Positions 1-64,000 of a stretch of DNA of 64,000 nucleotides are shown here, in pieces. Location: contig OZ025265.1 in NCBI GenBank assembly GCA_964019135.1, forward strand, positions 26,573,143 through 26,637,142. Reading direction: 5' to 3'. The DNA comes from Arenicola marina. Its lineage: Eukaryota > Annelida > Polychaeta > Arenicolidae. The notes below the pieces were generated by a model. The model had not been told where the DNA came from. It ran no database searches and saw only the letters and a program-made list of their open reading frames with translations. Every line of letters starts with the position of its first letter. The first letter of the stretch is position 1. The translations under genes were made by a program, and so were the position numbers.

Positions 1-753
1 GGCGGTATTGCAACATGCGGCTTTCTCACATTTACGAAACACAAGCATAGTAATTATTATATAGGATCAAAGTTGTCAGATTGCCTATATAGTTACTGTC
101 GTGATAATGTCTGGTAATAAAAATGTTTGGCTATAATATTGACACGTGATGAGGAAGAACGATTAGTTCACCGCGTGGTATTGTAGCAAACTGCTGTAAC
201 ACTGTATTCTATGAGTAAGACAACTTCATTTATTCCCACATTCCTGTATTAACATTCCTTGCGTAAGTTTGCATACATTTGTGGTTATATATTTCCGATG
301 ATTTCTTTACGTCTACCCAAAAGAGAACAGAAAAGGGGGTTTAAGTAGACAAATGTCGTTTCCTTCTTCTGTTTATAATTGTGAAACATTTTGATAATAC
401 GTTTTGAGGACGGGTTAGCATAAACCGTTAGGCAGCGAAACGCAAAGTTAGGTTGATAATCATTGGAAATTGACATTTGATAGTACATGTGCATGTAATT
501 GGAAGTTGATCTTTTCTTGATGCCCGCTTGTAGATTATGGCTTGATCCACTGTATATGTAATCCGCGAATGTTTTAATACATGCAATGAAAAGCTATAAT
601 AAAGAGATATCTTACGGATCATGTAAAGTGTCTGGTCTCTCTCACTCATGTGCGGTTTTCCTGTGCAGAGTTACATGCTAAGTTTGCGTCAGAAGCAGCA
701 CATAGCCATAATCCTTTCAGTTGATCTTTGATCAGTTGATCAGTTGATCTTTT
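1..753. other. Intergenic, nothing recognised
   Basis: AT-rich sequence without a supported gene. Short open frames on the minus strand have no domain signature or splice context. A short GATCAGTTGATC-type repeat lies near 720-750, just before the direct-repeat block that starts at about 754. Confidence 0.5.
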
Positions 754-1327
754 CATAACATAACGAAAATGGGTGACGTAGCGAGATATAACAGGACCAT
801 ACGCAGCCCAAACGCCATGCAATACGCGCAAAGGTTGGGGTCAATCCACTCACCCAACGCAAAAATTAAAAAAAAAAATACTCGGAGGAGACTGGAGTAG
901 GCGGATGTTCGAAAGAAGGAGCTAAAGGCGTGGTGGAGGACGGATGTGACAAGTGCAGCTCTTATATATAGGCGAAAGGCAATTATATATTACTACGCAG
1001 GTCACATCGGGTCGAACAAAACTATACTCGAGAAGACGGCGAATTATATTTTACCGGAAACATACGAGACAGAAGGCGTGCAGGCTTTGTCAATAGATGG
1101 GAATAGGTAACGAATACATTAGCCATAGATACATGACATTCTAACTAGTTTGTCGGCGGCAATCTAAGTGTTACCCGGAATGTCGCGCAAAAAACAAATC
1201 TACAGCCGAACGGTTGCGCGTAGACAGAATATGCACGTGAAATGCACGATAGAAAGCGGTTGTCGCCACCCCCCCTATCGACTCCCCCCCCCACGATGTC
1301 TACGTAAAGACCTGCACGGATGCATAA
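754..1327. repeat. Direct repeat block, copy 1, left of LINE
   Basis: This block is homologous in direct orientation to 5562-6075. Shared landmarks in order are the 'gcgaaaatgggtgac' start, a 'ccaatccactcac' stretch, 'gaaggcgtgcaggctttgtcaatag', 'cattagccatagatacatga', 'tgcgcgtagacagaa', a C-run and the end 'gcacggatgcataat'. It stops exactly where the (ATT)n tail of the minus-strand LINE begins. It may be the 5' UTR of a second head-to-tail LINE copy, or host sequence duplicated before the insertion. No coding capacity is evident. Confidence 0.7.
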
Positions 1328-1408
1328 TTATTATTATCTTTATTCGTACGTAGCATAAAAGCATGTACACAGTGAGTTGATACGTATAAGTGTCAAAAAG
1401 TGACGTAT

Positions 1409-2489
1409 TCAAGTAGTACAAATAAAATTCAGTATACAGTTTAGTTCGTCAGTTGACATAGCACCGTGGCAAAAGTCTCGCTCGTATAAAATAGTTTGGG
1501 CAAAAACCCCATAAGACATGTCGTGGCTAAGAGAGGCCCTAAAACGCGTATAACATGTTCTCTTCATGTGGTTGGCGTCAGACACAATATGATTAAGAGA
1601 CAACTTATAAGTTGCTAAAATATGCCTTATGTTAGATGAAATAATTGACACGCCACCACTAGCAGCCATTTTGAAAATAAATCGTAGGGTGCTATTATCA
1701 CTGTTGTGTGCTCCGTGAGCGAATTTTACAGTGCGGATGGCAATCTGGTCTGCGATTGGGAGACACTCAGCTATGACAGGAATTAGTTTACCGTGAGTGC
1801 GTGCTGGTAACTTCAAGATTTTCCTCATGCACACCCTCCATGTGGTAAAAAAATGGGATATGTCTCTGGCATCTAGATTCCATAAGTGCCACCTGTATAA
1901 AGTATTAGAGTATGACTTAAACAGTTGATAAACCACAAATGAGTTGCACACCCCGTAATTAGCTAATACATAATTCGTACGGCGCGTTAGGTCGTAAGAC
2001 GCCTGACGTATGACGTCGCCAGAGACGTTTGGGCCAATAGTGTGACCGAGATGTATATCGCTTTTCACCGTTTTGACAAGCTCATTGTTGAAGTAAAATT
2101 CTACACATTTGTTTAAGAGCATACAGTGTAGGCGCAAGGAAACTTACGTCGTCTGCATAACCAAACGCACCGCAGTACATATGACCAATAGTGCAGCCGC
2201 ATCCAGATCTCTTTAACCGTTGCAGCAACTCGTCTATATAAACACCGAACAAGATAGGCGACAATACTGCCCCTTCCTTTACTCCATTTGTGGTGTGGAA
2301 ATACGGACTGGTATTAAAATTCCACCCAACGTTCAACTGCTCCCTTGTATACATATTCAATAGACGTCTGATGTGAAGTGGGTTGACGTTTCTTTTTATC
2401 AACAGGTCGAATAATTTTATATAATTTACCTTATCGAAGGCCTTGGAGGCGTCAAGCAGTAGCACATATGGAGGGGAATCGTTTTTCAC
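1409..2489 (-). pseudogene. LINE reverse transcriptase and C-terminal region, frameshifted
   Basis: Two overlapping minus-strand frames (2489-2082 and 2137-1409) together encode the RT core and tail. RT motif A is LLLDASKAFDKV, motif B is NGVKEGAVLSPILF (E where Q is usual) and motif C is FGYADD, so the metal-binding Asp residues are present. A frameshift in the 2082-2137 overlap separates the core from a ~240-residue C-terminal part with no zinc motif that I can see. It belongs with the endonuclease frame upstream at 2894-4309. RT sequence before motif A (about 2490-2893) is present only as broken frames. Confidence 0.85.
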
Positions 2490-2893
2490 AAAATAACTAA
2501 CAGTTTCTAACAGTGCAAAAGTACACTGACCAGTAGAGCTATTTAGCTTAAAGCCGAACTGTAAATCATCTGTGCTTAGACTTTCACTGTTTTTCTCTAA
2601 TAAGATCAGGTCGAAAAATTTCGCCAGAGGGCTACTTAGGGCGATCGCTCTATAATTATCGGATTTGTTCAGTGATTGCTTTCCGTCTTTGACTAGAGGT
2701 TTGATCGTGGCAATGTTAAAACCATGTGGGGGTAAAACCGTGGTAAATCACCGAATTAAAAAGCACGGTTATGTGCACATAAAGCTTGTTAGTACCGTTA
2801 ATCAAATGGTCGGAATACAAAATAGCACTACCATCTCTTTTGTTACGTTTTACACGCGACATGGCACACTTCATATCTTGTACGGTCACAGTC

Positions 2894-4309
2894 TTACCAG
2901 CTTACTGAGTTTATAATTTTTAACGTGTCCATATCTTTTGCGTTGTATGATATCGAGTTATACAACTTTTCATATTTTTCAGCAAACAGCGTGGTGATAC
3001 TTTCAGTTCCTACCGCGTCGTCAATTATATTTGGCACATTCTTATTGGGTTTAGTAACCTTTTTCGTTTCAGACCAGAAATCCCTAGTATGATTACTTAA
3101 TAGTGCCTCGACCATTGTTTGTCTGCGAATGTCGTCTTGGTGACGTTTAGCTGAGCGTATGGCTTGGTGGTACTTGGCTCTGGCTCTCCTCATGACATCA
3201 GCAATCGCCGCATCGCCGGGAGAGCCACAGTCTCGCCAGATATTGTGCCAAAACATGGAGGATTCTCTGTACGGTTGCACCAGCTCTTTCCACGCAGGTA
3301 TGACTTTGGCTTTTGAGTTTGACCCCGTATGTGGTATAGATACCTTGCTAACACATGCGTCCACTATCTGGTCATGTAACAATTGAATCTGGTGTCGGTG
3401 GTCAGCAGTCTCTGGACAATTTACGTCTTTACATGTCAACATATTTGAGGGTAAATATGTTGAGAGTGACTCGAGATTTCTGTCCATGCAGGCACCATAT
3501 TCTAGAATTGCTTCACGACTTAAGTTTTCCCACATTGGTTTGCTATTGTAGGTTCTTGCTACTTCTTTGTAATGGGACACAGTGCAGTTAATCTTTAGTA
3601 CAATTGGACAGTGCATTGACAAATTATCACCATCGTGGACACTGCGGGGTTCCAAAATCGTGTCAAACATGTTTTTGTTGACCAGAAAGTGATCAAACAT
3701 GTGGCGGCTATGATTTGTAGGGCTAATAAACGAGTAGTCCACACGTGCGGCGGGAAACGATAAGCAGCCCATAAGGCCTTCTTCTCGTTTGACGCATTGC
3801 AGGTGGCGCGTAAAAGCTGAGTCTGGGCGTTCAAAACTGGTATTAAGATCGCCGTCAATTACAACGTCGGCACCCTCGTATGCATTACAGGTGTCAATGA
3901 CTTCGGATAAAACTTTCCTGTACTCGTTAAATTTAAGAAGAGAGTCACATGGCATGTAAATGCTAAATATTAGCAGTGTATTACTTGTTGTCTGTACCTT
4001 TACAGCACATATACGTCTACATTTTAATTGTATTGAAGTTACTTGCCCGTCAATGGTATTTCTCCAAATGATCGAGCACCCCCCCCATAACCCATCGTCA
4101 GTCATTGGCGTGACACTATGGGATGCAACAGAGTAATTTGCTGCATCAGAAACCGGTATGTTCATAATTCTGTGGAACTGTCATTCCCGCAACCAGTGCT
4201 CTTGTAGCAGAACAAAGTCGCTACCTTCCAGTAATTTAGCGACATACTCAGGCTTACCATGCCCAAAGCTAATGGAATTATATGTCGTAATCGTAAGTTT
4301 TGAAGCCAT
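2894..4309 (-). pseudogene. LINE ORF2 N-terminus: AP-type endonuclease, one internal stop
   Basis: The likely ORF2 start is the ATG at 4309 on the minus strand (MASKLTITTYNS, the usual endonuclease beginning with a conserved Asn). The frame reads LLQEHWLRE (conserved Glu), meets a TGA where these proteins usually have Trp, then continues open from 4165 to 2894. VVIDGDLNTSF is the GDxN motif and FDHFLVN the late D-H region. The final catalytic SDH triplet reads SMH, so the domain is probably inactive even without the stop. After the endonuclease comes the usual linker to the RT with a helical Arg/Lys-rich segment. Confidence 0.85.
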
Positions 4310-4391
4310 TTTTAGTTTTGTGTTTTGTCTTAGGAAACCAAAAAGTCATTGGCATTACACATTATCCTGTCCATGTTTTCTTTGACGGAAA

Positions 4392-5362
4392 CTACGGACA
4401 CAAACACCCTCTGGCCACAGTGCACAATCCAAGAGCCTCTTCTAAATCTGATGGCTTCACATTTAGCTTAAACGACTTATTCTTGGCTTCTTCATGTGAG
4501 ACACAATCTAACGACAAAACTTCAATATCTCTGCTGGTGACGTATTCAAGAAGGTCTTCGGTCATTACACTGCTGTCCACTCTATATATGAATAGAGCAC
4601 GACTGCGTCTCCTTTCACCGCTCCGGATGGTGTCGCTGATCCCGTAACAGTGCGACACTGTTGGTCTCTCTCCAACTTGCGTCGTGCACATCGCGGGATT
4701 TCGAAGCCGTCTTCTTCCGAGGGGGCGCCTGGCGCGTGTGTTGCAACTCGCGTCGCATCCTGCTGTTGGTGATGCTCCGGGTCCGACGCGTGTCGCCCAG
4801 GACGCTGCATGCGCTGCCCGGTTCCCGGCGTGTGGCGCCGTACGCCTGCCGTTTGTGAATCGGGCTTCCATGCCTGGGAAAGAGCCGTCGATCCAGTCGG
4901 GTGTGGTGCCATTTGCTCGACGGGTAGGTCGGGCAGATTAACCACCAGTGGGGGGAAGTGATGACTCAGTTTTGACCCACGTGTGGCTTCGTTGCCATTT
5001 AAGACTGTGGTCATTGTATACGCTAGATTGTTCACTTTTTTCTCTGTCGATATTCTCTGAACCACGTTATCTTCTGCGCCTTGATGGGGTGGTCTTATTT
5101 GTGCCTCCACAGTCGCTAGCCGTTCGGCTATTGACACTTCTAAGAGTTCCTATGGTGCGCAACGCGGTAGGCGGACGATATCTTCCGCCTTCATAGTAAA
5201 GCTCTGTGGGTTATCTAGGCTGAACAGCTTCCGGATGGCATTTAATATGTCGTCCGTGTTGGCGTCCGCGGCGATCCTGGCTGCGGTGTCGACTCTGTTT
5301 ACCATTCTATCCAGTGAGTGTATCTCACTGCAAGACACCCGTAGCGTCTCCTTGGCATTCAA
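4392..5362 (-). pseudogene. LINE ORF1 remnant
   Basis: Three minus-strand frames (5362-5150, 5137-4565, 4871-4392) cover an ORF1-like protein with frameshifts between them. The first has a helical segment with regular hydrophobic spacing (IHSLDRMVNRVDTAARIAAD), which may be a coiled coil. The middle is a Pro/Ala/Arg-rich linker. The last has an alpha/beta pattern (VMTEDLLEYVTSRDIEVLSL) of the kind seen at the C-terminus of ORF1 RNA-binding proteins. No zinc knuckle is visible. Placement directly upstream of the endonuclease frame supports the assignment. Confidence 0.65.
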
Positions 5363-5404
5363 AATTTCAGCCCTTGAAAAGTGGGATGTAACTACAGTTA
5401 CTAC

Positions 5405-6075
5405 AAATGGGTTACGTAGCGAGATATAACAGGACCGTACGCAGCCCGAACGTCATATAATACGCGCAAAGGTGGGGGCCAATCCAGCCGCACAGCCGTT
5501 TCTGTCTCCCAGCTGAGCCCCCCCGCCTTGTAAGATGCGTAAGTTGCGACGTCTTTTAGCGATAACATAGCGAAAATGGGTGACCCGAACGCCATATAAC
5601 ACGCGGAAAGGTGGGGGCCAATCCACTCACACAACGCAAAAAAAGTAAAAACAGTTGAACACGCGGAGGAGACTTGAGGAGGCGGATGTTGTAACGAAGG
5701 AGCTGCGGGCGCGGTGGATGACACAAGGAGGGGCATTTACATATTACTACGTAGGTCAAACCGGGTTAGAACAAAACTATACATGCAAATACAGGGCGTA
5801 AATTATACCCGAAAGATAGGAGGCAGAAGGCGTGCAGGCTTTGTCAATAGATAACGAATATATTAGCCATAGATACATGATAATCTAAATGGCGCTAGTT
5901 TGTTGGCGCTAATTTAAGTTTTAGCCGGAGTCTCGCAGCGAAACAAATCTACAATCGACTGATTGCGCGTAGACAGAACATGCAGTTTAAATGCACGATA
6001 GAAAGCGATTATCGGCGCCCCTACACCCCCCCCCCCGGTGTGATGTTTACGTAGACCTGCACGGATGCATAATGA
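5405..6075. repeat. Direct repeat block, copy 2, with internal tandem unit
   Basis: Positions 5562-6075 match 754-1327 in direct orientation. A subunit with 'cgcaaaggtgggggccaatcca' occurs at about 5466-5488 and, with one change, at 5604-5627, so this end is partly tandem, as in monomeric LINE 5' UTRs. The position just upstream of the LINE ORF1 on the minus strand fits a promoter/5' UTR role. A pre-existing host duplication is the alternative. Confidence 0.65.
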
Positions 6076-6222
6076 CGTACGAACAAAACTAGAAAATACA
6101 GACCATACAGACAACATACAGGGTGGTCACCTTAAATATAGCGTAATTTACTCAGCAAAAGTAGGATCCACGCTACAAACCTATAAGCATAGAATGTGGG
6201 AATGACTAGAATGGATAAGAAT

Positions 6223-6639
6223 TTACACTGAAAGCAAGGTAATATCGTACTGCACGTAGGGCGAAATACGCTCTTGCCCCCCCCCCCAACTTTTTAATGC
6301 AAACCGAACCTTAATGTTAGGTCCCCCCAGGTTATGTCCTTCTGCATTGTCATATGGTGAGAATTGTATGCTTAGAATTAGGCAGTTTTTATATAGGAGA
6401 TCATGTTCATGTGCACAAGTTGCATTTGAGTAAATCCGATGTTTGTGCAGCGGTGTTTCTTCTACTTGAGTAATATTCACATCAACATGTAACTTATAAT
6501 TATGCTCCTTAGATGTCATCGTAAATCGATCGTATACGGTGTTATTATGTAAACGGATCCCTGGTCCAGTCAGTTGAAATATATAAAATAATACATCAGA
6601 ATTAGTATCATTCTTATAAAGTGTAGTGTTTAAGTGCAT
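6223..6639 (-). CDS. Unidentified 138-aa open frame, possible extracellular exon
   Basis: This open minus-strand frame contains four N-glycosylation sequons (NTT, NNT, NIT, NAT) and a Cys pair (ATCAHEHDLLYKNC), in a composition that looks like an extracellular domain rather than random sequence. There is no signal peptide or recognised family. The frame crosses a C-run at about 6278-6287 that encodes GGG, where assembly errors are likely. It may be an exon, a retroelement fragment or chance; no partner exon was found. Confidence 0.25.
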   Translation of the reverse strand: MHLNTTLYKNDTNSDVLFYIFQLTGPGIRLHNNTVYDRFTMTSKEHNYKLHVDVNITQVEETPLHKHRIYSNATCAHEHDLLYKNCLILSIQFSPYDNAEGHNLGGPNIKVRFALKSWGGGQERISPYVQYDITLLSV

Positions 6640-6675
6640 ATAGCAAAGGTCTATATTTAAACTGACTGGACCAGG
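6548..6675. repeat. Imperfect hairpin (inverted repeat)
   Basis: The segment 'cctggtccagtcagtt' at about 6560-6576 is repeated in inverse as 'aactgactggaccagg' at about 6659-6674, with ~80 bases between. The inner edges also pair loosely (AT-rich). It could be the end of a small foldback element. Confidence 0.5.
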
Positions 6676-6734
6676 GCTTCGTTTATTTATGTTTTTAAAT
6701 ATTACGTTACCATATCACATTTACCACATGTATT

Positions 6735-7005
6735 AAAGGACCCTTCCCCGAAAGAGCGTAGCGAAGAAGGGACTGTTAACTGCTGAAAATATGAGTTCAC
6801 ACAGCGGGTTTGCCTACAAAAAAAGTTAACCGAGAGGGTCTGCATGGAGCAGGGACATAGAGCGGGTTAACGAAAAAAAACCCGCTCCTTTCAAGCAGAT
6901 TTTCGAGATAAAACGCCCCTTGCGACCGCGGGTGTTGGTGAAAAGGGGGTGGGGGCTTTACCGCGGAACCCACTCAAACACATGTATTAAACCCCCCCCC
7001 CCTCC
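6735..7005. repeat. Interspersed repeat with 'agcgggtt' and C/G runs
   Basis: The segment has repeated 'cgggtt' and 'gaaaaaaa' motifs, ends in a long C-run near 6991-7003, and resembles sequences in the palindrome arms at about 19480-19670 and 39480-39650. It is a dispersed non-coding repeat of unknown class. Confidence 0.4.
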
Positions 7006-7010
7006 AACCG

Positions 7011-7830
7011 CTTAATCTCGCTATTCCGTTACGCAATTTACAGATAAAGCATTGATGCAAGGCATTCGACATTATGTATTTATTTATTCGCAGGCATGGG
7101 TCATTAACTATGAACATAGTCATTGCTATATGCATGATTTAATAGGTAAGATCGTATAGTAGGTAAGATCGGTATGTACTGCCTTACCTGGCGTGTTATA
7201 AGGGGTACTTGGTCTACATAATGCACCCAACCGAGTAAGGGTTCTACAGCGTAATCAACATACAGGGCAAGGTATTATGGTTGACAACTTGGCGGCAGAG
7301 AGAATATGCCTGAACATGTTACATTGTTAACTTATAATGCGATAATAACACTTGCGGCCTTTCAGCTGATATATGTTATCTTTTATGACGCTACCTGTTG
7401 CAGCGTGTTCGCTGGTCAGGACAACTCCAAGCCAACCCAGATCTCGCCCTCGCCCGCGTGAAGCCAAGCATAAAGTCATTGCTGAGCCTAGGGTTATTGA
7501 TATAAATACTGTTTACATAAAACCTTTCCCGTCGTGGGATGACGGTGGTTGTGTTAAGTAGTGTTTAGGGCCACCACATCGTGCTTAGGGATCAATACTA
7601 CATATGTTGTTGTCGTTTTGTAATGCAAGGCATGACATTTTCAGCATCTTGAGGCAAAGGTAAGGGTGTTTTTTTCCTATTATATCATCATTTTAGAGTC
7701 GCAGTCATTGTTTCTTTTCTTTTATTGGTTAGGCATCACGTTAGGATTGATGATATTACAATTATGACATTAATCGATGTAATTTGCATTTTCGACAATC
7801 TGCCAGTTTCAATGTCGTTTTTTTATTTAT
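7011..7830. other. Upstream region of the glycosyltransferase gene
   Basis: No convincing protein-coding gene is present. A 62-codon open frame at 7373-7561 lacks any family signature. A pyrimidine-rich acceptor (ttatttatttcag) lies at about 7823-7835, just before the glycosyltransferase coding exon, which implies a 5' UTR intron. The non-coding first exon and promoter could lie in this stretch or further left. Confidence 0.4.
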
Positions 7831-7878
7831 TTCAGCGACCACGAATAACGTTTAGTGGATCTTCGATACTATTTCGCG

Positions 7879-9045
7879 ATGATGCCGTTTTGTCGGTGGC
7901 GGCGAATTTTCTACTTCGCCATTGCTGGTCTGGCGGGAACATTCTTTTGGAACGGCGTTTCCCTGGATCACGCTCTCCGTTCGTTCACGATTCCTGGTGA
8001 GTACATTCCGGATGTCACGTGCAAAAACTGCAGTGACTTCCGGTTTGATTACGTCATCAATAACAGTCTCCTCTGCTCTTCACGGGATGTCTATCTACTC
8101 ATCATAGTGACGTCCTCGCTATCTGCAACTCACAAAAGACAAGCAATACGTGAGACGTGGGGAGGGGTGACGTCACACAATGGACAAGGCGTCCTGACTT
8201 TATTTCTAGTCGGATCACGTGACGAAAAGAATAACCCTGTCAAGGCTCGGAAGATGATCGCTCGAGAACAAAGCAAACATGGAGATATGATCCAAGTGCA
8301 GCTGCTGGATAGTTATAAAAATTTGACCTACAAAACAGGAGCGGCTCTGCACTGGACTGTCAATTTCTGTCCGGCCGCAAAATATATCCTAAAATCGGAC
8401 GACGATAGCTTGAATATCCCTCAAGCTTTCGTCGAGCATCTCAGTACCGGATCCAAGGTGGAAGGGCCAGACTTCGTGGCGGGGCGGTGTTCTTCAGGCA
8501 GCACACCCGTAAGGAACCCCAAGCATAAGTGGTATGACCCGGTCAATTCGTACCCAGGGCCTTACTATCCACCCTATATACAAGGATGTGCGTACATTAT
8601 GCCGCGCTCCACCGTATCAAAACTGCTGACGTCAGCAAACAACGTCACATGGAACTCGATGGAAGACGTCTTTTGGACAGGAATGGTCCGTGTTGTCGCT
8701 GGCGTCGCACGCACTTGCTATACACATACCTACTATAAACTCACTCCTAAAAACATCGGACGCTGCGATATGGCTGGCCTCATGAATATTCATCATGTGG
8801 ATAAAGCTCGCATGAGGTCGTATTGGCCATTTTATACGGACCCGCCAGATAGATGGGAATGCCACCGAACTGCTATCTTCGTGTTCTGTACAGGTCTTGG
8901 TTCGGTCGCAATGGCTATGGCGTGTGTCGCATTGCATCGCAAACGAAAGTCTATTGCAACCTCGGCCTACAGTCTTAAGCATCTGAACAATACACGATAT
9001 CATGGGTCTAGTGGCAAATCGACCTCGCTTGCTTTCGAAATATAA
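7879..9045 (+). CDS. Beta-1,3-galactosyltransferase-like protein (GT31)
   Basis: A single coding exon of 388 residues from the ATG at 7879; an upstream in-frame GTG is not a plausible start. It should act in the Golgi, transferring a UDP-activated sugar to an acceptor in beta-1,3 linkage. A type II membrane anchor lies at residues ~10-26. GT31 motifs follow in order: RQAIRETWG (~87-95), KSDDDSLN with the metal-binding DDD (~172-179), YPPYIQGCAY (~230-239) and EDVFWTG (~262-268). Three NxT/S sequons are visible. Oddly, residues ~331-353 form a second hydrophobic segment, followed by basic HRKRK and a ~30-residue Ser-rich tail; typical GT31 enzymes end soon after the catalytic domain. A splice acceptor precedes the exon. 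AATAAA lies at 9230-9235. The exact sugar specificity cannot be read from the sequence. Confidence 0.93.
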   Translation: MMPFCRWRRIFYFAIAGLAGTFFWNGVSLDHALRSFTIPGEYIPDVTCKNCSDFRFDYVINNSLLCSSRDVYLLIIVTSSLSATHKRQAIRETWGGVTSHNGQGVLTLFLVGSRDEKNNPVKARKMIAREQSKHGDMIQVQLLDSYKNLTYKTGAALHWTVNFCPAAKYILKSDDDSLNIPQAFVEHLSTGSKVEGPDFVAGRCSSGSTPVRNPKHKWYDPVNSYPGPYYPPYIQGCAYIMPRSTVSKLLTSANNVTWNSMEDVFWTGMVRVVAGVARTCYTHTYYKLTPKNIGRCDMAGLMNIHHVDKARMRSYWPFYTDPPDRWECHRTAIFVFCTGLGSVAMAMACVALHRKRKSIATSAYSLKHLNNTRYHGSSGKSTSLAFEI

Positions 9046-9270
9046 CTTCCCAAGTTCTGACGGATGTGTGGACATCGTTGTAACCGTCAACATCTCCTTC
9101 TTTCTCAATCATTCGCACTTAATCGTGGTTTCTGGTGGATGGAACACCAATATCGCTGCGATACGTCATGGAGTCCTGTAACTTTCCCCTTCTACGTTTT
9201 CATCGATCATTGTATTTTACTGTAACAGAAATAAACGTTCAAGCAAACTACACTTTGAATATTATGTTCA
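9046..9270 (+). other. 3' UTR of the GT31 gene with AATAAA
   Basis: The stretch after the stop ends at AATAAA (9230-9235). A diverged copy lies at about 11364-11580 without any coding part, marking a tandem duplication of everything from here to the first exon at 10817. Confidence 0.75.
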
Positions 9271-10519
9271 CGGTGATACTTACCTAATTACATTATCTTA
9301 TGTTATACATTGTTCTAAGCAACAAACCACTGTGTGTTGAGCTAGTATGCTACATTTCAAAATTTACGTAAACGATTTTTCCAAAAAGTGAGGTGGAAGC
9401 ACCCCACCCCCCTAATACACTTTAACATGGCGGCCGATGGGGGTTTCAGACATTTTTTTTTATTGTAAAAAAGAAATAAGACGGTAAAACATCAAGATTT
9501 TTGCACCATGAGTACTTTGTTAAAAACTTGCAAGAATAATACACTTATATTTTTTATTTATATTATTTCCTAATATATACACTTCATTAATATTTAGATA
9601 TCGAAGAGAAAAAATGCCCGCAAAGTTAAAAACGGTCACGTTTGCATCACGAATTGCATTTGCTAGGTGGCGCCACGGTGATCCCGCTTACTACCTTAAA
9701 TGAAATATCTAAATATCAGGTTTCATATTCTCGTAAACAAATCAAAACATTTCATTGACAGAAACATATCATGCGAATGGTATCTCTATAGAATACCAAA
9801 TCTTGGAGTTGCGAACATTAATTGTCAGCATTAGAAATCGGTGGTTGATAACATATCCAGGGCGTGTGTGTGGCTAAATACAATGCAGTTACCTGACCGT
9901 ATGACCAGAGATGACCAAAAAATAAATCTACAAGTGCGGAGATCAAAAAGGGAGAAATCCTCAATCGTCAAATAAAAAGAGCTGTAGGCAGATGCGGGAT
10001 CAAATATACCACGATTTATCATGACATATCTGTAAGACACGTTATCACATTGCTTAGTATCATCATACATGTAATGCTTAACACAGCGGGCAAATGTTTG
10101 CCATCGGCGTTGCAGGTGTAAAATAACGTCTTTCATTGCATTGATTTTCAAACGTTTGATATAGCGGGTCACATACAACACAACAGGGACACCTAACACA
10201 AGCTGAACATGAAACATCAAAGGCTGGAGGTGTCAACCAGGAACCGATGAAAGTTGTAATTAGGCATATTCAGTCCAAAGTTAACAATTAAAGGTGCCGT
10301 TAATCGTAATCCCTTACAAGTTAACAAAGCAAATAGAAAACAACTGAAGGTGCAATTAAGCGTTACAATTCGACAAAGAAAATGCGTGATGCTTCGCGAA
10401 GGATGATTGGGTGAGAATATGTCAACAATTGAAAAGCTGCCTGTCGAGTCGATATTGGGGATACATATTAATAAACGGACTTGTCTGTTATTAGCACTCA
10501 TTTTGCAATCACAGCTTGT

Positions 10520-10587
10520 CACGTGATTGGCTCGAGATGTGTTGCCACGTGACAGTATGTTAATTCACAGCTAGAGCTGTATATAAT
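10520..10587 (+). promoter_or_regulatory. Promoter: two CACGTG boxes, inverted CCAAT, TATA
   Basis: CACGTG occurs at 10520-10525 and 10546-10551. An inverted CCAAT (ATTGG) lies between them at 10526-10530, and TATATAA is at 10581-10587. The same arrangement with the same spacing is kept at 14172-14238. It lies about 230 bases upstream of the exon-1 ATG. E-box factors (bHLH class) and NF-Y are the obvious candidates by motif only. Confidence 0.7.
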
Positions 10588-10816
10588 AGTGCAGTCCACA
10601 GTACGATGCATTCACAACCCGTTCGATTTCCAAAGAGATCAGAACGCACTAAATATTTCCGACGGCGACACTGACTAGGCTGATATATCCTTGTGAAGGC
10701 CACTGCTTACTTCGTTCAGACATAGGACTCGTTGCCTCAGATTGAGACAACAACGTTTCGGTAAAAGATACATTGCCATCTACAATCTAGGCCTAATTTG
10801 CGCAAGACGTATCAAC

Positions 10817-10882
10817 ATGGTTATCGCAGCGGTGATCTTTTTTGTCTCGATCACCATGGTGATTATTGTTTCATCAGTAACG
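10817..10882 (+). pseudogene. Orphan first exon (copy E) of the small secreted-protein family
   Basis: Twenty-two codons from an ATG in the context 'gtatcaacATGG' to the donor gtaaga at 10883. They encode a signal-peptide-like MVIAAVIFFVSITMVIIVSS. Length, ATG context and donor match exon 1 of the gene at 21819. No family exon 2 or 3 follows: intron 1 runs into the duplicated GT31 3' UTR at ~11364. A possible acceptor near 11210 leads to a stop after three codons. It is probably a fragment created by the duplication, although its promoter looks intact. Confidence 0.6.
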
Positions 10883-11363
10883 GTAAGAAATAACATAATG
10901 CGTCGATAAGTTTGAATTACATCTGATATTTTGTCATCTTGGCCCCTCTGCATAGAGTCATGAATTCAATGTATTTATATAAATATGCCATAGGGTGATT
11001 AGTATTGAACAATAAATCTACAATAAATCTTCTACATTTAAAGAACATCTTCCACCCGTTTATTGCCTTGCTTCTGGAACCGATTACTCGGTTGTTTTAT
11101 CACATAACGAAAAGAATTATGTATAACTGTTATATCCGCACCTCCCCGTATCATTGAGTGTAGATTGCTTGAATGGATTTCCCAACGGCTATATTTTCTT
11201 TATTTACAGAGAATCTTCTGATGCGGTTTGATTCTCGGCACATACAACTATGGCGTCGTTACAGAGCTTCATTCACAGGTTTCCTTCGCTGGTCGGAGTA
11301 AATTTATCATCGTTTCATAATACTCATGGAGCGACATACATAGAGCGGTACTTCACGGGATAG

Positions 11364-11580
11364 CTGCCAAAGTTCTGACGGATGTGTGGATATCGTTGTC
11401 ACCGTCAACATCTCCCTCTCTCACAATCATCATTTCGCACTTAATCGGGGTTCCTGGCTGGATAGAACACCAACATCATTGAAAGGCATCCTGAAATCAT
11501 GTAAAATTCTTCTTCTGTGTGATCATTGTATTTTACTGTAACTATAACGGAAATAAAACGTTCAAAACTACGCTTTGAAT
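11364..11580 (+). pseudogene. Duplicated GT31 3' UTR remnant
   Basis: Starting at 'agttctgacggatgtgtgg', the sequence follows the 3' UTR of the GT31 gene (9053-9270), including the end with AATAAAA, but no coding sequence precedes it. It marks the junction of the tandem duplication. Confidence 0.8.
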
Positions 11581-11880
11581 CTATTGTCGCTATCTGCAGT
11601 TATGTAACGCATTGTTCTAAGCAGCGAACCACTGTGCGTTAAATGTAATGTCTGAATATCACGTTCCATATTCTCGTTAACAAACCAGATCTTTTCATTG
11701 ACAAAAACAAATCATACAAATGGTATCTCCATAGAACACCAAATCTTGGGATTGCAAACCCTAATCGTCAGCATTAGATATCGTTGGTTGAAAACATATT
11801 TAGGGCGTGTGTGTGACTAAATATATTGCAGTTACTTGACGATATGACCAGAGATGACCAAACAATAAATCTACAAGCGC

Positions 11881-12134
11881 GCTTGGTTGCTTATTCAGGA
11901 TGCTTTAACCACGTTTGATCATATCGCGTCAATGGGAGAAGGAAGGCAGAGTGAAGCTATGTCCCCCGGCGTAACCCTCTACTCTTTACGAAGACAGACA
12001 TGGGATCTTTATCCAACGACCACACAGACATGGCCACAGCAGGGCTCGAACCACCGACCCACGAGCCGTTAGGTTCTCAGGTGTCCAGAGCACTAAATGC
12101 GAGCGCTCTAGCTCACTGAGCTGTCGCGCCGGCC
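11881..12134 (-). mobile_element. tRNA-derived SINE with target duplication
   Basis: On the minus strand the head begins GGCCGGCGCGACAG. An A-box-like GCTCAGTGAGCTAGAGCG follows, then a B-box GGTTCGAGCCC at about 12041-12051, as in a tRNA-derived polymerase III promoter. The tail ends in CAACCAAGC. A 12-base target duplication (atctacaag, c or a, gc) flanks it at 11869-11880 and 12137-12148. The undisturbed site in tandem unit 1 lies near 9930. Other copies are at ~19978-20180 and ~39395-39480. Confidence 0.85.
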
Positions 12135-12267
12135 CCATCTACAAGAGCGGAGATAAAGAGGGAGGAGTCTGATTCTGGATTCAAGCCATTGACATGTCAC
12201 ATACCAGTGGCACGTTAGGAATAAATGTCAAGTTATTTGCTTAAGCAGGGATAGCTTTTGGCTTGTT

Positions 12268-12660
12268 TATATAATAATAATAATGTTTATTTCAAACTGT
12301 AGGCACCAGGTCCATGGTACAAAAATAGAAACATTTAATTTGCGACAAAGCACAACATTTTTAAAATAGAAAACCCAAAAGCCATTAAGTGAAGTCTCAA
12401 GGTAAATATGCTTCTTCATACAGTTGAATTGCACATTTAACAAATAGGGCTAGGTTGATGCTATAATAGACGAATGGATATATACATCATTTATATACTG
12501 GTTCATAGATGAAGGTCCCTGGTCCGGTTTAAAAGTTAGAAGCTCGCAGCATGTTCAAGATCGCCCGATGTCACTGCCCAGTATTTACGCGCATAATATG
12601 GATTAGCATGAAAAGACAAAGCGCAAGGTACCCCACTTACACAAGACAATTCTCGATATA
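12268..12660 (-). mobile_element. LINE 3'-end fragment
   Basis: The left end '(aat)n-gtttatttcaaactgtaggcaccagg' resembles the 3' end of the LINE at 60637 onward ('gtttattggtaacttcaggcaccagg'), so this is a short 5'-truncated relative on the minus strand. It sits in a segment (12162-12684) absent from tandem unit 1. No coding domain remains. Confidence 0.55.
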
Positions 12661-13213
12661 AAGCATAAATCCGTCCACAAAATTCTCAATCGTCAAGTGA
12701 AAAGAGCTGTAGGCGGTTACGGGATCAACTATTCCCCGATTTATAATGACTTATCTGTAAGACACGTTATCACATTGCTTAGTATCATCATACATGTAAT
12801 GCTTAACACAGCGGACAAATATTTGCCATCGGCTTTGCAGGTGTAAAATAACGTCTTTCATTGCATTGATTTTCAAACGTTTGATATACCGGGTCACATT
12901 GAATAAAACACAGCAGTGACACCTAACACAAGCCAAACATAAAACATCAAAAGCTGGAGGTGTCAACCAGGAATCGATGAAAGTTGTAATTAGGCATATT
13001 CAATCCCAAGTTAACAAAGAAAATAGAAAACAATTAAAGGTGCCGTTAATGGTAATCCCTTACAAGTTAACAAAGCAAATAGAAAACAACTGAAGGTGCA
13101 ATTAGGCGTTACAATTCGACAAAGAAAATGCGTGACGTTTCGTGAAGGATTATTGTGTGAGAATATGTCAACAATTGAGAAGCTGCCTGTCGAGTTGATA
13201 TTGGGGATACATA

Positions 13214-14117
13214 CAGTACGCGCCACTTAATCGCACTTCGGTTAATTGCAACTTCCGCTTAATGGCAACAAATTTCATACCCGAACGCCATTTCCTATAC
13301 ATCCCCATGTTAACAACTTCGGTTAATCGCAACTTCGGTTAATAGCACATTCCGCTTAATCGCAACACAAATTTTACTGAAAATGGGCGGGAGCCCTCGG
13401 ATAATTGCAACATTCGAGGGCAAACCCAGGTGTTGTTAGCGTATACGCAATGCGCTATCAGCTGACGCTTAACACCTTTTCTAGCTTTGTTGTTAGCGCC
13501 GGATTAACAAAGCCGCATGTTTTGTTATTCTTTTGGTCTTTGTGTTCGGGTGATTGGCATTGAGCAACGTGTGGCATGTTTGAACAATAGACGTGATGAG
13601 TGCGATCATGTTCATAATCTAAGAAGTATGAGTCATCTCATTGCCCTTAAACCTGTTAACTGTTCGGGTCCTCCCTTAGATTATGGAGATGATAGGACTT
13701 GAGATGCTACTTAAGTAAAATTCATTGCAACATGCATGAAATTTAGCTGCATGATTCCACGAGAAGGGAGGCCACAGCTAATTCGAACAGTTTTACAACT
13801 TAGAAACTGAAATCCACAAGTCAGTGGCAGCCAGAACCAAACAGAAGATGATCTTTGATCGATTAAGTCCGCAACTCGATTAAATCCCAAAATCCTCGAA
13901 CAGTTTCTGTATCTGAATATTTTAATAATAACAATTATAATTTCCAATGATGATCCGTGTTTTATAATGAATGTTTAGCGCACACTTGTGAATCTGAAGC
14001 GCATATAACCGCAATAGGTGTACATGTAGTCCGTCCTGACCCGTCAAAATCGCCAACTTTGGATAATCGCAACTTTTTTGCTGACAAACGGAAGTTGCAA
14101 TTAAACCAAGTGCACTG
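13214..14117. mobile_element. Non-autonomous pogo/Tigger-like DNA transposon
   Basis: The 904-base insertion begins CAGTACGCGCC and ends GTGCACTG, with TA on both sides (13212-13213, 14118-14119). Subterminal inverted motifs of the type TTAATTGCAACTTCCG occur near both ends, and several 'ttaatcgcaacttcgg' repeats lie within the left 200 bases. Tandem unit 1 keeps the single-TA empty site near 10472. No transposase is encoded. CAGT ends and a TA target are features of the pogo branch of Tc1/mariner; the family assignment rests on these alone. Confidence 0.75.
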
Positions 14118-14171
14118 TATTAACAAACGGATTTGTCTGTTATTAACACTCACTTTGCAATCACAGCTTGT

Positions 14172-14238
14172 CACGTGATTGGCTCGAGATGTGTTGCCAC
14201 GTGACAGTATGTTGACTCACAGCTAGAGCTGTATATAA
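14172..14238 (+). promoter_or_regulatory. Promoter of copy F: two CACGTG boxes and TATA
   Basis: CACGTG at 14172-14177 and 14198-14203, inverted CCAAT between them, TATATAA at 14232-14238. This matches the 10520-10587 promoter almost base for base, while the surrounding duplicated DNA has taken substitutions and insertions. Confidence 0.7.
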
Positions 14239-14468
14239 TAGTGCAGTTGACAGTACGATGCATTCACAACCAGTTCGATTTCCAAAGAGATAAGAACGCA
14301 CTAAATATTTCCGACGGCGACACTGACTAGGTTGATATATCCTTGTGAAGGCCACTGCTTACTTCGTTCAGACATAGGACTCGTTGCCTCAGATTGAGAC
14401 CACAACGTTTTGGCAAAAGATACATTGGCATCTACAATCTAGGCCTAATTTGCGCAAGACGTATCAAC

Positions 14469-14534
14469 ATGGTTATCGCAGCGGTGAACTTTTTTGTCTT
14501 GGTCACCATTGGTATTACTGTATCATCAGTAAAG
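14469..14534 (+). pseudogene. Orphan first exon (copy F) of the small secreted-protein family
   Basis: Twenty-two codons (MVIAAVNFFVLVTIGITVSS plus two) with the same ATG context and a gtaaga donor at 14535. The intron continues only to about 14812, where the left palindrome arm begins, and no downstream family exon follows in frame. An Asn in the hydrophobic core makes it a weaker signal peptide than copy E. Confidence 0.55.
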
Positions 14535-14943
14535 GTAAGAAATAACATAATGCGTCGATAAGTTTGAATTACATCTAATATATTGTCATCTTGGCCTCTT
14601 TGCATAGAGCCATAAATTCACTGTATTTATATAAATATGATATAGTGTGAATAGTATTGAACAATAAAGTTACTTATCTTTTGCTTTTTAATGAACATCT
14701 TATACTCGTTTATTGCCTTGCTTCTGAAATCGATTACTCGGTTGTTTTATCACATAACGAAAATAATTAATGTAATGTATGTATAATTTATAACTGTTAC
14801 ATCTCTCTGATGTGTTTGTCATAAATCTGTCGTGCTGCTAATTAGCACCGTCATTGAGGCGTAGCGCCAATAAACGCAGCCGGATGTGATTGCCACCTCC
14901 TATGTACAAAAAACATGGTGTGACATCGTCCACTATAACTTTT

Positions 14944-15898
14944 CAAGTATCATCTGATGTCGGTGTGTTCGGTTTGTCCATCTGTCTGTTTGTAACGTAA
15001 CGCATTATCTTTCGAATGCATCAAGATATCGACTTCCAAATTCGCAAAGAGATGTGGAATGAAAAATCGTCAGGCTAAGTTCGTAGATGGGCCATGTAGG
15101 TCAAAGGTCAAGGTCAAGGTCACAGGAATTTTGTGAATTTCACTTAACCATTGAAAAATAGAACCAAAAATCGGAAAAATCGCTATAACGACATTAAACC
15201 ACTCTGAAACTTATTTCACGTATTGGGCCCATGCGTACGTTCTATACCGTCTTTCATTTGTGCAAATCGCCCAAATAGTTTTTCTGCTAAAATTTCTTTC
15301 CAATTTAACATGGTACCCTACGGGAACATTTTGGCGGGAACATAGCCTCCTCAATTTCTCCACGAAGGGGACATTTCAGGCAAAGAACACTTTGCGTGAA
15401 ACATGACATTAGCATTTGGGCGCAAAGAACTATACTCATCAAGGTCACACTTCTAAGATCAAGGTCACATCAAGGTCAATTTCACATCGAGGTCAAGGTC
15501 ACGAAACATGTTTCCCGCGTAACTCCGTTAATATTTGGTCTAGACATTCGCAGTTTGTTTCCGAGTATTTTTCAGACAGGCGCAAGGGGAACGTGACCTC
15601 AGATTTCACCTCACATTTATAGTTTTCGAGTTATTGGACGATCAATTTTGACATTGCCGAAAGTGCAAAAATATCGCTGGGACTACATAAATGCAGGTAG
15701 ATGACTGATATGTGGTGGAATATGTACCCATATTACTGGCATCATGTTTGTCAAATGGCATCAAAATCGAAACAGTAGTTTGGACGCTAGCAAATAATAA
15801 CACTTTAACATGGCCAAGCCCATTATAAAGCCTCGATACTTCAAAAGACCGACGGCATGCCTGCTTGCGTGCCTGCTTGACCGTCTAGTTTGAGTGTC
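14944..15898. repeat. Left-arm-specific insertion with AGGTCA repeats
   Basis: Missing from the right arm, where the flanks join near 43300. It contains runs such as 'aggtcaaaggtcaaggtcaaggtcac' near 15100 and again near 15440-15500. It begins with a 'gtccatctgtctgtttgtaacgtaacgc' stretch of a kind common in mollusc intergenic DNA (recalled, not checked). No open frame with a domain is present. Confidence 0.6.
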
Positions 15899-17276
15899 AG
15901 TCACAATATCGAATCCCCTACTAACATTTCCTGCATGTCGTAGTGACACAAATCACTTCGGGTCGTATTCAAACGCAGGGGAAGTCACACATAAAAACTG
16001 TTGATATCGCAACAGGGCATCCTCCGAAAGGGAAGCTACCTTGAGGCCCACAGGTGGGCACCCGTCCGTCTGTTTAGGACGATACATTTGTGATTGATTT
16101 GTGGTCTTTTAATTATTCCAATTTATTATGCAGCATTTGGGCTTAAGACTGAGTAGGTCTTTCTGAGAACGACAGAGCTTGACACAGACATCCCAACGAT
16201 ATCATGTCTTAAGTTTAATGTTTCACGTGTACGTTTCTCAACCCATAGCTCGTCTTGGTTGATCATTCTTTGTAGCCGGAAACGCTCCCATCGCCCTTTA
16301 TTGGCAAGCATTGTGTGACCTTGATAATTAAGTCAACCGCGTTTGTCAATAAAACGTGTGTTTAAGATAAGCTATGGTGGAGGACATATAACATAAAATA
16401 TTTGTTTTCTCAAGACCCGTATTTCGTTACCTTTGCGTAAACCTCGCGTAAGAAATAGGGTAATCTTCGTTTTCGCCGTCTTCTCGTTCACGTACCAGGT
16501 ATCTGGAATATACTCCAAGTCATGTATTGCTTCCAGATGTTTACCTGCAGTGTAAGCACAAGTCATCGACAAAAAATTCAAGATGAGACACTTGGCGCAT
16601 GACGACTAAGTCTGATACCTGTTCAGTACGCCTCAGTGATCATATCGATGTATTCCACCTGTTTGCTGCTATAGAAAGCCAACAGCAGCGGTCCATGCAA
16701 GGAACCATGTAGGGTACCGATATGTTAGTGGCAATAGTGAGTGAAACCATGATGGCTTTGGTGGCTGACTTAAGTCTTGTATACATTGATCGTACAACAT
16801 TGATAACCCTTACACAAAGCGCTGAAGGGGGCATACTGGTATGCTAGATCTGTGTACTCAAGTAATAAATCGCGCATCATCTGCTAAAATGAGCTCATTA
16901 GTAACTATATGCCCGATATGTTTTGCTGCTCAGTTTCAAATTCATATTGGCTAAACTGGAGTGACACCAACATCTCATGAAATAACTATGAGGTGTCACT
17001 CATGCCCAAAGGTTACAAATATAATAATACAATTACTATAGTTTAAATATTTCCAGACGCTCACTGCTAAATATAACAGATTAGCATACAAAAGATGCTT
17101 TAGGATTGAAGAACGAAGACGGACATTGAACCGATTAACATAGGGGGCTAAGTGACGGCGTTATTACGCGGTGGTTGATAGGTTGTGACGGTGGAGCTTT
17201 GGCTCGAGACGTGCCTAGATAAGTAACGGCGTGAATATCAACTCCCATGCAGTGACAATAACACGCAACGACATGG
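15899..17276. other. Palindrome arm sequence without a recognised gene
   Basis: It matches 41845-43268 in inverse. Weakly conserved frames occur on both arms around 16600-16860 and 42220-42500, but reading frames differ and stops intervene, so no gene is called. Confidence 0.45.
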
Positions 17277-17283
17277 TATAAAT
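17277..17283 (+). promoter_or_regulatory. TATA box of gene G
   Basis: TATAAAT about 145 bases upstream of the gene G start codon. The right arm keeps TATAAA at 41838-41843 (minus) in the same 'gacatggtataaa' context. Confidence 0.55.
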
Positions 17284-17421
17284 GGTTCTGACGTCCGAGA
17301 GGCACGGCATAAGAAACTGTATTGAAAGTGCATTCAGACCAGTATTACAGAAGACATTGTTGTTGGAGGCAAATCTCCATAATTGGTCGTTTATGCCCTA
17401 TATACGCATCGGTCAACCACT

Positions 17422-17916
17422 ATGGTCAATACACTGCTTAACGCCCTCATCATCGTTGCCATGGTGACCTCGGCGTCTTACATTGCGCTAATAGACACTA
17501 TTTTGGAGACATTAACTCGATGCATCAGAAGTATTTCCGTAACTACTTTGTGTCTATATCTACAAAAGTTATGCCGTATTCTATATCGGATTACTCTGGC
17601 TGGACTAAGGAAACTAAATCAAACGTAAGTAGATCCTACTAATGAAATTTGATGACATAATATACGAATAAACTATCATTGTATTTATAATCGCTCAAAA
17701 CAATTAATAATTAAAAACATTAGTATTTAAAATAACGTTGTATTTAACAACGATTAAAGCAATTAATAATAAAAAAAACATTAGTATTTAAAATGACATT
17801 GTATTTAAAATCGATTAATTATGTAATTGAGATGACATGGTTTAAATGTTTTATTTGCGCCCTTTGTTTGCAGATTCATTGCGCGAGGAAGACGGGAAAC
17901 CAGCGGCGATAATTAA
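17422..17916 (+). CDS. Gene G: secreted cationic Leu/Cys peptide, two exons
   Basis: Exon 1 is 17422-17624, donor gtaagt; exon 2 is 17874-17916 after tttgcag and ends in TAA. The join is phase 2 and gives 81 residues. Residues 1-18 (MVNTLLNALIIVAMVTSA) form a signal peptide. The remainder is rich in Leu, Ile, Arg and Lys with Cys at 34, 44 and 51, an amphipathic helix-like pattern, and a tail IARGRRETSGDN. The inverted copy G' keeps the frame, both splice sites and an identical tail, with 11 substitutions in the first 68 residues and no frameshift, while nearby non-coding DNA has indels. That is good evidence for coding. Family unknown; a secreted host-defence or signalling peptide is a guess from composition only. 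Confidence 0.7.
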
Positions 17917-19392
17917 GTGCTTTGGGATCCATGCATCATCACGCGAATCGTCATCATCACCACTCGTCCCTTTAACGCAGAACCCGGATTGATTCTGATG
18001 ATTGAGCAGTGCACGCCGCGTCTGATGCCACACACCCAGCATCATTATTTCATCCTGTCTCTTGCATCCCATGACTCTTGCCAAAGTCTCGCGCTGCATC
18101 GCGTCATCCTCTCGTGAGATGAGCGAGAATATCGCTGGTGGATTTTGACTATGACGTGGTCAGTTCAACGCTTCAAATCGCGCGTCATTTCGGAAGGATT
18201 GAGTTATCATATTTATAAGCTGTCTCATATTTTATGCTTATGTAGTGTTGCAGTCTTATGTGTTGTTATCGAGCTTGGTTATGCCACAAAAGACATGCTA
18301 AATACGTGGTTACGTAGCTTCCTCTACCATTGCCAGTGGATGCGGTTTACCTTCGACGACCAGATGTCATTTTCAAATGTTACAGCTGGCTATAACATAT
18401 AATAAATTGTATTTATTCATCAGCGAATATGACACGTTAATTATTGAGCTTCCAGTGCTATATTGAGCCTCGGACCGTCCATCATAATGATCTCGTGTAA
18501 TGGGCTTCGTGATGCCTTGAGACCTGCACGGTTTCGTAATGACCTAGTTAAAACTTTTTTGTTGAAATCTCAAGTGCAGATACTGGGCAGAGAATTAAGA
18601 CCAATTTCTATGCTGGGAAAATTACATGAATATATCTACCTCTAGATGAAATGGTCAGTTAACGACGTGATGAATCACATGCTGGTAGTAAGCGTTTCTA
18701 ATTTGTATGCTCTACATGGGACAAACAACGGTAAGGAATGGTAAAATATCCTGTGGGGTTAAGCATGAATTTAGTTACTGCACTGAGATCATGGCCAGTT
18801 CTTTGCATTCTTAAATCGTTCCTAACTTAGACTAATTAACTGTTCAGTATCTGTATTTGCGTTGTTAGCTATTTCCGTGTTAAGAAACCATGCTGTTTTC
18901 GATGGAGTTCGTGATATCTAGGTAGCATTTTTATTTGTTATTATATTGTATGACATGAAAGACTTGAGTAAAGTGGTCGCATTAGGTATTTTATCCAAGG
19001 CTAAAATCGATTATTCTCGTATTTTACATGATTTCACAAAATAAACAATCAAGTGTTTTTGTTCATCGTTTAACGCTATCATTTTGTGTACACCTTTCGT
19101 GACTAGATCCGTTACCATGGGCCATAACTGTCGAAGAGGTAAAACCGTAATGTGTGTGTCAAAGCACACTAAATGTCGCCCACCAATGCATGAAATACAC
19201 ATGCAAGTATTGCCTTCTACACTTTTTTGTTTGTACTTCTCGGCATCAGATGGCATAACTACATGTGACAATTTAATACGCATAAGTAAAGCAATCAATA
19301 TTGACTGAAAATGTGACTACCATCACCCACTTGTTTATTGAAGGTACTTAAACCAACCGGCCGCCTCTCTCGCCAATAACCGTTATCTGCAC
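17917..19392. other. Palindrome arm sequence, no gene called
   Basis: Homologous to ~39800-41211 in inverse. An 85-codon frame at 18145-18402 is broken by a stop in the right arm, so it is not called. Confidence 0.45.

Positions 19393-19432
<40 letters not shown>
19393..19432. repeat. (AT)n microsatellite
   Basis: About 40 bases of AT dinucleotide with one interruption. The right arm has only a short 'atatatatatgtatacat' at 39684 onward. Confidence 0.95.
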
Positions 19433-19437
<5 letters not shown>

Positions 19438-19479
19438 GTACCCATATACGGCTCCCGGAGTGGAGTTAATAAATACATT

Positions 19480-19670
19480 GCTGAATTTGGAGGGGTTTCC
19501 TCGGTAAAACAACCCCCTTATTCATCGTCGAAATCCCGCTCGGTAGGGGCGATTTTCCGCCCAAACCTGCTCAGTAGGACTATTTTTTTGCGGCAACCCG
19601 CTCTATGAACGCACATTTTCAAAGCCCCCCATGCATCAAGGCACCCATGGACCCCTCCCCCCCACCCCCG
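19480..19670. repeat. Interspersed repeat shared by both arms
   Basis: Contains 'cgctcggtaggggc' and 'cctgctcagtagg' motifs and C-runs. The right arm has the inverse at ~39480-39650, and a related sequence lies at 6735-7005. No coding capacity. Confidence 0.5.
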
Positions 19671-19977
19671 ACACCAAATTTGTATAACAGTGCCCCTCTC
19701 CTCCTGGGATACTCCTGTATCAAAATTGTGTTGAGAAATGCTTCTTGATCCTTATATCTTTGTCATGGCTACTTTTTCGACTCCCTTTAGCCACCATATG
19801 CCCAAGCGGCCTAACTATTAAAAGTTACGTTTTCAACAAGAAGTACGCATTAAACTAGACTCCCGCACATCCTCCATCCGCATGCGAAATGGGCCCGTCA
19901 CATAGCGGTGGGCTGTGGAGGAGACATTGCACCAGTCGGGCCGCACAAATTTGGCGGGAGATGTTTCGTGAGTTTAG

Positions 19978-20180
19978 TTGGTTGGTTGGTTGGTTGTATA
20001 TTCAGGTCGCTTTAACTACTTTTGGCCCCTTAGCGTCATTGGGAGAAGGAAGGGAGAGTGGAGCTATGTCCCCGGGGGTAACCTCCTACTCTTTGCGAAG
20101 AAGAATATGGGACCTTTATCCTGCGACCACACAGACATTGCCACAGCGGGGCGCGAACCACCGTTCCACGCGCCGTTAAG
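19978..20180 (-). mobile_element. tRNA-derived SINE, left-arm copy
   Basis: Same family as 11881-12134, minus orientation. The tail is (AACC)n, seen as ggttggttggttggtt on the plus strand, and the B-box region is degraded at about 20150-20165. A shortened copy lies at the matching place in the right arm (39395-39480), so the insertion predates the palindrome. Confidence 0.75.
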
Positions 20181-20189
20181 CTATCATCG

Positions 20190-21600
20190 TGCGCCAGGCA
20201 GAACCAGGCATATGAAAACGCAACCAGGTGCATGCAAAACGCTACCAGTCGCTATTTAGTCCGGTTAGCTCTGTCGATAGAATGGGCCGTATGGTTGTAA
20301 TCACAGATCATGTAGACCATCATATCAAATTTGGCTGCTTTTATTTTTTGGTCATTTATAGTTTATACCGAATTCAGTTTAAGTTATACCGAATTCAGGG
20401 GCGAATGGGAAATGGGGTAGTAAAGGCACACGCGATGATAGACACCATAACATACATTATTGGTCAGAAAATAATGTCATTTATCCGGTTATGGTTCGGG
20501 TTGTATATATAGGAAATATATCGAGTGACATATGTTTGTTTTATTATGGTTAAAGAACAGATCACAGCTTGACTTCGCGCGTGCATGGAAACAAAACCGT
20601 GAGTGAACATACCTGACTTTCTTACTTAGCTAACCAGAGTATGAACTTTGACTAATTATTGACGCGCCAAAACAGTTTTCATTGGAGTCGGCCTTGACGA
20701 GTTGATAAAAAGAATGACATTATGAAATCGAAGATGTGACGTATTTTTTTCAATTGAGTATGGTGAGTGTTGATGCATTCTTGAAATTGGCGATACTAAG
20801 TGTCGACGCGTTATTGTGATTGAGGATAGAAGTATTCGATGGAAAAAGACCCCCAGAATAATCACTTAAGGAGACCATCAACACCCAGTTGAACCAAGTA
20901 AACGTAAGTTTTGTTAGTTACTGCATTCCGAAAGCAACTCCGGGCTAAATCTTCTAGTGGTATTTACCATGCCTTCCCCGAGCATCAAGGCAGCCCTGAA
21001 ACCAATTACGTACTTAACTGTAATGTTTCAACACGAGAACTGCGGGAATTTTGTAATACGCTTGCTTGAGATTCGTTAATGTAATGTTGGAAACTTATAC
21101 AAATACAGTGACATGTATGTATTTGTGATGGGACGAGTGGGGTGCGAAAGACACAGCTGAGTTGTGACCAACTTATTGTTATTTTAATCCCCCATGCCCA
21201 TTCCAATTTTCTCTGGTCAGGTGAGATAACGCTATATTAATCTTTGGGGCATCTCTGGCTCATTTATTAAGCAGGTTGAGCAGCAAATCAACTGATTATA
21301 GCTTTGTGTAGTCCTGCCCGAAATATCGGCGGACATGCCCGTAATACCTCGTTTCACTATTCCGGCACAATCTGTAGACAGAAGCCGAGGCATTTCAGAA
21401 AAAAACCGGTTCAGTTCACCGATGCATCTCCCAGCAGAGCGCGTTCTGTCCATACTCGTTCGTTAGGGACAAGTGATGTCATGGGGAGAGTAGCCTGTTC
21501 GATTATGCATGCGTCTCACGACGTGACACCTTTATCACTGACAAAGCAAATGCAGTAATTATTCACACTTTCATTTCGGAATTGGTTGTTATTTACTTTT
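20190..21600. other. Intergenic in left arm
   Basis: Matches 38066-39390 in inverse with many indels. No exon, RNA gene or domain recognised. Confidence 0.5.
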
Positions 21601-21627
21601 TCGCCCAGACACGATGTAACACGCTGT

Positions 21628-21677
21628 CACGTGAATAACAGCGCAGGAAAAATAGGCATTCCCTTTGGCTATAAAAG
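21628..21677 (+). promoter_or_regulatory. Promoter of gene A: CACGTG and TATAAAAG
   Basis: CACGTG at 21628-21633 and TATAAAAG at 21670-21677, about 140 bases upstream of the ATG at 21819. In the right arm the TATA box survives (37996-38002, minus) but the E-box has become CACACG. Confidence 0.65.
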
Positions 21678-21818
21678 AGAGATTCATCCTCATCAAGGAG
21701 ACTTGAAATAAACTGTTCAGTTGGATCGGCCACCGGCGCAGCCAATAGTTGACCAAAGATTTTTAACTTGGCAACGGTGTTAGCTATTGTGGACTCTAAA
21801 TTGTGGAATAGTATCAAC

Positions 21819-24524
21819 ATGGTCTCCGCAGCAATGATCTTCTTCCTCGTCGTAGTCACGGTGGTGTCAGTCTCGGCAACAATGGTAAGAAACGCCATTT
21901 TAAGCGTAGAATCCATTGACAACTTACGGTACTTAGTCATTGCCGGGGCAATTAAACCGTTTTCACCGGTGTGATTGAAACATGGGAAAGGAAGTGGGAT
22001 GGTATACCGCTTTAGCGCGACATCCAATATTTCAAACAGAATTCAGTTACGTAACTATGGAATTCATAGAGAATAATACGTTTACGCGCAATGTCAACAT
22101 TAGGGTCAAATACGTTAAAGCTTAAAAACGGGAGATTAATATCAGATGAATGTGTTTTTTTGTGTCATGATCTGTTTGCATGAAAGTGACATCTCACATC
22201 AACATTTTTGCTTGGAAAGTCTTTACCAGCTCATAAGCTGCTTGTTTCAGACAGATGCACCAGATCTGACAACGGACTACGCCGACTACGTTACTGGAGC
22301 CGAATCTACCGTGAGTGCTAAAATAAATACTAACATTACCCTTTCTGTAGTACATACAAGTATCGATCTTTCAAGAACCAACATTATCAACGCAACGCAA
22401 GATATGGGAAACCATAGGCACATATCTGGATAAGTCAAACCGATCTAACTTTTATAAATATATAAATTTCGCATCTGCTATGCTCAGGGTAGCTTCACCA
22501 CATAAGGAACTGGTTATTTTGGTTTTTTATTGTTGCCACATACCATACACATCGTTGTAAGTAGAAAGGAGATACGACAAAAATGAATGTTCTTATTAGG
22601 CTCATTCAGTGCTATTGAGAGATCAATAAAAGAATGTTGGCAAAAACACAGCGAAAAGCGAGGGAGAGTTTTAAAGAAAAGTTTGACCCGGTATATGATG
22701 CAGTCGCTGATATTGAGATGTGACGTTCGTGGGTTTGCCTAGTTGTATATTGATATTGTCAATGTGCTATATGCCGCTTTTAAGAGAAATAACACACATT
22801 AGCAACGCCCAATTATATTGTATATGGTGTTCATCTATATTTCGGTAGATTTGTCGCGGTCGGCGTCAGTGTGCGCCGGATGATAATCGAGTATTTTGGT
22901 TTGTAGTTGTATTTTCTCGCGAATTCAGATTTGTTTTCTAAGAATAGCTCAAAGTGTCAATTAGAGTAGTTAAGTTACTTATCTCACGTCGGATATTTGT
23001 CTCAATTCAGTGTTCAGGTTTGCCTATGTTTTGGTACCGAAGTACACCTGCCTTCTATGGGAGTGAGTGAGTGCGATGAATGTAACCCCTTGTCTATGAA
23101 AGTTTGTAGAGATAATGTTTGGCAAAATGTTACCTGTACTTTGTTATTTTGTACTGAAGTGTATTATCGGTAAATTTAAAGAATGCCTTATGATCTTTTC
23201 ATATGGAAGTAGTCTTTTTTTCTGGGCGTAATGATACTTAGCTGACTTGCGCCGTACTACTTTCAGTCGTAACCAAGAGAATGGAAAGGTAGGGTCAATT
23301 GGGGGGAAAATCACGAAAAATGTCGTTTTATCTTGATAATCACGCATGTTAACCCAATCTGTGTCATATTTAAGCCATGGGGAAGTTTTGTAGTCAATAT
23401 TCTCCCACTTTTATGAAGGTAAACACATATTAGAGACCAATGGATAGGATTTTAGTCATAATTGTTTTCGTTGGGTTTTCATTGTTCAGAAAGTCTGCCC
23501 GTACAAATGCTGAAGTGGCCCTCCGCCCAGCTGGTGGAATAGTTGGTAAGATCTGTCATTTGGTTACTCTACCTGACCGTAACAGTATTGTATCATTCGT
23601 TTCGAACTGTCATTAACTATGACGTATGAGTGCTATCAAGGTGTTATCAGTCTGAGATTATGCATAGTATAAATGCTTGTTTATTTTATACAAATTAAAA
23701 AAGTGTCATGTAGTCACCCTACCTCACCTGAACAGTATTTGTTGTATTTCAAATAGTCATTGATTAAATAGGTGCTACATGTGTTGGCAGGCCAAGATTA
23801 TGTATGGTATAATCGCCTGTATGTTTTTCTCCTAATCGTATGGTAATTACGGTAGTTATGTTTAAAGATATCTAGCAATTCTTTGTTCGCTGTATTTCCA
23901 GTCGACGGTCAATAAAGGATCTGTATGGCAACACACGACAGGTATTGGGGTCACTTACAAGATTGACAAACTATATATAATATTACTGTAGGTAGCTGTA
24001 GACAATAGTAAAAATGCGACATAATGGTTGATGATCGCATAAATACCGCTTTAAGTTATTCAGATCTAAGTGTCAGAGCATCACCATAGTGACCTTGTAA
24101 CTGTTCTCCATTACAGAGCGATTACGCCTACGATGGATTCCATTGGCCTGATGTAAGTTCACGCATACATTTTGTTCTTAAAACTTTATTGTTTATTTTG
24201 CAAATCGTGCAGCATGCCTAAATATATTATTTTTTAAAATACACAGTAACAGGCTAATAAAGAGGTATTTGTCTAAAGAGAGATTGTGTCATTGCCTAGT
24301 GGTAACCGTATCTGTAGACATTCATTTAGCAAGGCACGTCTATGACCAGATGAGTAAGACATTTCGGTATGCTTGGTGTCTTTCAGAATGCGGCTGCCGT
24401 CTTAACATTTAACAGCCTGGTGTACCTGGTGACCTTGACCTTGACATTTGGCCGGTATCAACCTTCACTGATGGTAGCAGCATTGCGAAATCTGGTGCAA
24501 AAATTTCGCAGGTCGGAAGGATAG
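21819..24524 (+). CDS. Gene A: small acidic Tyr-rich secreted or membrane protein, four exons
   Basis: Exons are 21819-21884, 22251-22310, 24117-24152 and 24387-24524, all joined in phase 0, giving 99 residues. Exon 1 is a signal peptide (MVSAAMIFFLVVVTVVSVSA). Exon 2 is acidic (TDAPDLTTDYADYVTGAEST). Exon 3 is SDYAYDGFHWPD; its Tyr residues sit among Asp, like tyrosine-sulfation sites. Exon 4 begins NAAAVLTF, forms a second hydrophobic stretch, then a basic amphipathic tail ending LVQKFRRSEG. Donors are gtaaga, gtgagt and gtaagt; acceptors end in cag. AATAAA follows at about 24539. Exons 2 and 3 are the best conserved parts across the copies in this window. I do not recognise the family; function unknown. 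Confidence 0.7.
22850..23965. repeat. Left-arm-specific insertion in intron 2 of gene A
   Basis: The right-arm intron runs directly from 'atatttcggtagatt' to 'aacaaactatatac' (near 36860), whereas the left arm has about 1.1 kb between. No domain or terminal repeat was recognised. Confidence 0.55.
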
Positions 24525-24747
24525 AACGTTCGTGTTCAAAATAAAGTGCAACTATTAAGTGTTCATTCTTGCAATATATGAATTAAATATAATATATGAC
24601 ATTGGCCGGTATCAACCTTCACTGATGGTAGCAGCATTGCGAAATCTGGTGCAAAAATTTCGCAGGTCGGAAGGATAGAACGTCCGTATTCAAAATAAAG
24701 CGCAACTATTAAGTGTTCATTCTTGCAATATATGAATTAAATATAAC
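24443..24747 (+). repeat. Tandem duplication of the gene A 3' end
   Basis: About 150 bases spanning the C-terminal codons, the stop and AATAAA of gene A occur twice (from 'gacatttggccgg' at 24443 and from 'gacattggccgg' at 24598). The second copy is outside the reading frame but provides a second AATAAA at about 24693. The right arm has one copy. Confidence 0.85.
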
Positions 24748-24749
24748 GC

Positions 24750-25499
24750 TTGGTTGTTCTTGATTTCTTTTGGCAGCCACAGCAATATGCAGTTGTCGTG
24801 GATAACTCCTTTTTAGAATAGCACCTAATATGTATAATACACCATAGCATTAAATCACACTTGGGGCCTCCGAACTATTTTCGTCGGAATGTTAACCAAA
24901 GCACACAACCGCATCTCATATTTCACTGAATTAACAACTATAGTCCTGAATTAGCACCCACGCATCCAAACGCTTGAAAGAGGGGCACACTCCTACCTCG
25001 ACCGCCAATGACGAGTCTATGAGGGACTGGACATGGGGTAAAATATGCTTAGCTGTTGTGCTAAGCTACGGATCGCGTTTTGGGTCACAGTTTGACAACA
25101 GTATTTGTAAGCCTATAACAGGCTGATAGTCATCGTGTTTTGATCCTTTGAACAGAACTTTGTGGGCCTCAAATAATAGCGCATAAGAATCGAAAAAAAC
25201 GACAACATGTTGCATATTCTTACAATGAATCAGTTTATTTATACATATTCGGAGTATATCATATAATCATCTGCATAACAAAAGCGATGATTTGGACATG
25301 CATCAGCACAATTAGCAGCATCACCAGCAAGTACGTTTCGCTTGTCGATAATTCAAAAGTCTTGATTAGTCGTGTTAAGTGTTCAGAACGCAATCGTCGA
25401 GTCGACCCGTTTGCTCGATCCAACCTGCAACGGATCCTCTTGGCGCTTAAATATGACCATGGAATGACAGCTTACCTGCATCATGTGTCCTTATCAATA
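24750..25499. other. Intergenic between gene A and SGNH pseudogene
   Basis: Homologous in inverse to 35565-36290. No gene called. Confidence 0.5.
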
Positions 25500-26153
25500 T
25501 CAGCTTTTGGGGGGTAATCCATTCGCGCGTATGTCCTTGAGACCTCTGCGCAGAGCACGGCGCACGCTCCGGTGATATTTCTTCAGGCCGTCCTCACTGA
25601 GATGGACGCCGTCTGCCGAGACGTACCGTGTCCCATGTCGGCTAAGTTTCCCGTGGCGCCAAAAGGACAACTTGGCGGCGCCCTCCGTCTCGCAGAGGGC
25701 CGCCATCGTGGAGTTGGCAAGCTCACCCTGGCGTTGTAATCAGCCGGTGCCGGCCACTTACCCCTGATGAGCTCCCTCTGCATGATCTCCGCCACGTATA
25801 CCCTGTAGACCCCTCCACGGCTCAGCGCCAGCCTGGCCACATCGACGACACGGTGGGCCAGCGCCACGGCCGAAGTACCTTGATCGCATAGATCATTGGA
25901 ACCGATATCCTATAGATTTGGTTCCAAGCGTCCACCATCAGACGCATCTCCTGCTCCAGTCTGGGAAGCTTCATGCCTCCCATCCCGTGTAAAGCGACTG
26001 TGCACGTGGCCTCCGATAGGCCCAGGTTGCTCAAGCCGGAGGTGTCCGCAAATCCCTTCAGGCGGCGCACGAAGGAGTGTCCAATGACCAAGGCGTTCAG
26101 GGGTCCTTCGTCTGCCAGAGAGTCAGAGGTGCTGTCATCTACCAGCAAGACAT
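25500..26153 (-). pseudogene. SGNH-hydrolase-like ORF, left-arm copy, frameshifted
   Basis: Minus-strand counterpart of the intact 34902-35564 ORF. The start codon is kept (26153), but a one-base loss soon after gives a stop. A small deletion near 25915 removes codons before the GSND block, and another one-base loss occurs near 25725. The Ser block (LVIGHSFVRRL) and the DGVHL block remain readable in different frames. By eye the two copies are closer than most of the surrounding palindrome. Confidence 0.85.
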
Positions 26154-26370
26154 GATGGCTCGCGTGAGTCGAATCAGCTACATTATAGAAGGATACAATT
26201 GGGCTGTTTACTGGTTGTGCGTATTTTGATTTTGATGTAAAATTATGCAGTTAAATTCACCGACGAGTGTGGCGTTAACACTGAATTTTTGACTGGCTTA
26301 GTTTTCACTGACACTCACCCTGCAAAATATTGCAAATTATTATATTTCACTTACCGTTTTAGTTCAATAC

Positions 26371-28255
26371 TGGATGGATGGATGGATTCGTTTATTCAAC
26401 AAAGTGTTACATAATAAAATAAAACGCACAATGTTTGTCTAAGTATAGATCACACTTTGTCCAGGAGACTCGAGTTAAGGCCGTGTTAGGCCGCTGGCAC
26501 TAGAGCCATCTAATAAATTAAATTTGGTAAATAATGACCCTATTTAATTGAAAAAAAGCAGAATAACGGGATTAAGCTAGGAAAAAAAATAAACAAAAAT
26601 AACAACTTGCGCTATTTGATGGTCAAACATACAAAACAAAACGTACAAAAGCATTTGATACATAATTTCAAAATAGAACCCTCTATGCTTGACATACAAA
26701 ACAGTTCTGTATATCACACTCTATTGGGTAATCATTTATCATAATTTGTTTAATAAATTGAGAGAATCCCTGTAGACTATGTGTGTAGATTTTATCTAAG
26801 ATGGATTAGGTTCAGAATTTATTACATATACTAGACTATGTCTTATACATTTAGTGGCATATTGATGATGTGCACGGGTTGTTTGAACCAAATGTTTACC
26901 CCTGGTGCTGTATGAGTGCACACGTGAATGCTGGACCAGTGGTATTTGTTCAAAGTATATTGGAAGTTTTTTATTTACTAGTTGATAGTACAATTTTAGC
27001 GTTTGCAATCGATGAATATCTTTTGCTTTTAGTAATTTAAGATCTTGGAACCGAGGATTCGTGTGTGCGTTATATTTGCTGCCGGTTATGATCCGCACAG
27101 CTTTCTTTTGTAGCTTTTCCAATCGTTGTGTTTTATAACCCCAGGCTAAGATATAATAGTTTAAGTGTGGTAACAAAAGCGTTTTATAAATTGATAACAA
27201 CGTATGTTGCGGAAGGATATACTTAGATCTGCTCATAATTGCAATTACTTAAGATACTTTAATTGCTATTTTATTAATATGGCTATTCCATTTTAAGGTT
27301 TTCTCTATAATTAACCCGAGCGTATTAAATTCGCCCACACATTCGATAGACGTTGTACCAATCACAAGATTGGGAATATCTATTTTTTCCCCGGCATGTA
27401 AAAGAGCATAAATTTACATTTATTTGGGTTTAGAGCCAATTTATTTATTGGCAGCCATTGGCCAATTTTGCTCAATTCTCCATTTTAAATTTTCGCGCTG
27501 GTCTCCTGAGATGATACTTGTAACTTTACGTTTAGTGTGCTTGAAAGGGTTGTGTCATCCGCGTATATAATAAATTTTAAAATGTCACTGGCGGAGGTTA
27601 TGTCATTTATGTATATTATAAATAAAAGAGGACCTAGAATAGAGCCTTGTGGAACGCCAGTATGAATATTTAAATTATTAGACCAGGTATCTTCAAGTTG
27701 TACGTATTGTTTTCTGTCGCAGAGAGAACTTTTCATGAGCTTTAAGGAGTTTGAATTCAGGCCATAATGCTTTAGTTTATGTAGAAGTATATCATGATTT
27801 ATTGTATCGAATGACTTAGACAAATCCAGATATATATGTATCGGACTTTCCCCGTTACCCAATTTTTGTAGAGTCTGATCAATTAGTTCAAGGCACGCAA
27901 GTTCCGTGGAATGCTTTGGTCTAAAACCGTATTGGCTGTTATTAAATAATTGTTTAGCCTCAAAATGTGAATAAAGTTGATTAGCAATAACTTTCTCTTA
28001 GAAAAGGCTGGTAGTATTGATATAGGTCTGTAGTTATTAAATACATCCTTTTTCCCACTTTTGAAAATTGGAACCACCTTTGCTATATTTAACGAATCAG
28101 GGAAAATACCGGTTGACAACGCTTGATTAATTATTAGTGTAAGGGAGGCACTAACTTCCTGTTTGATAGATTTGAGCAACTTCACAGATATATCATCATG
28201 ACCACATCTTGTTTTAGGCTTTAAAGCATCAATTATTTTATTCGTCTCCGAACTG
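26371..28255 (-). mobile_element. LINE inserted in left arm (CR1/L2-like), decayed
   Basis: The minus strand carries RT pieces: 28185-27883 (FNNYRPISILPAFSK), 27862-27485 with IYLDLSKSFDTINHD, TGVPQGSILGPLLF and IIYADDTT, and 27236-26796 with the usual downstream LEKLQKKAVRIITG region. Frameshifts separate them. The 3' end is a (TCCA)n-like tail at about 26371-26386. The right arm shows the empty site: 'agttcaatgctgaaacc' on the minus strand near 34680. The copy is 5'-truncated, without an endonuclease. Confidence 0.85.
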
Positions 28256-29515
28256 AAACGTTGTAAGTGTGAAAGTCGGATCCACGATTATTATCAGAGT
28301 CAAAGCAGTTCCTATTGGTTTTATACGTCTGTGGGCTTCTGTGTGTGCACATTGCTCGTTTCCGCCAACGAGGATTTACCACAAAAGTGTTGTTACACCA
28401 ACAGACCAGAGGTGTTAGCAATTACCACTTTATTGCCACATCTTCTGTCGAATGTCCCGTCTGTTTTGAACGGGACACATCGGCATATCGCATGGATGCG
28501 CGCATCCGACCCGGGTGAAAGAAGTGTCGGGCTGTAAATCGATGCGTAATGTGCGTATTCGATCCGCTTTGGGGGTACACTCGGGTTACCAAAGAAAGGC
28601 GCCCAGTCTCTTCGTGTACACATGTCAACCTACATCGCGAGTGTGAAGGAAGAAACGCGACTTACCCCTTACTCCTTGCAAAAAAAACATGGGCTATTTT
28701 TCCTGCACAACAGACGGCGACAGACTCGTAACTTAAATTATGTCTAATCTTTTATTTGTGTTCGCTCCAGATTTGGTGCCCCCCCCCCCCACCCCCCGGC
28801 TCACGATCCCCAACCAATGCATATAATTGATGTGGGCTGTTGGGGTCCATGAATCATGTTTGAGCCCACGAAATGGACTAATGCAGTAAATGTTAGGCGT
28901 GAGTAATACCTGAGCTATGCTGAAACAGCATGCCCAAAAATAGCAGATAAATACCAATTGAACACGGGGAGTGGTGTGGTAATTTATCGTATGCTTATGA
29001 TATTATGGTTCAGAATCCGATCAGGCTGTATTTGTCTTGATTATCTTGATTATTGCAGGTTCTGCATTTACAATTATAATACAAAGTATTAAAATATGGT
29101 AAACTGTCTGCTTCTGTTTACGTAATAACAGTGAAATTGGACCTATCTTTGTATGAATTATGAATTAATCTTAACGCCCCTCCCAACATGTTAGCAAAAC
29201 TGACACCCGTGGATGACATTATTATCATAGGCATACATGGGCCCCTTACCCTCACCCCCTTCCCCTCCCTTAGGCGCTTTACGGGGCGCGTGGGTCTGGA
29301 AATGAATTAGTCTAACGATATGAAAAAAAACAGATTTCTCCTGTGCTGACTATAGTCGCGCCGAACGACAAATTCACGAGGCGAACACAATGGTGTATAC
29401 CTGTACCTGTAAATACATGTACACAGCCGCTCCTGGCTGCATGCTGGCCAGCACGGGGGGCTACCCGCTCTGAAACGCATCTCCAAGAATTGGGGAGAGC
29501 AATATCAAATCTCCA
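28256..29515. other. Inner part of left palindrome arm
   Basis: Matches 31813-34690 in inverse. No gene recognised. It contains a C-run at 28780-28797. The 'ccctcccttaggcgctttacgg' segment near 29265-29285 recurs at 31090 (inverse) and 32425. Confidence 0.5.
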
Positions 29516-29689
29516 AGATTAGGACATTAATTTTAAAGCTCGGCGCGCCTTTATGATGATAATGCGATATTTGCTACAGGATGTCATCTATATTCCAGCA
29601 AAAATAATTACGCACTTATGCCTAAGGTTTATATTTTATTACAAAAAAAAATTAATTATAAAATATCTAGTACAAGTTGACGCGAAGAC

Positions 29690-29880
29690 AAATGAGGCGA
29701 AGCGACGACAAGTGAGACGAAGCGAAGAGTGAAGAGCTGAAGTGGGTTGAAGTGGGTTGAAGTGGGTTGGAGTGGGAACTTGTAGTTGAAGACTGAAGTG
29801 GGTCGAAGACTAAAGACTTGAACTAAGGTGAATTGAAGCGAAGTGGAATGAAGAAAAGTGAAGCAATGAAGTGGTTCTAT
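29690..29880 (+). repeat. GAAGTGGGTT / GAAGCGAA tandem repeat
   Basis: A 10-base unit 'gaagtgggtt' is repeated at about 29739-29770, flanked by looser 'gcgaag', 'gaagtg' and 'gacgaag' repeats. Confidence 0.8.
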
Positions 29881-30799
29881 CTGTCGAAGAAATCAGTAAA
29901 TTTTAGAAATAAATTCTAAAATATTTAATATTACATTGTAGCATGTCACAAGTACTTAATTATCTAAAAATTGCTGTCACACACATTAAATTGTCAAAAG
30001 AAATAAAAAATGGCTACAGGAAAAAACCTAAATTGTAAAGATGACAGGCTGTCATTTCACCATAACGATACCAACAAGTATACACGAAAAACCCGATTAC
30101 ATGTCTATAAACAAAGTTTAATATTTACTACGCTGGGGTGTTAAAGTTGTAGGAAATGTCAAATGCTCGTCAAATTAATGTGTTGTCTTGTCAATGACTT
30201 GTCAAAAAACAAACTCAACCGGAAATGAGAGGAACGAGACTAGTACAAAAAAAACTGAAAAGTTTTACGGGAACACCCATGAGCCTGCGGAACAAATAGT
30301 GGTGACATCTATGGAATAATGAGGGACTTAACATGAGATAAACATAATTAGCTACGTTATGATATGATATGACGTTATGATACGTTCCGGTTGATTCTGT
30401 CCGCAACAGCGAATAGCGAGGAATTCGCTATAACGGATCGCGGTAAATAGGGAAAGGGTCTTGCGTTCAACCAGGAATTGTACGGATAACGATCCCCCAA
30501 AATTGCCAACAGCTTATCGCGAATCTCCAAGAATTCCTGGATGGCAGTCACGGAGATCGTGAAAGGTATCCACCCCCCTAATATATCACAGTATATATAA
30601 TATTATGAAACATATAATGTTGATCATGTGATCCACGAGCAGATCCTCAAACTTGCAGGTGAATCTTGTTTATCATATTGAAACTATTGCAGCTACGTGC
30701 AGCGATCCGGGATAACTCACATTGACGATAGATTCGTGATATGATTCACAGTGCGGACAATTATGACGTCACTGAGCCGATCGGTCACTCTCTGTCTTT

Positions 30800-30905
30800 G
30801 GGTGGACGGACGTTTCGGCCAACGACTGTTTCGGCCTAGGACGAATCGGCCTAGAGCTAGGACGCTTCAGGCATGTTCTTTTGCGAGGGTGGACGTTTCG
30901 GCCAA
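30800..30905. repeat. GTTTCGGCC short repeats
   Basis: Several 'gacg(t)ttcggcc' and 'cgaatcggccta' units spaced about 15-20 bases apart form a degenerate minisatellite. Confidence 0.7.
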
Positions 30906-31122
30906 GTATAATATTACAAAACTTATATCATGGAGTCATACATGTTTTATTTGGTACAAAGTTGAATACTGTAATCACACTTCGCACTTTTTATTTACAC
31001 ATTTGGTCACCGTTTAGTGTGAGTTTAGTTGGGACTGCTAGAATCAACCGGCTAAACGTAAACTTAGTGTATGTCTTGTCACAGGCACCGTAAAGCGACT
31101 GAGAGAGGGGAGGGGGTAACGG

Positions 31123-31322
31123 NNNNNNNNNNNNNNNNNNNNNNNNNNNNNNNNNNNNNNNNNNNNNNNNNNNNNNNNNNNNNNNNNNNNNNNNNNNNNN
31201 NNNNNNNNNNNNNNNNNNNNNNNNNNNNNNNNNNNNNNNNNNNNNNNNNNNNNNNNNNNNNNNNNNNNNNNNNNNNNNNNNNNNNNNNNNNNNNNNNNNN
31301 NNNNNNNNNNNNNNNNNNNNNN
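31123..31322. other. Assembly gap (200 N)
   Basis: Exactly 200 N, the usual placeholder for a gap of unknown size. 'acatttggtcaccgtttag' before the gap (~30999) and 'catatttgttcaccgtttag' after it (~31335) are similar, so a repeat probably collapsed or failed to assemble here. Confidence 0.98.
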
Positions 31323-31539
31323 ACTTAGTAATTTACATATTTGTTCACCGTTTAGACACGCAGTGATTAACGCTGAGGCTTTTAGACAGAAATAAAAATA
31401 TAGCAGGCGGCATACATCTGTTGATTTGCTTAACGCCTGTTCAACAGAAGTTGAATTGCTTAACGCCTTTTCATCACAAGTTGAATTGCTTTCAACAGAA
31501 GTTGAATTGCTTAGCGCCTTTTCAACAAAAATAACACAA

Positions 31540-31815
31540 TTCCACAATAGAACAATACAGAAATAGCACAATAAAACAATAGAACAATACAGAAATAGCA
31601 CAATAACAAAATGGCACAATACGTAAATAGTACAATACGTAAATAGCACAATACGTAAATAGCACAATACGTAAATAGCACAATACGTAAATAGCACAAT
31701 ACGTCAATAGCACAATACGCAAATAGCACAATGCGTAAATAACGCAATACAGAAAAAGCACAATGCAGAAAACACAATACAAAAATAACACAATACAGAA
31801 ATAACACAATACAGG
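31540..31815 (+). repeat. 16-base minisatellite (cacaatacgtaaatag)n
   Basis: About 16 units of 16 bases, regular in the middle and degenerate at both ends. Long open frames on the minus strand here come from the repeat and are not genes. The array abuts the inner end of the right arm. Confidence 0.92.
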
Positions 31816-32600
31816 AGATTCGATATTGCTCTCCCTAATTCTTGGGGATTTGCGATTCAAAGCGGGTACTCCCCCCCCCCCCCCCCACCCTACATCCCCC
31901 ATTGATTTGTACTACTGTAGTCAGTAGTGTACATTTCCAGTCAATGGGTTTGAAGCTTGACGGCCTTTCCGACCTGCTCATTTCAACTTGCTTTGAGCAT
32001 TCAGAGAAGGGTGGAACTCAACTCATTGTCGCTGTGACAGCATTACGGGCGTCATGTATATTTCACATGCACGAACCCCGGCCGTGCGTTGTCATGGCGG
32101 CCTCTCTTTACTGGCAGAGCCACTCATGCAGGGGCATAGCCATGACAGTCAGTAAACGACCCAGTGCTGGCCAGCATGCAGGAGCGGCTGTGTACATGTA
32201 TTTACAGGTAAGGGTATACACCATTGTGTTCGCCTCGTGAATTTGTCGCTCGGTGTGACTATAGTCAGCGCAGGGTTTTCTCATATTGTGGGAATATTTC
32301 ATCACCAGAGCCACATGCACCGTTAAGCGACGGAGAGTGGGGGGGGGGGGGTGCGGCAAGGGGCCCATATGTGTGCCTGTAATAATAATAATAATAGGCA
32401 TTCGTGAGCCCGTTACCCCCTCCCCTCCCTCAGTCGCTTTACGGTGCCTGTGGCAAGACATAAACTACGTTTACGCTTAGCCGGTTGATTCTAGCAGTCC
32501 CAAGAAAATTGTGCACACAGTGTTTCTATGAAGATGATTCTTGTTTATACAAGATTTGCTGCAGCCACGGCTGTGTCAACATTGTCGGGGAGGAGACACG

Positions 32601-32680
32601 GAGGGGTGGATGGGTGGGAGGGGGCACGAAGGGGTGGATGGGTGGGAGGGGGCACGAAGGGGTGGATGGGTGGGAAAGGG
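32601..32680 (+). repeat. 28-base tandem repeat, three units
   Basis: Units of 'aggggtggatgggtgggagg...' are repeated about three times; G-rich, and able in principle to form G-quadruplexes. Confidence 0.9.
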
Positions 32681-33200
32681 GGCGCAATATCATTCACAGG
32701 TGTCAGTATCGCTAACATGTTTGGAGGGGCGTTAACTTGAGTTCATTTGACAAATATAGGTCCAATTTCACTGTTATGACGTAAACAGAAACAGACAGTT
32801 CATAATAATTTTAATTGTAAATACAGAACCGGCAAAAAGCAAGATAATCAAGACAAATACTCGCAGCCTGACAGGATTCTCAACCATAATATCTCAGATG
32901 GGGTCTCATATAATTGGGCTGGCTGGTTCTACGCTTAAATGTTACAAAGGTCCATACGGCAGTATATAGGTACGTTTTTTAATTACAAGCAGGCAAAATA
33001 TAGGCATTGACAGATAATGTGATCGTCCGTTATGGTGAAGTTAAACATAAAATTCAAATACATCTCCACTGCATCCTATTGATCAACGGGTAAGACCTAT
33101 CCGCTGAGAAAAAATAGTTCTCACTAGCGGCACTAACTTATTCTGCTTAATAACACATTTGATGAAGTTCAGATTTCATTAATCAAATGTATATATATTA

Positions 33201-33290
33201 CTGGCTTAGACAATCGGGTCGTTGCTAATACTGGCTTAGACAATCGGGTCGTTGCTAATGCTGGCTTAGACAATCGGGTCGTTGCTAATA
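33201..33290 (+). repeat. 30-base tandem repeat, three units
   Basis: Three nearly identical units, 'ctggcttagacaatcgggtc' plus ten bases, followed by a partial fourth. Confidence 0.93.
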
Positions 33291-33974
33291 CTGGCTTGCT
33301 CATCAGTCGGTCTGTTGCTTGTCTCCAATTCTACAATCAGCAATTTCAGATCCTATGGGTCAGCGTGGCTCCACCGCGTGAATGATGCAGAAGTCTTTTG
33401 AATGCGTTTGATCAGTTTGGGGCTGAGCAAGCCAGGACCCCCCCCCCCATCAATGACATGCGATGGTTGTCGGCCTGTGCGGGGGGGGGGGGGGGGCAGG
33501 TACCAAACTTGGAGCGAACACAAGCATCGGTGACACTCTCCGTCAATATTTATTACATTTTGGTCGAGATGATGCCAAGAGGACAATCGTGATATAACTC
33601 TTGTTATAAAATCCTAAATCAAATTTCCTCAATAAAATCGACATAAGGTATAAACGTATATATTCGTAAATATACGCGGAGAGGTGGGGATAACAGCCCA
33701 ACAGTCGAATGTGCTGTTAAGCCAGTGAGCGGTTCCAAATATCTTTATTTGTGGAAGAAACATAGCCTATGTCTTGTGTTTGCCTTTAGGAATATGGGCT
33801 AACTCCCTTTTTTTCCTACTTTAGCCAACGGAGAGACTGGGCGCATTTCTTTGGTAACCCGGGTATATCCCAAGGTGGACCGAATACGCACATTACGCAA
33901 CGGTTCACCGCCCGACACTTCTTTCCCCCGGGTCGGCATTCGGCATGTCGATGTGCCGCATTTAAAACAGCACG

Positions 33975-34520
33975 GTAGAGTTGGAAGAAAATTGGCAGCT
34001 AATTGAAAAGTGACAGTCTGGGCTGGTTTTCTGGCTGGAGGAAGGAATAACCATTAAATTAAATTGAGTAATCTTTGGATTAACACATACTCCATATGAA
34101 ATTAAATATGGCTGCTTTGAGGCTATTTTTCGGTAAATCTCTTCAACAAAACTGCCTAATATTTTCCGCAAATGACCTTGCAAATGCTGGCGTCGCTGTA
34201 ACGACACAGGTGACCCTTTGAAAAGTATCGAAGGGTCTATTTGTGATATGTCGGGAATTCGACTGTAACATGCGACAGTTTCCCAACCAGTAAATATGTA
34301 TAACCGTTATTCGTCGTTGTCCGTTGCGTGTGGCCTATTCAATTGTACATTTTGATATATGATCGACTCTGCTTGAAGGGATGTCAGAAAAAATCGAGCT
34401 GTGGATATCAGAAGTGTTAATGTTATTTGCCTACGGATTTGCTTAATATGCCCAAACAAGCGTCAGAGACGTGAAGTCAATAACAACTTAACAATGAAGT
34501 GTCCATGAAGTGTTAATTAC
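33975..34520. repeat. Right-arm-specific insertion
   Basis: The left arm joins 'gatgtgtcccgttcaaaacag' almost directly to 'ctgttggtgtaacaacac' (near 28410-28480, inverse), while the right arm has about 0.5 kb between. No terminal repeats identified. Confidence 0.5.
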
Positions 34521-34901
34521 TGTCACATCTATTCTGTTGGTGTAACAACACTTTTGTGGTGAATCCTCATTGGCGGAGACGCGCAATGTGCACACACAGA
34601 AGCCCACAAAAGTATAAAACCAAAGGAATTGCTTTGGCTCTGATGATAAACGTGGATCCCACCTTCACACATACAAGGTTTCAGCATTGAACTTAAACGG
34701 TGTGTGAAATATAATAGTGCGCAATATTTTGCATGGTGAGCTAAGTCAGTGAAAAAGAAGTGTCTATAATTCAGTGTTAACGGCGTATTCGTCAGTAACT
34801 TCAACTGCATAATTAATTTTACACATCAAAAGTCGCCCAACCAGTAAACAGTCCAATTGTATCGTTCTATGCTGTAGCTGATTCGACTCGCTCGAGCCAT
34901 C

Positions 34902-35564
34902 ATGTCGTTGCTAGTAGATGACAACACCCCTGACTCCCTGGCAGACGAAGGACCCCTGAACGCCTTGGTCATTGGACACTCCTTCGTGCGCCGCCTGAAG
35001 GGATTTGCAGACACCTCCGGCTTGAGCAACCTGGGCCTGTCGGAGGCTACGTGCACAGTCGCGCTACACGGGATGGGAGGCATGAAGCTTCCCAAACTGG
35101 AGAAGGAGATGCGTCTGATGGTGGAACGCTTGAAACCAAAGCTCATCTTCATGGATATCGGTTCCAATGATCTATGCGATCAAGGTATTTCGGCCGTGGC
35201 GCTGGCCCACCGTGTCGTCGATGTGGCCAGACTGGCGCTGAGCCATGGAGGGGTCTACAGGGTATACGTGGCGGAGATCATGGAGAGGGACCTCTTCAGG
35301 GGTAAGTGGCCGGCACCGGCTGATTACAACGCCAGGGTGGAGCTTGCCAACTCCACGATGGCGGCCCTCTGCGAGACGGAGGGCGCCGCCAAGTTGTCCT
35401 TTTGGCGCCACGGGAAACTTAGCCGACATGGGACACGGTACGTCTCGGCAGACGGCGTCCATCTCAGTGAGGACGGCCTGAAGAAATATCACCGGAGCGT
35501 GCGCCGTGCTCTGCGCAGAGGTCTCAAGGACATACGCACGAATGGATTACCCCCCAAAAGCTGA
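34902..35564 (+). CDS. SGNH-hydrolase-like protein, intact single-exon ORF
   Basis: A 220-residue open frame. SGNH blocks are in order: the Ser nucleophile in LVIGHSFVRRL (S27, GHS in place of the usual GDS), a Gly block GMGGMKL (~57-63), GSND with N89, and DGVHL giving D184 and H187. This is the catalytic set of SGNH/GDSL esterases. There is no signal peptide or membrane segment, so the predicted place is intracellular. The ORF is clearly more GC-rich than the AT-rich flanks. Single-exon SGNH ORFs of the GHSFVRRL type also occur in animal retroelements (recalled family knowledge), so it may be a transposon cargo gene or a domesticated one. No RT, recombinase or terminal repeat adjoins it. 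The left-arm copy is broken. Confidence 0.8.
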   Translation: MSLLVDDNTPDSLADEGPLNALVIGHSFVRRLKGFADTSGLSNLGLSEATCTVALHGMGGMKLPKLEKEMRLMVERLKPKLIFMDIGSNDLCDQGISAVALAHRVVDVARLALSHGGVYRVYVAEIMERDLFRGKWPAPADYNARVELANSTMAALCETEGAAKLSFWRHGKLSRHGTRYVSADGVHLSEDGLKKYHRSVRRALRRGLKDIRTNGLPPKS

Positions 35565-36369
35565 TATTGATAAGGACACATGATGCAGGTAAGCTGTCAT
35601 TCCATGGTCATATTTAAGCGCCGAGAGGATCCGTTGCAGGTTGGATCGTGCAAACGGGTCGACTCGACGATTGCGTTCTGAACACTTTACCCGACTAATC
35701 AAGACTTTTGAATTATCGACAAGCGAAACGTACTTGGCTGGTGATGCTGTTAATTGCGCTGATGCATGTCCAAATCATCGCTTCTGTTATGCAGATGATT
35801 ATATGACATACTCCGAACATGGATAAATAAACTGATTCATTGTAAGAATATGCAACATGCTGTCTTTTTTTTCGATTCTTATACGCGATTATTTGAGGCC
35901 CCCCCAAAAAAATTATGTTTGTTCAATGGATCAAAACACGATGACTATCAGCCTGTTATAGGCTGAACAAAACTGACAAAAGTAGCCTGAATTCTTGGAT
36001 GCTAATTCAGAACTATAATTGTTAATTCAGTGAAAAATGAGATGCGGTTGTGGGCTTTGGTTAAAATCGCGAAGAAAATATTGCAGAGGCCCCCGAGTGT
36101 GATTTAATGCTATTGCTTATTATACATATTAAGTGCTTTTCTAGAAACAAAATTGCGATGAAAAATGCTGTTCGGCTCATTTTGACTGGGTAATTGACAT
36201 TATTTGCATATTTTTGGGGCTGCCAAAAGAAATCAAGACAATCAAGCATTATATTTAATTCGTTTATTGCGAGAATGAACACTTAATAGTAGCAATTCAT
36301 GTTGAACACGGACGTTCAATCCTTCCGGCCTGCGGAATGTTGGCACCTTATCTCGTAATGCTGCTACCG
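35565..36369. other. Intergenic between SGNH ORF and gene A'
   Basis: Its first ~300 bases are very similar to the left arm (25200-25500). No gene is called; a 61-codon frame at 35641-35826 is disrupted in the left arm. Confidence 0.5.
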
Positions 36370-37865
36370 TCAGTGAAGGGTGATGCCGGTCAATGTCAAG
36401 GTCACCAGGTACACCAGGTTGTTACATGCTAAGACGGCAGCCGCATTCTGAAGGAGACCAAGCATACCGAAATGTCTCACTCATCTGGTCATAGACGTGC
36501 CTTGCTACATGAATGTCTACAGATACGGTTACCACTAGTACAAGGCAATGACACAATCTCTCTTTAGACAAATACCTCTTTATTAGCCTGTTACTGTGTA
36601 TTTTTAAAAATAATATATTTAGGCATGCAGCACTATTTGCAAAATAAACAATAAAGTTTTAAGAAGCACATGTATGTGTTAACTTACATCAGGCCAGTGG
36701 AATCCATCGTAGTCGTAATCACTCTGTAATGGAGAATAATTACAAGGTCACTATGGTAACTTAGATTTGAATAACTTAAAGTGCTATTTATGTGACCATC
36801 AACCATTTTGTCGCATTTTTACTATTGTCTATAGCTACCTACAGTGAAGTATATAGTTTGTTAATCTACCGAAATATAGATTAACCCCATACACAATATA
36901 ATTGGGCGTTGTTAACGTGTCTTATTTCTCTAAAAAGCGGGATATAGCACATTGACAATATCAATATACAACTAGGCAAACCCACGAACATCACATATCA
37001 ATACCAGCGACTGCATCATATACCGGGTCCAACTTTTAGTTAGAAGTCGCCCTCGCTTTTTGCTGTGTTTCTGCCAACATTTTGCTACCTATCTCTAAAT
37101 AGCACTTAATGAGCCTAATAAGAACATTAATTTTTGTCGTATCTCCTTTCCACCTACAACGTCGCAACAATTTGGCAACACTAAAAACCAGAATAATCAG
37201 TTCCTTATGTTGTGAAGCTACCCCGAGCATAGCAGATGCAAAATGTATATAACCTAATAAAGTTAGATCGGTTTGACTTATCTAGATATGTGCCCCATAT
37301 CTTGCTTTGCGTTGAAAATGAAGGTTTTTGAAAGATCGATACTTGTACTACAGAAAGTGTATTGTTCATGTTTCTTCTTTAGTACTCACGGTAGATTCGG
37401 ATCCAGTGACGTAGTCGGCGTAGTCCGTTGTCAGATCTAGTGCATCTGTCTGAAACAAGCAGCGAGCGAGCTAGTAAAGACTTTTCAAGAAAAATTGTTG
37501 TGGTGAAATGTTACTTTCATGCAAACAGATCATGATGCAAAAAACACATTCATATGATATTAATCTCGCGTGTTCAAGCTTTGAAATATGTGACCCTAAT
37601 GTTAACATTGTACATACACGTATTCAGGTGCGTAACTGAATTCTGTTTGAAATATGGAATGTCGCGCTAAAGCAGTATACCATTCAACGTCCTCTCCCAT
37701 GATTCAATCACACAGGTTTGATCACGGTTTAATTGCCCTGGCAATGACTAAATACAGTAAGTTGTCAATAGATTCTACGCTTAAAATGGCGTTTCTTACC
37801 GTTGTTGCCGAGACTGACACCACCGTGACTACGACGAGGAAGAAGATCATTGCTGCGGAGAACAT
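36370..37865 (-). CDS. Gene A': right-arm copy of the small acidic Tyr-rich protein
   Basis: Minus-strand exons are 37865-37800, 37449-37390, 36723-36688 and 36447-36370, again all phase 0 with intact donors and acceptors. The product is 79 residues. The signal peptide starts MFSAAMIFFLVV, exon 2 is TDALDLTTDYADYVTGSEST and exon 3 SDYDYDGFHWPD. Exon 4 starts NAAAVLACNNLVYLVTLTLT, then a deletion shifts the frame and it ends five residues later, so the basic tail of gene A is lost. Changes in exons 1-3 are few and never break the frame. Probably expressed, with a divergent C-terminus; decay in progress is the alternative. Confidence 0.6.
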
Positions 37866-37995
37866 GTTGATACTATTCCACAGTTTAGAGTCCACAATAG
37901 CTAACACCGTTGCCGAGTTAAAACTATTGGTTGCGCCGGTGGCCGATCCAATTGAACAGTTTACTTCAAGTGTCATTAATGAGAATGGATCTCCA

Positions 37996-38002
37996 CTTTA
38001 TA
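37996..38002 (-). promoter_or_regulatory. TATA box of gene A'
   Basis: TATAAAG on the minus strand, about 130 bases upstream of the A' start, at the position matching 21670-21677 in the left arm. Confidence 0.55.
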
Positions 38003-38065
38003 GCCCAAGGGAATGCCTATTGTTCCTGCGCTGTTGTTCGTGTGACAGCGTGTTACATCGTGTCT

Positions 38066-39390
38066 GGGCGAAAACGTAAATAACAACCAATTCTGAAATG
38101 AAAGTGTGAATAATTAGTGCATTTGCTTTGTCAGTGATAACGGTGTCACGTCTTGAGACGATGGACGCCTTCTTGCCGGTCGATCCACGACCGCTGATTG
38201 GTTGAAACAATCACCACACACGCATATGATTGAACAGACATCTCTCCCCATGACAACGATTGTCTCTAACGAACGAGTATGGATAGAACGCCCTTTGCTG
38301 GGAGATGCATCAGTGATCTGAACCGGTTTTCTCTGACATGACAAAGCTATAACCACTTAAGTTGCTGCTCAACCTGCTAACTAAATGAGCCAAGGATGTC
38401 CCAGATACTAATAATGCTGTATATTACATGACCAGAGAAAATTGGAATGGGCATGGGGGATTAACATGACAATAAGTTGGTCACAACTCAGACTGGTGTC
38501 TTTCGCACCCCACTCATCCCGCCATAAATACACACATGTCACTATAACACTTACCATATTGTGTAAGTTTCCAATATTACGTCCTAAATTAATTAAATTA
38601 AGGACGTATAATTGGTTAAAAGCGCTGCCTTGATGCTCGTGGAAGGCATGGTAAATGGTTTAGTACCGAGTTGCTTTCGGGATATAGTAACTGATACAAT
38701 TTTATTGGGTGTAGTTAGGTGTTGACTGTCGCATTATGTGATCATTATGACTTCTTTTTTGTATTGCACACTTCTATTATCAATTAATATAATGCGTCAA
38801 CACTTACTATCCCCAATCAAAAGAATACGTCAACACTCTAAATTAAAAGAAATGCCGCACATCTTCGATTTCATAATGTTATTTCTTCAACTTGTCAAGG
38901 CCGATTCTACCGGAAACTGCTTTGGTACGTCAAATGTTAGGCTCTAGTTAGCTGAGTAAGGAAGTCAGGTATGCTCACTAAATATTTTGTTTTCATGCAC
39001 GCGTGAATTCGAGCTGTTAACCGTTCTTTTTCCATAAGAAAACCAACATATACCTGTCAATATATTCCCTTATATATAACCCTAACCCTAACCAGATAAA
39101 TGACATTCATGTTATGATGTCTAACATCGCATATGCCCTTAATGCCCCATTTTCCATTCGCTCCTGAATTGGGTGTGGGTGTAACTTGTGAAAACCAATA
39201 TTTTGTTTTGCCATTAAATGAAAAGAAAAAAAGACGCAAACAAATTTGACATGATGGTCTACACGATCTCTGATCTGTGACCACAACCGTACGGACCGTT
39301 CAGTCGGCTGAGCTAGCTAGCTAAATAGCGACTGGTACCGTGTTTATGTGACTGGTTCTGAAGTCTCGATGAGAGATTACGGCGCGTAGA
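38066..39390. other. Intergenic in right arm
   Basis: Inverse of ~20190-21600. 'ccctaaccctaacc' at 39078-39093 resembles a telomere unit but aligns with ordinary arm sequence on the left. No gene recognised. Confidence 0.5.
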
Positions 39391-39394
39391 TCGT

Positions 39395-39480
39395 TGGTAC
39401 GCGCCCCGCCGTGGCCATGTCTGTGTGGTCGCAGGTGAAAGATTCCATGTCCTTTTTCGCAAAGAGGAGGGGGTTACCTT
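39395..39480 (+). mobile_element. tRNA-derived SINE, truncated right-arm copy
   Basis: 'cgtggccatgtctgtgtggtcgcagg...gaggagggggttacc' matches the middle of the SINE at 11881-12134, in plus orientation as expected for the inverted arm. Head and tail are lost. Confidence 0.65.
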
Positions 39481-41211
39481 TCATAAGTGTGTTTACATAA
39501 AGCGGGTTGCGCGAAAAAATACTCCTACTGAGCGGATTTTAGCGGTAAATTGCCCCTACCGAGCGGATTTTGGTGGTAAAAATGGGGGGTCTTTACCGCG
39601 CCCCCCCCTCCCCCTCCCAACCCAGCAATGTATTTATTAACACCCCAACCCCGGGAGCAGCATATGGGTACATGGGGTGCAAATATATATATGTATACAT
39701 GCAGATGCCGCGTATTGGCGAGCGTGGCGGCCGGCTGGTTTTACTTTCAATAACCAATTTTCGGTCAATTTCTATTAATGTTTATTTTTAGTTATACGTA
39801 TTGAATTGTCACATGTAATTTTCCCATTTGATGATGAGAAGTACGAACTAAAATAGTAGAAGGCAACATTTCTATGCGTGTGTCATGCATTCGTGGCCGA
39901 AATTTAGTGGGCTTTTACACAAATCTGTTGGCTTCCCCTCTTCGATTGTTTTGGCTCAATGTAACGGATCTAGTCACAAACAGTGCACATAAACAGAAAG
40001 CGTACACGATGAATAGAAACACCTTATTTGCAACTGAGGCATTATTTATTTCGTGCGATCATTTAAATTACGAGAAAAATCTATTTTTGCCTTTGATCAA
40101 GTAGAGTAAAGCGACCACTTTACTCAAGTCATTCATGTCGTACAATGTGATCACAAATAAAGAAGCTACCTAGATATCATGAAATCCATCGAAAACCGCA
40201 TGGGTTCCTGAAACGTATAGCGTGCCTTCAAGCAAAATCGGGACGCGGAAATAGCCAACAATCCAAATACAGATGCTGAACAGATAATTAGTCTGATTTA
40301 AGAAGGGAAAGAACTGGTCATTAACTCATTGCAGTAATTAAATTCATGGTTACACCGCAGGATATTTTACCATTCATTACCCGTTGTTGGTCCCATGTAG
40401 AGCATATAAATTACCAATGTTTACTACCAGCATGTGATTCATTACGTAGTTAATTGACCATTTCATAATCAGAAAGATATATTCATGAAGTTATCCCAGC
40501 ATAGAAATTGGCCTTAATTCTCTGCCCATTACCTGCACTGGAGATTTCAACAAAAAGTTAAAAAAAAAAGGTCATTACGCAACCGTGCAGGTCTCAAGGC
40601 ATCACGAAGTCCATTACACGAGATCATTATGATGGACGGCCCGGGGCTTAATTTAGTACTCGAAGCTCAATAATTAACGTGTCATATTCGCTTATGAATA
40701 AATGCAAACTATGATATGTTATAGCCAGCTGTAACATTTGAAAATGATATCCGGTCGTCGAGGGTAAACCGCATCCACTGGCAATGGTAGAGAAAGCTAC
40801 GTAACCACGTAGTTAGCATGTCTTTCGTGACCTGACCAAGCCCGATAACAACACAAAAGACTCCAACACTAAAAATTTAAAATATCAGACAACTTATCCC
40901 ATAAATATGAAAACTTAATCCTTCAGAAATGACGCACGATCCAAAGCGTTGAACCGACCACGTCATGGTCAAATTCCACGAGAGGTAATCTCTCTCAACA
41001 TCTAACGAGAGGACGACGCGACGTAACACGAGGCTTTGGCGTGGGTCATGAATTACAAGAGACTGTCCTTCGGAGTAAAATAACGATGCTGAATGTGTGA
41101 CGTCAGACGCGGCGTGGACTGCTCAATCATCAGAATCAATCCGGGTTCTGCGTTAAAGGGACGAGTGGTGATGATGACGATTCGCGTGATGATGCATGGA
41201 TCCCAAAGCAC

Positions 41212-41698
41212 TTAATTATCGCCGCTGGTTTCCCGTCTTCCTCGCGCAATAAATCTGCAAACAAAGGGTGCATATAAAACATTTAAACCGTTTCATCTAA
41301 ATTACATCATTGATCAATTTCAAATGCAATGTTTCTTTAAATACTAAGGTTTTTTTATTATTAATTGTTTTAATCGATTTTAAATATAAGGTTATATTAA
41401 ATACTAATCTGTTTAATTATTTTAATCTGTTTTAAATACAATGTTAGTTTATTCATACATTCTGTCAAAGAACTTTATTAGTAGGACCTACTTACGTTTG
41501 ATTCAGTTTCCTTAGTGCAGCCAGAGTAATCCGATATAGAATACGGCATAATTGTTGTAGACATAGACACAAGGTATTTACGGATATACATCTGATGCAT
41601 CGACTTAATGTCTCTAAAATGGTGTCCATTAGAGCAATGTACGACGCCGAGGTCACCATGACAACGATAACGAGGGCGTTAAACAGTGTATTGATCAT
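41212..41698 (-). CDS. Gene G': right-arm copy of the cationic peptide gene
   Basis: Exon 1 is 41698-41496 with a gtaag donor; exon 2 is 41254-41212 after a tttgcag acceptor and ends in TAA; phase 2, 81 residues. The signal peptide is MINTLFNALVIVVMVTSA. The mature part has Cys at 34, 37, 44, 46 and 51, two more than gene G. The exon-2 peptide FIARGRRETSGDN is identical to gene G, with one synonymous base change. TATAAA lies at 41838-41843 on the minus strand. The extra Cys residues suggest the two products may differ in disulfide pattern. Confidence 0.7.
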
Positions 41699-41843
41699 AA
41701 TGGTTGACCGATGCGTACAGTGGGCGTAAACGACCAATTATCGAGATTTGCCTCTAACAACAATGTCTCCTGTAATACTGGTGTGAATGCGCTTTCAATA
41801 CAGTTTTTTATGCCGTGACTCTTGGACGTCAGAACCCTTTATA

Positions 41844-43430
41844 CCATGTCGATGCGAGTTATTGTCACTGTATGGGAGTTGATATTCACGCCGTGTCGAG
41901 CCAAAGCTCCACCGTCACAACCAATCAACCACCGCGTAATAACGCCGTCACTTAGCCCACTATGTTAATCGGCTCAATTTCCGTGTTCGTTCGTCAACCC
42001 TAATGTATCTATATTTAGCATTGAGCGTCTGGATATATTTCAAGTGTAGTGATTGTATTATTATATTTGTAACCGTTGGGCGTTATTGACACCTTATAGT
42101 TATTTCATGAGATTTTGGCGTCAATCCAGTTGAGCCAATATGAATTCCAAACTGGGCAGCGAAACCTATCGGGCATATAGTTACTAATGAGCTCATTTTA
42201 GAAGATGATTCGCGATTTATTACCTGAGTACACAGATCGAGCATACCAACATGCCACCTGGAGCCCTATGAGTATACGTGGGTATGTATGCAAGGGTTAT
42301 AAATGTTTTACGATCAATATATACAAGACTTAAGTCAGCCAGCAAACCCATCAGGGGTTCACTCACTATTGCAACTGCCCTATCGGTGCCCTGCAGGGGT
42401 CTTTGCATGGACCGGTGCTGTTTGCTTCTCATAGCAGCGAACAGGTGCAATACATCGATATGATCTCTGAGGCGTACTGTCCAGGAATCAGACTTAGTCG
42501 TCATGCACCAAGTGTCTCATCTTCAATGTTTTGTCGACGACTTGGCAACGTGTGCTTACACTGAGGTTAGACTCGTCGAAACAACACAAGTTTTCAAGAA
42601 CATTCCAGCCAGAAAACGATGATTGTAGTATTTTTTGCGCTGGGTTTAGGCAAAGGTAGCGAAAAACGGGTCTCAATATGAAGAACAATATCTAATGTTA
42701 TAAGTCGTACACCTTGGCCTAAAGTATACGCACGTTTATTGACAAACGCGGTTAAGACGCTAAATTCTCAAGTTTACAATATGCTTGTAAATGTGACATG
42801 AATGTTTTCTGCGAAGACTCGGATGCTTGGATTGATTGGGCCGCCAATAAGGGGTGATGGGAGCTGTAAGAAAGGGTGACTCACGACGAGCTCTGGGTTG
42901 AGAAAACTACACGTGAAACGTCAAACTGGGAGACTCATATTGTTATTATTATTAAGGAAAAGTCAGGACCAAACTGCAGGATATCGTTGTGATGTCTGTG
43001 GCAGGCCCTGTCGATCTCAGAAATATCTTGTCAGTATTCAGCCCAAATGCTGCGTAATAAATTGGAATAATTAAAAGACCACAAATCAATCACAAATTTA
43101 TCTGCTTTAAACAGACGGACGGATGCCAACCCGAGTGCCATCAAGGTGGCTTCCCGTTCTGAGCATGCCCTGTTTCACTATGAAAAGTAAGCATTTTATG
43201 TGTGACTTCTGCTTTTGAATACGCCCCGGGGTGCTTTGTGTCACTACGAAATGCATCAAATGTTTTTAGGGGATACGACATTGTGATTAACACTCCCACA
43301 AGTTATAGTGGACGATGTCACATCATGTTTTTGGTACATAGGAGGTGGCAATAACATCCGATTGCGGTTACTGGGGATAGGTCTCAATGACGGTGTTAAT
43401 TAGCAGCACGCCAGTTAGATTTATGACATA
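41844..43430. other. Outer right arm, no gene called
   Basis: Inverse of 15899-17270 plus the outer boundary segment matching 14815-14943. Frames near 42220-42690 look partly protein-like but are not shared in frame with the left arm. Confidence 0.45.
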
Positions 43431-43609
43431 CACAGAGGAACAACGCCGATACTTTTAGCAAACCAAACCAAATAATAGGTTAAACGGCGATATACACATG
43501 TTGGATAGACAATTGGTTTAATTATATTAATTTAGAACATGTCGCTGAATTTATGTAATTTTAGTCAGCCTGGTGTCCTCCGTGGTACGGAGTTTTTCTC
43601 TGGGGTAAA

Positions 43610-43745
43610 CATTTGTACTTTTACTAAAAGAAATAATATCATTTGTGCCACATGTGTTCGAATCAATTGTGTGAGAAATAAATGTCTTAGGCAATTGGAA
43701 TATGTGTCTTGCGCCAAGACCTTTCGCGCCACAAGACACTACCTG
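43610..43745 (+). other. Conserved block alpha, unit 1 (Cys-rich frame)
   Basis: An open frame containing CVRINCVRNKCLRQ. Related frames occur at ~55470-55600 (interrupted) and, on the minus strand, 57885-57709 (CVCGNCVRNKCLSQ). AAATAAA lies within the block in units 2 and 3, so it may instead be the 3' UTR of exon-4-terminated transcripts. Coding status is undecided. Confidence 0.35.
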
Positions 43746-43795
43746 TCAATCATTCTCACCCGCAACACTTACTAACTAGCGGGACAACTTAATCA

Positions 43796-43796
<1 letters not shown>

Positions 43797-43832
<36 letters not shown>

Positions 43833-43833
43833 C
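43797..43833. repeat. (AAT)n microsatellite
   Basis: Twelve uninterrupted trinucleotide units; absent from the matching place in unit 2. Confidence 0.95.
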
Positions 43834-44193
43834 ACTTTTAATGACAAGTAGTGTGTTCGCTCGAAGTAGTGTGTCAGTAAATAGTAATACCCTCTCGAGA
43901 ATATCAAATCAGGTCGAAAATAACTAAGACATTATTCCGATTACCAACACCAAAAAACGTTAAAACCTAAGCGGAAAGTGCAATGACGTTTCACAGTGGC
44001 CTACCAACGATATGTATCGAAGAAAATGGGACATAACTGATTAACATAAAGTTTTAGTTAGAAAAGTACTTGGTGTCATAGGAAAACGATTAATATCACT
44101 GGATCTGTGAAACCGTATTTGCACGTAAAACACATAATTATTATTGTAGCGAGCAGTCTATTCAATGCCCAAGGTTCAGTTTCCGTTTTATAG

Positions 44194-44334
44194 ACTCGAT
44201 ATATGATGAGTGCCGTTCAAGTCTGCATTGGAGCCTCGATCCATGGAGTTAATATCCGTCGTATGTTCGCGCAAAGAACTTTTTTTCACACATGCAAAGC
44301 CGTTTGTAATCCCGTACACATATATATCCAATAG
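44194..44334 (+). CDS. Block beta, unit 1: candidate terminal exon
   Basis: From the acceptor ccgttttatag the frame is open in phase 0 for 46 codons to TAG. It begins TRYMMSAVQVCIGAS. Relative to unit 2 it has a 4-base and a 2-base insertion, so the middle is out of register and the end (HTCKAVCNP) returns to the common frame. Its 5' partner would lie left of the palindrome boundary and is not present here. Confidence 0.4.
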   Translation, partial: TRYMMSAVQVCIGASIHGVNIRRMFAQRTFFHTCKAVCNPVHIYIQ

Positions 44335-45060
44335 TTATCGGCCGGATGATAATGTTAGTCAGTATTGTCAATATTTATAACGATAAATTATAACTATAGC
44401 TTATTGAGTTTATACCGTACCTGAGTTTCATTTGCAAAATCATCAAATGGGATCTGACAACGCTAAGACCATTTCATCTACATTTCAAATAGAACGGGCA
44501 ATTGAAAGATCATGTTCATACGAAACGAATAAACGGCTGATTTTTATCACTGACGCCACTATTATACTTTCATGAAACACTTTATGATATGTCAAATCTT
44601 TCTTTAAGTGAAGGTTACATTTTTGGTGCCAAAGTGTCCATGTATTAAATATAGTGCTGGTATTGTACAGATAACATGAATGTGATCACGGCAATAAAGC
44701 GATATTGCTGAAACGCGATATAAATCTGTAGTCTGACTTGATCCTTCGGAATATGCAAAATAAAATATGGTGTTATCTGGAGTGAATCGACGATTGAGAA
44801 GTTACATGCATGACCGCAGTTAGCTTTCGGCTAAGACATTTAATACGCATTACAACAATTGTGCGAGCAGTATGTGAGAAATTAACATATGTGTTATTAA
44901 ACAATTAGTCAACGATCCCTTAAAACCCCCAAGTTCAATTGCTAACACAGGGCTGTTATTAACACTGACACATGTGAGTGGTTGTTATCATGGTCGCGTA
45001 AGCAGGTCTTAACAAGACCTTGACTCTATCTGGAAGGCCACAATAACACTCAGCGACGGG
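44335..45060. other. Upstream region of gene C
   Basis: Non-coding, colinear with 56146-56935. CACATGTG near 44968 corresponds to CACGTG at 56840-56845 in unit 2. Confidence 0.5.
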
Positions 45061-45063
45061 CCT

Positions 45064-45070
45064 TATATAG
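45064..45070 (+). promoter_or_regulatory. TATA box of gene C
   Basis: TATATAG in 'ggccttatataggcattgtttctc', conserved in unit 2 at 56940-56946. It lies about 140 bases before the ATG, the same distance as in gene A. Confidence 0.6.
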
Positions 45071-45205
45071 GCATTGTTTCTCATTGATGGCATTACAAAC
45101 TCGGCCTCCATTTGGAACACAGATATCAAGCTAGCTGAGCCTGGTGGAAGTAATTCTGCTCTTACAAATCATCAATTATATACATAATCAGCCTACTTAA
45201 TAAAG

Positions 45206-46063
45206 ATGGCCGCTGTGAATGTTGTCTTCATCGTCATCGTTACCATGGTGATCTCGGCTTCTGCACGCACGGTAAGAGCAAACAAAACTCGTTCTCATGA
45301 AGTTGCAGTTGCGAGCTTTCTTTCATTCTTTGTCACATATTTGGCATGTCATGATGCAAAGTTGCCGATCTTTTTTCTTCTCTTGCAGACGGAAATGCCC
45401 GATTTCACAACAGACTATGCTGACTATGTCACTGGAACAGAATCCACTGTAAGTCTCGTGAATCATAGTCTTCAGCGATTAACAACATTTATATATTTGA
45501 TACATCTGAACAATTTGAATTTGCATCGATATAATCTAAAATCCGAATACTATTGTTACGTATCATGTGAATGATTATCTACTGAGTCAGATTAAGCTGC
45601 ACTAATCAATGTTTGGATTTTAGTCTTACTTTACATGCGGTACTTTAATATTGTTCAATAATTTTACTTGTTATCTTCTCTTCCTTCAAGGGTGATTATG
45701 ACTACGATGGATTAAACTGGCCCGATGTAAGTACTGCATTACTTGAAAGTCCCTCAAAGTGGACTCCCACGCGGAAGAGAATTATGACTAGATAAGGCAC
45801 GATCGGTTTAAATTCAATGCTTTCAAACTCCAAGAGCTTTACACACAGACGCAAGCTCAAGTATTAAGTGGTTAGCTATCATTACGCCTCACCTAGATCG
45901 CTTACAATAAATTGTCATTGCACAGGTTTATGCTATGTTTAAACACAATCATAACACTTTGTTTATTATTCCCTTGAAAAATTCGGCCTGCGGTGTAACC
46001 CACAACATTCTGCTGTACCTGATGACTTTCATCATGTCCTGTGTTGCTCTTACTCGTCACTGA
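45206..46063 (+). CDS. Gene C: small acidic Tyr-rich protein, exons 1-3 intact, exon 4 acceptor lost
   Basis: Exons are 45206-45271 (signal peptide MAAVNVVFIVIVTMVISASA), 45389-45448 (TEMPDFTTDYADYVTGTEST) and 45691-45726 (GDYDYDGLNWPD), all phase 0 with good splice sites. An exon-4-like segment, 45980-46063, encodes 27 residues (starting NSACGVTHNILLYLM) to TGA. Its acceptor reads ttgaaa instead of the ttgcag kept in copy D, so it is probably skipped. The next candidate terminal exon on this strand is block beta at 55996, across the LTR element. Without a new acceptor, the LTR insertion may have left the gene non-functional. Confidence 0.6.
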
Positions 46064-46329
46064 AAAGAAACAACACACATCACGTTATCATACAACAGTT
46101 ACCTTCGGCACGAAACTTGGGATGTGAATTCCGCTGGTCGGATTTGCAAAGTGACAAGTTGAGAGTTTTGAACCAACGGACAACTACCTTATAAGACGCA
46201 TAACAAATGGACAATACACAGAAACATGGCGCCTAATTTATGGCCTGCCTGTCAGGCTGTTATCCTCAGTTGTTCGGTGTTTGCCTTCTGATGTGAACAC
46301 TTGTATATTGATATAGAACTTGTGGTAGG

Positions 46330-47062
46330 TGTCACGGGGCCAACATCCGTAGTGCTTTGCCATCCCCCGTTCCTGAGCTTTGGGGGTGATTAACTCACCC
46401 AGCGAGCTATTCACGGACCTTGGAGCGCGAGGGGCCCCGATAATTACTTGGCAGTGACACGGGTTTACCTGGCACTCCTTTGCCCAGGGGGTTTAAATAG
46501 AAGAAGACGCGACAGAGAAAGACAGATGGTGACCGGAGACAAAGCCTGCGTCGTTCTGCTCCGCGCTGTGTGCTGTGTGCTGCCAGCGCGTCCTGCTCCG
46601 TGCTGTATGCTGTGTGCTGTCAACGCGTCCTGCTCTGCTCCGTGCTGTGTGCTGTGTACTGTCAGCGTGTCCCGGTCCCGTGCTGTATGCTGTGTGCTGT
46701 CAGCGTGTTCTGCTTCGTGCCGTGTACTGTGTGCTGCGTGCTGTGTGCCGTCAGCGCGTCCTGCTGTGAGCTGTGTGCTGTCTGCGTTGTCCTGCTGCGT
46801 GCTGTATGCTGCGTGCTGGCTACTAGCCCGCGCCCTTCTGCGTGCTGTTTGCTGTGAAGCTGCCGGCGTCCTTCTGCGTGCTGGCCCGCATCCCTGCGTA
46901 AACTCTCGAACTCTCATCGTGTTGACTGAAGGAACCGACCGGATCCAAGCTGGCCCTTGGAATATGTAAATATCTTGGTTTATAAATCGTCTGCAGAGTT
47001 CATAATCTGATGCGTTAGTTGTCATTCCACCTACTCTGATCCCGACCTTGTCTGTGTGACAA
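46330..47062 (+). repeat. 5' LTR of Gmr1-like retrotransposon
   Basis: A 733-base repeat starting TGTCACGGGG and ending GTGACAA, matching 54494-55380. TAGG at 46326-46329 and 55381-55384 is the target duplication. About 46555-46880 is a GC-rich minisatellite of ~37-base units ('gtgctgtatgctgtgtgctg'), shorter than in the 3' LTR. Frames through it are repeat artefacts. Confidence 0.92.
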
Positions 47063-47067
47063 GGAAA

Positions 47068-47085
47068 TGGGGGCTCGTCCGGGAT
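47068..47085 (+). promoter_or_regulatory. Primer binding site complementary to tRNA-Pro
   Basis: TGGGGGCTCGTCCGGGAT, five bases after the LTR, is the 18-base tRNA-Pro primer site known from gammaretroviruses. It would prime minus-strand DNA synthesis. Confidence 0.88.
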
Positions 47086-47951
47086 AGATGAGTCGGTGGA
47101 AGTGACATGATAGTGAAATCTTTCTGTTTCGTAGAAGACATGTTTCGTTTTCTTAGATTAGATTTTTGATTTCTGTGACTGTGATATTGTGTTCTATCTG
47201 AAAGCTATTTCCTGGGTGTTAGAACGTGTCTATTGTTGAGTTAAAATTTGGTCTTTCGCAGGATTGCATATCTCGTTTAGTTGTTGGCGATTAGTTTCAG
47301 AGCAGTGTTGATCATAGACTAAGAATTGCTCAAATTAGCGGTATATTTCGGTAGTGTGGCTAATTGTCAAGCGAAGTTACTATTGGCAAGTGTAGGTCAA
47401 AGTGGTATTACTCTCTCTCGCAAGAGACTAGTCAATCGTTTACCTTCTTGAACAGTGAAACATTTCGGGGTGTCGTTGATAGCTCAGGTCTATCACTTCT
47501 TGAGGTTACCAATAGAGTGTCAGTTTCACTAAATTTCTTGATTATTGCTCTCAACGAATCGTTTCGCTTGTTTGCCTGTGTCCATATCGTATTATTGCTT
47601 GGTAGGCGAATTGGCGTTGAAGTGAAGTATCTGTATTGCTTATTTCCTCTTTTACGTAGATATTTTAGTATATTATCGAGGACATAGGTGGTTCTTGTAT
47701 CATCGCCCTTTATAATTGGTCTGTGATCTGTCCCCTGCCTTTGAAGGGTGTTTAATTCGGAGCTTGGATATTCGTTGGTGTAATTTGGTCTCAGGGAATT
47801 TTCTTTTTCTAGGAAATAGACATAGTTTGTGTAGCTATTATTCCTTTTGGCGGTTGACATAGAACATTCCAACAGTTGTGATAGATAGCAGCTGTGGTTT
47901 TAAGTATTACTCGAGTATTCAGTCTGAATTAGGCATTTTTACGAGGTCGAT
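47086..47951 (+). other. Leader between primer site and gag
   Basis: About 870 bases with no recognised domain. Open frames at 47364-47687 (+) and 47432-47872 (-) overlap one another and lack motifs. Confidence 0.5.
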
Positions 47952-49060
47952 ATGAGTGACATGACTGCTTTGATCGCGATGGGCGAGAAGTTAGGTTACG
48001 TGGGCGATGTCTTACATGGGTTTGTCAGAGAAGACATCAAGTGCATTAGGGAAGAGAAGAAATGCCAGGATGAGATGGAACGAGAAGAAAGAGCGGCGGT
48101 CCGAGAGGAGCGGAAGATGACGTTAGACGCCGAGGCATCAAAGCGAGCCGACGAATTGCGAGCCAAGGAGTTGGAGCTCGCAATACAAGCAGGCAAGGCG
48201 CTACCTGACGAGGGAAGAGGCGAAACTTCTCAGGCAGACGCGTCCGCGTCAGCTAGAGCGCCGAGACTTCCCGCCTTTCAACCAGATCGAGACGACATTG
48301 ACGCATATCTGGTACGATTTGAGCGATACGCCGTGACTCAGCGCTCGCCGAAGACATCGTGGGCGATAAACATAAGCGTGCTGTTGACGGGTTTGGCCCT
48401 GGAGGTATACTACCGACTGCCAGAAAACGAGGCAACCCAAATATGCCAAGGTCAAGGACGCCCTTCTTGACCGTTTCAACCTCACTGAAGATGGCTTCCG
48501 ACGAAAATTCCAGGAAAGCCGAGCTGAAGATGGAGAATCGTCCAGTCAGTTCCTGTCTCGACTCGATGGATATCTAAACCGCTGGATGGATATGGCTGAG
48601 GCAGAATCCACCTACGATGACCTCCGAGAGTTGCTCATCCGTGAGCGATTCATGGACGCTTGTGTCCCAGAACTATCAGTTTTCCTATGTGAACGGAAGA
48701 TCCGCGACCGGGAGCAACTCGTCGCAACAGCGGAAAATTACCGCAGAGCCCACAACTGCTCTTTGAGTGGGAGGACTTCCCGTTCCAAGTCAAAGGACAT
48801 CCGTTAGAAGTGGTTATAATTCGAACAATCCCAATACCCGACTGCCCTGAGGTGATTACCACTCAACCCGAACCCCCCACGACCAATTGCGTCATAAGCG
48901 GTCTCAAGAACCTGAATGGAGACATCGGAGTGTGGAGCATTCCAACAGGAGTACCGGTGAACCGAACCGGCAGCGTCTAAACCAAGACAATCGCACTTGT
49001 TTTCTGTGCAGACAGCCAGGTCCTATCGCGCGTGATTGCCGTAATACCGGGCAATCAAGA
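47952..49060 (+). pseudogene. Gag of the LTR element, frameshifted
   Basis: The first frame (47952-48470) starts MSDMTALIAMGEK. It has a Glu/Arg-rich coiled-coil-like region, then LPAFQPDRDDIDAYLVRFERYA, a typical gag/SCAN-like capsid beginning. The frame shifts near 48440 and continues to ~48807 with DRFNLTEDGFRRKFQ and FLCERKI. A further frame (48887-49144) carries CFLCRQPGPIARDC, a zinc knuckle in which Pro replaces the metal-binding His. Confidence 0.8.
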
Positions 49061-49260
49061 TCTTCATCGACGGGATTTCGAGAATGCCGCTGCGAGCCAA
49101 GATACCTCGATTGGAGCAAACTGCGAAGAATGCGACCGGGGTAAGGATGATGGATATAGAGAGAATCCCCACATAATGAGAAGATCCCCACCTAATCCGT
49201 GTAGAGTCCACGTGTCCCGAATCTCCCGCACGAGCTTCACCGTGCAATTGTGCAGATAAG

Positions 49261-49690
49261 TTGCCTGTGTGCCTTGTGTCTGAACTGGGTGAAACAGACG
49301 TGGATTCAGCTAGCCGCCATGTGCAGGATCAAGATGGGAGTACGTATCCATTATGTCACATGCTTTGCGACTGCCCAGTCCCTGTGTGCACATGCGGCAA
49401 TCTACCCACGGTCGAAGGACGTCTTAACCGTTTCCGTGTTACCACCATGCGGGACACTGGATGCAGCAGCGTCGTTGGCAAAAGTTCATTTGTACTACCA
49501 CAGCAGTATACGGGAAGTATAAGGTATGCCTCCTTGTGGACGGTACGACGAGGAAGGTCCCTACAACAATTGTACGTCTAGACTCTCCATACTTCGTAGG
49601 ATCGACTGAGGCGATGGTCATGCCAACCTCGTTGTACGAAGTAATTCTGGGTAATATTCCCGACGCGCGACATCCAGAAGACCCAGATAA
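49261..49690 (+). pseudogene. Retroviral-type aspartic protease, frameshifted
   Basis: TMRDTGCSSVVGKSSFV (about 49445-49495) is the active-site loop with DTG. The flap and C-terminal part (VRLDSPYFVGSTEAMVMPTSLYEVILGN, split across text 49570-49660) is in another frame, shared with the integrase. A frameshift between about 49500 and 49530 therefore separates the halves. Confidence 0.75.
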
Positions 49691-49799
49691 ACTCTGGCAC
49701 CCCAGTGAAGCAGAGGAAGCACAAGCTGTCGTAGCGAGGGCGCAGAGTCGGAAGGATCCAACGGAAATCAAGCTCAAGGGAACGAAGAAGGACACTACG

Positions 49800-50660
49800 G
49801 TGAAACAGGCGGAGTTGTCTTACGAGCAAACCTATGACCCGACCCTCTCCAAACTACTCGCGCGTAAGAAAGGCCAGGAAGAGTCCAGATTCACCAAGTC
49901 ACAGGAGTGTTGGTTTGATATCAAGCATGACATTCTTTATCGCTACCAACGGTATATTAACCAACCTTCCAAGCCAGTAGTGAAGCAACTTGTCGCCCCC
50001 CGCTCAAGACGCGTACGGATAATGGAATTGGCTCACGACGCTATGATGGGTGGTCATATGGGTGTCAAGAAGACCATGGACCGCACAATGGACAACTTCT
50101 ATTGGCCAGGCATACACGCTGATGTGTCTCGGTTCTGCAGATCCTGTGATGTATGCCAGCGTACCATTCCAAAGGGCAAGGTAACCAAGGTGCCACTCGA
50201 CACGATGTCTGTGATTGATGTCCCCTTCAAACGGATTGCTGCCGACATCATTGGCCCTATGTCCCCTGTCTCCAGTCGCGGCCATCGATACATCCTAACA
50301 GTAGTCGACTACGCTACGTGATATCCCGAGGCCGTCTACGTAACATAGACTCCGAAGCAGTAGCGGAAGCTATGTTAGAAGTGTACAGTCGAATGGGCTT
50401 CCCTGAAGAGATATTGACTGACATGGGTACCCAGTTTGTCTCTAACGTTATGAAGGAGGTGAGTCGCTTGATATCGGTTCGTCAACTGACCACGACGCCA
50501 TACCATCCAATCTGTAATGGCCTTGTTGAAAGATTTAACGGCACCTTAAAGACTATTATAAAACGATTGTGTTCGGAAGAACCTGAGCACTGGGATAGAT
50601 ATCTGCCTGCCGCCTTATTTGCGTATCGGGAGGTGCCTCAAGACAGGTTTGAATTAAAAC
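49800..50660 (+). pseudogene. Integrase of the LTR element, one stop and one frameshift
   Basis: The zinc-binding N-terminal domain is AHDAMMGGHMGVKKT with CRSCDVCQR. The catalytic core keeps D in RIAADIIGP, D in LTDMGTQFVS and E in GLVERFNGTLK. At 50319-50321 TGA replaces the Arg codon usual after 'YAT' (CGA to TGA, a CpG decay change), and a frameshift follows within ~20 bases. The core ends with FAYREVPQD, where the nested LINE interrupts it. The missing C-terminal domain is discussed under the LINE. Confidence 0.88.
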
Positions 50661-50664
50661 ATGA

Positions 50665-52621
50665 TCGTGCTTATAAAACGAAGAATACTTCCAACATCGG
50701 TCCAAGTTAACAAAATATACACATTTGCTTTTGTCATTAATTCACGCTTGAGAAATGCCTTTGACTTAGTACTCTCTCGGCTAGCACCGTCTTTAGTGTG
50801 GAGAAGCCAGTCTTTGTATAAAAGAAATGATAGCACCGATATTACAAAGTTGATCGATTTATTCTGAACGCCGAGAATAATTTCCTTTAAACTAATTTTA
50901 ACGCTCAGCAGCTCTGATGTCAGTTTCCAAATTTCTTTCGAGAAATAACAATCATGTAACAAATGCATAGTATTTTCCGGGAGTCCACATCGGTCACACA
51001 AGTCAGATTCAATTTTTCCCCATTTCACAAGGTTTCTTTTGCAGGGTAAGATTTGATTAATTACTTTAAAGTTAAAGGCAGCTATTTTTCTGTCTGGAAT
51101 ATCCTTAATTTTCCTCTTATATACATCAGCAAAATTAATATCGAGGCGGTTGAAAAGATTTGATAATTTTACTTCTGTGTTCGGTACTTCACTTTTCTTC
51201 GCAATAAATATTTCATAATATGCGCGAGTCGAGACGTCGGCGATCGGGGCGGCTAGAGGGGCAGTTGCATATGGACATGAGGCGTATGACGTCTCCGAGT
51301 TTATAACGTCTTTATACGGTTTAAGAGCCTGCCGTAGAAGAGATATCTCAGCAAAAATATTCCTCTTGTCTTTCACTCTTTCGTGTATTGAGAGCTCACA
51401 TAGTTTCCCCATTGAGAAATCCAAATCTCTTATACGTATGATCCCTACTTCTATGAAGGACTTGAAAAGCAGGCAACAGTTTTTCCCGCATATTTTCTTG
51501 TACGAAATAAAATAATTTCGCCAGAGTATTTCATCACGCAGGTTTTCAAATACAATAGGTCGCGTTTCTTCTTTGCTTTGGCTATAGGATTCGCATACTT
51601 CTTGGTAGAATTTAGGCAGAAGTTTAATTTGTGGTAGGTTGTTGCTTATTGATATTTTTAAATTTCAGAAAAAGGAAGTCGTCTCCAAGACTATTTAAAT
51701 GCGATCGGGCTAGAAAGTTCCAATTTTCGTCAACGTTGACGATCCTTTTAACTCATGATGCTTTTATGGCTTGAAAGTGGGATCTTATGTCAATCATTGC
51801 TATGCCGCCTTGTTCTATTTTACGTATTAATTGCTTTCGTTTCAGTCTATCGCTTTTTCCCCAAATGAAATTATATAGGATTTTGTCGATCTGCGAGATC
51901 GTTTGGTCGTTTGGTATAGCTGTATGTGTCGCTACGAATGTTACTTTAGGAACAAGAAGTGTTTTGATAATGGTTACCTTTCCAAATATGGTAAGTTCTC
52001 GAGTTTGCCAGTTTTCAATCTCATCTTCTATTTGTTTTATCTTTTTTTCCCAGTTTAGTTCATTGCATTTGGCTAGATTTTGTCCAATGTATATTCCAAG
52101 GTATCTTATGGGAGTGCTTACAACTTTTATATCATTAATGGTGATATCTTTGTGCTTGCCTTTGCCTAAGTACATTCAAATTGTTTTGCTTTTGTTTAGC
52201 AGAGGTCCAGCCCTTTTTGAGAAAGCATCAATTTCTTCTAATACAAATTTTATTTGATCTGCATCTTGCAGTAGCAGTGTGCCATCGTCGGCATATTGAG
52301 ACAGTTTCACTGTTTTTTCTTTATCATGTTGTTTAATGCGGTAGCCTTTTATTTTTTCATTGCTTTTTCTTTTAATAGATAAGATTTCGACTACGATGAT
52401 AAAAAGTATAGCTGAGAGGGGGCATCCTTGTTTGACACCTCGGTTTACTTGAAAGCTTTCTGACATATGCCCATTATTTTTTACGTACAGATAAGAATTG
52501 TTGTATAAAGTCTGGACCCATTTAATGAATTCATTTCCAAAACTGAACTTTTTGAGTACTTTTTCTATAAACAGCCACTCTACCGAATCGAAAGCTTTCT
52601 CAAAATCGAGATTTCCATATT
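50665..52621 (-). mobile_element. 5'-truncated L1/Tx1-like LINE nested in the LTR element
   Basis: Antisense to its host. Minus-strand frames include 52466-52176 with the RT motifs NRGVKQGCPLSAILF and SQYADDGTLL, 52175-51753 with RYLGIYIG and NFIWG (typical after an L1/Tx1 RT), and 51424-50654 with CDRCGLPENTMHLLHDC, a C-terminal Cys/His motif. The frames are open over long stretches but broken between about 51425 and 51750. The 5' end lies in the RT domain at 52621. No clear target duplication was found. Confidence 0.85.
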
Positions 52622-54199
52622 AATATGCTGAAGGAGTACCATAGTGGGGAAGAGGCGACTGATAACACCAGGGAAGATACTTCCGGACGTGAAACCATCT
52701 CGGCCATCATCGAAGATCCGGCTGAAGTACCGGAGGATGGCTTAAATTTTCCCGATATGGTGTTACCGGAACAGAAGGAGACTTATTTAGACGTACATTA
52801 CGCGGAAACCCTTTCAGCCAGTCAGAAACAAGAGGCAAAGGATCTTGTGTACGAGTTTAGAGACATTTTCTCCGAAATACCCGGAACCACCACCTTGGCA
52901 GAACACCGGATCGAATTATCATCTACTGAGCCTCTTCGTCAACGCCCCTACCCCATCCCGTATGCAACGCGGGAGATGGTCAAGGAGTAAGTAGAGAAGA
53001 TGATGGAATCAGGAATAATTGAAGACACTGAGTCACCCTACGCTTCTCCCGTGGTGTTGGTCAAAAAGAAAGATGGCTCCGTCAGATTTTGTATAGACTT
53101 CAGACGACTGAATGCTGTCACAGTCTTTGATGTTGAATCAATGACCACCGCTGATGCGATTTACGCCAAGATTTGTAAGGATCAGTACTTCTCAAAGATC
53201 GTTTTGTCCAAGGGTTATTGGCAGGTTCCGCTCAAGGAGTGCGATCGCAAGAAGACTGCCTTTGTGACCCCGGATGGAAGCTATCAGTTCCGGAAGATGC
53301 CGTTCGGGTTGGTAAATGCCACTGCGACTTTCAATCGTATGATGCGCAAGTTGATATCCGGAATCGACCAAGCTGATAACTTCGTAGACGACATCCTCAG
53401 TCACTCCCCCTCCTGGGCAGATCAGCTGAATACTCTTCGGTCGCTCTTCCGGCGAATACGAGAAGGTGGGTTAACCATCAGACCAACCAAATGCTTCATT
53501 GGGTTCGAATCCCTCGACTTCGTGGGCCACAAGATACAAGGCGGTGCCCTCCACCCGCACCTGGATAAGGTGAAGGAGATAATTGAAGCACCCCGCCCTA
53601 TTACGAAGCGCCAAGTGAGATCCTTCCTGGGTCTGGTGGGATATTACCATAATTTCATCCATCAGTTTGCCAACATCGCTGCTCCTCTCACTGACCTTAC
53701 AAGAAAAAAGAACCCAAATATCGTCAATTGGGGTCCGGCTGAAGAAGAGGCGTTTACTAAGTTAAAGACGGTCATTACCCGAGAGCCCATTCTGAAGTTA
53801 CCAAATGTCGACTTGCCGTTCATCATACAAACTGATGCGTCGGATATCGCCGCGGGAGCGGCGTTGCTCCAACATCATGACGACGGAAAGTTCCCAATCG
53901 CATATGCAAGTCGAAAATTCTCCAAGGCTGAAAGGAATTACTCGACGGTGGAACGAGAATGTCTGGCCCTCGTAAGGGCAATTCAGAAATTCTAGAGCTA
54001 TCTGTTTAGACGCGAATTTCTCGTTGAGACTGACCATCAGCCATTGGCTTATATAAACCGCGCGAAGGTGATAAATAGTAGAGTAATGAGATGGTCTCTT
54101 CAGCTGCAAAATTACAGATTTCGCATTCAAGCTATCTCTGGTAAGGACAACGTTTTGGCAGACTACTTGAGCCGGCGATGTCATGAGCTCACGAGCTAG
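52622..54199 (+). pseudogene. RT and RNase H of the LTR element
   Basis: It starts with NMLKEYHSGEE, which resembles the last residues of an integrase tail, then DIFSEIPGTT and RQRPYPIP (RT entry). A TAA at 52988-52990 follows MVKE. The RT proper has VKKKDGSVRFCIDFRRLN, SKGYWQVPL, FGLVNATATF and FVDDIL (catalytic Asp pair kept), then RNase H with IQTDASDIAAGAAL and YSTVERECLAL. A TAG at 53993-53995 interrupts RNase H, and the same frame goes on through FLVETDHQPLAYI to ADYLSRR at about 54178. Confidence 0.9.
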
Positions 54200-54478
54200 A
54201 GTAGAAAGTCTGTGTCTAGTGTCCATTGGCTTGGTATTTTTGGCGTAGTTTTGTGAAGTTTGGTGTATTTATTGAGTTCCTTGGTGTAGTCGGATTTACT
54301 ATTGTCGATTATTTATAGCTTGTTTGTTTTCTTCGCAGCTTGATGTTTCGGATGATATCCTGGGGTTATTTCTTTGGGTAATTCAGGAGTGGATGATGAT
54401 TGTTGGATGTAGGTGATAGTTGTTCCAATCAGTATTTCTAGTTGGCCCCAGTTCGTGATAAAATTCTGAGTATTTTCT

Positions 54479-54490
54479 TGAGATGGGGGC
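54479..54490 (+). promoter_or_regulatory. Polypurine tract
   Basis: 'gagatggggg' shortly before the 3' LTR, the expected plus-strand primer. The exact boundary is uncertain because 'ccat' separates it from TGTCAC. Confidence 0.6.
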
Positions 54491-54493
54491 CAT

Positions 54494-55380
54494 TGTCACG
54501 GGGCCAACATCCGTAGTCCTTTGCCATCCCCCGTTCCTGGGCTTTGGGGGTGATTAACTCACCCAGCGAGATATTCTCGGACCTTGAAGCGCGAGGGGCC
54601 CCGATAATTAGTTCGCAGTGACACGGGTTTACCTGGCACTCCCTTGCCCGGGGGGTTTAAATAGAAGAAGACGCGACAGGGAAAGACAGATGGTGACCGG
54701 AGACGAAGCCTGCGTCGTTCTGCTCCGCGCTGTGTGCTGTGTGCTGCCAGCGCGTCCTGTCCGTGCTGTTTGCTGTGTGCTGTCAGCGCGTCCTGCTCCG
54801 TGCTGTATGCTGTTTGCTGTCAGCGCGTCCTGCTCCGTGCTGTATGCTGTGTGCTGTCAGCGCGTCCTGCTCCGTGCTGTATGCTGTGTGCTGTCAGCGT
54901 GTCCTGCTCCGTGCTGTATGCTGTATGATGTGTGCTGTCAACGCGTCCTGCTGTGCTCCGTGCTGTGTGTTGTGTGCGGTCAGCGTGTCCCGGTCCCGTG
55001 CTGTATGCTGTGTGCTTTCAGCGTGTTCTGCTTCGTGCCGTGTACTGTGTGCTGCGTGCTGTGTGCCGTCAGCGCGTCCTGCTGTGAGCTGTGTGCTGTC
55101 TGTGTTGTCCTGCTGCGTGATGTATGCTGCGTGCTGGCTACTGGCCCGCGTCCTTCTGCGTGCTGTTTGCTGTGAAGCGGCCCGCGTCCTTCTGCGTGCT
55201 GGCCCGCATCCCTGCGTAAACTCTCGAACTCTCATCGTGTTGACTGCAGGAACCGACCGGATCCAAGCTGGCCCTTGGAATATGTAAATATCTTGGTTTA
55301 TAAATCGTCTGCAGAGTTCATAATCTGATGCGTTAGTTGTCATTCCACCTACTCTGATCCCGACCTTGTCTGTGTGACAA
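54494..55380 (+). repeat. 3' LTR of Gmr1-like retrotransposon
   Basis: 887 bases, matching the 733-base 5' LTR except for point changes and about four extra units of the ~37-base minisatellite around 54765-54940. TAGG follows at 55381-55384. Confidence 0.92.
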
Positions 55381-55995
55381 TAGGACGAGTGCCTACTTTT
55401 GCTCGATAGCCGCGTGTGGTAGTGCTGATCATTGTTTACAAGATGTGGAATTCAACTTTTTATTTTATTTCATATGACTTATGCATGTCGCCTGATGCTT
55501 TTGCGTAAAATAAATCATACTGATTGTAAAACACGTGTTCGCGTCAATTGCATGAGGAATAATTATCTTTTGCAATGAAAGGCAAATGTTTCCGAAGGAC
55601 GACACGAATATATATCATACGAAAATTCGAATACTTGCCTTGAACCTGTATATTTTTCTACACACGATGCTTATGGTAAACCACCCTCTGCTGCAACATC
55701 TATTAACTAGGAGGATAATAAAATCGAATATAATAATAGTGATCAATTTTAAAAGCTTACCGTGTATGTGCGTTAACTGGCGAGTCAGTAAATTGTTCTA
55801 TTCCCAAAGGAGTATTAAATCAGTATGAACAAATCCAAGTAAATAAAACAATCTTGCCCATTGCCGAATGATTGCATGATTTCACACAATGATTCTTTAT
55901 AACTATAGAAAACATCCACAACTTAAGCGCAAAGTGGAATAACTTTCCACTGGCAAAAATAAAATTTTAATTAAAAGAATAGTAAAGTTTTTCAG

Positions 55996-56145
55996 GCTCG
56001 ATATATGATGAGTGCCGTTCAAATCTGCATTGGAACCTCCATGGAGTTACTATCCGTCGTATGTTCGCGCAAAGACCTTTTTCAGACATGCAAAGCCGTT
56101 TGTAATCCCATACACATATATATCAAATTGTTATCAGCCGGATGA
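55996..56145 (+). CDS. Block beta, unit 2: candidate terminal exon
   Basis: After the acceptor tttttcag the phase-0 frame is open for 49 codons to TGA. It starts ARYMMSAVQICIGTSMELLS and continues with a Cys/Lys-rich part ending IKLLSAG. It matches the beta frames of units 1 and 3. As the gene family has only phase-0 introns, it can join exon 3 of gene C in frame and give a hydrophobic C-terminus comparable to exon 4 of gene A. No splice evidence is available. Confidence 0.5.
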   Translation, partial: ARYMMSAVQICIGTSMELLSVVCSRKDLFQTCKAVCNPIHIYIKLLSAG

Positions 56146-56839
56146 CTATGCTAGTCAGTATTGTTTGGTAGGGTGAACGATAAATTATACCTATAGCTGA
56201 AACGAATCGATGTCTTTCGGGTGATATGAGCCATTCTAGACGGACTAAGCATTGAGTCATATTGAGTTTATATCGTGTCTTAGTTTCATTTGTAAAATCA
56301 TCAAATGTGATCTGACAACGCTAAGACCATTTTGTCCGCATTTCAAATAGAACGGGCAATTGAAAGATCATGCTCATACGAAACGATAAGCAAAGAATAA
56401 ACTGCTGATTTCCATCTCTGATGCCACCGTTAAACTTTCATGAAACACTTTATAAAATATTAAATCCTTCTTTAAGTGAAGGGTACAATTTGTGGTACCA
56501 AAGTGTCCATGCGTTTAAAAAATACTGCTGATATCGTAAAGATAACGTGAATGGGATCATGACAATACAGCAATACTGCTGAAACGCGATATAAAACTGT
56601 AGTCTAACTTGATCCCTCGGAATATACAAAATAAAATATGTTGTTATCTGAGGTGAATCGACGATTGTTGAGAAGTTGCATGACGGTAGATGGCTTTCGG
56701 CTAAGACATTTAATACGCTTTGCAACACTTGTGTGAGCAGTATGTGAGAAATTAACATATGTGTTCTTAAACAATTAGCCAAGTAGCCCCTTATAACCCA
56801 GAAGGTCAATTGCTAACACAGGGCTGTTATTAACACTGA

Positions 56840-56946
56840 CACGTGTGATTGATTGCTATCATGATCGCGTAAGCAGGTCTGATCAAGACCTTGGCTCTAT
56901 CTAGAAGGCCACCATAACACGACAGGCCTTATATAGGGATTGTTTC
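56840..56946 (+). promoter_or_regulatory. Promoter of truncated unit 2: CACGTG and TATATAG
   Basis: CACGTG at 56840-56845 and TATATAG at 56940-56946, colinear with the gene C promoter. The exon it would drive is cut after three codons. Confidence 0.5.
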
Positions 56947-57026
56947 TCGTGGATGACATTACAAGTAAATAGTAAATCAACTCTCACAAATCGTCAATTA
57001 TATACATAATCAGAGTACTTAATCAA

Positions 57027-57036
57027 GATGGCCGCT
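57027..57036 (+). pseudogene. Exon 1 stub of unit 2
   Basis: ATGGCCGCT as in gene C, then unrelated sequence beginning 'cgtgagaatataacaatt', which is found again at 57535-57556. Confidence 0.6.
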
Positions 57037-57061
57037 CGTGAGAATATAACAATTTAATGAC

Positions 57062-57196
57062 TCATTGGTTTAAGCACAGGGATACAAACGGCACTGTACG
57101 TCTAAAGACATACAGCTCTTTATGCGACCACACGACCGACATTAACGCTATGGAAGCCCCAATACAGACTTGAACGGCGCTCATCATATCTCGGGC
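57062..57196 (-). CDS. Block beta, unit 3: candidate terminal exon
   Basis: On the minus strand an acceptor gtgtttcag precedes 44 phase-0 codons (ARDMMSAVQVCIGASIALMS, then VVWSHKELYV and a short tail ending CLNQ) and a stop. The stretch is hydrophobic enough to be a membrane segment, like exon 4 of gene A. It lies downstream of exons 3 and 4 of copy D on the same strand, separated by a LINE. Confidence 0.5.
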   Translation of the reverse strand, partial: ARDMMSAVQVCIGASIALMSVVWSHKELYVFRRTVPFVSLCLNQ

Positions 57197-57708
57197 CTGA
57201 AACACGGCAACCGAACCCTGGCCATTGAATAAGCCTCTCCTTACAATACTGGCGGTGTATTTCATCTGGATATACAGTTTTACTGCCGCAGTGATATTAA
57301 CTGTTTTCATATACCATAAAATAAATTGCTAATCTAAACTTGATGTTTACCAGTTATTTCCCATTTTTCGCGCTAAATATGTTTGACAAGCCACGTTGAA
57401 ACGTCATTCTACTTTGCTCTTAGCTTTTAATTTTTTAAGAAGTTATGACAATTTTGTCTGTGAAATCAAGCAATCATTTGGTAACGGGCAATATTGTTTC
57501 ATTCGCTTGTCTATTTTCAGCCGGATTTAATACTCTCGTGAGAATATAACAATTCACTGACTCACTAGTTTCAGCACATATACAGTAAGTTATTGAAAAG
57601 TATTACTATTATTATATTGATTTCATTATCCTCATAGTCAGTAGATTATATAGCAGAGGATGGTTCATAGTTAGCGTCTTGGGTCGAGAAATGTATTGGC
57701 TATTCGAA

Positions 57709-57885
57709 TTTGCATACGAGATATTCGTGTCGTCCTTCGATAACAGCTGCCTTTCTTTGAGACAGACATTTATTCCTCACGCAATTGCCGCAAACACACG
57801 TCGTACAATCAGTATGATTTATTTTACGTAAAAGCATCAGGCGACATACATAAGCAATATGAGACATAAAACAGTTGACTGCCAC
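57709..57885 (-). other. Conserved block alpha, unit 3 (Cys-rich frame)
   Basis: A minus-strand frame with RLMLLRKINHTDCTTCVCGN followed by CVRNKCLSQ, open to a TAG near 57709. AAATAAA is present inside it, so a 3' UTR role is equally possible. The LINE with its target duplication begins directly upstream. Confidence 0.35.
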
Positions 57886-57899
57886 AACTCGTAAGCAAT

Positions 57900-59488
57900 T
57901 TAATTTCGTCAGGGATAATCATATTTTATCTAAATATCAGTCAGGGTTTCAGCCAGGGGATTCGACAGTGTGCCAACTAGTCGAACTCTACCACTTAGTC
58001 TCTGAATCTCTTGATAAGAGGAAAGATGTCAAGCTGGTTTTCTTAGACGTGTCAAAAGCCTTCGACAGGGTATGGCATGCAGGCATGATTACAAAGCTAC
58101 AAGGCTATGGCATAAGTGGACCCCTACTACAATGGTTTAAAAACTATTTATGTAACCGCCGTCAGCGGGTGGTGGTGGAAGGATCCCATTCGGACTGGGG
58201 ATATGTGGATGCGGGTGTGCCCCAGGGATCAATCCTCGGACCAATCCTTTTTCTCTTATACATAAACGATATGACCGAAGTGGTAACGTCGCACATACGG
58301 TTGTTCGCTGATGACACCACACTGTTCATTACCATTGACGATCCCGAGAAATGTTGCACTGTGCTGCAAAAAGATTTACAAGCTCTTGAGCGTTGGGCTA
58401 AAAAGTGGTTAATGACTTTTAATCCCGAAAAATCTGAGGCGTTGCTGGCAACGCGCAAGAAGCGCGACTCTGGTAATCCACCATTATATTTGGGCGGCAA
58501 ACCTATTCAAGATGTGTCTTTTCACAAGCATCTTGGAATTACGTTGAAAAGTGACTTGTCATGGTCTTTAAATAGTAAGGAGATTCTTAGGAAAGCTAAT
58601 GCCAGAGTAGACTTGCTTGTACCGCTAAAGTGGAAATTGGATCGAAAAACTCTTGACCTGATTTATAAAACTTTTATCAGGCCAACGATGGAATATGGAA
58701 GTGTGGTGTGGAGCAACTGTAGCGATGCCGATATCGAAATGCTAGAACAAGTCCAATACCGAGCTGCCAAAATTGTCAGCGGTGCAATTAAGGTTACGGG
58801 ACGTAATACAGTTTATGAAGAGTTGGGTTGGGAAACACTGGCACAGAGGCAAAAGAGAAGCCAGATTGTTCTAATGCACAAAATTGTTCACGGGTCAGCA
58901 CCAGTATACTTGCGTGAATTGCTTCCACCATCAGTGTCCCAGCGGAATCCATACAATACCAGGAACTCCCAAAATCTGTCATTGCCTAAGAGCTTTACAG
59001 TATCCCACCACCAATCATTCCTCCCTGCAACGGTGAAACTGTGGAACAACTTGCCATTGGAGGTCAGAAGTATTTCAGACCGTGGGGAATTCAAAAACCA
59101 TCTAGCGGGGACGAAACCAAAAGTTGAACTGTTGAAATGTATGGGAACCAGGGCATTCTCCATTATTTACGCTCAGCTTAGGATGCGTTGTAGCCCGCTT
59201 TGTGCTGACTTGTGTCGTATGCACATAATAGACTCACCAAAATGTCAGTGTGGGCATCTATACGAAGACGCTGATCACTATTTTTTCTGTTGTCCGTTAT
59301 ATGTCAAAGCTCGACGCCAGTTGTCTTCAATTCTTGTTCCACTCAGGGCATATAATATACACTCGATTCTTCACGGTCCAGATAACGTGCATGTACGTAT
59401 TACTATGGAAGTTCAAATTTGTGTTCAAAATTTTATGATAGAAAGCGGACGCTTTAATGTTTTATCTAGACGAAACAAGCACATATAA
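57900..59488 (+). pseudogene. Truncated LINE ORF2: open reverse transcriptase frame
   Basis: An open frame of about 530 codons, without its own start because the element is truncated. Motifs are FQPGDSTVCQLVEL, VFLDVSKAFDRVWH (A), AGVPQGSILGPILF (B), RLFADDTTLF (C) and LMTFNPEKSEALLA. Further on are LEQVQYRAAKIVSGA and a C-terminal CQCGHLYEDADHYFFCCPLY zinc-type motif. No stop or frameshift is seen, so the insertion is young compared with the others, but the endonuclease is missing. Confidence 0.85.
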
Positions 59489-59700
59489 ACAGTGTAACAA
59501 AACTGATCGCTAACGTGTAATGTAACTATTAGATGTCAGTTGTTAGACTACAGCCTTGAATATTAGTATATGCCATTGTTGCTAAGTTTTCTCCACTTAC
59601 TTGTCCAGCGGTCCACCAGCAAACCCGTTTATACCCACGAAAGGATTGTATCAGATTTTTCTGTTTATCTAATCGTGTTTAAATAAATATGTTTAAACCA
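57900..59700 (+). mobile_element. 5'-truncated LINE (CR1/Jockey-group) with target duplication
   Basis: Inserted between blocks of unit 3. Target duplication ACTCGTAAGCAAT at 57887-57899 and 59701-59713. The 3' end is AT-rich with 'taaataaata'. It contains one long open RT frame, described separately. The uninterrupted target can be read in unit 2 near 55426-55440. Confidence 0.88.
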
Positions 59701-60035
59701 ACTCGTAAGCAATGATCATCATTAGAAACACGGCTATCACACAAAACTAGGCTCACGCCCTACAACAAGTTCCATTTCAATATACATGTGTTTACATCAG
59801 AAAGAAAACTCCGTACAACAGAGGATAACCGCCTGACTGGCAGTCCATGAATTAGGTGATATATCTCTGTGTATTGTCCATTTGTAAGGCGTCTTAGAAG
59901 GTAGTCGTCCGTTGGTTCAAAACTCTGACCGTGTCACGTAGCAAATCCGACCAGCGGAATTCACATCCCAAGTTTCGTGCCAAAGGTAAGTGTTGTTTGA
60001 TAACGTGATGTGAGTATTTTTTTTTCAGTGACGAA

Positions 60036-60636
60036 TTAGAGCAACAAGTACAGCAGAATGCTACGGGTTACACAGCAGGCCGAATTCTGCAAGGGAATAA
60101 TTAACGAAGTGTTATGATTATGTTTAAGTATAACATAAACTTGTGCAATGGCAATTCATTTTAAGTGATCTAGGTAAAACGTAATGCTAGCTAACCACGT
60201 TATACTTGAGCTTGCGTCTGTTTGTAAGTCTCTTGGCGTTTGAAAGCATTGACTTTAAACCGACCGTGCCTTTTCTGGGCCTAATTCTCTCCCGCGTGAG
60301 AGTCTATTTTGTGGGACTTTCAAGTAGTGCAGTAGTTACATCGGGCCAGTTTAATCCATCGTAGTCATAATCACCCTCGAAGAAAGAAAAAATAACAAGT
60401 AAAATTTAGGAACAGTATTAAAGTACCGCACATAAATGAGGACTACAAACAAATCATTGATTAGTGAAGCGTAATACACCACAGTAAATAATCAATCAAG
60501 AGCTACGTAGAGATAGTATACGGTTTTCAGATTATGTCGATGCAAATTCAAATTGCTAAGTCATATATGTAAATGTTGGTAATTGCTGAAAACTATTATT
60601 CACGAGACTTACAGTGGATTCTGTTCCAGTGACATA
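60036..60636 (-). pseudogene. Copy D of the small-protein gene, cut by a LINE in exon 2
   Basis: On the minus strand, only the last 8 codons of exon 2 (YVTGTEST, 60636-60613) remain before a LINE that occupies the rest of the window. Exon 3 is 60375-60340 (GDYDYDGLNWPD, identical in protein to gene C) but its donor is gtaact rather than gtaagt. Exon 4 is 60086-60036 after a good ttgcag acceptor, 16 residues (NSACCVTRSILLYLLL). Exon 1 should lie beyond position 64000. The LINE insertion must abolish the normal protein. Confidence 0.75.
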
Positions 60637-60826
60637 GATAGATAGTTTATTGGTAACTTCAGGCACCAGGCCCCTCGTACAAATACAGAACACAAAAATA
60701 ACATGCAACCAACCAGAACAAACTCAGTTAATTAGAGAGAATTAGGCTAAACCTTTTTTCATACATAGTGAATGTTTTTTGTATAAACCTTGCTAAGGAG
60801 ATTAAACATGTTTTTTTCCTCAAAAG

Positions 60827-61815
60827 TCATAATACATAAAAAAAACTCCTAATATCATATGCCGTTAAATAACTTGTAAGAAAATTATTATTGCGGAGAT
60901 TGTCATACAATGGGCATTTCATTAAAATATGGAACTCGTCAAGAGAAGAAATAGTTTCATATTGTAGGCAATATTTACAGATAGAGTTTTCTCCCGTGCC
61001 GTACGAACTCGTCCATAGCACCCTACATCTGAATCTGGCTAAGATCTGCCGTAGTCTAAAATCCTCGAGAAGACACAAGTATGGTTCGCGTATGAGCAAC
61101 TTCTTATATTCTTTACAATTCATCAGGTCTGTCTTACTCTGCCAGTTCTGGTAAGCGCAGTCAATTACCCTTTTGGAAAATTGTTCAATAAAGGCCTCAG
61201 GATCTCCAAGTTGTTGCTGAAACCAGGCATAGCCGAATCCCTAAGAGAAAAGTAAGCGCTTGAGTTTAGAAACCCAGGTCATAAGACCAGTCTCTGTCAG
61301 CCTAAATAACATATTGTAAGTAAATTTCGTACGTCTGGTTTCAGGCATTCTTGACAATTTCACCCAGTATTTAACACAACTAATTGTACACCTTACCCTT
61401 AAAGGTAATCTATCGCACTCACCATAATTGCTGAATTTGTTGTACTCCATGGTACGCCCAAGACATATTTACAAAATTTCGTGTGTCTATACAATCTTTG
61501 ACATCGTAACCCCAAACTTCTGCACCGTATGTAAGAATGGGTACTATCATTTTGTCAAAGAGATCAAAATATGTCTCTCCAAACCACCACATTTTTTGAA
61601 ATTTCTTTAATAATTGTCACTGCTTTACCCGATTAGGAGGCGAGAGTCTTTTGAGCCACAAACCACATCAATTTGAAAGAAAATATGATACCTAAATATT
61701 TATAGTAAGACACAACCTGTAGAGGTTTTCCCTTGTAATACCATTTTTCATTGCTTCTCAAGGGTCCACCATTTCTAAATACAATAATCTTACTTTTATC
61801 CACATTAATTTGCAA
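60827..61815 (-). pseudogene. LINE ORF2 C-terminal part, broken
   Basis: Frames at 61815-61633 (INVDKSKIIVFRNGG and YYKYLGIIFSFKL, the usual post-RT motifs), 61450-61241 and 61123-60827 with CKYCLQYETISSLDEFHILMKC, a Cys/His motif common at LINE ORF2 ends. Confidence 0.75.
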
Positions 61816-61836
61816 TCCCCATTTGCTACTAAATTC

Positions 61837-62745
61837 TTATAAAACATTTAATAGCTTCTGTAAACGACCCACAGTGCCCGTTCCATTAACAATATCATCT
61901 GCAAACATTAACTGAATTAGATTAGGGAAGACCTCATTCCCATACACACCCTCACAGCCAGTTTTCTTACATGTATATGCAAGTTCGTTTAAATGCATAT
62001 TAAAGAGGAAGGGACTCAATATACACCCTTGCCGAGTACCAATATTGTTGGTAAACGAGTCGGTAAGACCCTTAGAGGTTTGCACACAGGACTGCAGTTT
62101 TGTATACATTGATTGTAACACTTTCATTGTATCACCATGCACTCCCTCACTGTATAGTCTGAACCATAGTTGCTTGTGTGGAACCCTATCGAAAGCTTTC
62201 GAAAAATCAATAAATGCGCAGTAGAATCTTCCCCCTGCTTTTGACAAGTACTTTTGAATCATAGCCTGTAGTGTAAAAATTTGATCTACTGTAATCCTCC
62301 CCCTGTTGAAGCCAGTTTGTTCCTCAAGAGACTTGTCAGAATCTTCTGCCCATATAACACACCTTTCATTTACAACTTTGGTGAATAATTTAGCCAAGTT
62401 GGGTAATAGGGAAATACCCCTGTAATTATTCACACTATTTATAGAACGCGCTTTATGTAACGGAGATATCATGGCTTCACACCAACAGGCAGGGTAATAT
62501 CCTGAGCCCATAATCCTATTGAAGATATTCACAAATATTGGTAGCATTACAAACTTGCTTCCCTTAATCATCTCATTCACAATACCATCAATACCAGGCG
62601 CCTTTTGATTGGGTAGGTCATTTATGGCTCGACTGACTTCATCATGAGTTATAATCTCATTAAGTATAACTGGCTCATTAGCTTGGCATTTCTCACAATA
62701 AGAATCATGATCAGCTAACGTCGCGTCTACATTTTTTTTGTGCAT
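61837..62745 (-). pseudogene. LINE reverse transcriptase domain
   Basis: An open frame of 302 codons: EVSRAINDLPNQKAPGIDGI, NNYRGISLLPNLAKLF, FIDFSKAFDRVPH (motif A), GTRQGCILSPFLFN (motif B) and LMFADDIV (motif C). The RT core is complete in this frame but is cut off from the endonuclease upstream and the C-terminal part downstream by frameshifts. Confidence 0.88.
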
Positions 62746-62854
62746 CAGTATCTATATTTGGGTTCCCTGCAAGTAAATTATTAAAGTAGGTTTTCCACAT
62801 TGTAGGTGAGATAATGCTGACTGTCTTTTTGTTCCTGAGTTGCCTAATAGCTTT

Positions 62855-63919
62855 TCAACAAGTTCTTTTGTCCTTCATCTCACTCCTAGGTTTATCCCTC
62901 TGTCTGCATCTCCAACTCTCTTTCTTAATAGTGCATAGTCTCTTAAATTTTCTTTTGAAAGCCAAATATTCATCAACACTTTGTTGAGTATTGTTATACC
63001 TGAATACATTTAAAGCATGGTTTCTGCATTTCTTGACACTGGTTAATTCCGCATCCCACCATCTTGTCAAACTACCAGTTACAGGTTGCAGATTGCAGCG
63101 TGATCTCATACCTTCAGCCGCATACTGCAGCACCCGAGTTAAGTTGTTTACCGCCTGGTCGATATCACCTTCAGAGAGACTGAATTTAATATTTCTTATA
63201 ACCTCCAGGGAGTTGTCATCTTCTAACCTGCACTTGAAACTTTCTAAGTGTGAATCCTTCCATGTAAACTTTTCCCTAAACTTGGTACATACAATACAAT
63301 CATTGTTAGCTGCTGTACTAGGAAAACTAATAGGTAAACTTGCATGTGATCTGGCTCTGTATTACTTAAAACTTTGAGATCAATGTCCCAGTCATAAAAC
63401 ATGTCTGCGGATAACAATACATAATCAATTAAACTACAACCTGTTGGACCAATATAAGTGAAAGACCCTTGAGGGTCACTATTTGACCGGCCAATTAATA
63501 TATGCAAATCTGCTACCTTACAAAAATTGATCCTCGAATAACCAAAGGTGTTAATGGCTACTTTAGAATCTTGTGACTTACGTGGTAAATTGAAGGAGCT
63601 TTCTTGGTACAACTCTTCTAATGGCAATGTTTTAATGAGTCATCTTTGATAAAATCTTCCAGGTTTGCTATTCTCGCACTGAGATCACCTATTACCACTA
63701 TATATGCATGATCATAGTGAAATCTTCTAGAATTTCTATGCAATAATTTACGTTTTGGTATGATGTAGATCCCTCAGGTGGTAAGTATGTAAAACACATT
63801 ATCATGTCATTTGACCAGCCAAAAAATTCATGATGAAGTAGAATAGCGATGACATATTTTGTATTCGTCTCGATAATTCTGATACCTTGACAAAGATATT
63901 CCTTGATAAACAGCACCAT
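62855..63919 (-). pseudogene. LINE endonuclease and linker, broken
   Basis: Frames at 63919-63698 (TYLPPEGSTSY), then VVIGDLSARIANL near 63690-63650 (the usual GDxN with Ser for Asn), 63627-63244 (LHILIGRSNSDPQGSFTY, LIDYVLLSADMF and TEPDHMQVYL, where SDH reads PDH), and 63133-62855 (SLTRWWDAELTSVKK, the linker before RT). Confidence 0.8.
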
Positions 63920-64000
63920 TCCACCAGGGGCATGGCCAAAGTGGCTTAATCTCGGAAAATGCTTTAAATAACAAGAGTAATCATGAATATATATTTGGTC

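Follow-up and report, generated by a model that had tools for sequence, protein, structure and literature searches.

A micro-exon family in Arenicola marina encodes small, acidic, tyrosine-rich peptides that are apparently surface-bound or secreted

The window analyzed here, a single stretch of 64,000 nt, contains a family of small genes built from tiny exons, which is real and apparently undescribed, its kind being a familiar one, that of lineage-specific small secreted peptides. Judged from the sequence, the peptide is kept under selection while several of its copies decay. We lean toward a mini-ectodomain that is tethered by a GPI anchor or in the membrane and probably sulfated on its tyrosines, with anchor and sulfation predicted from residue rules. 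Annotation readily overlooks genes that consist of four tiny exons, and the family would add a small natural scaffold arranged almost entirely around candidate sulfotyrosine sites.

Exon layout of the family

Exons 1 to 3 measure exactly 66, 60, and 36 nt in three copies (21819+, 37865-, and 45206+), in phase 0 with AG/GT borders; the internal acceptors are AG and the donors are GTAAG or GTGAG. Copies 1 and 2 have four exons, and all three of their introns (3/3) are in phase 0.

Copy 1 exon 1, 21819..21884, + strand: 66 nt, signal peptide MVSAAMIFFLVVVTVVSVSATM, GTAAG donor
Copy 1 exon 2, 22251..22310, + strand: 60 nt, TDAPDLTTDYADYVTGAEST
Copy 1 exon 3, 24117..24152, + strand: 36 nt, SDYAYDGFHWPD
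Copy 1 exon 4, 24387..24524, + strand, stop included: hydrophobic start, then a long polar tail
Copy 2 exon 1, 37800..37865, - strand: 66 nt, signal peptide MFSAAMIFFLVVVTVVSVSATT
Copy 2 exon 2, 37390..37449, - strand: 60 nt, TDALDLTTDYADYVTGSEST
Copy 2 exon 3, 36688..36723, - strand: 36 nt, SDYDYDGFHWPD
Copy 2 exon 4, 36370..36447, - strand: 78 nt with stop, NAAAVLACNNLVYLVTLTLTGITLH
Copy 3 exon 1, 45206..45271, + strand: 66 nt, signal peptide MAAVNVVFIVIVTMVISASART
Copy 3 exon 2, 45389..45448, + strand: 60 nt, TEMPDFTTDYADYVTGTEST
Copy 3 exon 3, 45691..45726, + strand: 36 nt, GDYDYDGLNWPD
Copy 3 exon-4 frame, 45980..46063, + strand: NSACGVTHNILLYLMTFIMSCVALTRH, without an acceptor AG

TATA-like motifs were read by eye at 21670-21676 (TATAAAA, upstream of copy 1 exon 1), 38002-37997 (TATAAA, near copy 2 exon 1), and 45064-45069 (TATATA, near copy 3 exon 1). 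Copy 2 looks to be the only copy that is intact throughout, with an open frame of 79 aa and every splice site present. A sequence-only reading of this DNA had proposed a protein-coding family of short phase-0 exons in at least four copies; the exact sizes, phase, and splice sites of the three copies support such a family, and the shared exons were confirmed at 21819, 37865, and 45206 but only in part at 60636, where the copy is broken.

Probes for exons 2 and 3 matched three and four sites in the window, respectively, and none of 100 shuffles did so; because the probes were derived from the copies themselves, this result speaks only against a chance recurrence of these words. The micro-exon shape was rejected as evidence by itself, given that 17 segments of 36 or 60 nt in the window, the real exons counted in, are open and flanked by AG and GTRAG. 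A Pfam search with copies 1 to 3 returned no families at E<=1, and six PDB sequence matches to a shortened copy 1 (best E 0.41) were taken as chance. No relatives of the peptide were found in the collections searched, which probably hold few animals, and no description of the family was found in the literature searched by motif and topic, under those terms only; the one paper that the motifs returned was unrelated, to judge by its title.

Selection on exons 2 and 3

Between the two diverged pairs of copies, exons 2 and 3 together carry 25 or 22 nt differences (5/2/18 and 5/2/15 by codon position) but only 8 amino acid differences, against 15.5 and 14.0 expected (P=1e-4 and 7e-4). The corresponding dN is 0.135, and dS is 1.3 or saturated. 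A dN/dS near 1 had been named in advance as one of the signs against the family; the value for these exons between the pairs is far from 1, in agreement with selection against amino acid change. The copy 1/2 pair alone, with 3 synonymous and 5 nonsynonymous changes, gives a dN/dS of about 0.5 from too few changes for a distinction from neutrality. Differences are rarer in exons than in flanks both between copies 3 and 4 (1/62 versus 81/490, p=5e-4) and between copies 1 and 2 (8/162 versus 107/1051, p=0.03). In blastn comparisons, the matches of copy 3 were limited to the surroundings of exon 3 in copies 1 and 2 and of exon 2 in copy 2, and its introns gave no alignment with theirs.

No residue-level constraint was detected in exons 1 and 4 (P=0.32 and 0.76); residue-level selection was detected in exons 2 and 3 only. 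The 11-residue mean hydrophobicity peaks at 3.3-3.5 in exon 1 and at 1.9-2.3 in exon 4. Relative to random change, the kept hydrophobicity of these two exons is marginal at best (P 0.02-0.21 for hydropathy), and their absence of charge gives P 0.08-0.39. Residues that are unconstrained yet hydrophobic are expected of end signals, and the pattern of constraint fits a signal peptide in exon 1, a hydrophobic anchor signal in exon 4, and a mature product encoded by exons 2 and 3. The terminal exon, described earlier as variable and hydrophobic, is indeed hydrophobic and alignable across copies; its variation amounts to unconstrained residue change plus damage. Selection coincides with the two micro-exons of the presumed mature peptide, which makes the family directly testable in transcriptomes.

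Duplication and decay of the copies

The remaining copy, the partial elements, and the palindrome that carries copies 1 and 2 are as follows.

Left arm of a large imperfect palindrome, 15892..29458, + strand: contains copy 1; blocks of 71-92% identity
Right arm of the palindrome, 32160..43295, - strand: contains copy 2
Copy 4 exon 2 remnant, 60613..60637, - strand: last 25 nt, adjoined by a retrotransposon-like 3' end
Copy 4 exon 3, 60340..60375, - strand: same sequence as exon 3 of copy 3; donor GTAAC
Copy 4 exon 4, 60036..60086, - strand: 22-nt deletion; NSACCVTRSILLYLLL and stop
Orphan exon 1, 10817..10882, + strand: 66 nt, MVIAAVIFFVSITMVIIVSSVT, in-phase GTAAG donor
Orphan exon 1, 14469..14534, + strand: 66 nt, MVIAAVNFFVLVTIGITVSSVK, in-phase GTAAG donor
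Stub, 57028..57036, + strand: ATGGCCGCT, following a duplicated copy-3 upstream region

Both orphan first exons and the stub had been noted previously and were recovered here; downstream of the orphan at 10817+, there was no match to exon 2 or exon 3. Relative to copy 2, copy 1 exon 4 contains 7 extra nt that produce its long polar tail. In copy 3, an alternative AG ending at 45925 would preserve the frame of exon 4. In copy 4, what reads as a non-LTR element's 3' end takes the place of most of exon 2; upstream, on the same strand, there is a reverse transcriptase ORF. Exon 1 of copy 4 is absent from the window. The proposed amplification by palindromes agrees with the location of copies in inverted arms, but decay is equally evident because only one of the four copies looks wholly intact. 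Inverted segmental duplication would have generated the copies, and retrotransposon insertion and small indels would have eroded them.

The ORF class 17422+/41698- was rejected as a proven second gene and counts as no more than a lead: differences of 20 nt and 11 aa are not significant (P=0.20), and the frame would stay open in 48% of random-change trials. A 32-nt likeness between this class and copy 3 exon 1 (E 8e-5) may reflect signal-peptide composition. Elsewhere in the analysis, a galactosyltransferase ORF had 11 matches, the four named ones coming from a chiton at 32-33% identity, and the three informative names among the 120 of 3253 retrotransposon matches listed were symbiont MAGs. Scanned against Rfam and for tRNAs, the window gave no matches, and it had none to a mollusc-type repeat.

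Predicted product and alternative explanations

Exons 2 and 3 encode about 32 residues with a net charge of -8 to -9, four Tyr, and no Cys, Lys, or Arg. Asp precedes the Tyr at 4/4 positions in copies 2 and 3 and at 3/4 in copy 1, in acidic surroundings. Sulfation of the peptide is plausible because Asp before Tyr is a feature of good sulfotransferase substrates, as reported in PMC9372746. Exon 4 encodes a short hydrophobic C-terminal end beginning with N-A-A or N-S-A. In the proposed mechanism, the hydrophobic, signal-peptide-like exon 1 would be cleaved upon secretion, exon 4 would either direct GPI attachment, with cleavage close to its first residue, or form a membrane helix, and the D-Y pairs, two per micro-exon, would be sulfated in the Golgi. 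Tethered or shed, the flexible acidic peptide could then present a surface to which a basic partner protein binds, in parallel with the sulfotyrosine stretches of other surface proteins.

A single-pass membrane protein, with the same secretion and acidic ectodomain and with exon 4 as an uncleaved helix followed by a few cytosolic residues, is an unlikely but serious alternative. It would accommodate the exon 4 hydropathy peak over 11 residues and the polar residues after the hydrophobic run (a few in copies 2 and 3, about 25 in copy 1), and the polar end of the copy 1 tail makes a poor GPI signal, which counts against the GPI reading. GPI signals, however, consist of a short terminal hydrophobic run after small residues, and the run here, short and at the very end after such residues, fits them better. 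That the family is dying, its fragments and pseudogenes dispersed by segmental duplication and its product no longer made, strikes us as improbable: splice or insertion damage in copies 3 and 4, the altered tail of copy 1, the orphans, and the stub would all be expected, but copy 2 is open with complete splice sites, and the residues of exons 2 and 3 are kept across a divergence at which introns no longer align.

We give similarly little credence to a family of secreted, effector-like micro-exon genes comparable to schistosome MEGs or aphid bicycle genes, in which exon swapping would drive diversification. The short phase-0 exons, the occurrence of the signal exon without the others, and the likeness to 17422+/41698- point that way; against it stand the number of exons, the lack of the MEG motif after the signal peptide and the phase of bicycle internal exons, and the conservation, rather than diversification, of exons 2 and 3. 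The tethered mini-ectodomain also has a bolder form, which we put forward tentatively as rather doubtful: a GPI-tethered sulfopeptide family in which each micro-exon would be a two-tyrosine sulfation module, the mature protein would be wholly a binding tag, and inverted duplication would carry the signal exon to novel mature parts (orphans 10817 and 14469; possibly a second class at 17422+/41698-).

Comparison with known systems

The precursor of vertebrate CD52 has a signal peptide and a hydrophobic tail. Its mature form, a 12-residue peptide on a GPI anchor according to PMC6719568, resembles our predicted product in being very short and, on the GPI reading that the hydrophobic exon 4 with its N-A-A/N-S-A start would allow, in its anchor. 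CD52 is a glycan carrier, whereas the mature part here is predicted to have about 32 acidic, tyrosine-rich residues, and no sequence homology was found, copies 1 to 3 having no Pfam family at E<=1.

The designation "new system" was too strong because micro-exon genes are already known to encode small secreted proteins in other animals (PMC10526429, PMC9168663). Schistosome MEGs (PMC10526429) have a signal peptide that is followed by a hydrophobic/aromatic motif with a W-polar-basic end, 10-20 very short exons (6-81 bp, in most cases divisible by three), and introns of up to kilobases. The family shares the signal peptide and introns that reach kilobase length, and its exons of 66, 60, and 36 nt and the 78-nt exon 4 of copy 2 match the MEG size pattern; however, it has four exons and, by eye, no such motif after the signal peptide, exon 2 being acidic and the sole Trp preceding P-D. 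Aphid bicycle genes are likewise micro-exon genes for secreted proteins, but their internal exons are almost all in phase 2, with an average of ~17 exons and CYC motifs (PMC9168663), in contrast to the four exons, uniform phase 0, and Cys-free exons 2 and 3 found here.

The mature part also has a parallel in the sulfotyrosine N-termini of cell-surface proteins and hirudin-like motifs, with which it shares a flexible acidic stretch, clustered D-Y, and Asp before Tyr as candidate sulfation sites; clustered D-Y in such stretches binds partner proteins, according to PMC9372746. Elsewhere these motifs usually occupy a short portion of a larger protein, whereas here the acidic stretch would be nearly the whole predicted product.

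Exon structure and number of copies

The sequence-only reading had proposed at least four copies of a gene with a signal-peptide-like exon 1 and two acidic micro-exons, exons 2 and 3. At 21819+ (copy 1), 37865- (copy 2) and 45206+ (copy 3), exons 1-3 are all phase 0 with proper borders and measure exactly 66, 60 and 36 nt; the proposal failed for 60636- (copy 4), where exon 3 and a remnant of exon 2 were found. Degenerate probes, derived from the family's own copies, matched exon 2 at three sites and exon 3 at four sites in the window (expected, 0.00), and these counts were equaled in 0 of 100 shuffles. Scanning the window with the nine exons of copies 1-3 (≤30% mismatch) revealed no exon 2 or 3 besides those named. 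A scan for ATG with a hydrophobic start verified that both proposed orphan first exons, at 10817+ and 14469+, have a 66-nt phase-0 donor; this donor occurred in 6 of 26 rows, comprising the three copies, the two orphans and 22423-, which was taken for a chance match. TATA boxes were located by eye 137-149 nt 5' of the ATG in copies 1-3.

The hydrophobic terminal exon 4 has a frame common to copies 2 and 3, with an N-[AS]-A start and His then stop at its end. Copy 1 has 7 extra nt in exon 4 and an altered tail, and its reading frame is open from end to end (99 residues). Copy 3 lacks the acceptor AG of exon 4; an alternative AG ending at 45925 would permit an in-frame splice adding 18 residues. 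Judged by sequence, copy 2 looks to be the sole copy intact in all parts, with a predicted 79-residue protein. The exon-2 remnant of copy 4 adjoins the apparent 3' end of a non-LTR element and is followed by exon 3 and then exon 4, the latter damaged by loss of 22 nt.

Genomic setting

The copies and mobile elements are arranged as follows.

15892-29458 and 32160-43295, inverted: large imperfect palindrome, blocks 71 to 92% identity
31123-31322: gap, 200 N
45408-46329 and 59759-60652, inverted: second inverted pair, holding copies 3 and 4, 83% identity
46330-55380: Gypsy-like LTR element between copies 3 and 4, repeats at 46330-47062 and 54494-55380
52616-52176, - strand: second reverse transcriptase frame, inside the LTR element
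60636-, - strand: copy 4 exon 2, last 25 nt alone kept
62748-61837, - strand: reverse transcriptase ORF upstream of copy 4, same strand

Frames between the LTRs matched reverse transcriptase, RNase H and integrase zinc-binding domains. Since the inverted arms have diverged, an assembly fold-back or two alleles is an unlikely explanation for them.

Other features were mapped in the window.

6223-6711, - strand: 162-aa open frame, N-x-S/T present several times by eye, nothing in Pfam at E≤1
7876-9042, + strand: open single-exon beta-1,3-galactosyltransferase-like ORF (Pfam Galactosyl_T, E 2e-43)
17422-17628, + strand, and 41698-41492, - strand: pair of 68-codon ORFs resembling signal peptides, one in each palindrome arm, strong donor at end
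34902-35561, + strand, and about 25160-26150, - strand: GDSL/SGNH hydrolase-like ORF at mirrored palindrome sites (E 9e-10)

The galactosyltransferase-like ORF had 11 matches, the four named being from chiton (32-33% identity). TATAAA lies 145 nt 5' of the ATG at 17422, and selection on this ORF pair was not significant (20 nt and 11 aa differences). The hydrolase-like ORF is perhaps carried by an element; identity is 94-99% in its four ungapped inverted blocks, versus 86-95% in the other 15 arm blocks. Tandem units of the TCAAGGTCA type occur near 15.4 kb (15439-15502), and the reverse hexamer TGACCT appears twice in copy 1 exon 4 (24387-24450), a likeness that is perhaps coincidental.

Selection on the micro-exons

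Across pairs, exons 2+3 differed from those of copy 3 at 25 of 96 nt in copy 1 and 22 of 96 in copy 2, with 8 of 32 residues changed in each case; random substitution would change 15.5 and 14.0 residues, respectively (P=1e-4 and 7e-4, the two tests not being independent because copies 1 and 2 are closely related). The proposed comparison of dN with dS between copies agreed with constraint: Nei-Gojobori estimates against copy 3 gave a dN of 0.135, while dS was 1.33 for copy 2 and saturated for copy 1. In blastn (word size 7) of the copy-1 and copy-3 regions, the only links between the pairs lay around exon 3, for both copies, and around exon 2, for copy 2; the introns were unalignable. No constraint was detected across pairs on exon 1 (28 nt and 14 aa differences, P=0.32) or codons 1-19 of exon 4 (21 nt and 12 aa differences, P=0.76), where retention of hydrophobicity was at best marginally non-random (hydropathy P 0.02 to 0.21; charge P 0.08 to 0.39).

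Within pairs, exons of copies 3/4 had changed at 1 of 62 positions, a total counting two bases that possibly belong to the element, versus 81 of 490 in the flanks (Fisher p 5e-4). For copies 1/2 the figures were 8/162 and 107/1051 (Fisher p 0.03); the deficit sits 5' (5/126 versus 81/673), and exon 3 showed none (3/36 versus 26/378). The three synonymous and five nonsynonymous changes of copies 1/2 were little informative.

Nature of the product and comparison with known systems

Constraint was seen on exons 2+3 alone, which lie between the signal-like exon 1 and the hydrophobic exon 4; this suggests that the two micro-exons encode the mature product. Their peptide has a net charge of -8 to -9 and four tyrosines, which directly follow Asp in 4/4 cases in copies 2 and 3 and 3/4 in copy 1. 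According to PMC9372746, most good sulfotransferase substrates have Asp immediately preceding Tyr, and PMC6272617 reports an acidic context. We infer that the product is a putative GPI- or membrane-tethered sulfopeptide.

No relative at E≤1 was found among 95 candidates from a 5.8-billion-protein set, which may hold few animals; no Pfam family matched, and the best PDB match had an E value of 0.41. Exact DNA patterns were absent from viral contigs, searched with two patterns, and from prokaryote contigs, searched with one, neither collection being animal. Provisionally, the family appears to be an orphan. Schistosome micro-exon genes and aphid bicycle genes were ruled out by their defining features as tested. 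In its putative mode of working it most resembles a tethered peptide of the size of CD52, the vertebrate GPI-anchored mini-glycopeptide, with sulfotyrosine-type clusters.
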